Assembly (NCBI GenBank): GCA_902774275.1
Contig: CACYHN010000022.1
Coordinates: forward strand, 1 to 51,412
DNA from: an uncultured Bacteroidales bacterium
GTDB lineage: Bacteria; Bacteroidota; Bacteroidia; Bacteroidales; Bacteroidaceae
DNA length: 51,412 bases
Reading direction: 5' to 3'
The position numbers were made by a program, and so were the translations under genes. The notes under the pieces were generated by a model that was not told where the DNA came from, did not search any database, and saw only the letters and a program-made list of their open reading frames with translations. Positions 1-51,412 of the stretch are shown here, piece after piece; within the stretch, counting starts at the first letter, position 1, and the number at the start of each line of letters is the position of its first letter.

Positions 1-62
1 TTATAGTTGGACCATTTTTCTGCCAACGGGCCTTCGGGAATTTTTGAATCTATAGTAGCCAT
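1..62 (-). CDS. sdhA: Succinate dehydrogenase/fumarate reductase flavoprotein subunit, N-terminal fragment
   Basis: Only the first 20 codons are in the window; the gene runs off the left edge. The start codon reads on the minus strand at 60-62, and the peptide begins MATIDSKIPEGPLAEKW, which I recognise as the N-terminus of Bacteroidetes SdhA/FrdA flavoproteins. It follows the cytochrome b gene by 19 bases in the same direction, as expected for the sdhCAB/frdCAB operon. The flavoprotein would carry FAD and the succinate/fumarate active site on the cytoplasmic side of the membrane. The call rests on a short match plus context. Confidence 0.8.
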   Translation of the reverse strand, partial: MATIDSKIPEGPLAEKWSNY

Positions 63-81
63 AATCGTGTGCATTTACAGT

Positions 82-753
82 TTAACAAAGGCTCTTGAAA
101 TAGAAAGTCAGAACAACTGCCACAAAACCAAGAACTAGCAGGGTTACATAGATGTTGCCTATAACCTGCCAGCGGCACTGCCAGGTCTTGCCGTTCCAGC
201 CCAGAGTCTGGAGTGCGCTCCAGAAACCGTGTGACAGATGGAACCACAGAGCAGCCAGCCATACGATGTAAGCCAGCACATAGTACCACTTTGAGAAGGT
301 GTACTCGATGAATGCAGCGCCGTCAGTGGGTGCAGCGATTGAGGACTGCGTTCCAAGAAGTTCCTGAAGCTGCATCTTTGACCAGAAGTTGAACAGATGC
401 AGGCAGAGACCAAGAGCCACGATTATGCCCAGAACGAGCATGTTCTGTGAAGCCCACTCAACAGATTTGGGCCTCTCAGTAACAGCGTATCTCTGGCTGC
501 CGCGTGCTTTCCTGTTCTGGATGGTCAGGATGAACGCGAAAACAAAGTGAACCAGCACAAGGAAGGCAAGTCCGTACGTACCCACCTGTGCATACCAGTT
601 TGCTCCCAGGAACTCGCACACGGCATTGTAGGCTTCGCCCGAAATCAGGGCTACGCAGTTCATTGCCATGTGGAATGTCAGGAACAGGATCAGAGCGCCA
701 CCGGAAACGCTCATCACTACCTTACGTCCGATTGATGAATCGATTAACCACAT
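82..753 (-). CDS. sdhC: Succinate dehydrogenase/fumarate reductase cytochrome b subunit (b558 family)
   Basis: A 223-residue membrane protein with about five hydrophobic segments (roughly 13-35, 55-78, 103-123, 153-173, 198-220). It anchors the flavoprotein and iron-sulfur subunits and passes electrons between quinone and succinate/fumarate. His28, His69, His119 and His172 or His175 lie in membrane segments and are candidate axial ligands for two haems, as in the Wolinella-type diheme enzyme (family knowledge; the exact ligands are inferred). The start MWLIDSSIGRK is typical of the family. It is first in the operon, 19 bases ahead of the flavoprotein gene. In gut Bacteroidales this complex usually acts as a fumarate reductase in anaerobic respiration. 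Confidence 0.9.
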   Translation of the reverse strand: MWLIDSSIGRKVVMSVSGGALILFLTFHMAMNCVALISGEAYNAVCEFLGANWYAQVGTYGLAFLVLVHFVFAFILTIQNRKARGSQRYAVTERPKSVEWASQNMLVLGIIVALGLCLHLFNFWSKMQLQELLGTQSSIAAPTDGAAFIEYTFSKWYYVLAYIVWLAALWFHLSHGFWSALQTLGWNGKTWQCRWQVIGNIYVTLLVLGFVAVVLTFYFKSLC

Positions 754-810
754 AAAAAGTTTAGTTTTTGATTATAAATGTTTTAGCTTGTACGCGTATG
801 AAATAGAGTG

Positions 811-818
811 CAAATATA
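811..818 (-). promoter_or_regulatory. Candidate promoter -7 element for the sdh/frd operon
   Basis: On the minus strand this reads TATATTTG, an exact TAnnTTTG Bacteroidetes -7 box, 57 bases ahead of the sdhC start. I see no good TTTG element about 20 bases further upstream. Confidence 0.4.
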
Positions 819-874
819 CTCATTAATGTGTATTTTTCCTATAAGATATGAGACATTATTGCCCATTGCAGAGT

Positions 875-898
875 TTTGACAATCTTTGCTTATCTTTA
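875..898 (+). promoter_or_regulatory. Candidate promoter for the rhodanese/PAP2 genes
   Basis: TATCTTTA at 891-898 resembles the -7 box TAnnTTTG with its last base changed. TTTG at 875-878 is too close for the usual spacing, and ATTG at 865-868 fits better (22-base spacer). The box lies 22 bases before the ATG at 921. Weak. Confidence 0.3.
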
Positions 899-920
899 CG
901 CCCAGTTAAACAATTCCATA

Positions 921-1970
921 ATGAAAAAACTGAAACTAACCTTATCCATGTGCATGTCTCTGCTTGGCTTTTCTTCATGCAACTGCAGTAATTGGGCCGA
1001 TTTGAATCCCGATGAGTTCTACCAGGCAATATTGTCTGCCGGAACCTGCGTTATCGATGTACGTACCCCGCAAGAGTACAATGAAGGACATCTTCCAAAC
1101 GCGATAAACATTGACTGGCAAAAGGAGGGATTTATTGATGAAATCAGTAAAAATTTAGACAAATCAATCCGTCTTGCCATTTATTGCCGCAGCGGAAGAC
1201 GCAGCGCTGCCGCTGCCCAAGTTCTGTCAGATGCGGGCTATAAAGTAGTCAACCTCAAAGAGGGGTATATGAGTTGGACCGAAGCCGGAAAGCCAGTAAA
1301 TACCTATGAAATTGAGTGTTTCATGGATGGCAGCGAACCTGTAGTCGTTACTCTCATCAAACACGGCACGCTGGCAGTTTTCTATAAAGGAGCCTACATA
1401 CATTTTGATCCGGTAAGCGGATACGGCAAAAACACAGATTATGCAACTGAATTCCCCAAAGCCGATGCTGTACTGGTAACCCACGAGCACGGCGACCATC
1501 TGGACAAGAATGCCATAACCGCCCTTTCATCGGATAAAACCATACTTCTGCTCAATGCCAAGTCACAGGGACAGATAGGTATGGGAAAGAGCATAGCCAA
1601 CTTTGAAAAAGCCGATTTACCGCAAGGTATCAAACTTGACGTTGTCCCTGCATACAACACCACTCCCGGACGCGAACAGTTCCATCCCAAGAACAACGGA
1701 AACGGTTATATACTCACTTTCCCGAATGGTTTCAGACTATATGTAGCAGGTGATACTGAAGATATTCCTGAAATGGCCGACATCAAGAATATAGATGTGG
1801 CTTTCCTGCCTGTAAACCAGCCCTACACAATGACCGTTGAACAGTGCGTAAAGGCCGCAAACATCATAAGACCAAAGGTTTTGATACCTTATCATTTCAG
1901 TCAGACAGACCTGAACGGACTGCCTGCACTGCTGCCTGATATTGATGTGAGATTAAGAAATATGCCATAA
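921..1970 (+). CDS. Lipoprotein with rhodanese domain fused to an MBL-fold metallohydrolase
   Basis: The start at 921 (349 residues) is chosen because a signal sequence follows directly. Basic residues and a hydrophobic stretch end in FSSC at 17-20, a plausible lipobox, so the protein is probably exported and lipid-anchored. Residues about 26-125 form a rhodanese domain with the active-site loop YCRSGRRS (catalytic Cys89). Residues about 132-349 resemble UlaG-like metallo-beta-lactamase-fold hydrolases. They carry the metal-binding HEHGDH at 188-193 and AGDTED near 276-281. The order (rhodanese first) is the reverse of known persulfide dioxygenase-rhodanese fusions, so that function should not be assumed. 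The substrate is unknown. It lies 18 bases upstream of the PAP2 gene and could be co-transcribed with it. Confidence 0.75.
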   Translation: MKKLKLTLSMCMSLLGFSSCNCSNWADLNPDEFYQAILSAGTCVIDVRTPQEYNEGHLPNAINIDWQKEGFIDEISKNLDKSIRLAIYCRSGRRSAAAAQVLSDAGYKVVNLKEGYMSWTEAGKPVNTYEIECFMDGSEPVVVTLIKHGTLAVFYKGAYIHFDPVSGYGKNTDYATEFPKADAVLVTHEHGDHLDKNAITALSSDKTILLLNAKSQGQIGMGKSIANFEKADLPQGIKLDVVPAYNTTPGREQFHPKNNGNGYILTFPNGFRLYVAGDTEDIPEMADIKNIDVAFLPVNQPYTMTVEQCVKAANIIRPKVLIPYHFSQTDLNGLPALLPDIDVRLRNMP

Positions 1971-1988
1971 CAAATACCTGTTTATATA

Positions 1989-3335
1989 ATGAAAGTTTTT
2001 TACAAAAGACTCTACGCCACTTTTGCCGTAGCGTTGTTTACGGGCTTAAGTTTTGCCCAGACAGAGAAAGATACCGTTTATGTATTCCTGGAGAACATGC
2101 CTGATGCCGGCATCTACCTGCCTCCCCCACCCGATATGCTCAGCCCGCAATACGCCGATGACTTTGCCCAGTGGCAATGGGGCAAGACCGTACGTCCAAC
2201 CCAACGCGGCCAGCAAGCCAACGATGAGATAAGCAAGGAGAAGACTCCCGCCATCTATAAGTTACTCTATAACGTACTGTGGACAGAAAACCTGAGTACA
2301 CACAATGCCAAGCGCAAATATATGCGCACACGCCCGTTTGCCCAATACAACGAGCATACATGGGGCCGATTTGACAATGAACGTGAACTCCGTTTCAACG
2401 GATCATACCCGTCAGGACACACTGCACTTGGTTGGAGTACCGCACTTGTTCTCTCTGAGATGGTTCCTGAACTGCAGGATACCCTGTTACGTACCGGATA
2501 CCAGTATGGTGAGAGCCGCGTTATTGTAGGCGCCCACTACCAGAGTGATGTGGATGCAGGTTTCCTGTGCGGCACCACAGCTGTGGCCGTAATGCATGCC
2601 AGCCAGTATTTCCAGAAAGACCTGGAGGCTGCCCGCAAGGAGTACTGCAAGATCAAGGGTATCAAGAATGTAAGCCAGACAGAGGGATTCCCCGATGGAA
2701 GCAAGATTTTTGACGGTCCTGTTACCGAGGAGAGCCATCGTTTCTACGGTGATGTAATAAAGTATTACGAGACTCTCCCCGAAAGGGAAACCGAGCGTGG
2801 TGAGCAGGCTAAGATTGATGCAGACAACAGCGTTGAGGCTATGATGAAGACTTTCAGCACTCCCGCATTTGAAATAAGCCGCCAGTCAAATCCCGCTATT
2901 GCAGCACTTATGGATTACACAAGGGAGAACCTTATCAAGACCGCCGGTGAACTGGGCAGTACCACATTCCGCGAGCGCCCCTATGTGAGACTCAATCCCC
3001 GCAGAAACAAGACACTGATCAGTGAAGATGAGGATACCTTAAAAACAACAACCAGTTATCCTTCTACACATTCAGAGATTGGTTGGGGACTTGCCCTGCT
3101 GCTTGTAGAGATAGGACCGCGTGAGGCTGCCAACGATATACTTGGACACGGTTTCGAGTACGGCCGCAGCCGCGTCATCGCCGGTTACAACTACCCCAGC
3201 GATGTCCAGACCGCCCGCCTGTGGGCATCGGCCACCCTAGCCCACCTGCATACCATGCCGGAATTCCAGAAACTCCTGCAGGCCGCCAAGGATGAACTCA
3301 ATCCTCCTGCCAAAGGCAAGAAGAAAAAGAAATAA
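1989..3335 (+). CDS. Tandem PAP2 acid phosphatase, second domain degenerate
   Basis: A 448-residue protein with a signal peptide (cleavage near residue 23, after FAQ) and two copies of the PAP2/class A acid phosphatase fold. The first copy has the full signature: K108-x6-R115-P116, PSGH at 141-144, and S176-R177-x5-H183-x3-D187. The second copy keeps RP at 330-331 but has Gly at the expected lysine, PSTH at 358-361 in place of PSGH, and Asn401 where the family has its nucleophilic histidine. By family knowledge the second copy should lack phosphatase activity. The enzyme likely removes phosphate from monoesters in the periplasm. The C-terminus ends in a lysine run. Single-domain relatives are about 230-250 residues. 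Confidence 0.82.
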   Translation: MKVFYKRLYATFAVALFTGLSFAQTEKDTVYVFLENMPDAGIYLPPPPDMLSPQYADDFAQWQWGKTVRPTQRGQQANDEISKEKTPAIYKLLYNVLWTENLSTHNAKRKYMRTRPFAQYNEHTWGRFDNERELRFNGSYPSGHTALGWSTALVLSEMVPELQDTLLRTGYQYGESRVIVGAHYQSDVDAGFLCGTTAVAVMHASQYFQKDLEAARKEYCKIKGIKNVSQTEGFPDGSKIFDGPVTEESHRFYGDVIKYYETLPERETERGEQAKIDADNSVEAMMKTFSTPAFEISRQSNPAIAALMDYTRENLIKTAGELGSTTFRERPYVRLNPRRNKTLISEDEDTLKTTTSYPSTHSEIGWGLALLLVEIGPREAANDILGHGFEYGRSRVIAGYNYPSDVQTARLWASATLAHLHTMPEFQKLLQAAKDELNPPAKGKKKKK

Positions 3336-3349
3336 TATTTTGTTTCGAG

Positions 3350-4078
3350 CTACTTTAGAGTTGAAAGGATAATAATGCCGCAGATTCCTATATAGGCATA
3401 GACCACGTAGCGGAACACCTGCGCGGGAATACGTTCAAAGACCTTGGTTCCGATGTAAGTGCCCAAAAAGACACCCGCAATACCTGCTACGTAGGCCTTG
3501 CAAACGGACAAGGTAAGGAATCCGCTACCTGCGCGGAAAAAGGTCATAGCCAGATTGCCCAGGCAGAAATACATGGAGATTATGGCCATGTAATGGTCCT
3601 TATCCTTCTCGGAGGATATGAAATAAAGCACTGCCGGCGGTCCCTGCATGCCAAAGAAACCTCCCATGAGTCCGCTCAGGCTACCGGTGATTATCTGCGC
3701 TTTCACCGTAGGTTTTATGCGAATCTTGCCTCCCAGAGTGAGGAAATATATGCTTATCAGGATAAGGATGATGCCAAGCGACACGGTAAGGGACCTGAGC
3801 TGCATGCGGGACAGCATGTAGACCGCACCGCCAGAAACCACGATGAATGTTATCAGAATGGGCCATAGATGCTTCCAGATAATCAGCTTCCACATCCTGC
3901 TGCATATGATCAAGGTTGTAGTGAGTGCCAACAATCCGGACAGTGTCGTAGCCTCACCGTATGACGGCATCAGGAACGGCAGGACCGTCATGATGAATAT
4001 CCCGAACCCGAATCCTGTGGTACGCTCCACGAAACTGGCTCCTACGGCAAGCAACGCTATGAGAAGATAATCTGTCAT
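3350..4078 (-). CDS. TauE/SafE family sulfite or organic anion exporter-like membrane protein
   Basis: A 242-residue protein, almost wholly hydrophobic, with about seven to eight membrane segments. The start MTDYLLIALLAVGASF and the motif GGFFGMQGPPAVLYF in the middle are typical of TauE/SafE permeases (PF01925). Members move small anions such as sulfite, sulfoacetate or related compounds, but the substrate cannot be read from sequence. Its start overlaps the stop of the upstream GNAT gene by four bases (ATGA), so the two are translationally coupled. It converges with the PAP2 gene with only 14 bases between the stop codons and no clear terminator hairpin. Confidence 0.8.
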   Translation of the reverse strand: MTDYLLIALLAVGASFVERTTGFGFGIFIMTVLPFLMPSYGEATTLSGLLALTTTLIICSRMWKLIIWKHLWPILITFIVVSGGAVYMLSRMQLRSLTVSLGIILILISIYFLTLGGKIRIKPTVKAQIITGSLSGLMGGFFGMQGPPAVLYFISSEKDKDHYMAIISMYFCLGNLAMTFFRAGSGFLTLSVCKAYVAGIAGVFLGTYIGTKVFERIPAQVFRYVVYAYIGICGIIILSTLK

Positions 4079-4593
4079 CTGATATCTGTACCCATTATGT
4101 AGTCATTCATGTAAAATCCGTTTCCGATGGGAAAATCACCCTGTCTTAGTATAGAGAGTCCCTGGTTACGGTAGAATCCAACCGCCGGATTGTTACGGTT
4201 CACGTTCAACTCAATCCTGGCCTTGACAGACATCTTATTGTCACGCACATGCTGCTTTACAGTTTCCAAAAGCCTGTTACCCAGCCCGATACCCTGCGCT
4301 GATGGCATGACATAAATCTTTTCCAGGTGCCAAACCTCTGTCCCGTCAGCATCCACAGAGTCCTTTCTGACCGATACATACCCTTGCGGTTCGTCATCGG
4401 CCCAAGCAATATAATAAGTATGCCCCTGAGAAACCTGTTTCTCAAGGTTAGGAAGAGAATACATCCATTCCATCATATACTCCATCTGCTCAGCAGACAG
4501 TATGGTCCTATAAGTCTGCCGGAAAACAACCTCCGCCATATCATGAATGGTTTGCAGATCATTGTTACCAGCGCGTTTTATCTCGATATCCAT
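4075..4593 (-). CDS. GNAT family N-acetyltransferase
   Basis: A 172-residue single-domain GNAT protein. The acetyl-CoA binding region is the stretch YVMPSAQGIGLGNRLLE (about residues 93-109), matching the Q/R-x-x-G-x-G/A signature, followed by a C-terminal NPAVGFYRNQG motif that is typical of the fold. The full length is normal for the family. The acceptor substrate is unknown. It is the first gene of a two-gene minus-strand unit with the TauE-like exporter. A -7-like box lies 18 bases upstream of its start. Confidence 0.82.
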   Translation of the reverse strand: MDIEIKRAGNNDLQTIHDMAEVVFRQTYRTILSAEQMEYMMEWMYSLPNLEKQVSQGHTYYIAWADDEPQGYVSVRKDSVDADGTEVWHLEKIYVMPSAQGIGLGNRLLETVKQHVRDNKMSVKARIELNVNRNNPAVGFYRNQGLSILRQGDFPIGNGFYMNDYIMGTDIR

Positions 4594-4610
4594 CTACCTC
4601 TTGTTTTCGA

Positions 4611-4618
4611 CAAATGTA
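4611..4618 (-). promoter_or_regulatory. Candidate promoter -7 element for the GNAT-TauE unit
   Basis: Reads TACATTTG on the minus strand, an exact TAnnTTTG box, 17 bases before the GNAT start codon. An ATTG about 22 bases further upstream is a possible -33 element. Confidence 0.45.
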
Positions 4619-4683
4619 CTACAAATCCACCAACAGAAGACAATAGGAATGCCTCTCTTTGTATTCTCTTTCCCTTTGCAGTA

Positions 4684-4877
4684 GCCGGACATCCAGTTTT
4701 GGGACCATCAGTGGAGTGGCGTTAAGCGTAGCCCTCCGAAGGATCCCGTTAAGAACGGCGCATGTTTGACGAACGTTTCGGCCCCAAGGGGGGCGAATAA
4801 GGAGGAGTTCGACGTTTAGGGTCCGTAGGTGGGCGGAGTAGCCACGGAACGTTGCGTCCCAAGACTGGATGTCCGGC
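4684..4877 (+). repeat. Structured intergenic repeat RE1, candidate plus-strand RNA
   Basis: A 194-base element closed by inverted arms 4684-4705 and 4856-4877. They pair over 22 positions with one exception (T against G), which is a U-G wobble in plus-strand RNA. Inside are blocks shared with RE2 at 33226-33417: 4701-4731 (two differences), CCGTTAAGAAC at 4746-4756, and 4834-4860 (one difference). Small internal hairpins can be drawn at 4764-4774 (GTTT/GAAC) and 4781-4794 (GCCCC/GGGGC). The equivalent positions of RE2 pair with different bases. It sits between divergent genes, upstream of mnmG. It encodes no convincing protein. It may be a noncoding RNA family or a non-autonomous repeat; the family is not one I recognise. 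Confidence 0.6.
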
Positions 4878-4942
4878 GTAAGCCTCGGAACGTTGCGTCC
4901 TCAAACTGGATACTCTGCGCTGTTTCAAATACAAAGAGAAGC
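4878..4942 (+). repeat. Degenerate second right end of RE1 plus outer inverted arm
   Basis: Directly after RE1, 4883-4910 repeats the RE1 right end (GGAACGTTGCGTCC then CAAACTGGAT) with changes, as if an older copy's end remains. AATACAAAGAGA at 4928-4939 is the exact inverse of 4654-4665, on the other side of RE1. The whole of 4654-4939 can therefore fold as a nested hairpin. This suggests duplication or nested insertion in the past. Confidence 0.5.
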
Positions 4943-4975
4943 ACCCCTATTATCTTCCATTCCAAGATTTTGCAG

Positions 4976-4983
4976 TAAATTTG
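4976..4983 (+). promoter_or_regulatory. Candidate promoter -7 element for mnmG
   Basis: TAAATTTG is an exact TAnnTTTG box, 8 bases before the mnmG ATG at 4992. If used, the leader would be extremely short. No convincing TTTG lies about 20 bases upstream. Confidence 0.35.
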
Positions 4984-4991
4984 TAGCTTGT

Positions 4992-6866
4992 ATGGACTTT
5001 AAGTACGATGTGATTGTGATCGGTGCGGGCCACGCGGGTTGCGAGGCCGCCGCTGCCGCTGCACAGATGGGTTCCAAGACCTGTCTGATTACCATGGATA
5101 TGAACAAGATTGCACAAATGAGCTGCAATCCAGCAGTTGGCGGAATAGCTAAAGGACAGATTGTAAGAGAGATAGACGCACTTGGAGGCCACATGGGTCT
5201 GGTTACTGACAGCACAGCCATACAGTTCCGCATACTAAACCGCTCCAAAGGCCCCGCCATGTGGAGCCCCCGCGCACAGTGTGACCGAGCCAAGTTCATC
5301 TGGGCATGGCGCAATGTCCTGGAGAACCAGGAGAACCTGAACATCTGGCAGGACACCGTGACCGAACTGCTGGTAAAAGATAGCCAAGTTGTTGGTTTAA
5401 AGACACTTGAGGGTGCAGAATTCAGTTGCAAGTGCGTGGTGCTCACTGCCGGAACATTCCTTAACGGACTCATGCACATAGGCCGCGTCACCATGCCCGG
5501 CGGACGCATATCGGAACCTGCATCCTACCTGCTTACCGAGTCAATAACACGTCACGGCATACGCACCGGCCGCATGAAAACCGGCACACCAGTGCGTATA
5601 GACAGCCGCAGCGTACATTTTGAGGAGATGGAACGCCAGGACGGCGAGAATGATTTTCACCGTTTCTCATTCATGGGTCAGGAACGTCATCTAAAACAGA
5701 TGTGCTGCTGGACCACATATACCAATGAGCGGGTTCATGAAGTACTGCGCTCCGGACTTAAGGACTCCCCCCTATTCAACGGACAGATCAAGAGTATCGG
5801 TCCACGTTATTGCCCCAGTATAGAGACCAAACTGGTTACTTTCCCTGACAGGGACCAGCATCAGTTGTTCCTGGAACCTGAAGGCGAGAACACCAATGAG
5901 ATGTATCTGAACGGATTCTCATCATCAATGCCCATGGATATCCAGATAAAGGCATTGAAAGAGATTCCGGCATTCCGTGACCTGGTTATTTATCGCCCGG
6001 GATATGCCATAGAATATGACTACTTTGATCCAACCCAACTCAAGCATACTCTGGAATCAAAGGTTGTGACCGGTCTGTTCATGGCCGGACAGGTAAATGG
6101 TACCACAGGATACGAGGAGGCCGGCGGACAAGGAATACTGGCTGGCATCAATGCTCACATAAGTTGTCATGGCGGACAACCGTTCACCCTGGCACGTGAC
6201 GAAGGATATATAGGTGTGCTTGTTGATGACCTGATCACAAAAGGTGTTGATGAACCATACCGAATGTTCACCTCCAGGGCTGAGTACCGTATACTGCTGC
6301 GACAAGATGATGCGGATCTGCGTCTGACCGAGCGTGCGTACAACATAGGTCTGGCCACAAAGGAGCGTTATGAATTGATGCGCACCAAACGTGATGAGAT
6401 TAACCGTATTATAGATTTTGCCAGGAACTTCTCTGTAAAGCCCGCACTTATCAATGCTGCTCTTGAGCAGCTTGGCACCACCCCTCTGCGTGAGGGATGT
6501 AAACTGGCCGACCTTATAGAAAGGCCGCAGCTTACGCTTGATAATCTTTCAAGCCACATCAAAGCACTTAAGACCGAGCTTGACAAAACAGAGCCCGCAC
6601 GCAAGGATGAAATAATTGAGGCAGCGGAGATACTGATGAAATACAGCGGATACATAAGTCGCGAAAAGCTTATTGCAGATAAGATGAAACGTCTGGAGGA
6701 TATACGCATAAAGGGGCGCTTTGATTACAGCACACTTCAGTCACTCTCTACCGAGTGCCGTCAGAAACTTATCAAACATGACCCTGAGACCCTTGCTGAA
6801 GCAAGCCGTATTCCAGGAGTGTCACCCAGCGACATCAACGTCCTGCTGGTACTTCTGAACAGATAA
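4992..6866 (+). CDS. mnmG: tRNA uridine-5-carboxymethylaminomethyl modification enzyme MnmG (GidA)
   Basis: The start at 4992 gives 624 residues, matching the family (about 620-630) and placing the FAD-binding GAGHAG at 11-16 right after the first strand MDFKYDVIVI. An open frame continues 41 codons upstream into the repeat but shows no homology. Conserved family segments include SCNPAVGGIAKG, SPRAQCDRAKF, GRMKTGTPVRI, and GQVNGTTGYEEAGGQG. With MnmE it installs the carboxymethylaminomethyl group at U34 of certain tRNAs, using FAD and methylene-THF. Historically gidA lies near the replication origin in many bacteria, and a parS site follows this gene directly. Confidence 0.97.
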   Translation: MDFKYDVIVIGAGHAGCEAAAAAAQMGSKTCLITMDMNKIAQMSCNPAVGGIAKGQIVREIDALGGHMGLVTDSTAIQFRILNRSKGPAMWSPRAQCDRAKFIWAWRNVLENQENLNIWQDTVTELLVKDSQVVGLKTLEGAEFSCKCVVLTAGTFLNGLMHIGRVTMPGGRISEPASYLLTESITRHGIRTGRMKTGTPVRIDSRSVHFEEMERQDGENDFHRFSFMGQERHLKQMCCWTTYTNERVHEVLRSGLKDSPLFNGQIKSIGPRYCPSIETKLVTFPDRDQHQLFLEPEGENTNEMYLNGFSSSMPMDIQIKALKEIPAFRDLVIYRPGYAIEYDYFDPTQLKHTLESKVVTGLFMAGQVNGTTGYEEAGGQGILAGINAHISCHGGQPFTLARDEGYIGVLVDDLITKGVDEPYRMFTSRAEYRILLRQDDADLRLTERAYNIGLATKERYELMRTKRDEINRIIDFARNFSVKPALINAALEQLGTTPLREGCKLADLIERPQLTLDNLSSHIKALKTELDKTEPARKDEIIEAAEILMKYSGYISREKLIADKMKRLEDIRIKGRFDYSTLQSLSTECRQKLIKHDPETLAEASRIPGVSPSDINVLLVLLNR

Positions 6867-6875
6867 AAACAAAAA

Positions 6876-6891
6876 TGTTCCACGTGAAACA
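6876..6891. other. parS: parS chromosome-partitioning site (ParB/Spo0J binding)
   Basis: TGTTCCACGTGAAACA matches the bacterial parS consensus TGTTNCACGTGAAACA at every fixed position. It is a near-perfect palindrome around CACGTG, in the 36-base gap between mnmG and apt. ParB loads here as a CTP-dependent clamp and recruits ParA and SMC (family knowledge). parS sites cluster near origins. No parA/parB gene is in the window. Confidence 0.9.
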
Positions 6892-6902
6892 ATTATATTG
6901 AT

Positions 6903-7448
6903 ATGAGTAAAGAGACACTTATCAGCCATCTTAGAAATATTCCTGATTATCCTATGGAAGGTGTTCAGTTCAAGGATGTAACATCCTGGTTCATGAACCC
7001 TGAAGACCTTGCAGAGATTGTTGACTCACTCTATGAATTCTATAAGAACAAAGGCATAACAAAAGTCTGCGGAGTTGAATCAAGAGGCTTTATAATAGGT
7101 GCTGCACTGGCATACAGACTGAGTGCAGGATTCATCCTCATACGCAAACCTGGCAAACTACCATACGAGAAAGTAAGCCTGGAATACAAGAAAGAGTATG
7201 GATTTGACCGAATTGAGATGCATAAGGACTCAATTACTGAAAATGATGTGGTTCTGATCCACGATGACCTTCTTGCAACAGGAGGCACACTGCTGGCATC
7301 ATGTGAACTGGTCAAGACGTTCAAGCCAAAGAAGGTAATGGTAAACTGCATCATAGAGCTTACAAACTTTCACGCAAAAGAGAGATTTCCTGAGGATTGT
7401 CCCGTGGACAGTTATATTGCAATTGACGAATTTGACGGAGTTCAGTAA
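6903..7448 (+). CDS. apt: Adenine phosphoribosyltransferase
   Basis: A 181-residue protein, close to the family norm. The PRPP-binding loop is VVLIHDDLLATGGTL at 116-130, and the early IPDYPMEGVQFKDVT and ESRGFIIGAALA (59-70) are Apt signatures. It salvages adenine to AMP using PRPP in the cytoplasm. It is the first gene of the tight apt-uvrC-dtd-deoC run; its stop codon abuts the uvrC start with no gap. The parS site lies 11 bases upstream of its start, so its promoter must be inside mnmG or overlap parS. Confidence 0.96.
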   Translation: MSKETLISHLRNIPDYPMEGVQFKDVTSWFMNPEDLAEIVDSLYEFYKNKGITKVCGVESRGFIIGAALAYRLSAGFILIRKPGKLPYEKVSLEYKKEYGFDRIEMHKDSITENDVVLIHDDLLATGGTLLASCELVKTFKPKKVMVNCIIELTNFHAKERFPEDCPVDSYIAIDEFDGVQ

Positions 7449-9263
7449 TTGAAAGGAAAAGAGGCATACGATAAAAGGCTAAAACTGATTGTTCAGAACC
7501 TGCCTGAAAAACCCGGATGCTATCAGTATCTGGATGAACAGGGTACAGTCATATATGTAGGCAAAGCCAAAAACCTTAAGCGGAGGGTCACATCATATTT
7601 TATAAAAGAGAATCAGACCGATAAGACCCGAATGCTGGTAAGCAAGATATCGGACCTTAAATATATAGTGGTAGAAACGGAGTGGGATGCATTCCTGCTT
7701 GAGAATAACCTGATAAAGAGGTATAAACCACGCTATAACATTCTTCTAAAGGATGACAAGACATATCCGTCAATCTGTATTACGCGTGAGGAGTATCCAC
7801 GGGTATTCAAGACAAGAAAAATAATACGTAACGGATCAGAGTATTATGGACCGTTCAGTCATACCGGAACTCTAAACGGCCTGTTACAGATTGTATCGCA
7901 AGCTTATAAAGTCAGGACATGCCGTCTGCCGCTTTCTGAGGAATCCATAAAAGCAGGTAAATTCAAAGAGTGTCTTGAATATCACATAAAAAACTGCCCG
8001 GCTCCATGCATGGGGCAAATTTCACGGTCGGAATATAACGCACAGATAGCAGAGATCCGGGAGATTCTGAAAGGTCGCAGCCAGGAACTGACTAAATCGA
8101 TGATGCAGGAGATGAAACATCTGGCATCAGAAATGCGATTTGAGGAGGCACAGGTTGTAAAAGAACGGTTCGATACTATCATGGAGTTCCGTGAAAAGAG
8201 CCGTGTGGTGGATACAGGCCTTGACAATGTAGATGTCTATAACATAGACAATGATGAGGATGTGGTATTTGTAAACTATCTGCATGTGGCAGGCGGTTGC
8301 ATAAACCAGGCTTTTACATTTGAGTATAAGCGAAAGATGGATGAATCCCTGGATGAGATGCTTATGCTGGCCATAGTGGAGATGCGCAGCCGTTATCATA
8401 GCACTGCACGTGAGATAATAGTTCCGTTTTTACCGGAAGCGGAAATAACCGGCGTTACGTGGACCGTACCTCAAAAAGGAGAAAAGAAAAAACTATTGGA
8501 ACTCTCTGCTCTTAATGTCAAGCAGTACCGGGCCGACCGCCTGAAACGCAGTGACAAGCTCAACCCTGAACAGAAACATGTACGCCTGATGAAAGAATTG
8601 GGCACACTGCTGGGAATGGAGAAAACACCGCTGCGCATAGAATGTTTTGACAACTCACATATATCAGGAACAGATGCCGTAGCCGCATGTGTTGTCTATG
8701 AAAATGGCAAACCTTCCCGAAAGGATTACCGCCTGTATAACATAAAGAGCGGCGCAGGAGGCGATGATTACGGCTCAATGTATGAGGTCATGATGCGCCG
8801 TTGGATGCGAGCCGTAGAGGAGGGTAGTGCCATGCCGGATCTGGTGATTGTGGATGGCGGAAAAGGACAGATGTCAATAGCAAAAGAGGTGATCGATAAC
8901 CTGAATATCAGCATAAACATAGCAGGTCTGGTCAAAAACGCACACCACAAGACATCAGGGCTTCTGTACGGATTCCCGCAGATGGAGGTGGGAGTCAAAC
9001 CTGACAGCGAACTGTTCCGCCTACTGGAGCAGATGCAGGATGAGGTTCACAGGGTAGCCATATCATTCCATAAAAAGAAGCGCAGCAAGCGCCAGACCCA
9101 CTCAGAACTTACTGACATAAAGGGTATTGGAGAGAATACAGCCACAGCTCTGATCAAGAAGTTCAAGAGCGTGAAGAGGATTTCAGAAGCAAATCTGGAG
9201 GAACTTTCAAATGAGATAGGAAAAGCCAAGGCAGAAACAGTATATAATTGGTTTCATAAATGA
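7449..9263 (+). CDS. uvrC: Excinuclease ABC subunit C
   Basis: A 604-residue UvrC that starts with TTG immediately after the apt stop codon, implying translational coupling; no better ATG lies nearby. Domains in order: GIY-YIG nuclease (about 15-95, with GCYQYL and VIYVGKAKNLKRR) for the 3' incision; a cysteine-containing linker (about 155-190); a UVR motif for UvrB contact (about 215-245); an RNase H-like nuclease (about 400-540, starting IECFDNSHISG) for the 5' incision; and C-terminal helix-hairpin-helix (DIKGIGENTATALIKKF). It acts with UvrAB in nucleotide excision repair. The gene ends in a four-base overlap with dtd. Confidence 0.97.
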   Translation: MKGKEAYDKRLKLIVQNLPEKPGCYQYLDEQGTVIYVGKAKNLKRRVTSYFIKENQTDKTRMLVSKISDLKYIVVETEWDAFLLENNLIKRYKPRYNILLKDDKTYPSICITREEYPRVFKTRKIIRNGSEYYGPFSHTGTLNGLLQIVSQAYKVRTCRLPLSEESIKAGKFKECLEYHIKNCPAPCMGQISRSEYNAQIAEIREILKGRSQELTKSMMQEMKHLASEMRFEEAQVVKERFDTIMEFREKSRVVDTGLDNVDVYNIDNDEDVVFVNYLHVAGGCINQAFTFEYKRKMDESLDEMLMLAIVEMRSRYHSTAREIIVPFLPEAEITGVTWTVPQKGEKKKLLELSALNVKQYRADRLKRSDKLNPEQKHVRLMKELGTLLGMEKTPLRIECFDNSHISGTDAVAACVVYENGKPSRKDYRLYNIKSGAGGDDYGSMYEVMMRRWMRAVEEGSAMPDLVIVDGGKGQMSIAKEVIDNLNISINIAGLVKNAHHKTSGLLYGFPQMEVGVKPDSELFRLLEQMQDEVHRVAISFHKKKRSKRQTHSELTDIKGIGENTATALIKKFKSVKRISEANLEELSNEIGKAKAETVYNWFHK

Positions 9264-9712
9264 GAGCGGTATTACAAAGAGTAACTGAGGCCAGCGTAAA
9301 GGTGGACGGCAAGATTACAGGCGCAATAAAAGAGGGTCTGCTGATACTTGTAGGTGTAGAGGATGCGGATACACAGGAGGATATAGAGTGGCTCACAAAA
9401 AAGATTGCAGGATGCAGGATTTTCAATGATGAAAACGGCGTAATGAACCGATCGGTCATGGAAATAGGGGGTGGTCTGCTTGCAGTAAGCCAGTTCACTC
9501 TCATGGCCAGCACAAAAAAAGGAAACAGACCCTCATACATAAGGGCATCAAAAGGACCTGTTGCAGAACCTATGTATGAAAAGTTCTGTCAAACACTTGA
9601 AAAAGAGTCGGGAATTAAGGTTGAAAAAGGTATCTTTGGAGCTGATATGAAGGTTTCGTTGCTAAATGACGGCCCTGTAACGATTATAATGGATACAAAA
9701 AACAAGGAATAA
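9260..9712 (+). CDS. dtd: D-aminoacyl-tRNA deacylase
   Basis: A 150-residue protein of standard length. It carries the two family signatures: SQFTLMAST (about 74-82), and NDGPVTIIMDT near the C-terminus, which holds the Gly-cisPro motif forming the chiral filter at the dimer interface. It hydrolyses D-aminoacyl-tRNAs, and glycyl-tRNA-Ala, to keep D-amino acids out of proteins. Its ATG overlaps the uvrC stop (ATGA), and deoC follows after 3 bases, so it is an inner gene of the operon. Confidence 0.96.
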   Translation: MRAVLQRVTEASVKVDGKITGAIKEGLLILVGVEDADTQEDIEWLTKKIAGCRIFNDENGVMNRSVMEIGGGLLAVSQFTLMASTKKGNRPSYIRASKGPVAEPMYEKFCQTLEKESGIKVEKGIFGADMKVSLLNDGPVTIIMDTKNKE

Positions 9713-9715
9713 ATA

Positions 9716-10624
9716 ATGGAAATCTACGATGAAATGGAGGAACAGTCAGTAAATCAGCCAACTACTGACAAGTTCAATGAAGCTTTCAGCAAGTATAACA
9801 TGAAAGTTGATGCTGCATGGGTAAAAGCAACCGTTGAAAAAGCCAGAAAGGAGATTGCTGGGGTTCATGACAAGGAAACCCTCAAAAAGATCTACAGTTG
9901 CATAGACCTGACAACGCTCAAACCCACTGACAATGAAGATACTGTTCTTGCATTTGTTGAGAAAGTCAACCAGCTTGAGGACAAGTATCCTGATCTGCCG
10001 TCAGTTGCATCCATCTGCACCTGGCCGCTCTATGCAAAGACAGTAAGCAGTTCTCTAGAGGTAGAAAGCGTAAAAACATGCTGTGTATCAGGCGGTTTCC
10101 CTTCATCACAGACATTCTTTGAAGTCAAGATAGCTGAGACATCATTAGCCCTGCATGACGGAGCCGATGAGATAGACATAGTACAGAACGCCGGACATAT
10201 CCTTAACTCTGATTACGAGACCTTATCCGATGAGATTGATGAACTCAAGTCACTCTGTGCTGACAAGACACTCAAGGTTATACTTGAAACAGGTGCGCTG
10301 GGCTCACTTGACAATGTCAAGAAAGCTGCTCTTATAGCAATGTACTCCGGTGCTGATTTCATTAAGACCTCAACAGGAAAAGAAGTTCCTGGAGCAGATC
10401 CTGAGTCATTCTGCGTTATGTGCAAGACAGTAAGGGAATATGCCGATGAAACAGGCCGTACAATCGGAGTAAAGGCCGCGGGTGGCATCAGCACAGTAGA
10501 AGATGCCTTGCTCTACTGGACTATAGCAAAGATAGTTCTAGGAAAGGATTGGCTAAATAATACCCGTTTCCGCATTGGCGCAAGCCGGTTGGCAGACACC
10601 CTTTTACAGGAGATCATTGCCTGA
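9716..10624 (+). CDS. deoC: Deoxyribose-phosphate aldolase
   Basis: A 302-residue class I aldolase, longer than E. coli DeoC (259) by an N-terminal helical extension of about 45 residues, which is common in Bacteroidetes. The Schiff-base lysine is K217 in DFIKTSTGKEVPG, and GVKAAGGIST supplies the second conserved lysine. Other signatures are SICTWPLYAK near 99-108 and DEIDIVQNAGHI near 151-162. It cleaves 2-deoxyribose 5-phosphate to acetaldehyde and glyceraldehyde 3-phosphate in deoxynucleoside catabolism. It is the last gene of the apt-uvrC-dtd-deoC unit and converges on the polyprenyl synthase gene with 21 bases between them. Confidence 0.95.
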   Translation: MEIYDEMEEQSVNQPTTDKFNEAFSKYNMKVDAAWVKATVEKARKEIAGVHDKETLKKIYSCIDLTTLKPTDNEDTVLAFVEKVNQLEDKYPDLPSVASICTWPLYAKTVSSSLEVESVKTCCVSGGFPSSQTFFEVKIAETSLALHDGADEIDIVQNAGHILNSDYETLSDEIDELKSLCADKTLKVILETGALGSLDNVKKAALIAMYSGADFIKTSTGKEVPGADPESFCVMCKTVREYADETGRTIGVKAAGGISTVEDALLYWTIAKIVLGKDWLNNTRFRIGASRLADTLLQEIIA

Positions 10625-10645
10625 AATACAGATACTTAATTATTA

Positions 10646-11617
10646 TTACTTAGATCTATTGGTGATTAACTCCAGATAGGCAATAAATGCGCTACGGAGT
10701 TCAGGGGATATGAAAGCAGGCAGACCTTGGATTGCCTGCTTTTTCAGTTCCTCCATCTTGGATAGGGCATACTCTATTCCGCCATTGGAAACGGAGTATT
10801 CCGTAACCTCACGGATTTGATTCGGGGTAGCTTCAAGAGAACGTATGGCCCTGATGTGATTTGACCAATCCAAATCACTGTGAGTCAGTGCATAAATAGC
10901 TGGTAGTGTGAACTTTCCCTCTTTAAGGTCGTTGCCTGAGGGTTTACCGGTCTCGCTGCTGTCATGATAATCAAGTATATCATCCATTATCTGGAAACAG
11001 AGTCCAGCCACATGACCGAACTGTCTGAAAGCATTGATCTCCTGTTCCGATGCTCCGCTCAATAGGGCAGAAAGTGATGTGCATGAAGAGAACAGGATTG
11101 CCGTCTTCTTGGATATGATATCAAAGTAAAGGTCTTCAGAAAGGGTAGTTTCATCAAGGGCGTTCAACTGGGTGATTTCACCCTCAGACAAGGTTCCTAT
11201 AAGTGTGGAAAGTGCATCTACACTCTTTACATTGGCTGTTGCTGTAATCTGACGAAGTGCCATGGAAACGATATAGTCACCCAGAAGTACAGCCATTTTA
11301 TTATCATAGACCGCATTAGCTGATTTCTTGCCACGACGCTTGTCACTTTCATCAACAACATCATCATGGATAAGACTACCCTGATGCAGAAGCTCTACAG
11401 CCGAAGCCAGATGATAAGTGCTGTCACTGACATTTTCATAACACTTGGCCACAAGCAATACAAGTATGGGACGCATAAGTTTCCCTTTGCGTTCAAGCAG
11501 GAATTTGAGCAAGAGGTCAACACCGGGATTAGACGATGTAAACAACCGGGAGTATCTTTTTGAGAACTCCTGAAATTCCAACTCAATAGGAGCACATATC
11601 TGCTTTCTAAGATCCAT
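10646..11617 (-). CDS. ispB: Polyprenyl (octaprenyl-type) diphosphate synthase
   Basis: A 323-residue trans-isoprenyl diphosphate synthase. The first aspartate-rich motif is HDDVVDESDKRRG (about 89-101) and the second is MDDILDYHD (about 213-221), both needed to bind magnesium diphosphate. GKLMRP (about 50-55) is the usual IPP-binding region. It lengthens allylic diphosphates with IPP to make the side chain of menaquinone. The exact chain length cannot be told from sequence, so the gene symbol is provisional. It is divergent from polA, with 73 bases between the starts. Confidence 0.88.
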   Translation of the reverse strand: MDLRKQICAPIELEFQEFSKRYSRLFTSSNPGVDLLLKFLLERKGKLMRPILVLLVAKCYENVSDSTYHLASAVELLHQGSLIHDDVVDESDKRRGKKSANAVYDNKMAVLLGDYIVSMALRQITATANVKSVDALSTLIGTLSEGEITQLNALDETTLSEDLYFDIISKKTAILFSSCTSLSALLSGASEQEINAFRQFGHVAGLCFQIMDDILDYHDSSETGKPSGNDLKEGKFTLPAIYALTHSDLDWSNHIRAIRSLEATPNQIREVTEYSVSNGGIEYALSKMEELKKQAIQGLPAFISPELRSAFIAYLELITNRSK

Positions 11618-11625
11618 ACCGGCCG

Positions 11626-11633
11626 CAAAATTA
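11626..11633 (-). promoter_or_regulatory. Candidate promoter -7 element for the polyprenyl synthase
   Basis: Reads TAATTTTG on the minus strand (TAnnTTTG), 8 bases before the start codon. No clear -33 element. Confidence 0.35.
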
Positions 11634-11663
11634 GCAATAAATGTCCGTTTAGAGAAAAATTTG

Positions 11664-11671
11664 TACTTTTA
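11664..11671 (+). promoter_or_regulatory. Candidate promoter -7 element for polA
   Basis: TACTTTTA differs from TAnnTTTG only at the last base and lies 19 bases before the polA ATG at 11691. No -33 element is clear. Confidence 0.3.
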
Positions 11672-11690
11672 CGTATCAATACATATCTAT

Positions 11691-14525
11691 ATGGAGAAAT
11701 TGTTCCTGCTTGATGCCTACGCACTGATATACAGAGCATATTATGCTTTTCTCAAGGCTCCCAGAATCAATTCCAAGGGGTTCAACACATCGGCCGTACT
11801 GGGTTTTGTGAATACACTTGAGGATATCCTTAACAATGAGAAACCTACCCATATAGGCGTAGCTTTTGATCCCAAGGGCGGTACATTCCGTCATGAATTG
11901 TACAAAGAATACAAGGCACAGCGTGAGGAGACTCCTGAAGTAATACGTGAGTCTGTTCCTTTGATCAAACAGATACTTGAGGCATACCGTATTCCTATAC
12001 TGGAAGTACCCGGTTTTGAGGCTGATGATGTGATAGGAACACTTTCCAGAAAAGCTGATGAAAAGGGCATAACCACATATATGATGACTCCTGACAAAGA
12101 TTACTGTCAGTTAGTTACGGAGAGGGCGCTTATATACCGCCCCAGATATGGAAACAACGGTTATGAGATAATGGGACCTGCCCAGGTAATGGAGAAATAC
12201 GGACTGCAGAACACCGGCCAGGTTATTGATATGCTTGGCCTGATGGGTGACAGTTCTGACAATATCCCGGGTTGTCCAGGTATCGGAGAGAAAACAGCCG
12301 TCAAACTTATAAATGATTTTGGCGGAATAGACGGACTGCTTGCCAATACCGATAAGCTTAAAGGCGCACTCAAGGAAAAAGTTGAGGGCAATGTAGATCA
12401 GATAAAATTCAGCCGTCTTCTTGCAACCATCAGAACCGATGTCCCCATTGATCTCAATATGGAATCCTTGAAATTTGAAGGACCCGATGAACAGAAACTG
12501 TTCTCAATTTTTGAAGACCTGGAGTTCCGCACCCTGATGAACCGTTTCAGATCCAGGCAAACTGCCCCCACACTTTTCCCGGAGACAGCAGCCCAACCTG
12601 AACAACCTGAACCGGCCACCCCGTCCAAACCAGCCAAAAATGACGGTTTTCATGGCGATCTCTTTGATATATTTCAGCCTGAGATACAGCCTGCTGAGGA
12701 ATTTTCAAATCTGGCGGACATAAAATCCGTGCAACACAGTTACTATCTTATTGAGACTGAAAAAGATGCTGAAACATTAGCCCATAAAATGGCTGCACAG
12801 GATTTCTTCTGTTTTGATACTGAAACCACCGGAACCAACCCCATAGCAGCAGAAATAGTAGGTTTGAGCATCGCACTACGGGAACATGAGGCCTGGTACA
12901 TAGCGATGCCTCGGGAGCGGGAAGGTAAGCAGCGAATGCTTGAGATTTTCCGTTCCGTTTTTGAAAATCCGTCATCGCTCAAGATTGGTCAGAACATAAA
13001 ATATGACATACTGGTTTTGGGTAACTATGGCATCAGCGTTGAAGGTCCTATGTTTGACACCATGATAGCCCATTATCTCCTGCAGCCGGAGCTTCATCAC
13101 AACATGGACTATCTGGCCGAAATATATCTTCATTACAAAACCATTCATATAGAAGAGCTGATAGGGGAGAAAGGCAGGAACCAACGTAATATGGCTGACC
13201 TTAATCCGTCTGCCGTTTATGAATATGCATGTGAGGATGCAGATATCACCCTGCAGCTTAAGTCCATTCTTGAAAAGGAACTGGAAAAAGACGGCACCAC
13301 ACCACTGTTCCGTGATGTTGAAATGCCGCTGGTCAGTGTACTGGCGTATATGGAACGAAACGGTGCAATGATTGACCCTACTGCTTTGGCTGAGACATCC
13401 AAGCTCTTTACCGAGAGGATGAAAGCTCTTGAGGGTGAGATATTTCAGGAGGCGGGAGGTGAGCCGTTCAACATCCTTTCACCCAAACAGGTAGGTGATA
13501 TTCTGTTTGACCGCATGAAGATTGTGGATAAGCCCAAGAAAACCAAGACCGGACAGTACGTAACATCAGAGGATGTACTTGAGTCACTCCGTGCAGACCA
13601 TAAGATTGTGGACCTTATACTCAAGTACCGTGGTCTTAAGAAACTGTTAGGTACATATATCGATGCACTGCCGCAACTGGTCAACCCGGTTACAGGTAAA
13701 ATACACACCTCATATAACCAGACTGTTACAGCCACAGGACGCTTGAGTTCAAGCAACCCTAACCTCCAGAACATACCTATACGCGATGAAGACGGCAAAG
13801 AGGTTCGTAAAGCCTTCATTCCGGAGCCAGGCTGCAAGTTCTTCTCGGCCGATTATTCACAGATAGAACTCCGTATCATGGCTCACCTTAGCCAGGATCA
13901 GAACATGATTGATGACTTCCGTCAGGGACACGATATCCATGCGGCCACAGCAGCCAAGGTATTCCATAAATCCATCAATGAAGTAACCAAGAGTGAACGC
14001 AGTAAAGCCAAGACAGCCAACTTTGGTATCATATATGGTATATCGGCCTTTGGTCTGGCACAACGTATGGGTGTAAGCCGCACTGAAGCCAAGGATTTGA
14101 TTGAAAACTATTTCAAGACATATAGCGGAATAAAGAACTATATGGATCATGCCATAGAGGATGCCCGTGCCAAAGGTTATATCGAGACTATACTCAAGCG
14201 CAAACGCTATCTACCCGATATAAATTCACACAACGCTACTGTACGTGGATTTGCAGAGCGCAATGCCATAAACGCTCCTATCCAAGGTAGCGCTGCTGAT
14301 ATTATCAAAATAGCTATGATAGCTATATACCGCCGATTCAAGAGTGAGAACATAAGATCAACCATGATCCTGCAGGTTCATGATGAACTCAATTTCAATG
14401 TTGTTCCAGGGGAAGAAGAAAAGGTAGAAAGAATCGTGATAGAAGAGATGCAGAAAGCATGGCCTATGTCAGTTCCGCTGGTAGCAGATTCAGGCTGGGG
14501 AACTAACTGGCTTGAGGCACATTAA
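11691..14525 (+). CDS. polA: DNA polymerase I
   Basis: The start at 11691 gives 944 residues beginning MEKLFLLDAYALIYRAYYAF, the conserved Bacteroidetes PolA N-terminus; upstream codons do not fit. Domains in order: 5'-3' flap exonuclease (about 1-300, with FEADDVIGT and the helix-hairpin-helix GCPGIGEKTA); 3'-5' exonuclease (about 355-540, with intact FDTETTGTNP, so proofreading is probably active); polymerase (about 560-944, with motif A SADYSQIELR, motif B SKAKTANFGIIYG and motif C LQVHDEL). A proline-rich linker joins the first two. It fills gaps in repair and processes Okazaki fragments. Its last four bases overlap the trmH-like gene on the other strand. Confidence 0.97.
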   Translation: MEKLFLLDAYALIYRAYYAFLKAPRINSKGFNTSAVLGFVNTLEDILNNEKPTHIGVAFDPKGGTFRHELYKEYKAQREETPEVIRESVPLIKQILEAYRIPILEVPGFEADDVIGTLSRKADEKGITTYMMTPDKDYCQLVTERALIYRPRYGNNGYEIMGPAQVMEKYGLQNTGQVIDMLGLMGDSSDNIPGCPGIGEKTAVKLINDFGGIDGLLANTDKLKGALKEKVEGNVDQIKFSRLLATIRTDVPIDLNMESLKFEGPDEQKLFSIFEDLEFRTLMNRFRSRQTAPTLFPETAAQPEQPEPATPSKPAKNDGFHGDLFDIFQPEIQPAEEFSNLADIKSVQHSYYLIETEKDAETLAHKMAAQDFFCFDTETTGTNPIAAEIVGLSIALREHEAWYIAMPREREGKQRMLEIFRSVFENPSSLKIGQNIKYDILVLGNYGISVEGPMFDTMIAHYLLQPELHHNMDYLAEIYLHYKTIHIEELIGEKGRNQRNMADLNPSAVYEYACEDADITLQLKSILEKELEKDGTTPLFRDVEMPLVSVLAYMERNGAMIDPTALAETSKLFTERMKALEGEIFQEAGGEPFNILSPKQVGDILFDRMKIVDKPKKTKTGQYVTSEDVLESLRADHKIVDLILKYRGLKKLLGTYIDALPQLVNPVTGKIHTSYNQTVTATGRLSSSNPNLQNIPIRDEDGKEVRKAFIPEPGCKFFSADYSQIELRIMAHLSQDQNMIDDFRQGHDIHAATAAKVFHKSINEVTKSERSKAKTANFGIIYGISAFGLAQRMGVSRTEAKDLIENYFKTYSGIKNYMDHAIEDARAKGYIETILKRKRYLPDINSHNATVRGFAERNAINAPIQGSAADIIKIAMIAIYRRFKSENIRSTMILQVHDELNFNVVPGEEEKVERIVIEEMQKAWPMSVPLVADSGWGTNWLEAH

Positions 14526-15064
14526 AAAATATCCTTAAACTGCCTGGCAAACTCCCAGATTACAAGACCTGCACTCACTGATACGTTCAGTGAGTGTTTT
14601 GTTCCGTATTGTGGTATTTCAAGTGAAAAGTTACAGAGGTTAACAACATTCTGATTAACCCCTTTTACCTCATTGCCTAATACAAGTGCATATCTTCTGC
14701 TCTTATCAACAACAAGATTATCCAGCTTAATGCTATCTTCAACCTGCTCTACTGCAACGGTTATATAACCTTTTTCATTAAGCTCTTTGACAACACTGGC
14801 ACAATCTTTTGAGTAAGACCACTCAACACTCTCCTCAGCACCTAATGCTGTTTTATGAATTTCTACCAGACAGTTATCAGGAGTAGCGGTTATACCGCAT
14901 AATATGATTTTTTCCACTCTGAAAGCATCGGATGTACGGAATACAGAACCTACGTTATACAGGCTGCGTACATCATCAAGTATCACAGTAATAGGCAGTT
15001 TAGTACTGTTTTTGAATTCTTCAGCATTAATTCTGCCAAGTTCCGTAACATTAAGCTTTCTCAT
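14522..15064 (-). CDS. TrmH/SpoU family RNA 2'-O-methyltransferase
   Basis: A 180-residue SPOUT-fold methyltransferase. The knot-forming signatures are present: VILDDVRSLYNVGSVFRTSDAF near 28-49 (the N-x-G-x-x-x-R motif), LVLGNEVKGVNQ near 127-138, and SLNVSVSAGLVIWEFAR at the C-terminus. It transfers a methyl group from SAM to a ribose 2'-OH in tRNA or rRNA; which nucleotide cannot be told, and the short length lacks the extra RNA-binding domain of RlmB. The start lies at the edge of the AT-rich gene-free stretch 15065-15505, which would hold its promoter. Confidence 0.88.
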   Translation of the reverse strand: MRKLNVTELGRINAEEFKNSTKLPITVILDDVRSLYNVGSVFRTSDAFRVEKIILCGITATPDNCLVEIHKTALGAEESVEWSYSKDCASVVKELNEKGYITVAVEQVEDSIKLDNLVVDKSRRYALVLGNEVKGVNQNVVNLCNFSLEIPQYGTKHSLNVSVSAGLVIWEFARQFKDIF

Positions 15065-15505
15065 AGAAACAACTGTTATTTGCGGTGTAAAATTAGTTCA
15101 TTTTATCATTATTCCTGTTCATAACAGTATTAATTGGTGTTGATAAAAATGAAGTAAAAAAGGGTTTTAAAATTTGGATATTGGAATAAATGATTGACTT
15201 GGAAAAATAATCGTAACTAAGCTGTCAATAACCATATTTTTTCTGTTTTTTTTTCAAACCGGAAATAAACAGACAACTATTGGAAATAAACTGTCTTATT
15301 ACGATGAAAACTTTATAAACTGATTGTTTATAATTACATATAATATTGAAAAACAGGTAATTGAATTGTAGATAAACTTGTTTATAACCTGTTATCAGAA
15401 GTGAAGAAATAAAAAGCTGTAAAACTGAAGAAAGATATCAACAGTTTCAACACCCTTAATACATCAAATAATCATTTAAGATAAAAAAATAACATAAGTA
15501 TATAT
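15065..15505. other. oriC: AT-rich gene-free stretch with a DnaA-box-like cluster, candidate oriC
   Basis: There is no coding potential over 441 bases. Five sites read TGTNNATAA, the inverse of the DnaA box form TTATNNACA, all on the same strand: 15116-15124, 15138-15146, 15223-15231, 15325-15333 and 15379-15387. The second is TTATCAACA on the minus strand, one base from TTATCCACA. None is found in the opposite direction. The stretch also has direct repeats GGAAATAAAC (15261-15270 and 15282-15291) and very AT-rich runs that could melt. A perfect parS lies 8.2 kb to the left. No dnaA gene is here, so the call is inference. Confidence 0.45.
15352..15393 (-). terminator. Weak hairpin downstream of the PorZ-like gene
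   Basis: AACAGGT (15352-15358) and ACCTGTT (15387-15393) are inverse. On the minus strand the stem is followed by a short T run. The loop is long (28 bases) and the site is over 100 bases past the stop codon, so this is only a possible terminator. It overlaps the DnaA-box-like cluster. Confidence 0.25.
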
Positions 15506-17842
15506 TTATCTTATGACAGTGATTGATGCAGTTTCACTCTTATTGTTTTCTGAATTCGTTATAACGGCATGATAGACGCCGGAAGGAACAGGGTGTCCAT
15601 TGAAATCATTCAGATTCCAACTATATGAACCTCCGTTTGATGTTCCTTGATTGATAAGTTTACCTGAATTGCTTGTAATCCGGATTGTACTTTCTGAAGT
15701 AAGTCCTGTAATGGTTACATATCCGTCAAAATCAGGTTTTACAGGATTAGGATAAACAAGAATATTTGATTTTGAGAGAGTTTCTTCAGGGTCACGGGCC
15801 TGACCACCATATTCAACAAGACCAAGGCTTGTACCAAAGAAAACAGAGCCGTTTTGCCCATCTTCCGTAATGCTTAATATATTATTGGATGGTAATGGAC
15901 TATTGCTGACTGTAAAGTGTTCCAATGTCTCAGTTCCATCAGCACTCATAAAGAAAACTCCATTATTGGAAGTACCTATCCATTTACGGTTTCCCTGATC
16001 TATGTAAATAGCCGTGATTGGTACTCCGCTCAGTAGATAATCAGCTAAATCAGAACCATCATTGCGTGGTATTTTGACTCTTTCAAAAACGGGGTCAGGA
16101 TTTGAAATAAAGTTATCGGGATCTTTTAAAATAAATATACCTTTATCTGTTCCTATCCACATCTGACCTTCTAAATCAAATTCATAACAGTAAACTTCAT
16201 ATATCTCTTCTGTAGTTCCATCTTGATTTTTGAAGTATGAACTTGAAAAACGTACAATATCGTCTCTGTTATCTTTTAAAGTTGATTTGGTATCAATACA
16301 AAAAATTCCCGGTAAATATCTGGATGAATTGAGCCAAATATGTCCTTTTTTATCGAATCTTAGTTGCTTAAAAGTAGGTAAACCTTCCAATTCATCATAA
16401 TATAGACTGAACCAGTTTCCATTAGGTTCCAATACTCTTATTATTGTATCAATCTCATTATTAGCCATCCAAAGATTTCCTTTGCTGTCAAATTGTAAGG
16501 CACTGATACGGACGTAATTGTTTTTGTTTTTTTCGTTGTCATTAATGATGCTTTTCAGGGCGCTGTTATTCCATGAATGAAGTTTATAAAACTTATTATC
16601 TCTGAATTCATAAAGGCCTTGTCCGGTAGAACCTACAAATATGTGGTTTTTATCAAAAGGATCTTGTGCAGCTTCTGTCAGATTTACGTATTTAAGACCT
16701 GTTTTGACTGATAAATCATCTTCAAGGTAACTCCACTTGTCATTTTCATAAATCATGACTGTTCCGGGATATTCTGTATTTGATTTGTAAATGATATCAT
16801 GACATCCGCCTACAATAAGAAGCCTTCCCGGTTCAGGCCATGATACGGAATGATAAAGGTTTCTGAGTGGACTGTTGGGTTTAATACCTTTACTTATTGC
16901 TACTAAACCGTTTTCTTCAGTCAATCTGTATTGACATAAACCTTCAATTCCTTGAGAAAGCCACCATATATCCTTATCAATTATAAGACTGTTGACAGTA
17001 TTCTTGAATGAATAATCCGTATAGTCTTTATAGTCAGAATATATTGAAACGATAGAATCGTGTATCAGTGCCAGTTTATTATCGGATAAATATGATATGG
17101 CGTTTACTTTAGTTGTTATTTGAAATAATCCTCCATTATTTTTATTTATAGTCCACACCTTATAGTCATAGGAACGTCCAGATAATTTACCGTCAAATTC
17201 AAATAAATCAATGAATTTTATATTTCTGAGCATTTTCCATTTACTGAAATCCAAAAGATTATCATCAATGTGACCTAAGTAAATACCTTTATCTGTTCCA
17301 CAGAATAGAGAATCATTTATTAAAACACAGGAGTTTACTGAAGATTCAAAACGGTATGTATTCTTTATTTCTCTGCGTTTTATATCAAAGACTACGAGTC
17401 CAATATTTGTGGAAATGTAAGCTAAATTATCCACAATTTTCAGCTCGTTCACCACAACGCTTCCGATATTGTTGTTTTTGAGATCAGTACAGTTATATAT
17501 GGTTTCATTGCTGTAAAGTATATCAATGTTACCGTTTGAATATGCAAGCACAACGGCATTTTCAGTTTTACAGAAACCTATTGCCGCTATATCGGCATCG
17601 CTTAAACCACCTGTTTTGTCAATGGTATAGACGGAATTGTCTGAAGGATCATAATAATAGACGGCACCTTCACTCAGGACCATTATCTTACCGAATGCCT
17701 TAATTGAAAATGTTGCGTTGTTATATGCAGGATGAGCTCTCCAGGTACCAACAGGGATACCTGCCTTAACCTTATTAAAAGGCAAAAGAACCGTTATCGC
17801 AATGAGTGCGGTAACGATTCCTCTTGTCAAATTTTTTATCAT
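15506..17842 (-). CDS. porZ: PorZ-like two-propeller protein with type A sorting-like C-terminal domain
   Basis: A 778-residue exported protein with a signal peptide at about 1-27 and a mature start [16 protein letters not shown]. It has two stretches of beta-propeller blades (about 30-370 and 375-690; repeats such as [52 protein letters not shown]). The C-terminus (about 695-778) looks like a type A sorting domain, with NILVYPNPV and a PSGVYHAVI segment. Length and plan match P. gingivalis PorZ (776 residues), an attachment-complex protein of the type IX secretion system. No other T9SS gene is in the window, so the symbol is provisional. It is the last gene of leuS-rdgB-porZ, and overlaps rdgB by four bases. 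Confidence 0.7.
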
Positions 17843-18414
17843 AATTGTTTAAGATATTCTGCCAGTTTCCTTACGGCGCGTCCCCTGTGACTTATCAGGT
17901 TCTTGCCTTGGGAGCTCATCTGAGAGAATGTCTCGCTGTAACCGTCGGGGACGAATATCGGATCATAACCGAAACCTCCGTCACCATAATGACGCTCGGT
18001 TGCTATCTTTCCTTTTACTATTCCCTCAAACAGAACTTCCTGTCCGTTAAGTATTAACGCAACAACTGTCCTAAATTGTGCACTGCGGTCCGGTTTTTTT
18101 TCAAGTTCGCGGAGCAGCTTGGTCATATTGGCCTCCGAGTCATGGTCACCTGCGTAGCGTGCGGAGTGAACTCCGGGTGCTCCGCCAAGTGCCTTTACCT
18201 CAAGTCCGGTGTCATCGGCAAAACAGTCATAACCGTAGTGCTCCTTGACGTAACGGGCCTTCTGCAGGGCGTTGTCCTGGAATGTGTCGCCGGTCTCGGG
18301 GATATCGTCGTGGCAGTTTATGTCACTGAGCGACAGCACCTCAAAGCGGTCGCCAAGTATCTGGCGGACCTCTTCAAGTTTATGGCTGTTATTTGTGGCA
18401 AAAACCAGCTTCAT
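17839..18414 (-). CDS. rdgB: RdgB/HAM1 family non-canonical purine NTP pyrophosphatase
   Basis: A 191-residue Maf/HAM1-superfamily enzyme of usual length. It starts [16 protein letters not shown] (phosphate-binding TNNxHK motif) and has FADDTGLEV at about 61-69, [12 protein letters not shown] at 77-88, [10 protein letters not shown] near 147-156, and SHRGRA near 175-180. It hydrolyses ITP, dITP and XTP to the monophosphates, cleaning the nucleotide pool. It sits 5 bases after leuS and overlaps the PorZ-like gene, so all three appear to be one transcript. Confidence 0.95.
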
Positions 18415-18419
18415 GCTGC

Positions 18420-21254
18420 TTAGAGAACTATGTTCACGATCTTGCGCGGTACCACGATCACCTTGCGGATGGCCTGACCGTTGATGTAGCCCTGAGCCTT
18501 CTCATTGGCCAGAACTGCATCCTGAATCTCTTGCTGGGTTGCCTCTGCCGGGAAGTCCAGTGTAAAGCGGGTCTTGCCGTTGAATGAGATGGAGTAGGTT
18601 ATGCTGTCCTCTTTGAGGTAATCCTCGTTGAACTTGGGCCATGCGGCATCACAAACTGTGGTTTGGTTGCCAAGTGCCTGCCACAGTTCCTCGGCGGTGT
18701 GGGGAGCAAACGGTGCGATAACCTTGGCCAGGTCTGTCAGCACGGCGCGCTTGTTGCACTTGAGTCCTGACAGCTCGTTTACGCATATCATGAATGCGGC
18801 AACCGATGTGTTGAATGAGAAGTTCTCAATATCCTCGGTTACCTTCTTTATTAGCTTGTGGATTGACTTGAGCTCGTCCTTGGTGGCGGTCTCATCACTT
18901 ACTGCCAGCTTGCCGTCGCGGTCAAAGTAGAGAGCCCACATCTTGCGGATAAAGCGGTGGCAGCCGTCTATTCCGTTGGTATCCCAGGGCTTGGACTGCT
19001 CAAGAGGTCCCAGGAACATCTCGTACATGCGCAGTGTATCGGCTCCGTACTTCTCAATGATGTCATCGGGGTTGACCACGTTGAACATTGACTTACTCAT
19101 CTTCTCAACGGCCCATCCGCAGATGTACTTGCCGTTCTCCAGTATGAACTCGGCGTTGTTGTACTCGGGCCTCCAGGCCTTGAATGCCTCGACGTCCAGC
19201 ACATCGGCACTTACTATGTTTACATCAACGTGAATGGGAGTGGTGTCATACTGGTCCTTGAGGCCCAGTGACACGAACTTGTTGGTGTCCTTGATGCGAT
19301 ATACAAAGTTACTGCGGCCCTGTATCATACCCTGGTTGATGAGCTTGCTGAACGGCTCCTCCACCTCGCTTACGCCCAGATCCTTGAGGAACTTGTTCCA
19401 GAAACGTGAGTAGATAAGGTGACCAGTGGCGTGCTCTGAACCTCCCAGGTAGAGGTCAACGCACTTCCAGTAATTATCGGCCTCCTTGCTTACAAGAGCC
19501 TTGTCATTATGCGGGTCCATGTAACGCAGATAGTAGGCCGATGAGCCTGCGAATCCGGGCATGGTGTTGAGCTCCAGCGGGAATATGGTCTTGTTGTCAA
19601 TGAGTGATTTGTCAACAACCTTGTTGTTCTTCTCATCAAAGGCCCATACCTTGGCGTGACCCAGAGGGGGTTCACCGGTCTCTGTGGGCTTGTACTCACT
19701 GATCTCGGGGAGTTCCAGCGGCAGGCACTGCTCAGGTACCATAGTGGGTATTCCGTTCTTGTAGTAAACGGGGAACGGCTCGCCCCAGTAGCGTTGACGG
19801 CTGAATATGGCGTCACGCAGACGGTAGTTGACCTTTACCTTACCCAGTTTGTTCTCCTGAACATATTTCTTGGTGGCTGCTATTGCCTCCTTAACGGTCA
19901 GGCCGTTAAGGTTGAGACCGCCCTCACGAATCTGGTCAGGACGGGGTGAGTTCATCATTACGCCTTCCTTGGCATCAAAACTCTCCTCTGATACATCGCA
20001 ACCCTCAATGAGCGGACGGATCTCAAGGCCAAAGTGCTTGGCGAATGCGTAGTCACGGCTGTCGTGAGCAGGTACCGCCATGATGGCACCTGTACCGTAG
20101 CCAGCCAGCACATAGTCACTTATCCATACGGGTACATCCTCACCTGTCAAGGGGTTGATGGCGTATGAACCGCTGAATACGCCGGTTACACGGCGGTCAG
20201 CTATGCGCTCGCGCTCGGTGCGCTTCTTTACGGCTGCTACGTAGGCATCTACCTCCTTCTTCTGTGCGGGTGTGGTAAGCTGTGCCACCAGCTCGCTCTC
20301 GGGAGCCAGTACCATGAATGTCACACCGAATATGGTATCGGCACGGGTGGTGAATATGGTGAATTCTATGTCGCTGTCCTTAACGTGGAACTGCATCTCA
20401 GTACCCTCGGAGCGGCCTATCCAGTTGCGCTGGGTCTCCTTGATGGAGTCTGACCATTCTATCTTGTCTAGTCCGTCAAGCAGGCGCTGTGCGTAAGCTG
20501 ATACCCTCAGGCACCACTGGCGCATCTTTTTCTGTTCTACGGGGAATCCGCCGCGTACTGATACGCCCTCAACTACCTCGTCGTTGGCAAGTACTGTGCC
20601 AAGTCCGGCGCACCAGTTTACCATGGTCTCGCCCAGGTAGGCTATGCGGTAGTTCATCAGGATGTCCGATTTCTGCTTGTCGTCCATGGCTTTCCACTCG
20701 GCGGCGGTAAAGCTGAGCTCCTCGCTCTGGGCTACGTCAAGACCCTCGGTACCCTTCTGCTCAAAACGCTCAATAAGTTTCTCAATGGGCTGTGCGCTCT
20801 GGCACTTATTGCAGTAGAAACTGTTGAACATCTTCTGGAATGCCCACTGGGTCCAGTGGTAGTAGCCGGGCTCACAGGTGCGTACCTCGCGGTCCCAGTC
20901 AAATGAGAATCCTATCTTGTCCAGCTGCTCGCGGTAGCGGTTTATGTTCTTTTCAGTTGTAATGGCGGGGTGCTGGCCGGTCTGTATGGCGTACTGCTCG
21001 GCGGGCAGGCCGTATGCATCGTAACCCATGGGGTTCAGCACGTTGAATCCGCACTGACGTTTGTAGCGGGCGTAAATGTCCGATGCAATGTATCCCAGGG
21101 GGTGTCCTACGTGCAGGCCTGCGCCTGACGGGTAGGGGAACATGTTGAGTACGTAATACTTGGGCTTTGCGGGGTTCTCAACTACTTTATAAGTACCCTC
21201 CTTGGCCCATTTTTCCTGCCACTTCTTTTCAATTGCTCTGAAATCGTATTCCAT
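18420..21254 (-). CDS. leuS: Leucyl-tRNA synthetase
   Basis: The start at 21254 gives 944 residues beginning [16 protein letters not shown], the conserved N-terminus; ten further in-frame codons upstream are not conserved. The HIGH-class motif is [12 protein letters not shown] (40-51) and the KMSKS loop is present as [10 protein letters not shown] in the C-terminal third. The CP1 editing domain between them contains [14 protein letters not shown] (threonine-rich) and [15 protein letters not shown], so post-transfer editing should be intact. It charges tRNA-Leu. It leads the minus-strand leuS-rdgB-porZ operon. Confidence 0.97.
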
Positions 21255-21281
21255 TACAGCTTTGATTTTTATTTCAAGTCG

Positions 21282-21289
21282 CAAAATTA
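21282..21289 (-). promoter_or_regulatory. Candidate promoter -7 element for leuS
   Basis: Reads TAATTTTG on the minus strand, an exact TAnnTTTG box, 27 bases before the leuS start. No properly spaced TTTG is seen. Confidence 0.45.
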
Positions 21290-21344
21290 CACAATTTCAA
21301 GCAAAATCCTCTTTAAAAAAAGGTATAGTTCTTTTAGAAGCACC

Positions 21345-21369
21345 GCAGGACATAGGTCCTATGTCCTGC
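21345..21369. repeat. Perfect 25-base palindrome in a divergent intergenic region
   Basis: GCAGGACATAGG, one central T, then CCTATGTCCTGC: twelve bases match their inverse exactly. It lies between divergent leuS and the HTH-DUF805 gene, about 85 bases from the latter's promoter box. No T run follows on either strand and no gene ends here, so a terminator is unlikely. It could be an operator or part of a structured leader. Confidence 0.55.
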
Positions 21370-21426
21370 TCCTGCAACTGGAAACAATATTGGATTGATG
21401 CTTTGTTATGTTTATGTTATGCCTTG

Positions 21427-21462
21427 TTTGTAGGTTATAATGGCAAATTGTACCTATATTTG
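21427..21462 (+). promoter_or_regulatory. Candidate promoter for the HTH-DUF805 gene
   Basis: TATATTTG at 21455-21462 is an exact -7 box, with TTTG at 21427-21430 (24-base spacer, slightly long). It ends 32 bases before the ATG at 21495. Confidence 0.45.
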
Positions 21463-21494
21463 ACTTTCCAATACAGACAGTCTTTTCAATAATT

Positions 21495-22535
21495 ATGGAT
21501 AACAGACAGCAGCTTCTTGACGAGTGTCATTCTGCTTTCCGGGAAACGGAGAGCGCACGCATTCTTGCGCTTTACCGCAGTCGTGATAACCGCCTCTCTT
21601 TTGATGAACGCCTCTCCATTACAAAGGAGATAGAAAAGGTGTTCTATCCGGTTTTCCTTGAACTGCGTAATGTAAACCCCTCGCTTACCGACTGGGATCT
21701 GATGCTCAGCGTGCTTTCTTATGAAGGTTTCTCGGTATCGGTCATTGCTGAATGCTTCTCGGTATCAAACGATGCAGTGCGAATGCGCAAGAGCCGTCTG
21801 CGTGAAAAACTGCCTCAGGAGTGGTTCTCGCTGATATTTCATGGTGTAACAAAAATGTATCAGGAGCAATGTCACGATTGTGTTACGCAAAATATTTCGG
21901 GTGCCGGTGATGCCACCATACCTTTGGCGTCAGAAACTCAAAACGAAACCGTTATGGAACAAAACGAACCAATCAGAATGACATTCGGCAAAGCAATCAT
22001 TAAAGGGCTTTGCGGAACCGTAAGATTCAGAGGGCGCGCGTCACGTCCGGAATACTGGTACTATACTCTGTTCTGCTTTATAATGCAGGTTGCAGTTTTC
22101 TCTCTTGCTTTGCTACTTACATCGATCAACAGTTTCATACCTTATCAATATGACCATATTGTGATGAGGAGTTGGATAATCATTGCTGCATTGCTGGCCA
22201 TATCTCACTCTGCTGCATCGGTCAGACGCATCCAGGATACGGACCGTAACGGCTGGCTATGGGTTTCAACCTATCTCGTGCCCTGGATAGTGTTCATCGT
22301 CATGTTCATATGGAGGATAGAGTATGATGTACATTTAAGAAACTTTGAGAACGGGAAGTTGCCTGATACTTTCGTAATGAACTGGGCTAACGTCATGTAT
22401 GCAATAGACCTGATAATCCTTGTCGTAACATTTACTGTAACCATAGTCTGGTATAGCCAAAAAGGTACTGAAGGGCCCAATATTTATGGTCCTGACCCAT
22501 TGTACAGATATAATTCCAAACCAAATAACAATTAA
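21495..22535 (+). CDS. Sigma-like helix-turn-helix domain fused to a DUF805 membrane domain
   Basis: A 346-residue protein of two unlike halves. Residues about 64-107 (LTDWDLMLSVLSYEGFSVSVIAECFSV... then DAVRMRKSRLREKLP) look like a LuxR/sigma region 4-type helix-turn-helix, as in the C-terminal tails of Bacteroidetes regulators. Residues about 161-345 are a DUF805 domain with its signatures FRGRASRPEYW (178-188) and VRRIQDTDRNGW (243-254) and four membrane segments. A linker joins them. A membrane-tethered DNA-binding protein is a reasonable inference, but no target or signal is known. A thioredoxin gene follows after 5 bases. Confidence 0.7.
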   Translation: MDNRQQLLDECHSAFRETESARILALYRSRDNRLSFDERLSITKEIEKVFYPVFLELRNVNPSLTDWDLMLSVLSYEGFSVSVIAECFSVSNDAVRMRKSRLREKLPQEWFSLIFHGVTKMYQEQCHDCVTQNISGAGDATIPLASETQNETVMEQNEPIRMTFGKAIIKGLCGTVRFRGRASRPEYWYYTLFCFIMQVAVFSLALLLTSINSFIPYQYDHIVMRSWIIIAALLAISHSAASVRRIQDTDRNGWLWVSTYLVPWIVFIVMFIWRIEYDVHLRNFENGKLPDTFVMNWANVMYAIDLIILVVTFTVTIVWYSQKGTEGPNIYGPDPLYRYNSKPNNN

Positions 22536-22540
22536 CTGAT

Positions 22541-22990
22541 ATGAACCGATTTTTTCTTTCGGTCCTGATCTTGATGATCGGGACAGCACCCGCCTTGTCT
22601 CAGAACAAGGACTCCGGTTACTCCGGAAAGTATATTCCCAAAAAATATATTGCGGACCTGAAAAAGCCTACCATGGTTATGTTGACAGCTACCTGGTGTG
22701 GCCCCTGCAGTATTATGAAGACGGAAATAATGGAACAGCCCGACGTTAAGAGTTGCCTTGACAGTCTGAACGTCCTGATAATCGATATAGATGATAACGA
22801 CGGAAAGATATATGCAAGCAAGTTCACTGACGCAGGTTATGAACAGGCAATCCCTTATTTTGCACTGCTTGATACCAAGGGCAACTGCATCGGCTATCAC
22901 GGAGGACTTGCCGATGAGGAGACGTTCCTTTCATTCTTAAGACAATCATTGATAACCGATAAAAACGAAAATGAAGATGAAAACAAATAA
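22541..22990 (+). CDS. Exported thioredoxin-fold protein with CGPC active site
   Basis: A 149-residue protein with a signal peptide (cleavage near residue 20, ALSQ) and a thioredoxin fold. The redox motif is WCGPC at 52-56 and the cis-proline loop is AIPYFALLD. It would act outside the cytoplasmic membrane in disulfide exchange. It lies 5 bases after the HTH-DUF805 gene and overlaps the next gene by 20 bases, so the three probably form one operon. The C-terminus is a charged run of Lys, Asn and Glu, unusual for a thioredoxin. Confidence 0.85.
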   Translation: MNRFFLSVLILMIGTAPALSQNKDSGYSGKYIPKKYIADLKKPTMVMLTATWCGPCSIMKTEIMEQPDVKSCLDSLNVLIIDIDDNDGKIYASKFTDAGYEQAIPYFALLDTKGNCIGYHGGLADEETFLSFLRQSLITDKNENEDENK

Positions 22991-24020
22991 GTTATTCACG
23001 ATAATGCTCCTGTCCGTTTTTTCAGCTGTATCCGCTTATGGACAGAACAAAGATAATCTGATGAAATCGGCCGTTGACAATCTTTCTTCATGGCTCAGTA
23101 CAATGGATACGGATGAGATGATCAGTAAGATTCCGGAAAACGGGCAAGGAAATCAGATGATATGTATAGGTAGCAGAAGATACATGCAGTTTGTGGATTT
23201 TATGGAAGCTGCCGATACATCCCGGGTGCTTAAAACACTTATGGAAAGATACAATCTATTGACAGTGAATCCGGATTCCATTCCTGACTTAATGTCTGAC
23301 TACTATTATTTCATTAAAATGGCTAAAGCATATCCCTCTTTTATGGTTTTGGACAAGGAAGGTAACATGAAACCGGGTTTCGATATAGGATACAATTCTG
23401 AAGAGAGGCTTGTGGCGTTAGCGATATTGTCAAACAGTATCGACACCACCTTCAAAGCCCAGGATATCCGCAGGTTAACAGAAAAGAAGTACAATAAATA
23501 CCAGAGAAAGAAACAAACTGCGATGCGTTATTACAACATGATAGATGCCGGGCATCATGTTGATGTCAACGCTGGATACGGACTCTATGTTTTGTCCGGC
23601 AACAAAGAGACAGACTGCAGTTCACAACTTGTTACGGTTGATTTAGGATTCAGGCAGGACATCGGCCCAAAAAGGAGGGTGTCTTTAAGCGCCGGACTGG
23701 CACTGGACCATGTGTTTGATGAACCTGCACAGACCCGGCTGAGCATACCAATTGAAGCAGAGATCCTGCTTGTAAGAATGTATCCCGAGATTAAATGTCG
23801 TGCAGGTGTGTGGGGTGGCCGTACCTTTGTAAAAGAGGCATTCAGGCAGGATTACGCCAAGTATGAAGCAGGGGTACACACAAGCCTGTTCCTTGAGTTC
23901 GGGAACTTTGATTTTTCATTGGGCTACAAGAGAGGGCTCACAGACCGCTTCACGTCACCGGACTTGAGTGGTTACTCCAATTTCTTCACTTTCTCCCTCC
24001 GTTTAAGACTGTTTGATTAG
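22971..24020 (+). CDS. Exported protein: degenerate thioredoxin-like domain plus C-terminal beta-barrel-like domain
   Basis: A 349-residue protein with a signal peptide (about 1-24, ending AYGQ); an ATG two codons downstream at 22977 is also possible. Residues about 30-165 are helical and include KAYPSFMVLDKEGNMKPGF, which resembles the second half of the upstream thioredoxin (IPYFALLDTKGNCIGY). No C-x-x-C motif is seen, so it should not be a redox enzyme. From about residue 197 the sequence alternates as outer-membrane strands (VDVNAGYGLYVL, LVTVDLGFRQDI, VSLSAGLALDHVF, FDFSLGYKRGL) and ends FFTFSLRLRLFD, typical of a barrel's last strand. Function unknown; it likely partners the preceding thioredoxin. 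Confidence 0.6.
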   Translation: MKMKTNKLFTIMLLSVFSAVSAYGQNKDNLMKSAVDNLSSWLSTMDTDEMISKIPENGQGNQMICIGSRRYMQFVDFMEAADTSRVLKTLMERYNLLTVNPDSIPDLMSDYYYFIKMAKAYPSFMVLDKEGNMKPGFDIGYNSEERLVALAILSNSIDTTFKAQDIRRLTEKKYNKYQRKKQTAMRYYNMIDAGHHVDVNAGYGLYVLSGNKETDCSSQLVTVDLGFRQDIGPKRRVSLSAGLALDHVFDEPAQTRLSIPIEAEILLVRMYPEIKCRAGVWGGRTFVKEAFRQDYAKYEAGVHTSLFLEFGNFDFSLGYKRGLTDRFTSPDLSGYSNFFTFSLRLRLFD

Positions 24021-24094
24021 TGGTGTCGCTATAAGATAGTAGGCACAGGTTTTAATTATAAAGTATTGCAATATAGGCAATCCGTTATTTTTTG

Positions 24095-24102
24095 TATTTT
24101 TG
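24095..24102 (+). promoter_or_regulatory. Candidate promoter -7 element for the DUF6922/AbiEii-type pair
   Basis: TATTTTTG is an exact TAnnTTTG box, 28 bases before the ATG at 24131. TATTG at 24064-24068 is the nearest -33-like sequence but the spacer is too long (26). Confidence 0.45.
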
Positions 24103-24130
24103 CAACTAAGGTTATTTAGCTCATCGTTTT

Positions 24131-24436
24131 ATGAGTAGCAAAGAATGTTTAAGTAAATTCAGTCAGTATCTTTTTTGGGATGCTGATACATCGGAATTAT
24201 CGATGGATACGCATTCTCGCTATATCATTCAGCGTGTTCTAGAACATGGCCAGATGGATGACTGGCGGCTCATAAACCATTACTATGGACTTGACAAGAT
24301 TGTGGAGGAATGTAAGCAGATGCGCACACTTGATCCAGTCTGTCTATCATTCATAGCTGCAATATCACACACAAACCAAGAAGAATACCGATGCTATCAC
24401 TTCAGACAGTCTTTCCCGACACTCTGGAACTCCTGA
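24131..24436 (+). CDS. DUF6922-type protein, probable antitoxin partner
   Basis: A 101-residue protein with the pattern of DUF6922: a short N-terminal FLFWD-like segment (here YLFWDADTSELSMDTH), then HSRYIIQRVLEHGQMDDWRLINHYYGLDKI, and a C-terminal EEYRCYHFRQSFPTLWNS. In Bacteroidetes these genes are usually followed, often with overlap, by an AbiEii-type nucleotidyltransferase, and the pair is thought to act as a type IV-like toxin-antitoxin or abortive infection system. Here the next frame overlaps it by 46 bases, but is truncated. The sequence itself looks complete. Confidence 0.65.
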   Translation: MSSKECLSKFSQYLFWDADTSELSMDTHSRYIIQRVLEHGQMDDWRLINHYYGLDKIVEECKQMRTLDPVCLSFIAAISHTNQEEYRCYHFRQSFPTLWNS

Positions 24437-24633
24437 AAACCCTTATGAACCAGCCTCTATTTAATGAAATGAGACTGGTAGGAGGAACCTCACTTGCATT
24501 ACAGTACGGCCATCGTCGTTCTTTAGATTTGGACTTCTTTGGGAAAACTACAGAGGATATTGAAGAACTGACAGAAATGATGAACCATTGTGCAGAGAAT
24601 GTGATACGTGGCAACAAACACCCTTTCAGTTAA
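24391..24633 (+). pseudogene. Truncated AbiEii-type nucleotidyltransferase
   Basis: An 80-residue remnant of a nucleotidyl transferase AbiEii/AbiGii-type toxin. It keeps the N-terminal catalytic region: LVGGTSLALQYGHRRSLDLDFFG (about 27-49), with the GGT-Lx(n)-DxD arrangement of the fold. Relatives run to roughly 200 residues or more; here a stop at 24631-24633 cuts it, and the rest of the family is not found in any frame before the DUF3795 gene at 24667. It looks like a deletion relic, so the pair is probably non-functional. Its start lies inside the preceding gene, the usual arrangement. Confidence 0.65.
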
Positions 24634-24666
24634 AAGCACTATCTTCGCTTACAGAAAAATGTGCTT

Positions 24667-24999
24667 ATGAAACAGTTTATTGCTTTTTGCGGATTGGATT
24701 GTGAGGGGTGTCAGGCCCGGTTGGCTACTGTTAATGATGACGATGAACTGCGCAGGAAAGTGGCTCGGGAATGGTCGGAGCTTAATAAGGTTGAGATTAC
24801 TCCCGATATGATCAATTGCACCGGATGCCGCATTGAAGGCGCCAAGACTCCGTTCTGTGACTCGCTCTGTCCTATACGCAAGTGCGCCCGGGCTAAGTGT
24901 TTTGAGACCTGCGCTGACTGCAGCGATATGGAAAACTGCTCCAAGCTTGCTATGATTACATCAAACAATAAGGAAGCGTTATCAAATCTCAAAATGTAA
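24667..24999 (+). CDS. DUF3795 cysteine-rich protein
   Basis: A 110-residue protein, full length for DUF3795. The start ATG at 24667 is preferred over an in-frame GTG six bases upstream because MKQFIAFCGLDCEGC is the usual N-terminus. It has at least twelve cysteines in pairs and clusters (FCGLDCEGC, NCTGC, FCDSLCPIRKC, CFETCADC, NC), suggesting bound zinc or an iron-sulfur cluster. The function of the family is unknown. Its stop codon TAA at 24997-24999 is also the first part of an inverted repeat that runs into the following gap. Confidence 0.8.
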   Translation: MKQFIAFCGLDCEGCQARLATVNDDDELRRKVAREWSELNKVEITPDMINCTGCRIEGAKTPFCDSLCPIRKCARAKCFETCADCSDMENCSKLAMITSNNKEALSNLKM

Positions 25000-25138
25000 G
25001 GTGACGTGACGCAAAGTGGTATTTCTTTCAGTCGCTTCACTTGGTGAAAGCGTCCTTTCGGGCCGAGCGCGTTTTGCGTCGTTTCAACTCACCTTAGGGA
25101 GAGAATAGGCCGTACCTGCGTTTTGCTTCCCTAAGGTG
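24997..25138 (+). repeat. Two overlapping, mutually exclusive inverted repeats
   Basis: TAAGGTGA (24997-25004) can pair with TCACCTTA (25089-25096), closing a hairpin that also holds GACGCAAA/TTTGCGTC (25008-25015 and 25073-25080) and CGCTTCAC/GTGAAAGCG (25033-25040 and 25044-25052, one bulge). The segment 25090-25100 can instead pair exactly with 25128-25138 (11 base pairs). The two folds compete for 25090-25096. It lies between the DUF3795 and GNAT genes, ahead of the GNAT promoter box. It could be a terminator/antiterminator, a structured 3' end or a small repeat. Confidence 0.5.
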
Positions 25139-25168
25139 GGGGGGAGGAGAAAAACAGCGGATTTTATG

Positions 25169-25176
25169 TATTTTTG
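25169..25176 (+). promoter_or_regulatory. Candidate promoter -7 element for the GNAT-zinc ribbon gene
   Basis: TATTTTTG, an exact TAnnTTTG box, 19 bases before the ATG at 25196. No TTTG at the usual distance upstream. Confidence 0.45.
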
Positions 25177-25195
25177 TGGATAAATATAGACAGTT

Positions 25196-26077
25196 ATGAA
25201 TATCAGATTAGAGTGTCCTGAGGATTACAGGGTGGTGGAGAAACTTACCCGTGAGGCGTTTTGGAATGTATATAAGCCGGGTTGTTTGGAGCATTATGTA
25301 TTGAATCAGTATAGGAACAATCCTGACTTTATTCCGGAGTTGGATTTTGTGATGGAGGAGAATGGACGTATTATCGGCCATGTTATGTTCTCTAAGGCGG
25401 AGCTTGTGTTGACCGATGGCACGTGCAAACCGTCGTGGACTTTCGGGCCTATTAGCATTCATCCTGATTACAAGCGAAAGGGGTATGGGCTTAAACTGCT
25501 GAATTATGCTTTGGATAAGGCTCGCCAGATGGGTGTGGGCTTTATTTGCATGGAGGGCAACATTGAGTTTTACAAGCATGCCGGGTTTGGGCTGGCCAGT
25601 AAGTTGGGCATTCATTATCATTCGGAGCCTAAGGATGCTGAGGTTCCTTACTTCCTGGCTCAGGAACTTATTCCCGGATGGCTTGGCGGCATTGAGGCAA
25701 CCTACTGTCCACCGCAGGGTTATTTTGTGGCGGATGCTGATCCGGATGCGTTTGAGGCTTATGATGCTACGTTCCCTAGGAAGGAGAAGGCTTTCCGTGA
25801 GGGCCAGTTACCACAGTTCTGCCAGAGTTGCGGAATGCCGCTTACCCGCGTAGAGGATTGCGGAACCAATGCTGACGGCAGCACCAACTTTGATTATTGC
25901 CAGTACTGCTATAAGGACGGCCATTTCCTGCAGGATATGACAATGGACCAGATGATTGAGCACTGTGCCCAATTTGTTGATGAGGTAAACAAGAACATGC
26001 CCAAACCAATGACCCGTGACGAGTACAAGCAGATGATGTACGGTTTCTTCCCGATGCTTAGAAGATGGCGGCGTTGA
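25196..26077 (+). CDS. GNAT acetyltransferase fused to a zinc-ribbon domain
   Basis: A 293-residue two-domain protein. Residues about 1-165 are a GNAT domain with acetyl-CoA loop RKGYG (94-98) after the strand FGPISIHP. Residues about 205-293 match the putative zinc ribbon family that begins QFCQSCGMPL: C209-x2-C212, Cys222 and C235-x2-C238 would bind one zinc. The zinc-ribbon domain also occurs alone as a small protein in Bacteroidetes. The substrate is unknown. The next gene starts inside its last 13 bases, so the two are coupled. Base use here is strongly G-rich on the coding strand compared with plus-strand genes at the left end. Confidence 0.85.
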   Translation: MNIRLECPEDYRVVEKLTREAFWNVYKPGCLEHYVLNQYRNNPDFIPELDFVMEENGRIIGHVMFSKAELVLTDGTCKPSWTFGPISIHPDYKRKGYGLKLLNYALDKARQMGVGFICMEGNIEFYKHAGFGLASKLGIHYHSEPKDAEVPYFLAQELIPGWLGGIEATYCPPQGYFVADADPDAFEAYDATFPRKEKAFREGQLPQFCQSCGMPLTRVEDCGTNADGSTNFDYCQYCYKDGHFLQDMTMDQMIEHCAQFVDEVNKNMPKPMTRDEYKQMMYGFFPMLRRWRR

Positions 26078-26589
26078 CTGATGAAATGTTGAGGGCCGTG
26101 AAAGGCGAGCTTGATGCGCAAGCCGTTTACAGGGAGGTAAAGCGGTCGGGCGATTTTGCGGGTTTTGCGCGGCGGTTCATGCATAGTGATGACGGGCGTG
26201 TGGCGCGGAATGCGTTCTGGGTGCTTACCAAGGCTACGGACCAGGAGCTCTCGCAGTTGCAGGGTATGCTTGGTGAACTGATAGACCTGGCGCTCAAGAC
26301 CGGACACTCGGCTGTGCGCAGGCTGTCGCTCAATATCATAGAGCGTCTAAAGATGGAAGAGGATGATCTGCGTACAGACTTTCTGGATTTCTGTCTGGAG
26401 CATATGGCCGATGCCGATGAACTGCCCGGCATCCAGTCCATCAGCATGAAGCTGGCTTATCGTATGTGCAAATTCTACCCGGAGCTTATGGACGAGTTCA
26501 AGGCCACGCTTGAATCGATGGAGCCGGACTTTTTCAAGCCGGCCGTCAACTGTGTCCGCAACCGCATATTGAACGGAAAACTCAAATAG
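26065..26589 (+). CDS. HEAT-repeat-like helical protein
   Basis: A 174-residue all-helical protein with paired helices that resemble HEAT repeats (FMHSDDGRVARNAFWVLTKATDQEL near 38-62, KTGHSAVRRLSLNIIERLKMEEDDL near 79-103, LPGIQSISMKLAYRMCKFYPELMDEFKATL near 118-147). Relatives are found as uncharacterised proteins in Bacteroidales. It has no signal peptide or membrane segment, so it is probably cytosolic and binds proteins. It overlaps the GNAT-zinc ribbon gene by 13 bases and converges on the acyltransferase gene. Confidence 0.65.
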   Translation: MAALTDEMLRAVKGELDAQAVYREVKRSGDFAGFARRFMHSDDGRVARNAFWVLTKATDQELSQLQGMLGELIDLALKTGHSAVRRLSLNIIERLKMEEDDLRTDFLDFCLEHMADADELPGIQSISMKLAYRMCKFYPELMDEFKATLESMEPDFFKPAVNCVRNRILNGKLK

Positions 26590-26590
26590 A

Positions 26591-26617
26591 GCACAAAGGG
26601 ATCTGATCCTTTTGTGT
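26591..26617. terminator. Bidirectional terminator-like hairpin
   Basis: GCACAAAGGGATC (26591-26603) pairs with GATCCTTTTGTGT (26605-26617) over 13 positions with two G-T wobbles. It sits between the converging HEAT-like and acyltransferase genes, where a shared terminator is expected. The T run after it is poor. Confidence 0.5.
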
Positions 26618-26639
26618 CGCTGGAAAGCTTAAATGAAGA

Positions 26640-27731
26640 TCATTTTTCACCAAATACGCACCATCGGATAAACGGGATGCGGTGCAGCACCTCGTAAATG
26701 AGTGGTGACAAGGTAAATACCGCAACTGTCAGGATAAGGTATATTGCAACCGGGGGCAGTTGGGTATATGTCTTCATCATATAACCAAGGCTGGCCACCA
26801 CAAGATAGTGCACAATGTAGAGCCCGTAACTGGTGCGGGTCAGATACTGTGAGAAGCCGTTGGTGCAGTCATATCGGGCATTAAACCAGCCCATCATGGC
26901 AAGGCACATAAGCCAACCGTAAAGGCAGTTAAGAGGTGAACCCATATACTCCGGTGATGTGTTGTTCTCTCCCCAAGTTGTTATAATGAGAATAACTCCT
27001 GATATCACTGAGGCTACCATAAGCGGAATCCAAGCCTTGTGTACCTTATTTTGAACTTCATCATGCGAGAATACAAAATATCCCAGCAGGAAAGTTATCA
27101 GATAGAACACAGGCTTATAGAGGTTTATCAGACCATCGGCCGAATCGGGACGAGGGTTCTTTACAAGCGTCTGCTCACAAAGCCAGAACAGTATTCCAAG
27201 CAGGATAATCACAACTATTCCGCTTTTACCGCATAATGTCCAGAGTTTGTCTTTACCGTCAACTTTGCGTACCAGTAAAAGAACTAAAGAGAGCAGCCAG
27301 AGCAGCTGAATAAACCACAACGGACCGGTTCCGCTCACTGCATAAATGCTGTATTTGACGGATATGGGCAAATCACTAACCACCGTACCGGCGGGAATGG
27401 CATTGAAATATCCAACCATCCAATGAAAAACAAAGAGGCCGATGGTTCCGGGCACAAGAAGCTTGCGGGTACGTGTCTTAAACCACTCCTTTCCGGTCTT
27501 GTTCTGCAATGAGTATCGGGCACTGATTCCAGCCAGAATGAACATAAGCGGCATAAACCAGGGATAAACAATGTACATAAGAATATCCTGGTACTGCTGT
27601 ACCTCAGGAAACTCCCCAAAGCCGCCTATGCCGCCAAATACACCCTTGTTGTTAAAGAAATAAATAACGTGATAAAACAGCACCAGCAACACCGTTGCCC
27701 AGCGCAGATTGTCAATCCAATGCTTTCTCAT
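26640..27731 (-). CDS. Membrane-bound acyltransferase (acyltransferase 3 family)
   Basis: A 363-residue protein with about ten membrane segments. It begins MRKHWIDNLRWATVLLVLFYHVIYFF, with the R and catalytic His of the acyltransferase 3 family (RWATVLLVLFYH; His21). Members move acyl groups such as acetyl or succinyl onto sugars or lipids at the cell surface; the target is unknown. The AbrB-like gene ahead of it overlaps its start by four bases, an uncommon partner for this family. It converges on the HEAT-like gene. Confidence 0.85.
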   Translation of the reverse strand: MRKHWIDNLRWATVLLVLFYHVIYFFNNKGVFGGIGGFGEFPEVQQYQDILMYIVYPWFMPLMFILAGISARYSLQNKTGKEWFKTRTRKLLVPGTIGLFVFHWMVGYFNAIPAGTVVSDLPISVKYSIYAVSGTGPLWFIQLLWLLSLVLLLVRKVDGKDKLWTLCGKSGIVVIILLGILFWLCEQTLVKNPRPDSADGLINLYKPVFYLITFLLGYFVFSHDEVQNKVHKAWIPLMVASVISGVILIITTWGENNTSPEYMGSPLNCLYGWLMCLAMMGWFNARYDCTNGFSQYLTRTSYGLYIVHYLVVASLGYMMKTYTQLPPVAIYLILTVAVFTLSPLIYEVLHRIPFIRWCVFGEK

Positions 27732-27943
27732 TTTGTAAGGCCATCCATAGCCTGATTGATAATGTTCTGGAATAACTCTGTCTTGAGCATGGCTATGCCC
27801 TTGTCATCGCCCAGCATCATAAGGGAATCACCCGGCTTGATATCGTACTGTTTACGTACGTCACGCGGGATTACAATCTGTCCCTTGTCGCCCACCTTCA
27901 CTACTCCAAAGATGTACTTTCCGTCTTTCTCTTGAATTGCCAT
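27728..27943 (-). CDS. AbrB/MazE/SpoVT-fold DNA-binding protein
   Basis: A 71-residue protein with the swapped-hairpin AbrB fold: VVKVGDKGQIVIPRDVRKQYDIKPGDSL at about 14-41 is the family core. Such proteins act as transition-state regulators or as antitoxins. No toxin gene (MazF, PIN) is adjacent. Instead it overlaps the acyltransferase start by four bases, so it may control its own two-gene unit. It is divergent from the ICMT-like gene, with 104 bases between them holding two opposed -7 boxes. Confidence 0.85.
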   Translation of the reverse strand: MAIQEKDGKYIFGVVKVGDKGQIVIPRDVRKQYDIKPGDSLMMLGDDKGIAMLKTELFQNIINQAMDGLTK

Positions 27944-27969
27944 TTGTGGTAAAAGTTAGAAATTTCCTA

Positions 27970-27977
27970 CAAATGTA
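27970..27977 (-). promoter_or_regulatory. Candidate promoter -7 element for the AbrB-acyltransferase unit
   Basis: TACATTTG on the minus strand, exact TAnnTTTG, 26 bases before the start codon. Confidence 0.45.
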
Positions 27978-28017
27978 ACGCTTTCTTTCAAAAGGAGCAC
28001 ATTCTTTATAGATTTAT

Positions 28018-28025
28018 TACTTTTG
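28018..28025 (+). promoter_or_regulatory. Candidate promoter -7 element for the ICMT-like gene
   Basis: TACTTTTG, an exact TAnnTTTG box, 22 bases before the ATG at 28048. No clear -33 element. Confidence 0.45.
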
Positions 28026-28047
28026 TACAAACAATACTGGTCAACTA

Positions 28048-28539
28048 ATGAAACAAATCAGAGAGATATTCGGTTACCTACTTGGGTTCCTTATGTTTAT
28101 AGTGGGTATTCCCGCAATCATGTGGCTGGCATCAGGCAAGCCGGAATTGGGTTTTAACTGTAGCTGGAATGTTATCGTGGGTATTATTATCGTTTTTTCA
28201 GGACTGATACTGAGTGTCTGGACCATCATTTATATGAAAGTTGTGGGCCGGGGCAACCCCATGGATGCTTTTGATCACGAGATAGCACCCCATACCCAAC
28301 ATCTGATGACCGGAGGCGTCTATCGCATCTGCCGGAACCCTATGCTTTTGGGTACATTCCTTTATCTGGCAGGCATCGTCCTGTTGCTTTTTTCTTGGCA
28401 ATCGGCCGTAGTGTGGGTGATTTTTGTAATCATTATGTCGTTCCAGGTATCATCTGAGGAGAAACGTCTGGAACGTGACTTTGGTCAGGAATATCTGGAT
28501 TACAGGAAACGCACCGGCCGATTTACACCCTGGCCATAA
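28048..28539 (+). CDS. Isoprenylcysteine carboxylmethyltransferase/PEMT-type membrane methyltransferase
   Basis: A 163-residue protein with four to five membrane segments and the ICMT/phospholipid methyltransferase signature at its C-terminal half: GVYRICRNPMLLGTFLYLAG (about 91-110), then EEKRLERDFGQEYLDYRKRTGRF (about 137-159). The RNP and EE...Y..Y motifs form the SAM and substrate site in the family. Bacteria lack prenylated CaaX proteins, so the natural substrate is probably a lipid or small molecule; it is not known. It stands alone with its own promoter box. Confidence 0.82.
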   Translation: MKQIREIFGYLLGFLMFIVGIPAIMWLASGKPELGFNCSWNVIVGIIIVFSGLILSVWTIIYMKVVGRGNPMDAFDHEIAPHTQHLMTGGVYRICRNPMLLGTFLYLAGIVLLLFSWQSAVVWVIFVIIMSFQVSSEEKRLERDFGQEYLDYRKRTGRFTPWP

Positions 28540-28604
28540 ATCTCCAGACTCCGTTGTTTTAGGCGGTTTTTTACTTTTTTGTTTTATGTCCGTATAATTG
28601 ACAG

Positions 28605-29162
28605 ATGATGGAGATTGACAGCGAAATAATTGAGAGATGCCGTCGTGGTGAAACGGGTGCTTTCAGGGCTGTGGTAGAGTCTTTTCAGCCTATGATATAT
28701 TCGCTGTCGGTCAAGATGCTGGCCGATGAAGAGGAAGCCAAGGACATAGTTCAGGACACTTTTATCAAGGCGTGGCAATCATTCAGCAGTTATGACGGAC
28801 GGTACAGCTTATCCACCTGGCTCTACACCATTGCTTCGAGGCTCTGTATAGACCGCATAAGGAAACAGCGTTTCAGTGAACCTATGAATGATGACATCGC
28901 GGTATTTGAGGGATATGCATCAGATTCCAGTCCGGACCGTCAGTTGGAGAGTAGAGAATGGGTATCGATAATAAAGGTACTGGCACAGAATCTAAGTAAG
29001 AAACAGAGGTTGGTTTTCACTTTGAGCCAGCTGGAAGGATTGGATACAGAAGAGATAATACGGATTACAGGAATGGATGCCACCCAGATCAAAAGCAACC
29101 TTTCACTGGCAAGGAAGAGTGTCCGCGAACAACTTATAAAACTTGGGTATGAAAAAGACTGA
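28605..29162 (+). CDS. ECF-type RNA polymerase sigma factor
   Basis: A 185-residue sigma-70 family factor with region 2 at about 20-90 (AKDIVQDTFIKAWQSF and YSLSTWLYTIASRLCIDRIRK) and region 4 at about 125-180 (LSKKQRLVFTLSQLEGLDTEEIIRITGM then QIKSNLSLARKSVREQL). Region 3 is absent, as in ECF factors. It is followed, with 14 bases of overlap, by a small single-pass membrane protein, then a lipoprotein, a common layout for a sigma factor and its membrane regulator in Bacteroidetes. What it senses is unknown. Confidence 0.88.
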   Translation: MMEIDSEIIERCRRGETGAFRAVVESFQPMIYSLSVKMLADEEEAKDIVQDTFIKAWQSFSSYDGRYSLSTWLYTIASRLCIDRIRKQRFSEPMNDDIAVFEGYASDSSPDRQLESREWVSIIKVLAQNLSKKQRLVFTLSQLEGLDTEEIIRITGMDATQIKSNLSLARKSVREQLIKLGYEKD

Positions 29163-29535
29163 AGACATACTTGAACGCCTCAAAGGGCAGATGCCGCAAG
29201 TCCCTGACGGTGATTTGCTGACAGAAAACATAATGCAGGCTATCACGGGTGCTGCAGCAGCCAAACCCGGCCGGATTGTTCCTTTATGGCTGAATGTATT
29301 GAGAGTGGTTTCATCGGTAGCGGCAGTATTCCTGATAGCGTTGTTAATAGGCTTGAAAGGTCCTGATGCAGAACTCTCGGAGAATGTTGCTGCTGTTGAC
29401 AATGTTGAGCAGATATATCGGCCTATTGCAACCGATGTCAATTCTGCCATCAGGATTATGGAAACCCGTAGTGAAAAGAGAAAAGCAAGACAAATAAGAC
29501 AAACTCAAATAAAGAATCTGTATGCGAAATTTTAA
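29149..29535 (+). CDS. Small single-pass membrane protein, probable anti-sigma factor
   Basis: A 128-residue protein from ATG 29149 (an in-frame TTG six bases upstream is less likely). An N-terminal cytosolic part of about 44 residues (MKKTEDILERLKGQMPQ...) is followed by one membrane segment (about 47-67, LNVLRVVSSVAAVFLIALLIGL) and an outer part ending in a basic run. It overlaps the sigma gene by 14 bases and the following lipoprotein gene by 14 bases. Position and topology suggest it holds the sigma factor at the membrane; no zinc-binding HxxxCxxC motif is seen, so this is inference. Confidence 0.65.
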   Translation: MKKTEDILERLKGQMPQVPDGDLLTENIMQAITGAAAAKPGRIVPLWLNVLRVVSSVAAVFLIALLIGLKGPDAELSENVAAVDNVEQIYRPIATDVNSAIRIMETRSEKRKARQIRQTQIKNLYAKF

Positions 29536-30028
29536 GATATCCATCCTGGTTGCGATAGCAGCCCTGATGATCACTTCATGTGACAAGAATGTAACTATGG
29601 TTACAGAGATTAATCGTGACGGAACATGTACAAGACAGGTTTCAACTGCCGATGATTGTCTCTTGGATGATGAATCATGGGAGCAGGTGGAATCTCAGGA
29701 TACTTCTGCCCATAAAAAAGTTACTTTGCGTCGTTCATTCAGCAGTGTTGAAGAGATGTCTGCAAATCCCATACTGAGTGTGTATGGTGAACCAGTCCGC
29801 TCAGAGGCTTATCTCAAAAAAACATTCAAGTGGTTCTATACTGATTATACCTTTACAGAAACATTTGCCGGTTGGGGAGATCATTTTGACATCCCTATTA
29901 CAAAGTATGTAAGCCAGGAAGAAGCCAGTTTCATGTGGACAGGATATCCTGACCTGGTAGAGGGGATGACGGGTATTGATATGGTTGAAAAGCTGGACAA
30001 GATGATGATATATCCAATCCGCCGGTGA
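29522..30028 (+). CDS. Lipoprotein of the sigma-factor operon (possible N-terminal half of a split gene)
   Basis: A 168-residue protein with a lipoprotein signal, MRNFKISILVAIAALMITSC (Cys20). It overlaps the anti-sigma gene by 14 bases. I do not recognise a domain. Its end looks abnormal: the last residues LDKMMIYPIRR come from a frame that stops at 30028, while the other frame reads DDDISNPPVNRDVF straight into the next open frame. The change falls at a repetitive GATGATGATATAT run (30001-30013), a likely slippage site. It may be one gene broken by a frameshift, or two coupled genes. Confidence 0.55.
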   Translation: MRNFKISILVAIAALMITSCDKNVTMVTEINRDGTCTRQVSTADDCLLDDESWEQVESQDTSAHKKVTLRRSFSSVEEMSANPILSVYGEPVRSEAYLKKTFKWFYTDYTFTETFAGWGDHFDIPITKYVSQEEASFMWTGYPDLVEGMTGIDMVEKLDKMMIYPIRR

Positions 30029-30471
30029 ATAGGGACGTTTTTATCTCTTTGAGGGATTCTGTCATAAAATTCGGTTGTGAAAACGGATATGATGAATTCA
30101 GTGAGGTAAAATTATTGCTCAATGATTATTTCAAATCAGACGCCTATAACATATTCTATTCTTCCAGTTCGATAGCAGCCGATGAATTCAGGGATAAATA
30201 TGAGGCTGAGTCTGACAGTATTTTCTATCCGGTATGTAATATAATATTCCTAAAGGCACCCTATTGCCTCAAAATGCCGGGACGTGTGACTGATGCCGGC
30301 CGCGGTACACTTGCTGACGGTGTCATACAGTACCGCTTTGAAGGAGGATTCCTTGTCGCAGGTGACTATACCATCACCGCAACATCCCGTGTGGCAAACG
30401 TCTGGGCGTTCATCCTCTCTGCCGCAGTAATCCTCCTCGCTTTGCTGAGCTTCTTCTATCGCAGAAAATAG
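30025..30471 (+). CDS. C-terminal-anchored protein, possible C-terminal half of the preceding lipoprotein
   Basis: 148 residues if started at GTG 30025, which overlaps the preceding stop (GTGA). It has no signal peptide but ends in one membrane segment and a basic tail (VWAFILSAAVILLALLSFFYRRK). Its body reads like an exported domain (YRFEGGFLVAGDYTITATSRVANVW), which fits better if the signal comes from the preceding frame. Together the two would make a lipoprotein of about 315 residues with a C-terminal membrane anchor. It is the last gene before the RE3 hairpin. Confidence 0.5.
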   Translation: MNRDVFISLRDSVIKFGCENGYDEFSEVKLLLNDYFKSDAYNIFYSSSSIAADEFRDKYEAESDSIFYPVCNIIFLKAPYCLKMPGRVTDAGRGTLADGVIQYRFEGGFLVAGDYTITATSRVANVWAFILSAAVILLALLSFFYRRK

Positions 30472-30478
30472 TACAATA

Positions 30479-30681
30479 GGGAGACCCTTCTGTGTCTTTT
30501 ATTAGGAGAACTTTCGGGGTATCAGTATCTGAAACTACGCGCTTCGCGCTATCCCTCCCACCGCTAAGCGGCGGGCCCCTCCCGTTCACAAGCCCACGGG
30601 CGGCCATGGTTTCCGATACCGATACCCCAAAAGTTCTGTGCATCTTGGAAGATTATCAAAAAAGACACAGAAGGGTCTCCC
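30479..30681. repeat. Long structured hairpin element RE3
   Basis: A 203-base element closed by a perfect 22-base inverted repeat (30479-30500 and 30660-30681). A second stem follows inside, 30507-30529 with 30615-30637, with two exceptions. Both exceptions are A-C type on the plus strand and so G-U wobbles on the minus strand. The GC-rich head holds small hairpins GCGCTTCGCGC (30539-30549), CCGCTAAGCGG (30561-30571) and CCCGT/ACGGG (30581-30600). It sits between the sigma operon and the permease gene. Its sequence is unrelated to RE1/RE2. It could be a very strong terminator, a structured RNA or a non-autonomous mobile repeat. Confidence 0.6.
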
Positions 30682-30738
30682 TGATGTGTCCAATTTTTTG
30701 ACACTTTCGGCTTGAAAAGCACGTTTTTGCAATTATTT

Positions 30739-30770
30739 CTTGGAGAGCGCAGTGACTGCCCTTACTTTTG
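30739..30770 (+). promoter_or_regulatory. Candidate promoter for the FtsX-type permease
   Basis: TACTTTTG at 30763-30770 is an exact -7 box. CTTG at 30739-30742, 20 bases upstream, serves as a -33 element. The ATG follows at 30795. Confidence 0.5.
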
Positions 30771-30794
30771 CCGCAAAGAATAACAGCAGTCCTT

Positions 30795-33182
30795 ATGTTC
30801 AGCCATTATCTCAAAATTGCACTCCGGAACATTGCCAAGTATAAGACCCAGAGCATTATTGCAGTATTGTCAATTGCCTTGGGAATGGTTTTCTGTTCAC
30901 TCACGCTCATGTGGATACGGTATGAACGGAGTTATGATTCATTCTACAGGGACGCTGATGACATTTATCTTGTAATGGGACTTAATCCTGCTTACATAGG
31001 AGAGGGTTTCAGTAGTTATACCTCATATCCTGACGGTGCATATCTGGCAGAGAAATACCCACAGATAGAGGATTTTGCAAGATGTATGTCCGTTAATTAC
31101 AATGTTGTCCGTGACGGGAACGTTGTTGCTGACCTGGCAGGTCTGTGCGTTGATGATAATTATCAGGATTTATTTGGTATCAAGGTATTGGAAGGTGAAA
31201 ATATTCTGCATCTGTCCAAGAATGAGGCTGCTTTGACCAAGACTCAGGCTGACAGACTGTTTGAAAGCGGTAACGCAGTAGGACAGATGTTGTTTACACA
31301 CCAAGGTTTTTTCAGAGTCAAATCCGTAATAGAGGATCCTCAGAAACCAACTTCATTTCCATATGATATGCTTACGGGATATGATTTGGAAATGTTTGAT
31401 AGCAGGGGTTATATATGTACAAATCTGTTTTTCAGAGTAAGTAATGAAAACCTGCACATGTTGGCCCGGAAAATAGAGAGTGATACCATTATCTATAATG
31501 GCTCAATCACATTATCCGATGGTAATACGTTTACATACAAAGAATCTAATGAAATGAACTATAAACTTCTGCCCTTAAAGAAAGTGAGGGAAGAAGCTAA
31601 TATTTACACTGATGTAAAATTGAATGTAAGATTACAGTATGTGTATATCCTGATGCTATTGGGCATTGTGTTGATTGTATGTGCTCTGACCAACTACTTT
31701 ACGCTGTTTGTCACCAAAATGAGAATGAGGGTCAGAGAGATTTCCTTACGTTATGCCAACGGAGCCGGTATGAGGCAGATTGTTATGCTCTTCTGTACTG
31801 AAATAATTATAGTTTTATTTCTGTCACTCTCATCAGGTGCCATTATATGTACGTTTGTCTTACCGTTCTTTAAAGTCCTCAGTGTAATGGACAAGTCCGT
31901 TACATTTATGATAATGAGTTATCTTCTGTCTGCAGCAATAATAGGGGCGTTGTCCGTATTGGTTGCATTGGCATTTATAGCTGTGACCGGGCGTAAACAG
32001 TTGGCACGGTATTTCGGCAACACCGAAAGCAATAGAGGAACAGCTGTCGGATACAAGATAAGCATAGGTTTCCAATTGGCTGTGAGCCTCTGCTCCATAT
32101 TCTGTTCAGTAGTTATCAGCAGACAGTTGAACCATCTGCTGCAATCATCAGATATGGGATATAAGAAACACAATGTCGGTTACTGCTATCAGTATGGTAT
32201 GTCAGAGACCGATGTCATGGCAGCAAGAGAAAAACTAAAGATGATGCCGGAGCTGGAAAAGGTTGTTTATGGATTTAATCCCACAAATTCTTATACTATA
32301 TATTCCTCGGTCAATGCTGATACTGTCAACGGGGAACCGAACACCATCAAAATAGTAATGATTAAAGCCAACAGGGATTATCTTGATTTGATTGAAGTGG
32401 AACCTGTGGCCGGTGAACTGTTCAGCCAGGAAGAGCGGAATAACGTAGTCCTGATAAATGAAACCCTTGCCAATATGCTGGGAGGAGCTGATCGGATTGT
32501 CGGAAAAGAGATATTCTCTCACGGTGATCCGCTAACTGTCAAGGGTGTTGTTAAGGACTTGTGTTATTCGAACCCCAAAAATGAGATTGCTCCGCTGGTT
32601 TATGAATACATGAAGGAGAATAATGAAACAGGGGTAAATGCACATTCCTATTTCCTGTTCAAATACAAGGAGGGTGTCAGATGGAATGATTTGCAGAATA
32701 AAATAGAGGAGACAATGCGTGAAATCAGGCCAAATGCCACGTATAATTCCCAAAATATGGAAATCAGTTATATGGCTTACATAAAGTCGGAGTCAATGTT
32801 AAGTTTACTATTGATAACCATCACCTTGATCTGTGTAATCGTAGCCATCAGCGGCCTTTACAGCATTGTTGCTCTGTTGTGCCAGAAACGCCGCAAGGAG
32901 ATTGCCATCCGCAAGATAAACGGTGCCAGGATGAGCGATATCCTCAGAATGTTCCTTAAAGAGTATCTGCCCATAATCATATTGAGCGCAATAGCCGCCT
33001 TCTCAGTAGGAGCAACTATAATGCACCGCTGGCTCTCCACCTACGTCCGCCAGACTCCCATCACCATTTGGGTATATCTCTCCGTATTCCTTTGCATGCT
33101 ACTGATCATTGCCGTGACCGTGTTCGGCAATATCCGCCGTGCAATGATTGAGAATCCTTCCGAAGTAATAAAAAGCGAATAA
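30795..33182 (+). CDS. ABC transporter permease, FtsX/MacB family
   Basis: The start at 30795 (795 residues) is chosen because MFSHYLKIALRNIAKYKTQS is the typical N-terminus. The plan is that of Bacteroidetes FtsX-like permeases: a first membrane segment (about 21-42), a periplasmic MacB-PCD domain (about 45-270), three membrane segments (about 285-400), a second segment plus periplasmic domain (about 425-670), and three C-terminal segments (about 680-790) containing KRRKEIAIRKINGARMSDILRMF, the coupling helix. It has no ATPase domain and no ATPase gene is next to it, so the partner must lie elsewhere. Members of this type often export peptides or respond to antimicrobial stress. Confidence 0.85.
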   Translation: MFSHYLKIALRNIAKYKTQSIIAVLSIALGMVFCSLTLMWIRYERSYDSFYRDADDIYLVMGLNPAYIGEGFSSYTSYPDGAYLAEKYPQIEDFARCMSVNYNVVRDGNVVADLAGLCVDDNYQDLFGIKVLEGENILHLSKNEAALTKTQADRLFESGNAVGQMLFTHQGFFRVKSVIEDPQKPTSFPYDMLTGYDLEMFDSRGYICTNLFFRVSNENLHMLARKIESDTIIYNGSITLSDGNTFTYKESNEMNYKLLPLKKVREEANIYTDVKLNVRLQYVYILMLLGIVLIVCALTNYFTLFVTKMRMRVREISLRYANGAGMRQIVMLFCTEIIIVLFLSLSSGAIICTFVLPFFKVLSVMDKSVTFMIMSYLLSAAIIGALSVLVALAFIAVTGRKQLARYFGNTESNRGTAVGYKISIGFQLAVSLCSIFCSVVISRQLNHLLQSSDMGYKKHNVGYCYQYGMSETDVMAAREKLKMMPELEKVVYGFNPTNSYTIYSSVNADTVNGEPNTIKIVMIKANRDYLDLIEVEPVAGELFSQEERNNVVLINETLANMLGGADRIVGKEIFSHGDPLTVKGVVKDLCYSNPKNEIAPLVYEYMKENNETGVNAHSYFLFKYKEGVRWNDLQNKIEETMREIRPNATYNSQNMEISYMAYIKSESMLSLLLITITLICVIVAISGLYSIVALLCQKRRKEIAIRKINGARMSDILRMFLKEYLPIIILSAIAAFSVGATIMHRWLSTYVRQTPITIWVYLSVFLCMLLIIAVTVFGNIRRAMIENPSEVIKSE

Positions 33183-33225
33183 CAGCAATTCTCTCCATTT
33201 GAACAAATCTCTCCATTTGCAGGAG

Positions 33226-33417
33226 CAGGACTATGGGGGTTGGGGACCATCAGTGAAGTGGCGTAAAGCGTAGGACCACCGAGATGCCGTTAAGAACATC
33301 GTTGCGTACAACGACCGTTAAGCCCCGTAGGGGATTAAAAAGGAGGCGATCGATGTTTAGGCATCGAATGGTCCGGAGTAGCCACGGAACGTTGTGTCCC
33401 CAACCCCTATAGTCCTG
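33226..33417 (+). repeat. Structured intergenic repeat RE2, candidate plus-strand RNA
   Basis: A 192-base relative of RE1 (4684-4877). Closing arms 33226-33247 and 33396-33417 pair over 22 positions with one G-U wobble on the plus strand, yet their outer sequence is wholly different from the RE1 arms. Shared blocks are 33243-33273, CCGTTAAGAAC at 33287-33297 and 33374-33400. Internal hairpins: GTTG/CAAC (33301-33312), CCCC/GGGG (33323-33333) and CGATG/CATCG (33351-33366). It lies after the permease gene and before the gltS promoter. It has no coding potential. Two copies of CTCTCCATTT sit just upstream (33191-33200 and 33209-33218). Confidence 0.6.
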
Positions 33418-33449
33418 CGGAGTTTAAAAGAAAAATAATCCTTCGTTCG

Positions 33450-33519
33450 AAGATAAGCTGCGCCTCGGGAGAAAAAACAAACAAGTTTGTTTTGTTCTCC
33501 TCTCAGCTTGCATTATCTT
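33450..33519. repeat. Imperfect inverted repeat spanning the gltS promoter
   Basis: AAGATAA (33450-33456) pairs with TTATCTT (33513-33519). Inside, GCTG/CAGC, GGAGAA/TTCTCC and ACAAAC/GTTTGT continue the pairing with gaps toward a centre near 33483. The right arm contains both promoter elements of gltS. The left arm carries a damaged copy of the same promoter facing the other way. Confidence 0.45.
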
Positions 33520-33521
33520 TG
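33491..33521 (+). promoter_or_regulatory. Promoter for gltS-mutS
   Basis: TTTG at 33491-33494, a 19-base spacer, and TATCTTTG at 33514-33521 match the Bacteroidetes -33/-7 consensus at every position. The gltS ATG at 33547 follows 25 bases later. Confidence 0.65.
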
Positions 33522-33546
33522 AAAGACAAATGGAAAAGTGAGTGTT

Positions 33547-34965
33547 ATGTTTTTGTCTTCAAACGGTATAGCGGTGACGTCGTTCGCTGCGCCTGAGGTG
33601 TGGAGCGCACTGGTTCAGGTGTTTATTATTGCCTTGGCGGTACTGGCGGGTAATATCCTGCGCCGTAAAGTTAAGATACTGCGCCGCAGCCTTATTCCAT
33701 CGGCCTTGCTGGGTGGTCTCATCATCCTGCTGTTCAAGCTTTGGGCCGATTTCAACGGCATAATAGACAAGAAGTTCATGGAGATTGTTACCTACCATGC
33801 TCTGGCTCTGGGTTTCATTGCCATGTCATTGCGTCCGTCAAAGGATACAGACCGTTCCAATACCCGCACTGTTATTGATACCGGAACGCTTACCATTGCA
33901 ACATACATCATTCAGGGAATTGTAGGTTTGCTCATAACCATACCCATGTTCCTCTGGTGGCGCAACCCCTCTGCCGGGAATGACATATTCTATTCAGGCG
34001 GATTATTGCTGCCTATGGGTTACGGGCAGGGTCCCGGCCAGGCACTCAATTTCGGAACCATATACCAGTTGGGTGCAGCTGATCAGGACATTGTTTTTCA
34101 CGGCATAGATTTCGGGCTCTCCATTGCGGCTATCGGATTCCTGGTGGGCAGTGTGGTAGGAGTGGTTTACATGAATATCCTTAACCGGAAGAAGAAACTG
34201 ACCATACATGAGAACGTCTCTGAAAGCCGTCATACCATTAAGGACTATGAGCAGGAGAATGAATTACCGCACTCTGAATCTGTTGATAAACTTACAATTG
34301 TAGTCAGTTTAGTGCTTCTTACCTATTTCCTGGTTTATCTGCTAATGTCATTCATAGGCAAGCTGGAACTGGGCAACTTTGGTGAAAAGACACTTAAACC
34401 GCTGGTTTACGGATTCAATTTCTTCTGGGGCATCTTGTTCGGTTCACTTGTAAAGATAGCCATCAGAGGTCTGCGCAAGAAGGGATGGATGAGCCGGGAG
34501 TATCTGAATGAGTTCCTGCTGAACCGTGTGAGCGGATTCTGTTTTGACGTAATGATTGTTGCCGGCACCGCCGCCATCAGCTTTGAGAACCTCAAGTCCA
34601 TATGGCTGCCGCTTACTCTTGTATGCATATTCGGCGCCTTGGTCACTTTCATGTATGTGAGATGGGTATCGTTCCGTATCTATCCCAATTATAAGTATGA
34701 AGGTTTCTTCTCAATGTTCGGAATGCTCACAGGTACTGCCAGCAACGGTATGATCCTGTTGCGTGAGATTGACCCGCGATATCATACCCCTGCAGCCAAC
34801 AACCTGGTGCTCCAGAACATTCCGGCCATGATAATGGGATTTCCGGTACTGCTGCTTTTGGGATTTGCACCCAAGAGCATGCAGGCCACACTTATAACAC
34901 TTGGAATACTTATTGCGCTGTTTATCATAGCAACCCTGTTCCTTTTCAGAAAACGCAAGAAATAA
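33547..34965 (+). CDS. gltS: Sodium/glutamate symporter GltS-type
   Basis: A 472-residue transporter with about twelve membrane segments in two similar halves. ATG 33547 is preferred over an in-frame GTG at 33538. Family signatures are LGFIAMSLRPSKDT and GLLLPMGYGQGPGQALNFGTIYQ in the first half, and GMLTGTASNGMILLREIDP in the second, the glycine-rich loops that line the substrate site. It imports glutamate (or a related anion) with sodium. It lies 12 bases ahead of mutS and shares its promoter, an odd but close pairing. The substrate is inferred from family. Confidence 0.85.
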   Translation: MFLSSNGIAVTSFAAPEVWSALVQVFIIALAVLAGNILRRKVKILRRSLIPSALLGGLIILLFKLWADFNGIIDKKFMEIVTYHALALGFIAMSLRPSKDTDRSNTRTVIDTGTLTIATYIIQGIVGLLITIPMFLWWRNPSAGNDIFYSGGLLLPMGYGQGPGQALNFGTIYQLGAADQDIVFHGIDFGLSIAAIGFLVGSVVGVVYMNILNRKKKLTIHENVSESRHTIKDYEQENELPHSESVDKLTIVVSLVLLTYFLVYLLMSFIGKLELGNFGEKTLKPLVYGFNFFWGILFGSLVKIAIRGLRKKGWMSREYLNEFLLNRVSGFCFDVMIVAGTAAISFENLKSIWLPLTLVCIFGALVTFMYVRWVSFRIYPNYKYEGFFSMFGMLTGTASNGMILLREIDPRYHTPAANNLVLQNIPAMIMGFPVLLLLGFAPKSMQATLITLGILIALFIIATLFLFRKRKK

Positions 34966-34977
34966 TACCTGACAGAG

Positions 34978-37599
34978 ATGGCACAGAATAAGCCCGAAGA
35001 GACGCCCATGATGCGGCAGTTCTACAGCCTGAAGGAGAAACATCCTGATGCTGTTCTGCTGTTCCGTTGCGGTGATTTCTATGAGACATACGCCCAGGAT
35101 GCAGTTGAAGCAAGTGAGATTCTTGGTATAACCCTGACGCGCCGCAACAACGGTAAGAACGGTGCCATGGCACTTGAGATGGCAGGATTCCCTCATCATG
35201 CACTTGATGTGTATCTGCCCAAACTTATCCGTGCAGGCCGCCGTGTGGCTATCTGTGACCAGCTTGAAGACCCTAAACTGACCAAGACACTCGTCAAGCG
35301 TGGCATAACTGAGCTTGTAACCCCTGGTGTAGCCATGAGTGACAATGTTCTCCAGAACAAGGAGAACAACTTTCTGGCTGCAGTACATTTTGGCAAAGGA
35401 GCTTGGGGTATATCATTTCTGGATATATCTACCGGTGAATATCTGATTGCAGAAGGTCCTGCTGACCACATAGATAAACTGCTCTCTAACTTTGCTCCCA
35501 AGGAGACCCTTATAGAACGTGGTCGCCGCCAGCTGTTTGAGCAATCATTCGGGCCACGCTATTGCCTGCGTGAACTGGATGACTGGGTTTTTACAGAGGA
35601 GTTTGCGCGCGAGAAGCTTAATCGCCACTTCAAGGTGCGTAACCTTAAGGGATTTGGCGTGGATCACCTGCGTAACGGCAAGGTAGCTGCAGGTGCTATC
35701 CTTGAATATCTGGCAGAGACCCTGCATAATAATATCGGTCATATTTCATCCATCAGATTGATTGATGAGGAGCGTTACGTGCGCCTGGATAAGTTCACGG
35801 TACGCAATCTGGAACTTCTATCATCAAACAATGAAGACGGTGTGTCATTGCTCAAGGTTATTGACCATACCTCTTCACCCATGGGTGCCCGTCTGTTGCG
35901 CCGATGGATGCTCTTCCCGCTTAAGGACACCGCTGCAATAAACAACCGCCTCGATGTTGTTGACCATCTGTTCCGTTATCCCGATACAGCCGATGCGCTT
36001 ACGGATTCACTGCAACGCATGGGTGATCTGGAGCGTTTGGTTTCAAAGGCAGCTGTGGGTCGCATTAATCCGCGTGAAGTGCTCTCTTTAGGCCTGGCGC
36101 TTAAACAGCTTGAACCTGTTAAACTCATCTGTGAGGCATCAGATAATCCGCAGCTACGTGAGGTGGGCAAGAAGATTGACCTTTGCGAGAGTCTGCGTGA
36201 CAATATTATCAGGACCATACGTCCCGATACCCCTATACAGGTAAGCAAGGGTGGCGTGATTGCAGAGGGTATTGACTCTCAACTGGATGAATTGCGCAGC
36301 ATTGCCTACAGCGGCAAGGATTACCTGATGCAGATACAGCAGCGTGAAGCAGAGCAGACAGGTATATCAAGTTTGAAGATAGCATACAACAACGTATTCG
36401 GCTACTACCTGGAGGTTCGCAATACCTTCAAGGATAAGGTTCCGCAGGAGTGGATACGCAAGCAGACACTTGTCAATGCTGAGCGTTATATAACTCCGGA
36501 ACTTAAGGAATATGAGGAGAAGATTCTGGGGGCAGAGGATAAGATTCTTGCGTTGGAATCGCAGATTTTTGCAAATCTGGCAGCTTCAATAACAGAATTT
36601 GTGCCGGCTATCCAGACTAATGCGATAGAGGTAAGTCGTATAGACTGCCTTCTCTCATTTGCACGAGTGGCACGCGAGCACCATTATGTAAGGCCTGTAG
36701 TTGATGAGAGTCAAGTAATTGACATAAAGGAGGGACGTCATCCGGTAATTGAGACCCAGATGACTCCGGGTGAAAGCTACATTGCCAACAACGTATTCAT
36801 AGACAGTGACAGCCAGCAGATACTTATAATTACCGGTCCCAATATGGCAGGTAAATCAGCTTTGCTCCGTCAAACAGCCTTAATAACCCTATTGGCCCAA
36901 ATGGGCTGTTATGTTCCGGCCGACAGTGCCCGCATAGGCGTGGTTGACCGCATATTCACCCGCGTGGGAGCCAGCGATAACATATCGGCCGGAGAATCCA
37001 CCTTTATGGTGGAGATGACAGAGGCTGCCAGCATTCTGAACAACCTGACAGCTCGCAGTCTGGTGCTGTTTGATGAATTGGGACGCGGTACATCCACATA
37101 TGACGGTATTTCTATCGCATGGGCTATAGTGGAATATATCCATGAGCAACCCACAGCCCACGCCCGCACCCTGTTTGCCACCCATTATCATGAACTTAAT
37201 GAGATGGCGCAGTCATTCAGCCGTATCCGTAACTTCAATGTTTCGGTAAAGGAGACTGATGGGAAGGTGCTTTTCCTACGCAAACTCGTTCCCGGTGGCA
37301 GTGAGCACTCATTCGGTATCCATGTGGCTGAGATGGCAGGTATGCCGCGCAGCATAGTGAAACGTGCCAATACAATCCTGAAGGAGATGGAGGCTGCCAG
37401 CACAGGCAAGGGCATATCACGTCCCAGCGTAGAAACAGGCCAGCACCGCGAGGGGCTACAGATGAGCTTCTTCCAGCTTGATGATCCTGTGCTCTGTCAG
37501 ATACGTGACCAACTCCTCTCAATAGATGTCAATAACCTGACACCCATCGAGGCCCTTAACAAACTCAACGACATAAAGAAAATCCTGAAGGGAAAATGA
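34978..37599 (+). CDS. mutS: DNA mismatch repair protein MutS
   Basis: An 873-residue MutS of normal length. Order: mismatch-binding domain (about 1-125) with the FxE motif in GDFYETY; connector (about 130-250); core and clamp (about 260-555); ATPase with Walker [14 protein letters not shown] near 621-633, Walker [17 protein letters not shown] near 695-710, and [10 protein letters not shown] near 735-745; and a C-terminal extension ending [11 protein letters not shown] that normally mediates tetramer formation. It recognises mismatches and starts repair with MutL. It lies 12 bases after gltS and is followed by a strong bidirectional hairpin. Confidence 0.97.
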
Positions 37600-37611
37600 C
37601 CCATTAGGTAC

Positions 37612-37640
37612 ATGCAATTGGGGATTGTCCCCAATTGCAT
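37612..37640. terminator. Bidirectional terminator between mutS and lgt
   Basis: ATGCAATTGGGGA (37612-37624) and TCCCCAATTGCAT (37628-37640) form a perfect 13-base-pair stem with a 3-base loop. It lies 12 bases after the mutS stop, and its right end touches the lgt stop codon on the other strand. The position between convergent genes fits a shared terminator, although T runs are short. Confidence 0.7.
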
Positions 37641-38476
37641 CATTTCTTGCGGGAGCGCACCATCAGCCAGACGCCGGCTATGATGAACGGGATGCTCAAG
37701 AGCTGACCCATATCAAGGGCCATGCCGTGTTCAAATTCCACCTGAACCTCCTTAAAGAACTCTATGAAAAAGCGGAAGGTGAAGATAGTGGCTATGCAGA
37801 ATCCGAAATAGAAGCCGCTGCCCACTCTCTCTCTGTTATTGCGGTAAATGAGGCCGATGATAATGAAAATGATGAGATAGGCTATAGCCTCATACAGTTG
37901 GGCTGGGTGGCGTGGGAAATTCTCCCCGTTTTGCACAAAGATGAATCCCCAATCTGTACCTGTAGGCTTACCCACAATCTCTGAATTTACAAGATTTCCT
38001 ATTCTTATGCATGCTGCAGTAAATGGAGTGGCTATGCAAACCATGTCAATGCATTCCAATACCTTGATTTTATACTTATGGCAGTATAGCAACATTCCTA
38101 AAATGATACCTATTGTTCCGCCATGGCTGGCCAGACCGCTGTAGCCCACAAGTTTCCATCCTCCTTCAGGTAAGAATCTAATGGGTAACAGCATTTCTAT
38201 TACATGCTTTCCGCTAGAGAGATAGTAGTCCGGTTCGTAAAACAGACAATGTCCCAAGCGTGCACCTATGAGTATTCCCAGAAAGCAGTACAGAAATAGC
38301 GGGTCAAAGACTTCCGGATTATAACCTCGGTGTCTATAATACCTCATTACAAGTTTATAGGCAACAAACAGACCTATAACCCACATTAAGGAATAGTATC
38401 GGATAGAAATGCCGAACAGACGGAAAAAGTCAACATCGGGGTCCCATACCACTGCAAGGAAATTCTCCATAATCAT
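37640..38476 (-). CDS. lgt: Prolipoprotein diacylglyceryl transferase
   Basis: A 278-residue integral membrane enzyme with about seven membrane segments; ATG 38470 two codons in is an equally good start. The Lgt signature is visible as ACIRIGNLVNSEIVGKPT (about 155-172). GARLGHCLFYEPDYY (about 71-85), GLASHGGTIGIILG (about 115-128) and HPAQLYEA (about 195-202) are other conserved parts. It moves diacylglycerol from phosphatidylglycerol to the lipobox cysteine, the first step for the lipoproteins predicted in this window. It lies 19 bases after ychF and probably shares its transcript. Confidence 0.95.
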   Translation of the reverse strand: MIMENFLAVVWDPDVDFFRLFGISIRYYSLMWVIGLFVAYKLVMRYYRHRGYNPEVFDPLFLYCFLGILIGARLGHCLFYEPDYYLSSGKHVIEMLLPIRFLPEGGWKLVGYSGLASHGGTIGIILGMLLYCHKYKIKVLECIDMVCIATPFTAACIRIGNLVNSEIVGKPTGTDWGFIFVQNGENFPRHPAQLYEAIAYLIIFIIIGLIYRNNRERVGSGFYFGFCIATIFTFRFFIEFFKEVQVEFEHGMALDMGQLLSIPFIIAGVWLMVRSRKK

Positions 38477-38495
38477 TTGAATATTAAATGGTTAT

Positions 38496-39596
38496 TTACA
38501 CATTAAAACGGAAATGCATTATGTCGCCGTCTTCAACCACATAGTCTTTACCTTCTACGTATAGCTTGCCCGCATCACGTACGGCAGCCTCAGATCCAAG
38601 TTCTATGTAGTCATTGTATTTTATTACCTCGGCGCGGATAAAGCCCTTCTCAAAGTCAGTGTGAATCACTCCGGCACACTGCGGAGCCTTCCATCCCTTA
38701 CGGTATGTCCAGGCCTTGACCTCCATTGGGCCTGCGGTGATGAATGTCTCTAAGTTCAGCAGGCTGAATGCAGATTTCACCAGACGGTTTACGCCCGATT
38801 CCTCCAGACCCAGTTCCTCAAGGAACATCTGACGGTCCTCATAGCTGTCAAGTTCTGCTATCTCACTTTCTGTCTTGGCGGCTATAACCAGAAGCTGGGC
38901 GTTCTCATCCTTTATAGCCTCACGTACCTGCTCTACATAAGCGTTACCGGTCTTTACACTGCCTTCATCCACGTTGCATACATAGAGCACGGGTTTTGAG
39001 GTGAGCAGGAAAAGGTCATGGGCAATCTTTTCTTCATCTTTTGAATCAAAAGTTACAGTACGGGCCGATTTGCCCTGAAGCAGGACTTCACGGTATGCAT
39101 TGAGCACATCGCAAATTATTTTTGCCTGCTTGTCACCCACGGCAGCCTGTTTTGAAACCTTCTGCAGACGCTGGTCAATGGTTTCAAGATCCTTGATCTG
39201 TAGCTCTGTATCTATAATCTCTTTGTCACGGACAGGATTGACCGTGCCGTCAACATGAGTCACGTTATCATCATCAAAGCAACGGAGAACATGGATAATG
39301 GCATCGCATTCGCGGATATTACCAAGGAACTTGTTTCCCAGACCTTCACCTTTGCTGGCTCCTTTTACAAGGCCGGCTATATCAACAATCTCAACGGTAG
39401 CGGGAACTATACGGCCCGGATGAACCAGTTCAGCCAGTTTTGTAAGGCGCTCATCGGGAACGGTGATGGTTCCTACGTTGGGTTCAATTGTACAGAAAGG
39501 GAAATTGGCTGCCTGTGCCTTAGCGCTTGACAGACAGTTGAAAAGGGTGGATTTGCCAACATTGGGCAGGCCCACTATACCGCATTGCAATGACAT
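38496..39596 (-). CDS. ychF: Redox-regulated ATPase/GTPase YchF
   Basis: A 366-residue Obg-like ATPase of standard length. Walker A is GLPNVGKST at 8-16. The nucleotide-specificity motif is NVDE (in YVCNVDEGS) rather than NKxD, which explains ATP preference in this family. [20 protein letters not shown] is the switch region. The C-terminal TGS domain runs from about 280 and ends [15 protein letters not shown]. It associates with ribosomes and stress control. Its -7-like box lies 28 bases upstream, and lgt follows. Confidence 0.97.
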
Positions 39597-39624
39597 CTGT
39601 GTATTGTTTGTTTATAATTGGATG

Positions 39625-39632
39625 CAAAGGTA
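39625..39632 (-). promoter_or_regulatory. Candidate promoter -7 element for ychF-lgt
   Basis: TACCTTTG on the minus strand, exact TAnnTTTG, 28 bases before the ychF start. No -33 element at the right distance. Confidence 0.4.
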
Positions 39633-39641
39633 ATAAAAACG

Positions 39642-40256
39642 TTACAACATATCGTTGTCAATCATCCAGATGATCTCTTCAATCATGGCATCCTCTTCAT
39701 TATTTTCAGGGTCATACTCCTTCTTGAGTGTGGCCCCGAACAGGGCGGCGAATGTCTGGTAGAACCTGGCTTTGAAACCGCCTATGAATGCCTTTATCAG
39801 ATCATAACTTGTCTGGTTGCATTCACGGTCCACAAGTTTTATGAGCAGTTTGCCTTGAGCCAGTGTACATTTCTTCATTACCGGCAGATACTGTTCCCAA
39901 ACGCCTTTTTCAACGGTCTCAAGATGCTCATCACGAGCCTTATCATCAGGCAGGCCCTGGAGGTAGAGATAGGTTTCCACGAGAATGGCTTTTAATTCAC
40001 ATGCTATGGGATACATCTTTACCACATTACGGGTCAGTTTGTCATATTTGCGCTGTTTGCGTGCGCTGGTGGGATATTCACGACGGGCATAGATTGTTAC
40101 CTCCATAAGTTCAAATGTAGGTACGGTATCTCCGTCTATAATGGTGGCCAAAGCCACAAGCACGCGTTTTTGCTTGTCGTCATCCTTATGGGCCGTATTG
40201 CAAAAAGCAGTAAGGCACATAAAAAAGGCAAGTGACAATATAAACAGACGTTTCAT
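39642..40256 (-). CDS. DUF4294 exported protein
   Basis: A 204-residue protein starting at 40256 with signal peptide MKRLFILSLAFFMCLTAFC; an in-frame GTG further upstream at 40280 lies beyond the -7 box and is unlikely. The core ATIIDGDTVPTFELMEVTIYARREYPTSARKQRKYDKLTRNVVKMYPIA matches DUF4294, a Bacteroidetes-only family of unknown role. The rest is helical and charged. A cysteine near residue 19 could make it a lipoprotein, though the lipobox is weak. It is divergent from the HhH-barrel gene. Confidence 0.8.
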   Translation of the reverse strand: MKRLFILSLAFFMCLTAFCNTAHKDDDKQKRVLVALATIIDGDTVPTFELMEVTIYARREYPTSARKQRKYDKLTRNVVKMYPIACELKAILVETYLYLQGLPDDKARDEHLETVEKGVWEQYLPVMKKCTLAQGKLLIKLVDRECNQTSYDLIKAFIGGFKARFYQTFAALFGATLKKEYDPENNEEDAMIEEIIWMIDNDML

Positions 40257-40261
40257 GTCTG

Positions 40262-40269
40262 CAAAAATA
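40262..40269 (-). promoter_or_regulatory. Candidate promoter -7 element for the DUF4294 gene
   Basis: TATTTTTG on the minus strand, exact consensus, but only 5 bases before the ATG at 40256. If used, the mRNA would be nearly leaderless. Confidence 0.4.
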
Positions 40270-40290
40270 CCAAATATCACAAAAAAGACC

Positions 40291-40298
40291 TATTTTTG
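40291..40298 (+). promoter_or_regulatory. Candidate promoter -7 element for the HhH-barrel gene
   Basis: TATTTTTG, exact TAnnTTTG, 41 bases before the ATG at 40340. No -33 TTTG is visible. Confidence 0.45.
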
Positions 40299-40339
40299 AA
40301 GCGTTCCTTTGAAAAACAAATGTCTGATACTGTTTATAT

Positions 40340-42349
40340 ATGCATTTTAGATTGTTTATTACCATGTTTGCAGCGCTGTCAGGTACAGTAGCTACAGTTT
40401 TTTTCCAGACGTTGGATGAAACAGAATGGGAAAATGTTCTTGAAACCCTTCTTTCAGATGAAGACCTCTCCTCCGATGCCCGTGAGGAACTTTCATTCAT
40501 GTATGAATCAATGCATGAATCGCCTCTTAACATCAATACTGCTACGCGTGAAGAGCTCTCCCAACTTCCGTTTCTGACATTTAAGCAGATAGAAGATATC
40601 CATGCTTATATTTACATGCATGGCCCTATGTTGAGCTTAGGAGAACTGCAGCTTACCGGAAGCCTGGATTATGAGACAAGAATGTTGCTCAGACTGTTTG
40701 TCTATGCAGGCGATGTACCGGTGAAAAGGCCGAATTTGCGTCTCAGTGAGGTGTTGCATGACGGACGTAGTGAGATTGCGGGCCGTATGGATATTCCGCT
40801 CTATCTGCGGGACGGATACAGGTATCATTCTCCGGAGGAGTTGGAGCGATATCCCAATCGGGAGTATTTGGGTAACCGGTTGTCACACTCCGTCCGATAC
40901 TCATTCAACTGGCATAACCGCATACGGTTTGGGATAACGGCCGATAAGGATGCTGGTGAACCCTTTTTCAAACGTAACTGCACAGGTTATGATTTCTGGT
41001 CGCCCTATCTGTACGTCAAGGACATGGGGCTTATTAAAGAACTTGCGATAGGAAATTACAAAGCACAGTTCGGATACGGTTTGCTGTTGGGCGGGGGATT
41101 CAGTACAGGAAAGAGTATGGCACTATCATCCATGGACCGCACAATCCAAGGTCTCAAACCCCATTCATCGACCCAGGAGTATGGTTATCTGCGTGGAGCG
41201 GGAGTGGCTTGGGGACAGGGGCATACTACATTTACCCTGCTTGCCGCATATACGCCCATAGATGCTACACTTAAGGGTGATACGGTTATAGGTTCTTTTA
41301 AGGAGGATGGTTACCATCGTACGGAACTTGAGTGGTCCAGGAAGGATAACACAAACTTGGGGACTCTTGCCGCCAATGTACATTACAGCTATCGTGGCTT
41401 AAGATACGGAGTGACATTTCTGGCCGAGAAACTGTCTCTGCCATATAAGGGTAGAAGCCGTTTCATGGGTATCTCTGCAGATTTTGCTCTGCATCGTCCC
41501 CGTTACGCCTTGGCTGCAGAGTTTTCGGTGTCGGACGGTAATGCGGCATTTCTGGCATCCCAGACATTACGCTTTCAGAACGGGTGGACCATGAACTCTG
41601 TGTTCCGTTCATACAGTCCGGATTATATGTCGCTCCATACCAATGCTATGGCTGAGGGCAGTGTGCAAAATGAGACAGGTCTGCTTATGGGGTTGACTCA
41701 TGGCAGCCGTAATATTAAGGTAAACTGTTATATAGACCTGTTTATGCATCCTGAACCCAAATACGGGGTGAGTGAGGGCAGCAACGGCATGGATTTGCGT
41801 GCGGAGGCTGATTGGAAATTGGGGCGCAGGGATAACCTCTATGCTACGGCTCGTTTCAAATCCAAACAGAAAGACTGCAGTTATACCGGACAGTTGGAGT
41901 ACTGCATGACAGGCCGTTACCGTTTGCGCTGGACTCATAGCTGTCGCAGCGGAGCGGAACTCAAGACTCAATTGTATTATGCCAGATATGATTTCATTGC
42001 AGAACCCATATCCAATGGCTGGGCGTTTACCCAAAGTTATTCCAAGAGCCTTTTTAATGAAAGTCTGGATATAGATGTTACAGCGGCAGCTTTCTTTACT
42101 GACACTTATGACAGCAGGATATCTGTTTATGAAAGCGGGTTAAGGTATGCTTATAATTTCATTTCACTGTACGGTAAAGGGGTACGTATAGCGGCAACCA
42201 TCCGGTATAATCTGGGCAGGGGGCTGCAGCTGAGCCTTAAAGCCGGAGGGATATGTTATCTGGACCGTGATGAGATAAGCTCTGCACAACAACGTATAGC
42301 ATCCAATCACAAAGAGGATATTTCGGTGCAATTCATTAGCAGGTTCTGA
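40340..42349 (+). CDS. Helix-hairpin-helix protein with outer-membrane-barrel-like C-terminus
   Basis: A 669-residue protein beginning with a hydrophobic signal (MHFRLFITMFAALSGTVATVFF). Residues about 55-120 hold ComEA-like helix-hairpin-helix units (LNINTATREELSQLPFLTFKQIEDI and GPMLSLGELQLTGSLDYETR). From about 150 to the end there are alternating amphipathic strands with aromatic girdles, as in an outer-membrane barrel, ending DISVQFISRF with a terminal Phe. This fused layout is widespread in Bacteroidetes and uncharacterised. DNA binding by the HhH part at the periplasm or surface is possible but not shown. It is monocistronic, with the next promoter directly downstream. Confidence 0.75.
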   Translation: MHFRLFITMFAALSGTVATVFFQTLDETEWENVLETLLSDEDLSSDAREELSFMYESMHESPLNINTATREELSQLPFLTFKQIEDIHAYIYMHGPMLSLGELQLTGSLDYETRMLLRLFVYAGDVPVKRPNLRLSEVLHDGRSEIAGRMDIPLYLRDGYRYHSPEELERYPNREYLGNRLSHSVRYSFNWHNRIRFGITADKDAGEPFFKRNCTGYDFWSPYLYVKDMGLIKELAIGNYKAQFGYGLLLGGGFSTGKSMALSSMDRTIQGLKPHSSTQEYGYLRGAGVAWGQGHTTFTLLAAYTPIDATLKGDTVIGSFKEDGYHRTELEWSRKDNTNLGTLAANVHYSYRGLRYGVTFLAEKLSLPYKGRSRFMGISADFALHRPRYALAAEFSVSDGNAAFLASQTLRFQNGWTMNSVFRSYSPDYMSLHTNAMAEGSVQNETGLLMGLTHGSRNIKVNCYIDLFMHPEPKYGVSEGSNGMDLRAEADWKLGRRDNLYATARFKSKQKDCSYTGQLEYCMTGRYRLRWTHSCRSGAELKTQLYYARYDFIAEPISNGWAFTQSYSKSLFNESLDIDVTAAAFFTDTYDSRISVYESGLRYAYNFISLYGKGVRIAATIRYNLGRGLQLSLKAGGICYLDRDEISSAQQRIASNHKEDISVQFISRF

Positions 42350-42381
42350 TTTGGAAAACAGGCACTGATTGAGTATTTTTG
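42350..42381 (+). promoter_or_regulatory. Promoter for the radical SAM-dacB unit
   Basis: TTTG (42350-42353), a 20-base spacer, and TATTTTTG (42374-42381) match the Bacteroidetes consensus exactly. The -33 element starts right after the stop codon of the preceding gene. ATG follows at 42408. Confidence 0.65.
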
Positions 42382-42407
42382 CACCATATAAACAAAGAGA
42401 TTATATT

Positions 42408-43184
42408 ATGTCAACAGTGCTGTATGAGTCACCAATATTCGGTCCGGTACACAGCCGCCGCTTAGGAGTATCACTAGGTATAAACCTTATGCCTGCTGAT
42501 GGTAAGATATGTACTTTTGACTGCATCTACTGCGAGTGCGGCCGCAATTGCGAACATCACCCCAAGCATCACCGTCCTACCAGAAAGGATGTGTATGAAG
42601 CCTTACGCAATACCCTTGTCAAGATGAAAGCTGAAGGCCCTGAGCCTAATGTACTGACATTTGCCGGCAATGGTGAGCCTACCGCCAATCCGGAGTTTCC
42701 CGGGATAGTGGATGATGTGCTTGCTCTGCGTGATGAGTTTTTCCCTGATGCCAAGGTAAGCGTACTCAGCAATGGTACCCGCGTGACAGACCCCGCCATT
42801 TTCAAGGCATTGCTCAAGCTTGACAACAATATCCAGAAACTGGATACTGTGAACCTTGAGTACATAAAACTAATTGACAATCCCGTGGGTCATTATGACC
42901 TGGATGCCATAATCAAGGCTTTGTGTGATTTCAAGGGGCATGTCATAATCCAGACCATGTTCCTGACAGGAACTCTTGATGGTCGTGAAATGGACAATAC
43001 TACCGATGAATATGTATTACCATGGATTGAGACCCTAAAGAGGATAGCACCCAGTCAGGTAATGATTTATACGATTGATCGCGAGACTCCTGTCTCCACA
43101 TTGCGCAAAGCAAGCCGTGAGGTTCTTGACCGCATTGCTGCTATGCTCAGGAATAACGGATTGGAAACATCGGTATCATATTGA
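42408..43184 (+). CDS. Radical SAM protein
   Basis: The start at 42408 gives 258 residues beginning MSTVLYESPIFGPVHSRRLG, typical of this family; upstream codons belong to the promoter. The cluster-binding cysteines are in CTFDCIYCECG (C-x3-C-x2-C, near 37-47), followed by TFAGNGEPTANPEFPGI, which holds the GGE-like SAM site. The family (related to the wyosine-type and Fe-S radical SAM group) acts on unknown substrates in Bacteroidetes. The next gene, dacB, starts 1 base after its stop codon. Confidence 0.85.
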   Translation: MSTVLYESPIFGPVHSRRLGVSLGINLMPADGKICTFDCIYCECGRNCEHHPKHHRPTRKDVYEALRNTLVKMKAEGPEPNVLTFAGNGEPTANPEFPGIVDDVLALRDEFFPDAKVSVLSNGTRVTDPAIFKALLKLDNNIQKLDTVNLEYIKLIDNPVGHYDLDAIIKALCDFKGHVIIQTMFLTGTLDGREMDNTTDEYVLPWIETLKRIAPSQVMIYTIDRETPVSTLRKASREVLDRIAAMLRNNGLETSVSY

Positions 43185-43185
43185 G

Positions 43186-44598
43186 ATGAAATACATAATA
43201 ACACTTTGCCTTTCATTGCTGCTGGCGTTATCGTTGCCGGCTGCAAGCATTGATCTGGATTCTTTGACAGAATCGATAGACCAGATCATATATGAAGATT
43301 TACCAGAGGGAACAGATATCGCTCTGATGGTTTATGACCTTACGAATGATACCACACTCTATGCTTACCGCGAAAAGGTAATGTGCCGTCCTGCTTCAGT
43401 GCAGAAGGTAGTGACATCTGTAACGGCCCTGTCATCATTAGGTGCGGATTATAAGTTCAAGACCTCTCTCAGGATGCAGGGAACAATTGATAATGGGGTT
43501 CTTAACGGTAATCTCTATCTTGTAGGCGGTCTTGATCCGGCGCTTAATGAGCATGAACTCCGTAGTCTGGTCAGTGACCTTAAGAATGCCGGTGTAAAAA
43601 GGATAGAAGGTACCGTTTATGCTGATGTCTCTATTATGGACTCTACATATTGGGCGTCAGGGTGGTGCTGGGATGATGCTCCTGCCAGTTTCCAGCCCTA
43701 TATCTCACCGCTTATGGTGCATGAGGGATTTGTTGGTGTTGAGGTCAAGCCCACATCCAAGGGTAAGTCTCCTGATGTTAATATCTATCCTTCAAACAAA
43801 TACATCAAGGTGATAAACAGGGCTAAGACACAGGATAATAAACTTGGTCCTCTTACCATAACCCGAGACTGGATGCAAGGTGACAACACCGTGATAGTGG
43901 AGGGTAATTGCACACGTCGCCAAACAAAAGAGTTGAGTGTGGTAGGTTCTGCTGATTTTACGTTCGCTTTGTTCCGCCAGTATCTTGATGAGGCAGGAAT
44001 AAGTTACGGCAATTACGGATGGGGTACTTGTCCTGTCATGGCAAGTGAGATATCAGACGTATCACACGGACTGCCTGCCATTATAAAGGAGGCACTTAAG
44101 GAGAGCAATAATCTGTATGCTGAGGCCATGTTTCTGCAGACAGGCCGTATCCAGCAGCCTGTTGGCGTCTCTTTTAAGTCAGCTTCAAAATACTTGCAGA
44201 ATTTTGTTTCCCGTAAGTTCGGGATGTATTCGGCTTCATATAACATAGTTGACGGCTGTGGCCTCTCCATGTACGATATGTGTTCACCACAGTTTATGGT
44301 TGATATGCTCAGTTTTATCTATAAGGATAATGAATTGTTTCCGATATTATATAAAAGCCTTCCGATATCCGGTGTCGATGGAACGCTCAAGACACGCTTG
44401 AATGATAAGACAACCCTTAATAAAGTACATGCCAAAACCGGTTCTGTAACAGGGTCCTGTACGCTGGCAGGTTATATAAAGACTGCCGATGGACGTGATC
44501 TGGCATTCTGCATAATGAACGAGGGCGCCGTCAAGATGGCACCCTCAAGAAAGATTCAGGACCAGATATGTTCCGTCCTGTGTGAACTAGGTCTCTGA
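43186..44598 (+). CDS. dacB: D-alanyl-D-alanine carboxypeptidase/endopeptidase, PBP4 family
   Basis: The start at 43186 gives 470 residues with a signal peptide (about 1-20, ending PAA). The three serine-peptidase motifs are intact: SVQK at 71-74 (nucleophile Ser71), SNN in KESNNLYAE near 305, and KTG at 417-419. A large insert between the first two motifs is typical of the PBP4/S13 family. It trims or cleaves peptidoglycan cross-links in the periplasm. It starts one base after the radical SAM stop and converges on the deacetylase gene two bases from its stop. Confidence 0.93.
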   Translation: MKYIITLCLSLLLALSLPAASIDLDSLTESIDQIIYEDLPEGTDIALMVYDLTNDTTLYAYREKVMCRPASVQKVVTSVTALSSLGADYKFKTSLRMQGTIDNGVLNGNLYLVGGLDPALNEHELRSLVSDLKNAGVKRIEGTVYADVSIMDSTYWASGWCWDDAPASFQPYISPLMVHEGFVGVEVKPTSKGKSPDVNIYPSNKYIKVINRAKTQDNKLGPLTITRDWMQGDNTVIVEGNCTRRQTKELSVVGSADFTFALFRQYLDEAGISYGNYGWGTCPVMASEISDVSHGLPAIIKEALKESNNLYAEAMFLQTGRIQQPVGVSFKSASKYLQNFVSRKFGMYSASYNIVDGCGLSMYDMCSPQFMVDMLSFIYKDNELFPILYKSLPISGVDGTLKTRLNDKTTLNKVHAKTGSVTGSCTLAGYIKTADGRDLAFCIMNEGAVKMAPSRKIQDQICSVLCELGL

Positions 44599-44600
44599 TA

Positions 44601-45209
44601 TTACAGCTGTTTGAATTCGTAACCTTGTTGCTGGAGCCATTCAATGGCTTTGGGTAGAGCCCAGCGCAGATTCTTCTCACTGCGCAGTGAGTCATGGAAC
44701 ACTATGATTGATCCGTTCCGAGTGTATTTCTTTACTATCTCCAGTACTTTCCTGGGCTTTAGCTTGCTGTTGTAGTCACGGGTTATGACATCATAGAAAA
44801 CAATGTCAAAGTCTCCTTTCATATATCGGTATGTCCAACGGCGCAAAACTCCGTGTGGAGGACGGAACAGACGTGTTGAGATAAAACCGTCACACTTGTG
44901 GACATTCTCTATATAATCATGGTTCCTCATACGCATGCCGCGTACATGATTGAACGTGTGGTTTCCTATGTGATGACCTCGTTCCACAACCATCTTGTAA
45001 ATGTCAGGGTGCTTGCGTACGTTATCGCCCACTACAAAGAAGGTTGCCTTGACTTCATACTGATCCAATATATCCAGGACCCAGGGTGTGACTTCCGGGA
45101 TAGGGCCGTCATCAAAGGTAAGATATACCGAATGCTCTTCCGGATTTTTCCGGAAGATGCCTTTCGGGTATATCTTGCTTAGTATAGGAGTTGGCTGTTC
45201 AAGTAACAT
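44601..45209 (-). CDS. Polysaccharide deacetylase (NodB-fold)
   Basis: A 202-residue carbohydrate esterase 4 protein. The catalytic TFDDGP is at 31-36, the zinc-binding HHIGNHTFNH near 82-91, and RPPHG near 117-121. There is no clear signal peptide or membrane anchor, so a cytosolic or non-classically placed enzyme is possible, or the start is further upstream inside the neighbouring gene. It removes N- or O-acetyl groups from peptidoglycan or another polysaccharide. It follows the DUF2723 gene by 2 bases, so they are co-transcribed. Confidence 0.88.
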   Translation of the reverse strand: MLLEQPTPILSKIYPKGIFRKNPEEHSVYLTFDDGPIPEVTPWVLDILDQYEVKATFFVVGDNVRKHPDIYKMVVERGHHIGNHTFNHVRGMRMRNHDYIENVHKCDGFISTRLFRPPHGVLRRWTYRYMKGDFDIVFYDVITRDYNSKLKPRKVLEIVKKYTRNGSIIVFHDSLRSEKNLRWALPKAIEWLQQQGYEFKQL

Positions 45210-45211
45210 CC

Positions 45212-48200
45212 TTACATTCGACTGTCAAATTCTTCACACATATTTTCCCATTTTGACTGGATGGCAAGGAATGATTCTTTGTCCATGTATTCCTCCATCA
45301 ACGGGAATATGTATGAAAATGCTTTAGCACATTCTATGAACTGGTTTGAAGAGTGGCTGAGATTACGGTTATTCATACTCAGATACCAAGCCATCTGCTG
45401 CAAATAGTTTTCTGATGTATTCTTAAGTATCTCAACAGCTTTCTCTTTATTGCCTAATACATAGTAAAGATTGGCTGTTTCAACGCTGGCTCCATAAATA
45501 GCATCATTATGAGGCATCAATTTATCTGAAATGCCTGCATCCATCTTTTCCAAAAGATCACGTGCCTTGTCTTTTTTTCCTTCGTTGTAAAGATGTGATG
45601 CCGCTTGTACGGTGAGACGACGCAGTGAAAGACACATGCGACGAACTGTCTCATCCAGATAAAGGTCAGGATTATCCAGACCTCCGTATTTGAATTTCAT
45701 CAGGTTCTCATACATCTTGTCTGCATCAGTATCTCCGAATTCAGACTTACTGCCTGCTGCATTCCAGTCAAACGGGGTGATACGATATGCAAGACCCTCA
45801 AGCAGGAAATATTTTCCAAGATTCAGATAACTGCTTCTGGGTACTGTTGTAGCCATATAGAGAGGCCTTTCCCAGTTACAATGAGCAATCAGGTCAAGCA
45901 TCATGATTTCATTCTTGTACAGAACCCTCTTTCCTTTAAGGGAGAGAATCATCCTGTCCGGCATTTTAGCTTTAGTCTCCTCATCGGTAGCGCCCAGATA
46001 CTGTGCGGGAATCTTCATGCCTGAACGCAGAACAGCATCCTTGTCAATCTTGAACCAGATAGTGTCTGTGGGAACGAGATGTTTCTTCTTGATCCAGTAG
46101 TTGAGAACGTTGTTCAGTTCAAAAGATTTATCAACTGCCTCCTTAGAATTGTTCTTGAGGAGTTCATCTTTGTCTTTTGGTCTGACATTAACGTAATCAT
46201 TGGTTCCTGTCTGATAATCAATTCTTTCAAAAGATATAGGCAGAGCAGGAGAATCGTATGCCGGGCGTTTCATCTGGTCTATATACCAGTCTGTCATGAG
46301 ATAACTCAAGTTACAGCAACGGGCATCGGTACGGAACCCCTCAGTCTCAAAATTGTACCAAAGGGGGAATGTATCGTTGTCTCCGTTTGTAAATATAATA
46401 GGATTACCTTTTTCTGACAGAGAAACAAGATAGTTTTGTCCAAAATCACGGCAGGCGTATCTTCCGCTGCGGTCATGGTCATCCCATGTCTGGCTTACCA
46501 TCTGCAGTGGAACAAGCAGGCAAATCAAAGATGCAATTACGGGAGCGGCTTTCTTACCGGCAAGTTTGCCCAGCCATTCAGCCAGAGCGGCTACACCCAT
46601 GCCAATCCAGATGGCATACGCATAGAATGAGCCGGCGTATGCATAATCACGTTCACGTGGTTGAAGCGGGGTCTGGTTCAAATACAGTACAATGGCTAGA
46701 CCGGTCATGAAGAACAATGCCAGTACAACAAAGAACTGCTGTGTACCTTCCTTGTTTTTACCTATCTGCCAGAACAGGCCTAAAAGACCCAGAATCAAAG
46801 GCAGGCAATAGAATACATTGTGTCCTTTACCTTTAAAAGAGTCAGGTAACAGATTATTATCGCCGCCCACAAGTTTCTTGTCAATGAAATTGATACCGGT
46901 TATCCAGTTTCCGTTCTCATTTTCTCCGTAATGATTCTGGATGTCATTCTGACGACCTGCAAAGTTCCACAGGAAATACCTCCAGTACATGAAGTTAACC
47001 TGATAACGCAGGAAGAACGTAAGGTTTTCACCCTGAGTTGGTATAACTACCTTCCTGTTTTTGCCGGTATAAACGTCATAATAGTTGTAAGAGCGACCTT
47101 TAATGCCTCCGCACCAGCTTTTATACTCTTCTATATGATCTGCATCAGAACTGTACATACGGGGGAACAGCATATTCTGTGCATATTTCCACTCGCGTTT
47201 TTCATCCATTACATAATAGCTGTCTTTCTCACCTTCATTTTTCTTCTCCTTGCGGCCGTATGACTTGCCTTTTATGTCGACATCGGCTTCATAATAGCCT
47301 TGAGGAGAATATACGTATGCCGGCTCTGAACTGTAAGCCTGACCATAAAGCAGAGGTCTTGAACCATACTGTTCACGTGCCAGATACTCTCCAAGTGAGA
47401 AGATATCTTCCGGTGAATCCTGATCCATTGGAGGATTGGCAGTAGAACGTATCACAATAACGGCGTATGATGAGTAACCGATGGTTATCATCATTACACA
47501 GAGCATTATGGTGTTGAGCAGGCTTGCTGAAGGTTTTATTCTTTCAGGAATAGCCTTTGCATAAAGATAGATGGCGCCGGCTATAAGAATGACAATACCC
47601 AAAACAACACCTGAGGCTTTATGCCCGTAGAAAGGTATGCCTGCAAACGCTATTGTAAGCAGGAATGACAGGTACATATAGGCTTTGCGGTCACCGCGCT
47701 GGGTCTCATAAACACTCCAAAGAAGGATGGCTACCAGCAGGATGATGTAGATGATGAGACCGGTGTTGAAAGGCATTCCCAATCCGTTCACAAACAGGAG
47801 TTCAAACCAGCCTCCCACTTTCACAATGCCGGGAACTATTCCGTAAAGTACAGCTGCAATAATTACTCCTGACAGGCAGAATGCGAGCAGACCACCCTTC
47901 CAGGTAGGATTCTCATTCTTTTTGAAGTAATAAACCAGAACGATGGCGGTAATACAAAGCAGGTTCAATAGGTGAACGCCCACTGATATACCTATCAGAT
48001 ATGCTATGAGCACCAACCAGCGTGAACTGTGAGGCTGGTCTGCGTTCTCCTCCCATTTCAGGATGAGCCAGAATGTTACAGCTGTGCAGAATGATGAATA
48101 GGCATAGACCTCGCCTTCAACTGCACTGAACCAGAATGTATCACTCCAGGTATAAGCCAACGCACCCACTATTCCGGATCCGAATATGGTTATCATCTGC

Positions 48201-48541
48201 CAGATATCGGGCTCCTTACCGTTTGCAACCAGCTTTTTTACAAGCATGGTTATGCTCCAGAAGAGGAACAGGATACAGAGTGCACTGAGCAGGGCTGACA
48301 TGATGTTTACCATCATGGCTACCTTGCCGGGATCACTTGTAAACTGTGAGAACAGATTGGCGGTAAGCATGAATATAGGTGCCCCTGGGGGGTGTCCTAC
48401 TTCCAGTTTGTAGCCGGTGGTTATGAACTCTGGGCAATCCCAATAGCTGGCTGTCGGTTCAATGGTCATACAGTATGTGACCGCTGCAACCGCAAATACC
48501 AGCCATCCGATGATGGCGTTAAGTCTTTTGTAATTCATCAC
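45212..48541 (-). CDS. DUF2723 membrane glycosyltransferase-like protein
   Basis: A large 1109-residue protein. About the first 350 residues carry roughly ten membrane segments, with the DUF2723 signature EPTASYWDCPEFITTGYKLEVGHPPGAP (about 28-55), which resembles the catalytic loop of GT-C glycosyltransferases with acidic residues. More membrane segments lie near 575-690, and a soluble C-terminal half (about 700-1109) ends in TPR-like helices (NEGKKDKARDLLEKM, YYVLGNKEKAVEILKNT). In Bacteroidetes such proteins are proposed to work in protein O-glycosylation; that role is family inference. The deacetylase gene follows by 2 bases. Confidence 0.85.
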   Translation of the reverse strand: MMNYKRLNAIIGWLVFAVAAVTYCMTIEPTASYWDCPEFITTGYKLEVGHPPGAPIFMLTANLFSQFTSDPGKVAMMVNIMSALLSALCILFLFWSITMLVKKLVANGKEPDIWQMITIFGSGIVGALAYTWSDTFWFSAVEGEVYAYSSFCTAVTFWLILKWEENADQPHSSRWLVLIAYLIGISVGVHLLNLLCITAIVLVYYFKKNENPTWKGGLLAFCLSGVIIAAVLYGIVPGIVKVGGWFELLFVNGLGMPFNTGLIIYIILLVAILLWSVYETQRGDRKAYMYLSFLLTIAFAGIPFYGHKASGVVLGIVILIAGAIYLYAKAIPERIKPSASLLNTIMLCVMMITIGYSSYAVIVIRSTANPPMDQDSPEDIFSLGEYLAREQYGSRPLLYGQAYSSEPAYVYSPQGYYEADVDIKGKSYGRKEKKNEGEKDSYYVMDEKREWKYAQNMLFPRMYSSDADHIEEYKSWCGGIKGRSYNYYDVYTGKNRKVVIPTQGENLTFFLRYQVNFMYWRYFLWNFAGRQNDIQNHYGENENGNWITGINFIDKKLVGGDNNLLPDSFKGKGHNVFYCLPLILGLLGLFWQIGKNKEGTQQFFVVLALFFMTGLAIVLYLNQTPLQPRERDYAYAGSFYAYAIWIGMGVAALAEWLGKLAGKKAAPVIASLICLLVPLQMVSQTWDDHDRSGRYACRDFGQNYLVSLSEKGNPIIFTNGDNDTFPLWYNFETEGFRTDARCCNLSYLMTDWYIDQMKRPAYDSPALPISFERIDYQTGTNDYVNVRPKDKDELLKNNSKEAVDKSFELNNVLNYWIKKKHLVPTDTIWFKIDKDAVLRSGMKIPAQYLGATDEETKAKMPDRMILSLKGKRVLYKNEIMMLDLIAHCNWERPLYMATTVPRSSYLNLGKYFLLEGLAYRITPFDWNAAGSKSEFGDTDADKMYENLMKFKYGGLDNPDLYLDETVRRMCLSLRRLTVQAASHLYNEGKKDKARDLLEKMDAGISDKLMPHNDAIYGASVETANLYYVLGNKEKAVEILKNTSENYLQQMAWYLSMNNRNLSHSSNQFIECAKAFSYIFPLMEEYMDKESFLAIQSKWENMCEEFDSRM

Positions 48542-48571
48542 TTCTATGAATTATTTGTCATTTGAGAGCCT

Positions 48572-48606
48572 CAAAGATACGCCTTTAAAGGTTAATGGCT
48601 ATCAAA
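48572..48606 (-). promoter_or_regulatory. Candidate promoter for the DUF2723-deacetylase unit
   Basis: On the minus strand TTTG (48603-48606), a 23-base spacer, then TATCTTTG (48572-48579), 30 bases before the DUF2723 start. The -7 box is exact; the spacer is slightly long. Confidence 0.5.
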
Positions 48607-48639
48607 TGTCAGTTATTAATTGTTATTTGTAGCAGTGGC

Positions 48640-49911
48640 TTAGAGGTCTTGGCCAATGTCACTGCGGAAATGTTTCTTTTCAAAATCTATCAGGCGTGCG
48701 CCCTTGAAAGAGAGAGCCAGAGCCTCAGCCTTGTCCTTGCCGTATGAGCTTACTGCTATCACGCGGCCTCCGGCTGTAACCACTTCTCCCTTATCATTGA
48801 AAGCTGTACCTGCATGGAACACTATGCTCTCCTTTACCTGGTCTATGCCGCTGATGACATAGCCCTTGTCATAGTGCTGCGGATATCCGCCCGATACCAG
48901 CATTACGCAAACGGCAGAGCGCGGATCCTGCTCCAGGACCTTGGTGTCAAGGTTACCGGCAGCCACGCCTTTGAACAGTTCTACTATGTCACTCTTAAGA
49001 CGGAGCATGACGGTCTCTGTCTCAGGATCACCCATACGGCAGTTGTACTCTATCACCTTGGGCTCACCATCAACATTGATAAGGCCAAAGAAGATGAATC
49101 CCTTGTAATCCAGACCTTCCTGAGCAAGACCCTCAACGGTGGGACGTATGATACGGTCCTCAACCTTTTGCATCCACTCCTTGGTAGCAAACGGAACGGG
49201 TGAAACGGAACCCATGCCGCCGGTGTTCAGGCCGGTGTCATGTTCGCCTACGCGCTTGTAGTCCTTTGCCTCAGGCAGTATCTTGTAGTGCTTGCCATCG
49301 GTCAATACGAAAACTGAGCACTCAATGCCGCTCATGAACTCCTCAATCACTACGCGTGATGATGCATTGCCGAACATTCCGCTCAGCATCTCCTTAAGTT
49401 CCTTCTTGGCCTCTTCAAGTGTGGGCAGGATCAGTACGCCCTTACCTGCGCAAAGACCGTCGGCCTTGAGAACGTAAGGAGCCTTGAGTGTCTCAAGGAA
49501 CTTGAGTCCTTCCTCAAGATTCTCACCTGTGAATGTCTGATATGCAGCAGTGGGGATATTATGACGCTGCATGAAACGCTTGGCAAAATCCTTGCTGCCC
49601 TCCATCTGAGCAGCAGCCTTTGAAGGGCCGATAACCGGGATGGCTTTCAGTGCATCATCATTCTTGAAGTAGTCATAGATACCGTTTACCAATGGGTCCT
49701 CGGGCCCTACCACTACCATGTCAATCTTCTTGTCAAGAACGAATGCCTTGATGGCGTCAAAGTCATTTGCTTTGATTGCTACGTTCTCACCTACGTTTGC
49801 GGTACCTGCGTTGCCCGGTGCGATGAACAGTTTCTCCAACTGTGGGCTTTGGGCAATTTTCCAGGCCAGAGCATGCTCACGGCCTCCGCTTCCAAGTAAC
49901 AGAATCTTCAT
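48640..49911 (-). CDS. purD: Phosphoribosylamine-glycine ligase
   Basis: A 423-residue GARS enzyme of normal length. It begins [23 protein letters not shown], the classic PurD N-terminus, with [14 protein letters not shown] near 68-81, the ATP-grasp domain in the middle ([15 protein letters not shown] near 146-160, [19 protein letters not shown] near 188-206) and the PurD signature [26 protein letters not shown] near 267-292. It joins phosphoribosylamine and glycine in the second step of purine synthesis. It starts 3 bases after rlmL and is probably on the same transcript. Confidence 0.97.
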
Positions 49912-49914
49912 ATC

Positions 49915-51411
49915 TTATTGCTTTTTGAATCCTTTTTTTGCTGCGGGACGTCCTGTGCCGCTGCTCTTGCGGAAGGGTTTACCTTCTGCTGATGATTTTC
50001 TGAAAGGTTTGGCACCTTCACTCTTACGGAACGGCTTGTCTCCATCCTTGCGGTAAGACCTTGTTCCCTCTGGCTTTTTGAAAGGCTTGTCTCCCTCTTT
50101 ACGGAAAGGTTTCCTTTCTGAGGGTTTGCGTCCGGGCCTCTCTCTCCTGAACTCCGTATTTTCAGCCTTTTCATTGAATTCAGCCTTACGTGCCTCCTCT
50201 TTCTCTGCCAGACGTGCCTTGTGGCGCAGAGTGCTACTGCGGCGTGTGGGCAGGTCATCTTTTTTCAGGCGGCGGTCACCTCCGCGGAAATCATTGTATC
50301 GGCCGTCAAATATCTCATATTTACGCAGTTCACAGGGCAATGCACCGTTGAAAAGGGGAATTTTGGCCGATGGCTTAAGACCGATCTTGTCAAAGCACTC
50401 GTAATGGTAGCTTATTATCCAGGCCTCACCTCCTATAAGGGCGTGTTTGAGGCGCTCGCCTATCATCTCATAGAGGCCAAGCAGGTTGTCATCGGTCAGA
50501 CGTTCGCCGTATGGCGGATTGGTTACTATTACGGTGCGCTCCTTGACAGGCTCAAAATCCTTGAAGTCACGTTGCTCAAACTGGATTGTATCCAGCAGGC
50601 CGGCAGCCTTGGCGTTACGCTTGGCAGTAAGTATTGCTTTGGGGTCCTTGTCGTAACCCTTTATGCTGAATTCAAAGTCGCGCTCGGCAGAGTCATCATT
50701 GTATATCTGCTCAAACAGGTCACGGTCAAAATCCTTCCATTTTTCAAAAGCAAAATGGCTGCGGAACAGGCCGGGAGCCATGTTCTTGGCTATGAGTGCA
50801 GCCTCAATGGGAATTGTGCCTGATCCGCACATGGGGTCAACAAAATCTGACTTGCCGTCCCAGCCTGACATGAGTATCATTCCTGCGGCTAGAACCTCAT
50901 TCAGAGGAGCCTCCATGGCCTCCTGGCGGTAGCCGCGCTTGTGGAGTGACTCGCCTGAGCTGTCAAGTGACAGTGAGCAGTCGTCATGTGAAATGTGGAT
51001 GTGGAATGTCAGGTCCGGATTAGCTACGCTCACGTTAGGGCGTTTGCCGTATTTTTCACGGAAATAGTCTGCTATGGCATCCTTTACCCTGTATGCCACA
51101 AACTTTGAGTGACGAAAATCCTCACTATAGACTACTGAGTCAACTGCAAAACTGTCGCTCAGATCCATATACTTTTCCCAATCCACCTTACGGCAGATGT
51201 CATATACCTCATCGGCACTGTCGGCCTTGAAGTGAAGGAAGGGTTTAAGAATACGGATTGCGGTACGCAGATGAAAATTGGCTTTATACATCAAGGCTTT
51301 GTCGCCCTTGAAGGATACCATTCGGTTGCCAATGGCCACCCCATTGGCTCCAAGTTCAATAAGTTCCTTTGCAAGAATCTCTTCCAGCCCCTGGAAGGTC
51401 TTGGCTATCAT
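49915..51411 (-). CDS. rlmL: THUMP-domain class I RNA methyltransferase (RlmL N-terminal-type) with basic tail
   Basis: 498 residues are visible; the N-terminus lies at the window edge and homologues often have a few residues more, so it may be slightly partial. Order: THUMP and ferredoxin-like region (about 1-165), Rossmann methyltransferase (about 170-385) with the SAM motif DPMCGSGTIPIEAA and the catalytic NPPYGERL. A low-complexity tail (about 395-498) has repeats of DKPFRK/KPFRKS and many Arg/Lys. By homology it methylates G2445 (m2G) of 23S rRNA; E. coli RlmKL adds a second methylase that is absent here. The tail likely binds RNA. It leads purD. Confidence 0.88.
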   Translation of the reverse strand: MIAKTFQGLEEILAKELIELGANGVAIGNRMVSFKGDKALMYKANFHLRTAIRILKPFLHFKADSADEVYDICRKVDWEKYMDLSDSFAVDSVVYSEDFRHSKFVAYRVKDAIADYFREKYGKRPNVSVANPDLTFHIHISHDDCSLSLDSSGESLHKRGYRQEAMEAPLNEVLAAGMILMSGWDGKSDFVDPMCGSGTIPIEAALIAKNMAPGLFRSHFAFEKWKDFDRDLFEQIYNDDSAERDFEFSIKGYDKDPKAILTAKRNAKAAGLLDTIQFEQRDFKDFEPVKERTVIVTNPPYGERLTDDNLLGLYEMIGERLKHALIGGEAWIISYHYECFDKIGLKPSAKIPLFNGALPCELRKYEIFDGRYNDFRGGDRRLKKDDLPTRRSSTLRHKARLAEKEEARKAEFNEKAENTEFRRERPGRKPSERKPFRKEGDKPFKKPEGTRSYRKDGDKPFRKSEGAKPFRKSSAEGKPFRKSSGTGRPAAKKGFKKQ

Positions 51412-51412
51412 T

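Follow-up and report, generated by a model that had tools for sequence, protein, structure and literature searches.

What kind of sequence keeps folding back on itself when the letters of its closing arms change from one copy to the next? The stretch of DNA analysed here (the window; 51,412 nucleotides from an uncultured Bacteroidales bacterium) holds two such segments, RE1 and RE2. A preliminary description presented them as a two-copy repeat lying upstream of plus-strand genes, with stems that keep pairing through changes of sequence and with wobbles that fit a transcribed plus strand. Here we ask how widely these segments occur, whether their folding is conserved and as which molecule, and how they come to occupy their sites.

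Re-measurement bore out the coordinates, lengths and shared internal blocks of both copies, and within each the 22-nucleotide outer arms pair as described (95% inverse-complementary, with one wobble each) (Table 1). The coordinates given for RE1 stood, but its surroundings were incompletely described, the tandem remnant that follows it and the further outer inverted repeat having been omitted. By Pfam assignment, RE1 precedes a gene for MnmG/GidA and follows one for a GNAT acetyltransferase on the minus strand; RE2 precedes a sodium/glutamate symporter gene (gltS) and follows a MacB/FtsX permease gene on the plus strand. The strand that comes after the RE1 tip hairpin contains the point at which other copies in the same genome are interrupted by an IS110 element.

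Table 1. Coordinates of RE1, RE2 and associated features in the window
Feature	Position	Strand	Basis or remark
RE1, full element copy	4684..4877	+	model core 4701-4860
RE1 outer stem, 5' arm	4684..4705	+	22-nt inverse match to 4856-4877
RE1 outer stem, 3' arm	4856..4877	+	22-nt inverse match to 4684-4705
Conserved left-end sequence TTCCCTTTGCAGTA, before RE1 stem	4670..4683	+	73-copy consensus, aligned flanks
RE1 tip hairpin	4776..4797	+	strand 3' of hairpin is AATAAGGAGGAGTT
Additional remnant (3' end of a further copy), tandem to RE1 on its 3' side	4880..4919	+	like loci L149 and L129
Further outer inverted repeat at mnmG site, left arm	4636..4665
Further outer inverted repeat at mnmG site, right arm	4928..4957
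RE2, full element copy	33226..33417	+	model core 33243-33400
RE2 outer stem, 5' arm	33226..33247	+	22-nt inverse match to 33396-33417
RE2 outer stem, 3' arm	33396..33417	+	22-nt inverse match to 33226-33247

RE1 and RE2 are members of a larger family of Bacteroidota and not a two-copy repeat. The draft genome to which the window belongs already holds at least 11 covariance-model matches: with model R1, built from 72 genus cores, we find 11, eight of them full copies and the remainder including halves split by IS110, and BLAST recovers further copies. Many more exist in related genomes, within the genus and beyond it. BLAST gives matches in at least 22 of 61 genomes, every one among the 37 of the genus, and R1 in at least 29 of those 37, with the highest counts in G007 (at least 49), G009 and G026 (at least 25 each); across an order-wide sample, at least 8 of 393 genomes match R1, the window's own genome counted. 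Scoring took in up to 13 matches by BLAST, up to 80 candidates per genome by R1 within the genus, and up to seven in the order-wide sample and in the phylum-wide one below. When 84,980 species genomes are searched with a DNA pattern taken from the tip, 119 stretches match it. Those listed with titles, 80 in number, are all from Bacteroidota and nearly all from Bacteroidales, the hosts among the matches listed including Draconibacterium, Ancylomarina, Puteibacter, Rikenellaceae, Cryptobacteroides and rumen Bacteroidaceae, and R1 gives 88 matches spread over 79 of the 80, all except L310. The broader model R2, built from those 88 matches, scores 1 to 23 times in each of 16 genomes picked for carrying the tip pattern (6 times in Draconibacterium sediminis, 7 in D. 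aestuarii) and in at least 8 of 395 genomes of a phylum-wide sample; leaving the own genome aside, this is 7 of 394, two in the same family and five outside the order. The motifs GCGTTAAG and CTGTYTGA..GAGTT can be read in the distant copies as well. Carriage by phages was considered and rejected, since none of 18 viral stretches that match a 16-base pattern matches the model, and the pattern matches are taken as chance.

The plus strands of both copies fold far better than their composition predicts (RE1, z -6.6; RE2, z -8.4; none of 200 dinucleotide shuffles as good in either case); since RE2 is almost equally stable on its minus strand (z -8.2), folding alone cannot choose the strand. The predicted structure is a rod, in which an outer stem of free sequence and kept pairing leads into short helices set between internal loops of fixed sequence (CATCAGTG / CGGAACGTTG, GCGTTAAGCG / GAGTAGCC and GTTAAGAAC / GTTTAG) and ends in a tip hairpin. 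RNAalifold gives 39 pairs for the core, 28 of them changed on both sides in some row, and 56 pairs when the outer stem is included. Alignment A2 was made without reference to structure and has 72 rows, drawn from a set of 73 copies (distinct near-full copies among loci chosen by BLAST score, and as such not a random sample) with L069 left out for an internal duplication; in it 97.2% of cells are paired compared with 84.4% after shuffling, and 355 cells are changed on both sides compared with 103. In eight copies compared over the outer stem, 16 of 24 pairs are changed on both sides. For A2, for the structure-fitted alignment A3 and for the outer stem, pair counts exceed 500 shuffles by all measures and collapse when the columns are slid by one to three positions. 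The claim that pairing is conserved through changed sequence is thus supported, and the covariation by which a structured RNA is judged lies beyond these controls.

Against a tree-based null of 100 replicates, our own simplified test after the idea of R-scape, 11 column pairs are significant. Six belong to the 39 structure pairs, and a seventh, (78,106), is an additional standard pair with 92% pairing; the remaining four are non-standard, an A-G/G-A switch at (84,98) among them. Unguided folding returns a single-hairpin rod for 45 of 72 genus cores and for 5 of 140 shuffles, for 10 of 14 distant copies in one set and for 4 of 10 in the most distant set. The tip strand AAGGAGGAGTT was considered as a Shine-Dalgarno sequence and rejected: it faces GACGAnCG, and certain copies have both strands replaced together by true pairs (CCCC/GGGG in L143 and L159; GGCAT/ATGCC in L005), columns 78 and 106 covarying, so that it is the pairing and not the motif that is kept.

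As to the molecule that folds, the lean towards the plus strand is clear in the genus, where 237 G-U and 15 A-C combinations stand among 2780 within-pair cells (67 and 13 with three G-U-dominated pairs set aside). The distant copies of A3 show 120 G-U and 42 A-C, and because these fall to 57 and 42 without two G-U-dominated pairs, the bias there is weak. The wobbles therefore point to the plus strand as had been proposed, clearly in the genus and weakly outside it. Several distant copies also resemble intrinsic terminators in having a T run behind the rod. The genus bias, the non-standard covarying pair and this T run make RNA the more likely substrate; folded plus-strand single-stranded DNA could show like signs. 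A folded DNA strand likewise tolerates G-T better than A-C, and template switching in palindromes can keep outer arms perfect. Of the earlier proposal of selection on RNA or cruciform structure, the kept pairing stands, and RNA rather than DNA is its likely but unproven basis.

The orientation of the copies relative to genes shows no bias. By simple ORF calling, the 73 intergenic copies comprise 19 co-oriented with both neighbours, 16 between divergent genes, 15 opposite to both, 13 between convergent genes and 10 undecided, so the placement upstream of plus-strand genes seen in the window does not generalize. Upstream of mnmG, 30 loci contain 10 long element matches (seven plus, three minus) and two fragments, and 18 hold no match; the site before gltS is filled in one of 28 loci examined. 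Flank searches from ten filled loci returned 40 orthologous sites. An element is recognisable in 11 of these and in none of the other 29 (one masked site included), and filled and empty versions of a site exist among sister species. The cleanest empty site, and the one clean example in all, pairs G000 (L277) with G021 (L156), where about 220 bp are inserted between GTTTCC..GCAG and GCGGAGTCCC and exact target duplication is absent; other filled and empty pairs shown are unclean. An inverted target duplication is hinted at by G002, which lacks the left outer arm at the mnmG site; no such arm is seen at the L277/L156 site. The element is, on these observations, multicopy, mobile or at least polymorphic between sister species, and without a gene of its own. 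Nor does a linked partner gene emerge: among the ORFs of 100 aa or more in a set of 119 loci (727 ORFs in total), the largest protein cluster covers six loci.

Relationships among copies indicate turnover within sites as well as movement between them. In G021 and G022, cores that are 98% identical occupy loci that are not orthologous. The L008 locus of three sister species has a left flank that is 95-98% alike and nearly the same outer arm, yet its cores are only 70-83% identical, from which we conclude that sites are re-occupied or converted in place; two of the three also carry two extra tandem 3' ends each. Recent within-genome bursts were considered as the main source of copies and explain little of this sample, because the nearest copy lies in the same genome in just 10 of 72 cases (null 4.4, p 0.03). 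The outer arms outside the core are locus-specific, and beyond it the complementarity of left and right flanks, ranked against that of mismatched flanks, lies above the 95th percentile for 27 of 71 copies and above the 99th for seven. One nested unit with an outside REP-like hairpin is common to two loci in different species.

The tip of the rod is itself a target of other mobile DNA. An IS110-family element (PF01548, PF02371; NF033542) sits at one fixed tip point in the window's own genome, complete in contig C2 and truncated at the ends of contigs C32, C56 and C63. Another fixed tip point bears a second insertion in G008, G009, G016 and G020, whose first 40 residues match no Pfam family and are read as putatively IS110-like. 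IS110 occupies a minority of copies, and full copies without it occur. Elsewhere, G602 has three copies inside a broken insertion sequence of about 900 bp, which is bounded by the inverted ends GGGATCTTCAG / CTGAATATCCC and retains parts of a DDE transposase (a Pfam match below cut-off); these transposase pieces match no other fetched locus, and the Draconibacterium units have inverted outer ends.

Comparison with known families shows likenesses to several of them. In keeping with the preliminary description, which recognised no family, RE1, RE2 and the family as a whole reach no Rfam cut-off. A relaxed search (RE2 was compared at cut-off only) gave PVT1_6 over the RE1 minus strand at 14.4 bits, below cut-off, and snR50, SNORD70 and STnc410 below cut-off and outside the elements. 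Flavo-1 RNA (RF01705) is likewise a structured RNA candidate of Bacteroidota, with a model of 76 positions, but identity with it was rejected: none of 13 carrier genomes reaches its cut-off, and in the window's own genome nothing matches even at E 10, weak matches up to that value occurring in 12 of 13 carriers and 10 of 14 controls, none listed at element places.

ERIC and BOX are counted among the small palindromic mobile repeats. Such repeats are characterized in one account as short, gene-less, interspersed, intergenic and foldable, with their mode of mobilisation unclear (PMC2229807), and bcr1 is presented as one of the same sort (PMC2267715). Compared by description, and by sequence through Rfam only, our element resembles ERIC, bcr1 and BOX as a short, gene-less, interspersed intergenic palindrome with several to many copies per genome, and differs in its hosts, in its spread over several orders of one phylum, in its fixed loop motifs and in its measured covariation. 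IS110-type elements are reported to use intergenic REP palindromes as landing sites (PMC1525189, PMC11208160), a likeness to REP and REPIN sequences; REPs are given as 20-40 bp long (PMC3733652), whereas the element measures about 190 nt and does not follow the distribution of Y1 transposases. With IS110 bridge RNAs it shares the tie between a structured RNA and mobility and the insertion of IS110-type elements into the repeat, but IS110 lies at fixed tip points in a minority of copies and there are full copies that lack it. A literature search aimed at such a repeat family returned no paper recognisably describing it; the family may be among 250 palindromic candidates reported from human microbiomes (PMC8040213).

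Several other accounts of these observations have to be weighed. That the rod regulates the adjoining genes (mnmG, gltS) in cis, as a leader, riboswitch or terminator, would suit the two window copies, both of which precede plus-strand genes, and the terminator-like T run of several distant copies; with gene orientation random, neighbours that do not recur widely, the gltS site filled in one of 28 loci and the mnmG copy inverted in 3 of 10, we give this almost no credence. Template switching that evens out palindrome arms could mimic covariation with no selection on structure at all, and would leave outer arms that match within a locus and differ between loci, as is seen. It is nonetheless very improbable as the whole explanation, as covariation extends to the short inner helices between invariant loops and includes the non-standard A-G/G-A switch, and G-U exceeds A-C in the genus.

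A MITE origin, by reduction of an ordinary DDE insertion sequence, draws on the inverted outer ends of the Draconibacterium units and on the G602 copies within a broken insertion sequence with transposase remnants. Arm sequence differs between copies, however (in eight copies, both sides have changed at 16 of 24 outer pairs), so that a single transposase would find no constant terminal repeat to act on, and the G602 transposase pieces are unmatched at other fetched loci, which leaves this origin improbable; at the sole clean empty site an exact duplication of the target is absent. A folded single-stranded DNA substrate, moved by a DNA-hairpin enzyme in the manner of REPINs or integron attC sites and with no RNA role, deserves more attention, although we still consider it unlikely. 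It would account for a long near-palindrome with asymmetric conserved ends, for REP-like hairpins nested around some copies and for the G-U lean, given the same tolerance of G-T in DNA. Against it, the Y1 family PF01797 is present in 13 of the 26 genomes tested, in a distribution that does not track the element, occurring in 5 of 8 genus genomes without model matches. It is absent from the near-complete carriers G007 (97% complete, at least 49 matches), G214 and G110, on which ground mobilisation by a RAYT (Y1) enzyme was rejected.

We therefore favour, as probable, the reading that RE1 and RE2 both represent a small non-autonomous mobile element of Bacteroidota and that selection acts on its folded plus strand, more probably as RNA than as DNA. 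The folded strand, more likely RNA than single-stranded DNA, would be recognised by a protein encoded elsewhere, which would act in trans to spread copies between genes, often to sites that are palindromic beforehand, where the outer arms would then stay complementary through selection, template switching or both. Weighing against the favoured reading are the weak strand bias of the distant copies (57 G-U, 42 A-C), the unguided rod in just 4 of 10 of the most distant ones, the restriction of tree-null significance to 6 of 39 structure pairs with four other significant pairs non-standard, a sole clean empty site and nearest neighbours that are seldom from the same genome (10 of 72; null 4.4). 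A more specific version, which we put forward as speculation of doubtful standing, is that the rod is transcribed, bound at its loops by a protein and copied back in an RNA-templated or RNA-guided manner, displacing older copies and leaving 3'-end remnants behind.

The family reaches no Rfam cut-off, and literature searches aimed at it turned up no recognisable description. A covarying rod with fixed loops, present in up to tens of copies per genome and related to copies in several orders of a phylum prominent in the animal gut, would point to an as yet uncharacterised protein partner and mode of spreading. It is, moreover, a natural target for two IS110-type elements, the second IS110-like by sequence reading, and copies split at contig ends account for some of the assembly breaks in carrier genomes.

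Several copies of the element in the own draft genome (G000) carry an IS110-family element in the tip, the end hairpin of the folded rod, always at the same fixed point. Another, putative IS110-like element occupies the tip in four genomes, likewise at a fixed point, different from that of the first. Two fetched loci and the window carry additional 3' ends of this element in tandem, each about 42 bp long.

Features at the tip and 3' end of the element (G, genome; L, fetched locus; C, contig of G000)
Feature	Genome	Position
IS110-family element in tip	G000	C2:60582-62319 (L033)
IS110-family element in tip	G000	contig ends of C32, C56, C63
Second IS110-like element in tip (putative)	G008, G020, G009, G016	L476, L477, L478, L479, L480, L481
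Tandem extra 3' ends		L149:2501-2790; L129:2501-2790
Extra 3' end, window copy	G000	4880-4919

In genome G602, three element copies (L456, L460, L461) are enclosed by a broken DDE insertion sequence of roughly 900 bp with the inverted ends GGGATCTTCAG / CTGAATATCCC. REP-like hairpins (GGGGACGGTTC...) lie in the outer flanks of L006 and L148, outside the element, and also where the element would be at the orthologous empty sites L269, L276 and L282.

The conserved unit is far longer in Draconibacterium (L324, L335, L329, L365, L375, L383), in which the copies also share sequence past the rod on either side and the outer ends are inverted (TTGTCTT..CCAGAC / GTCTGGAAAGACAA).
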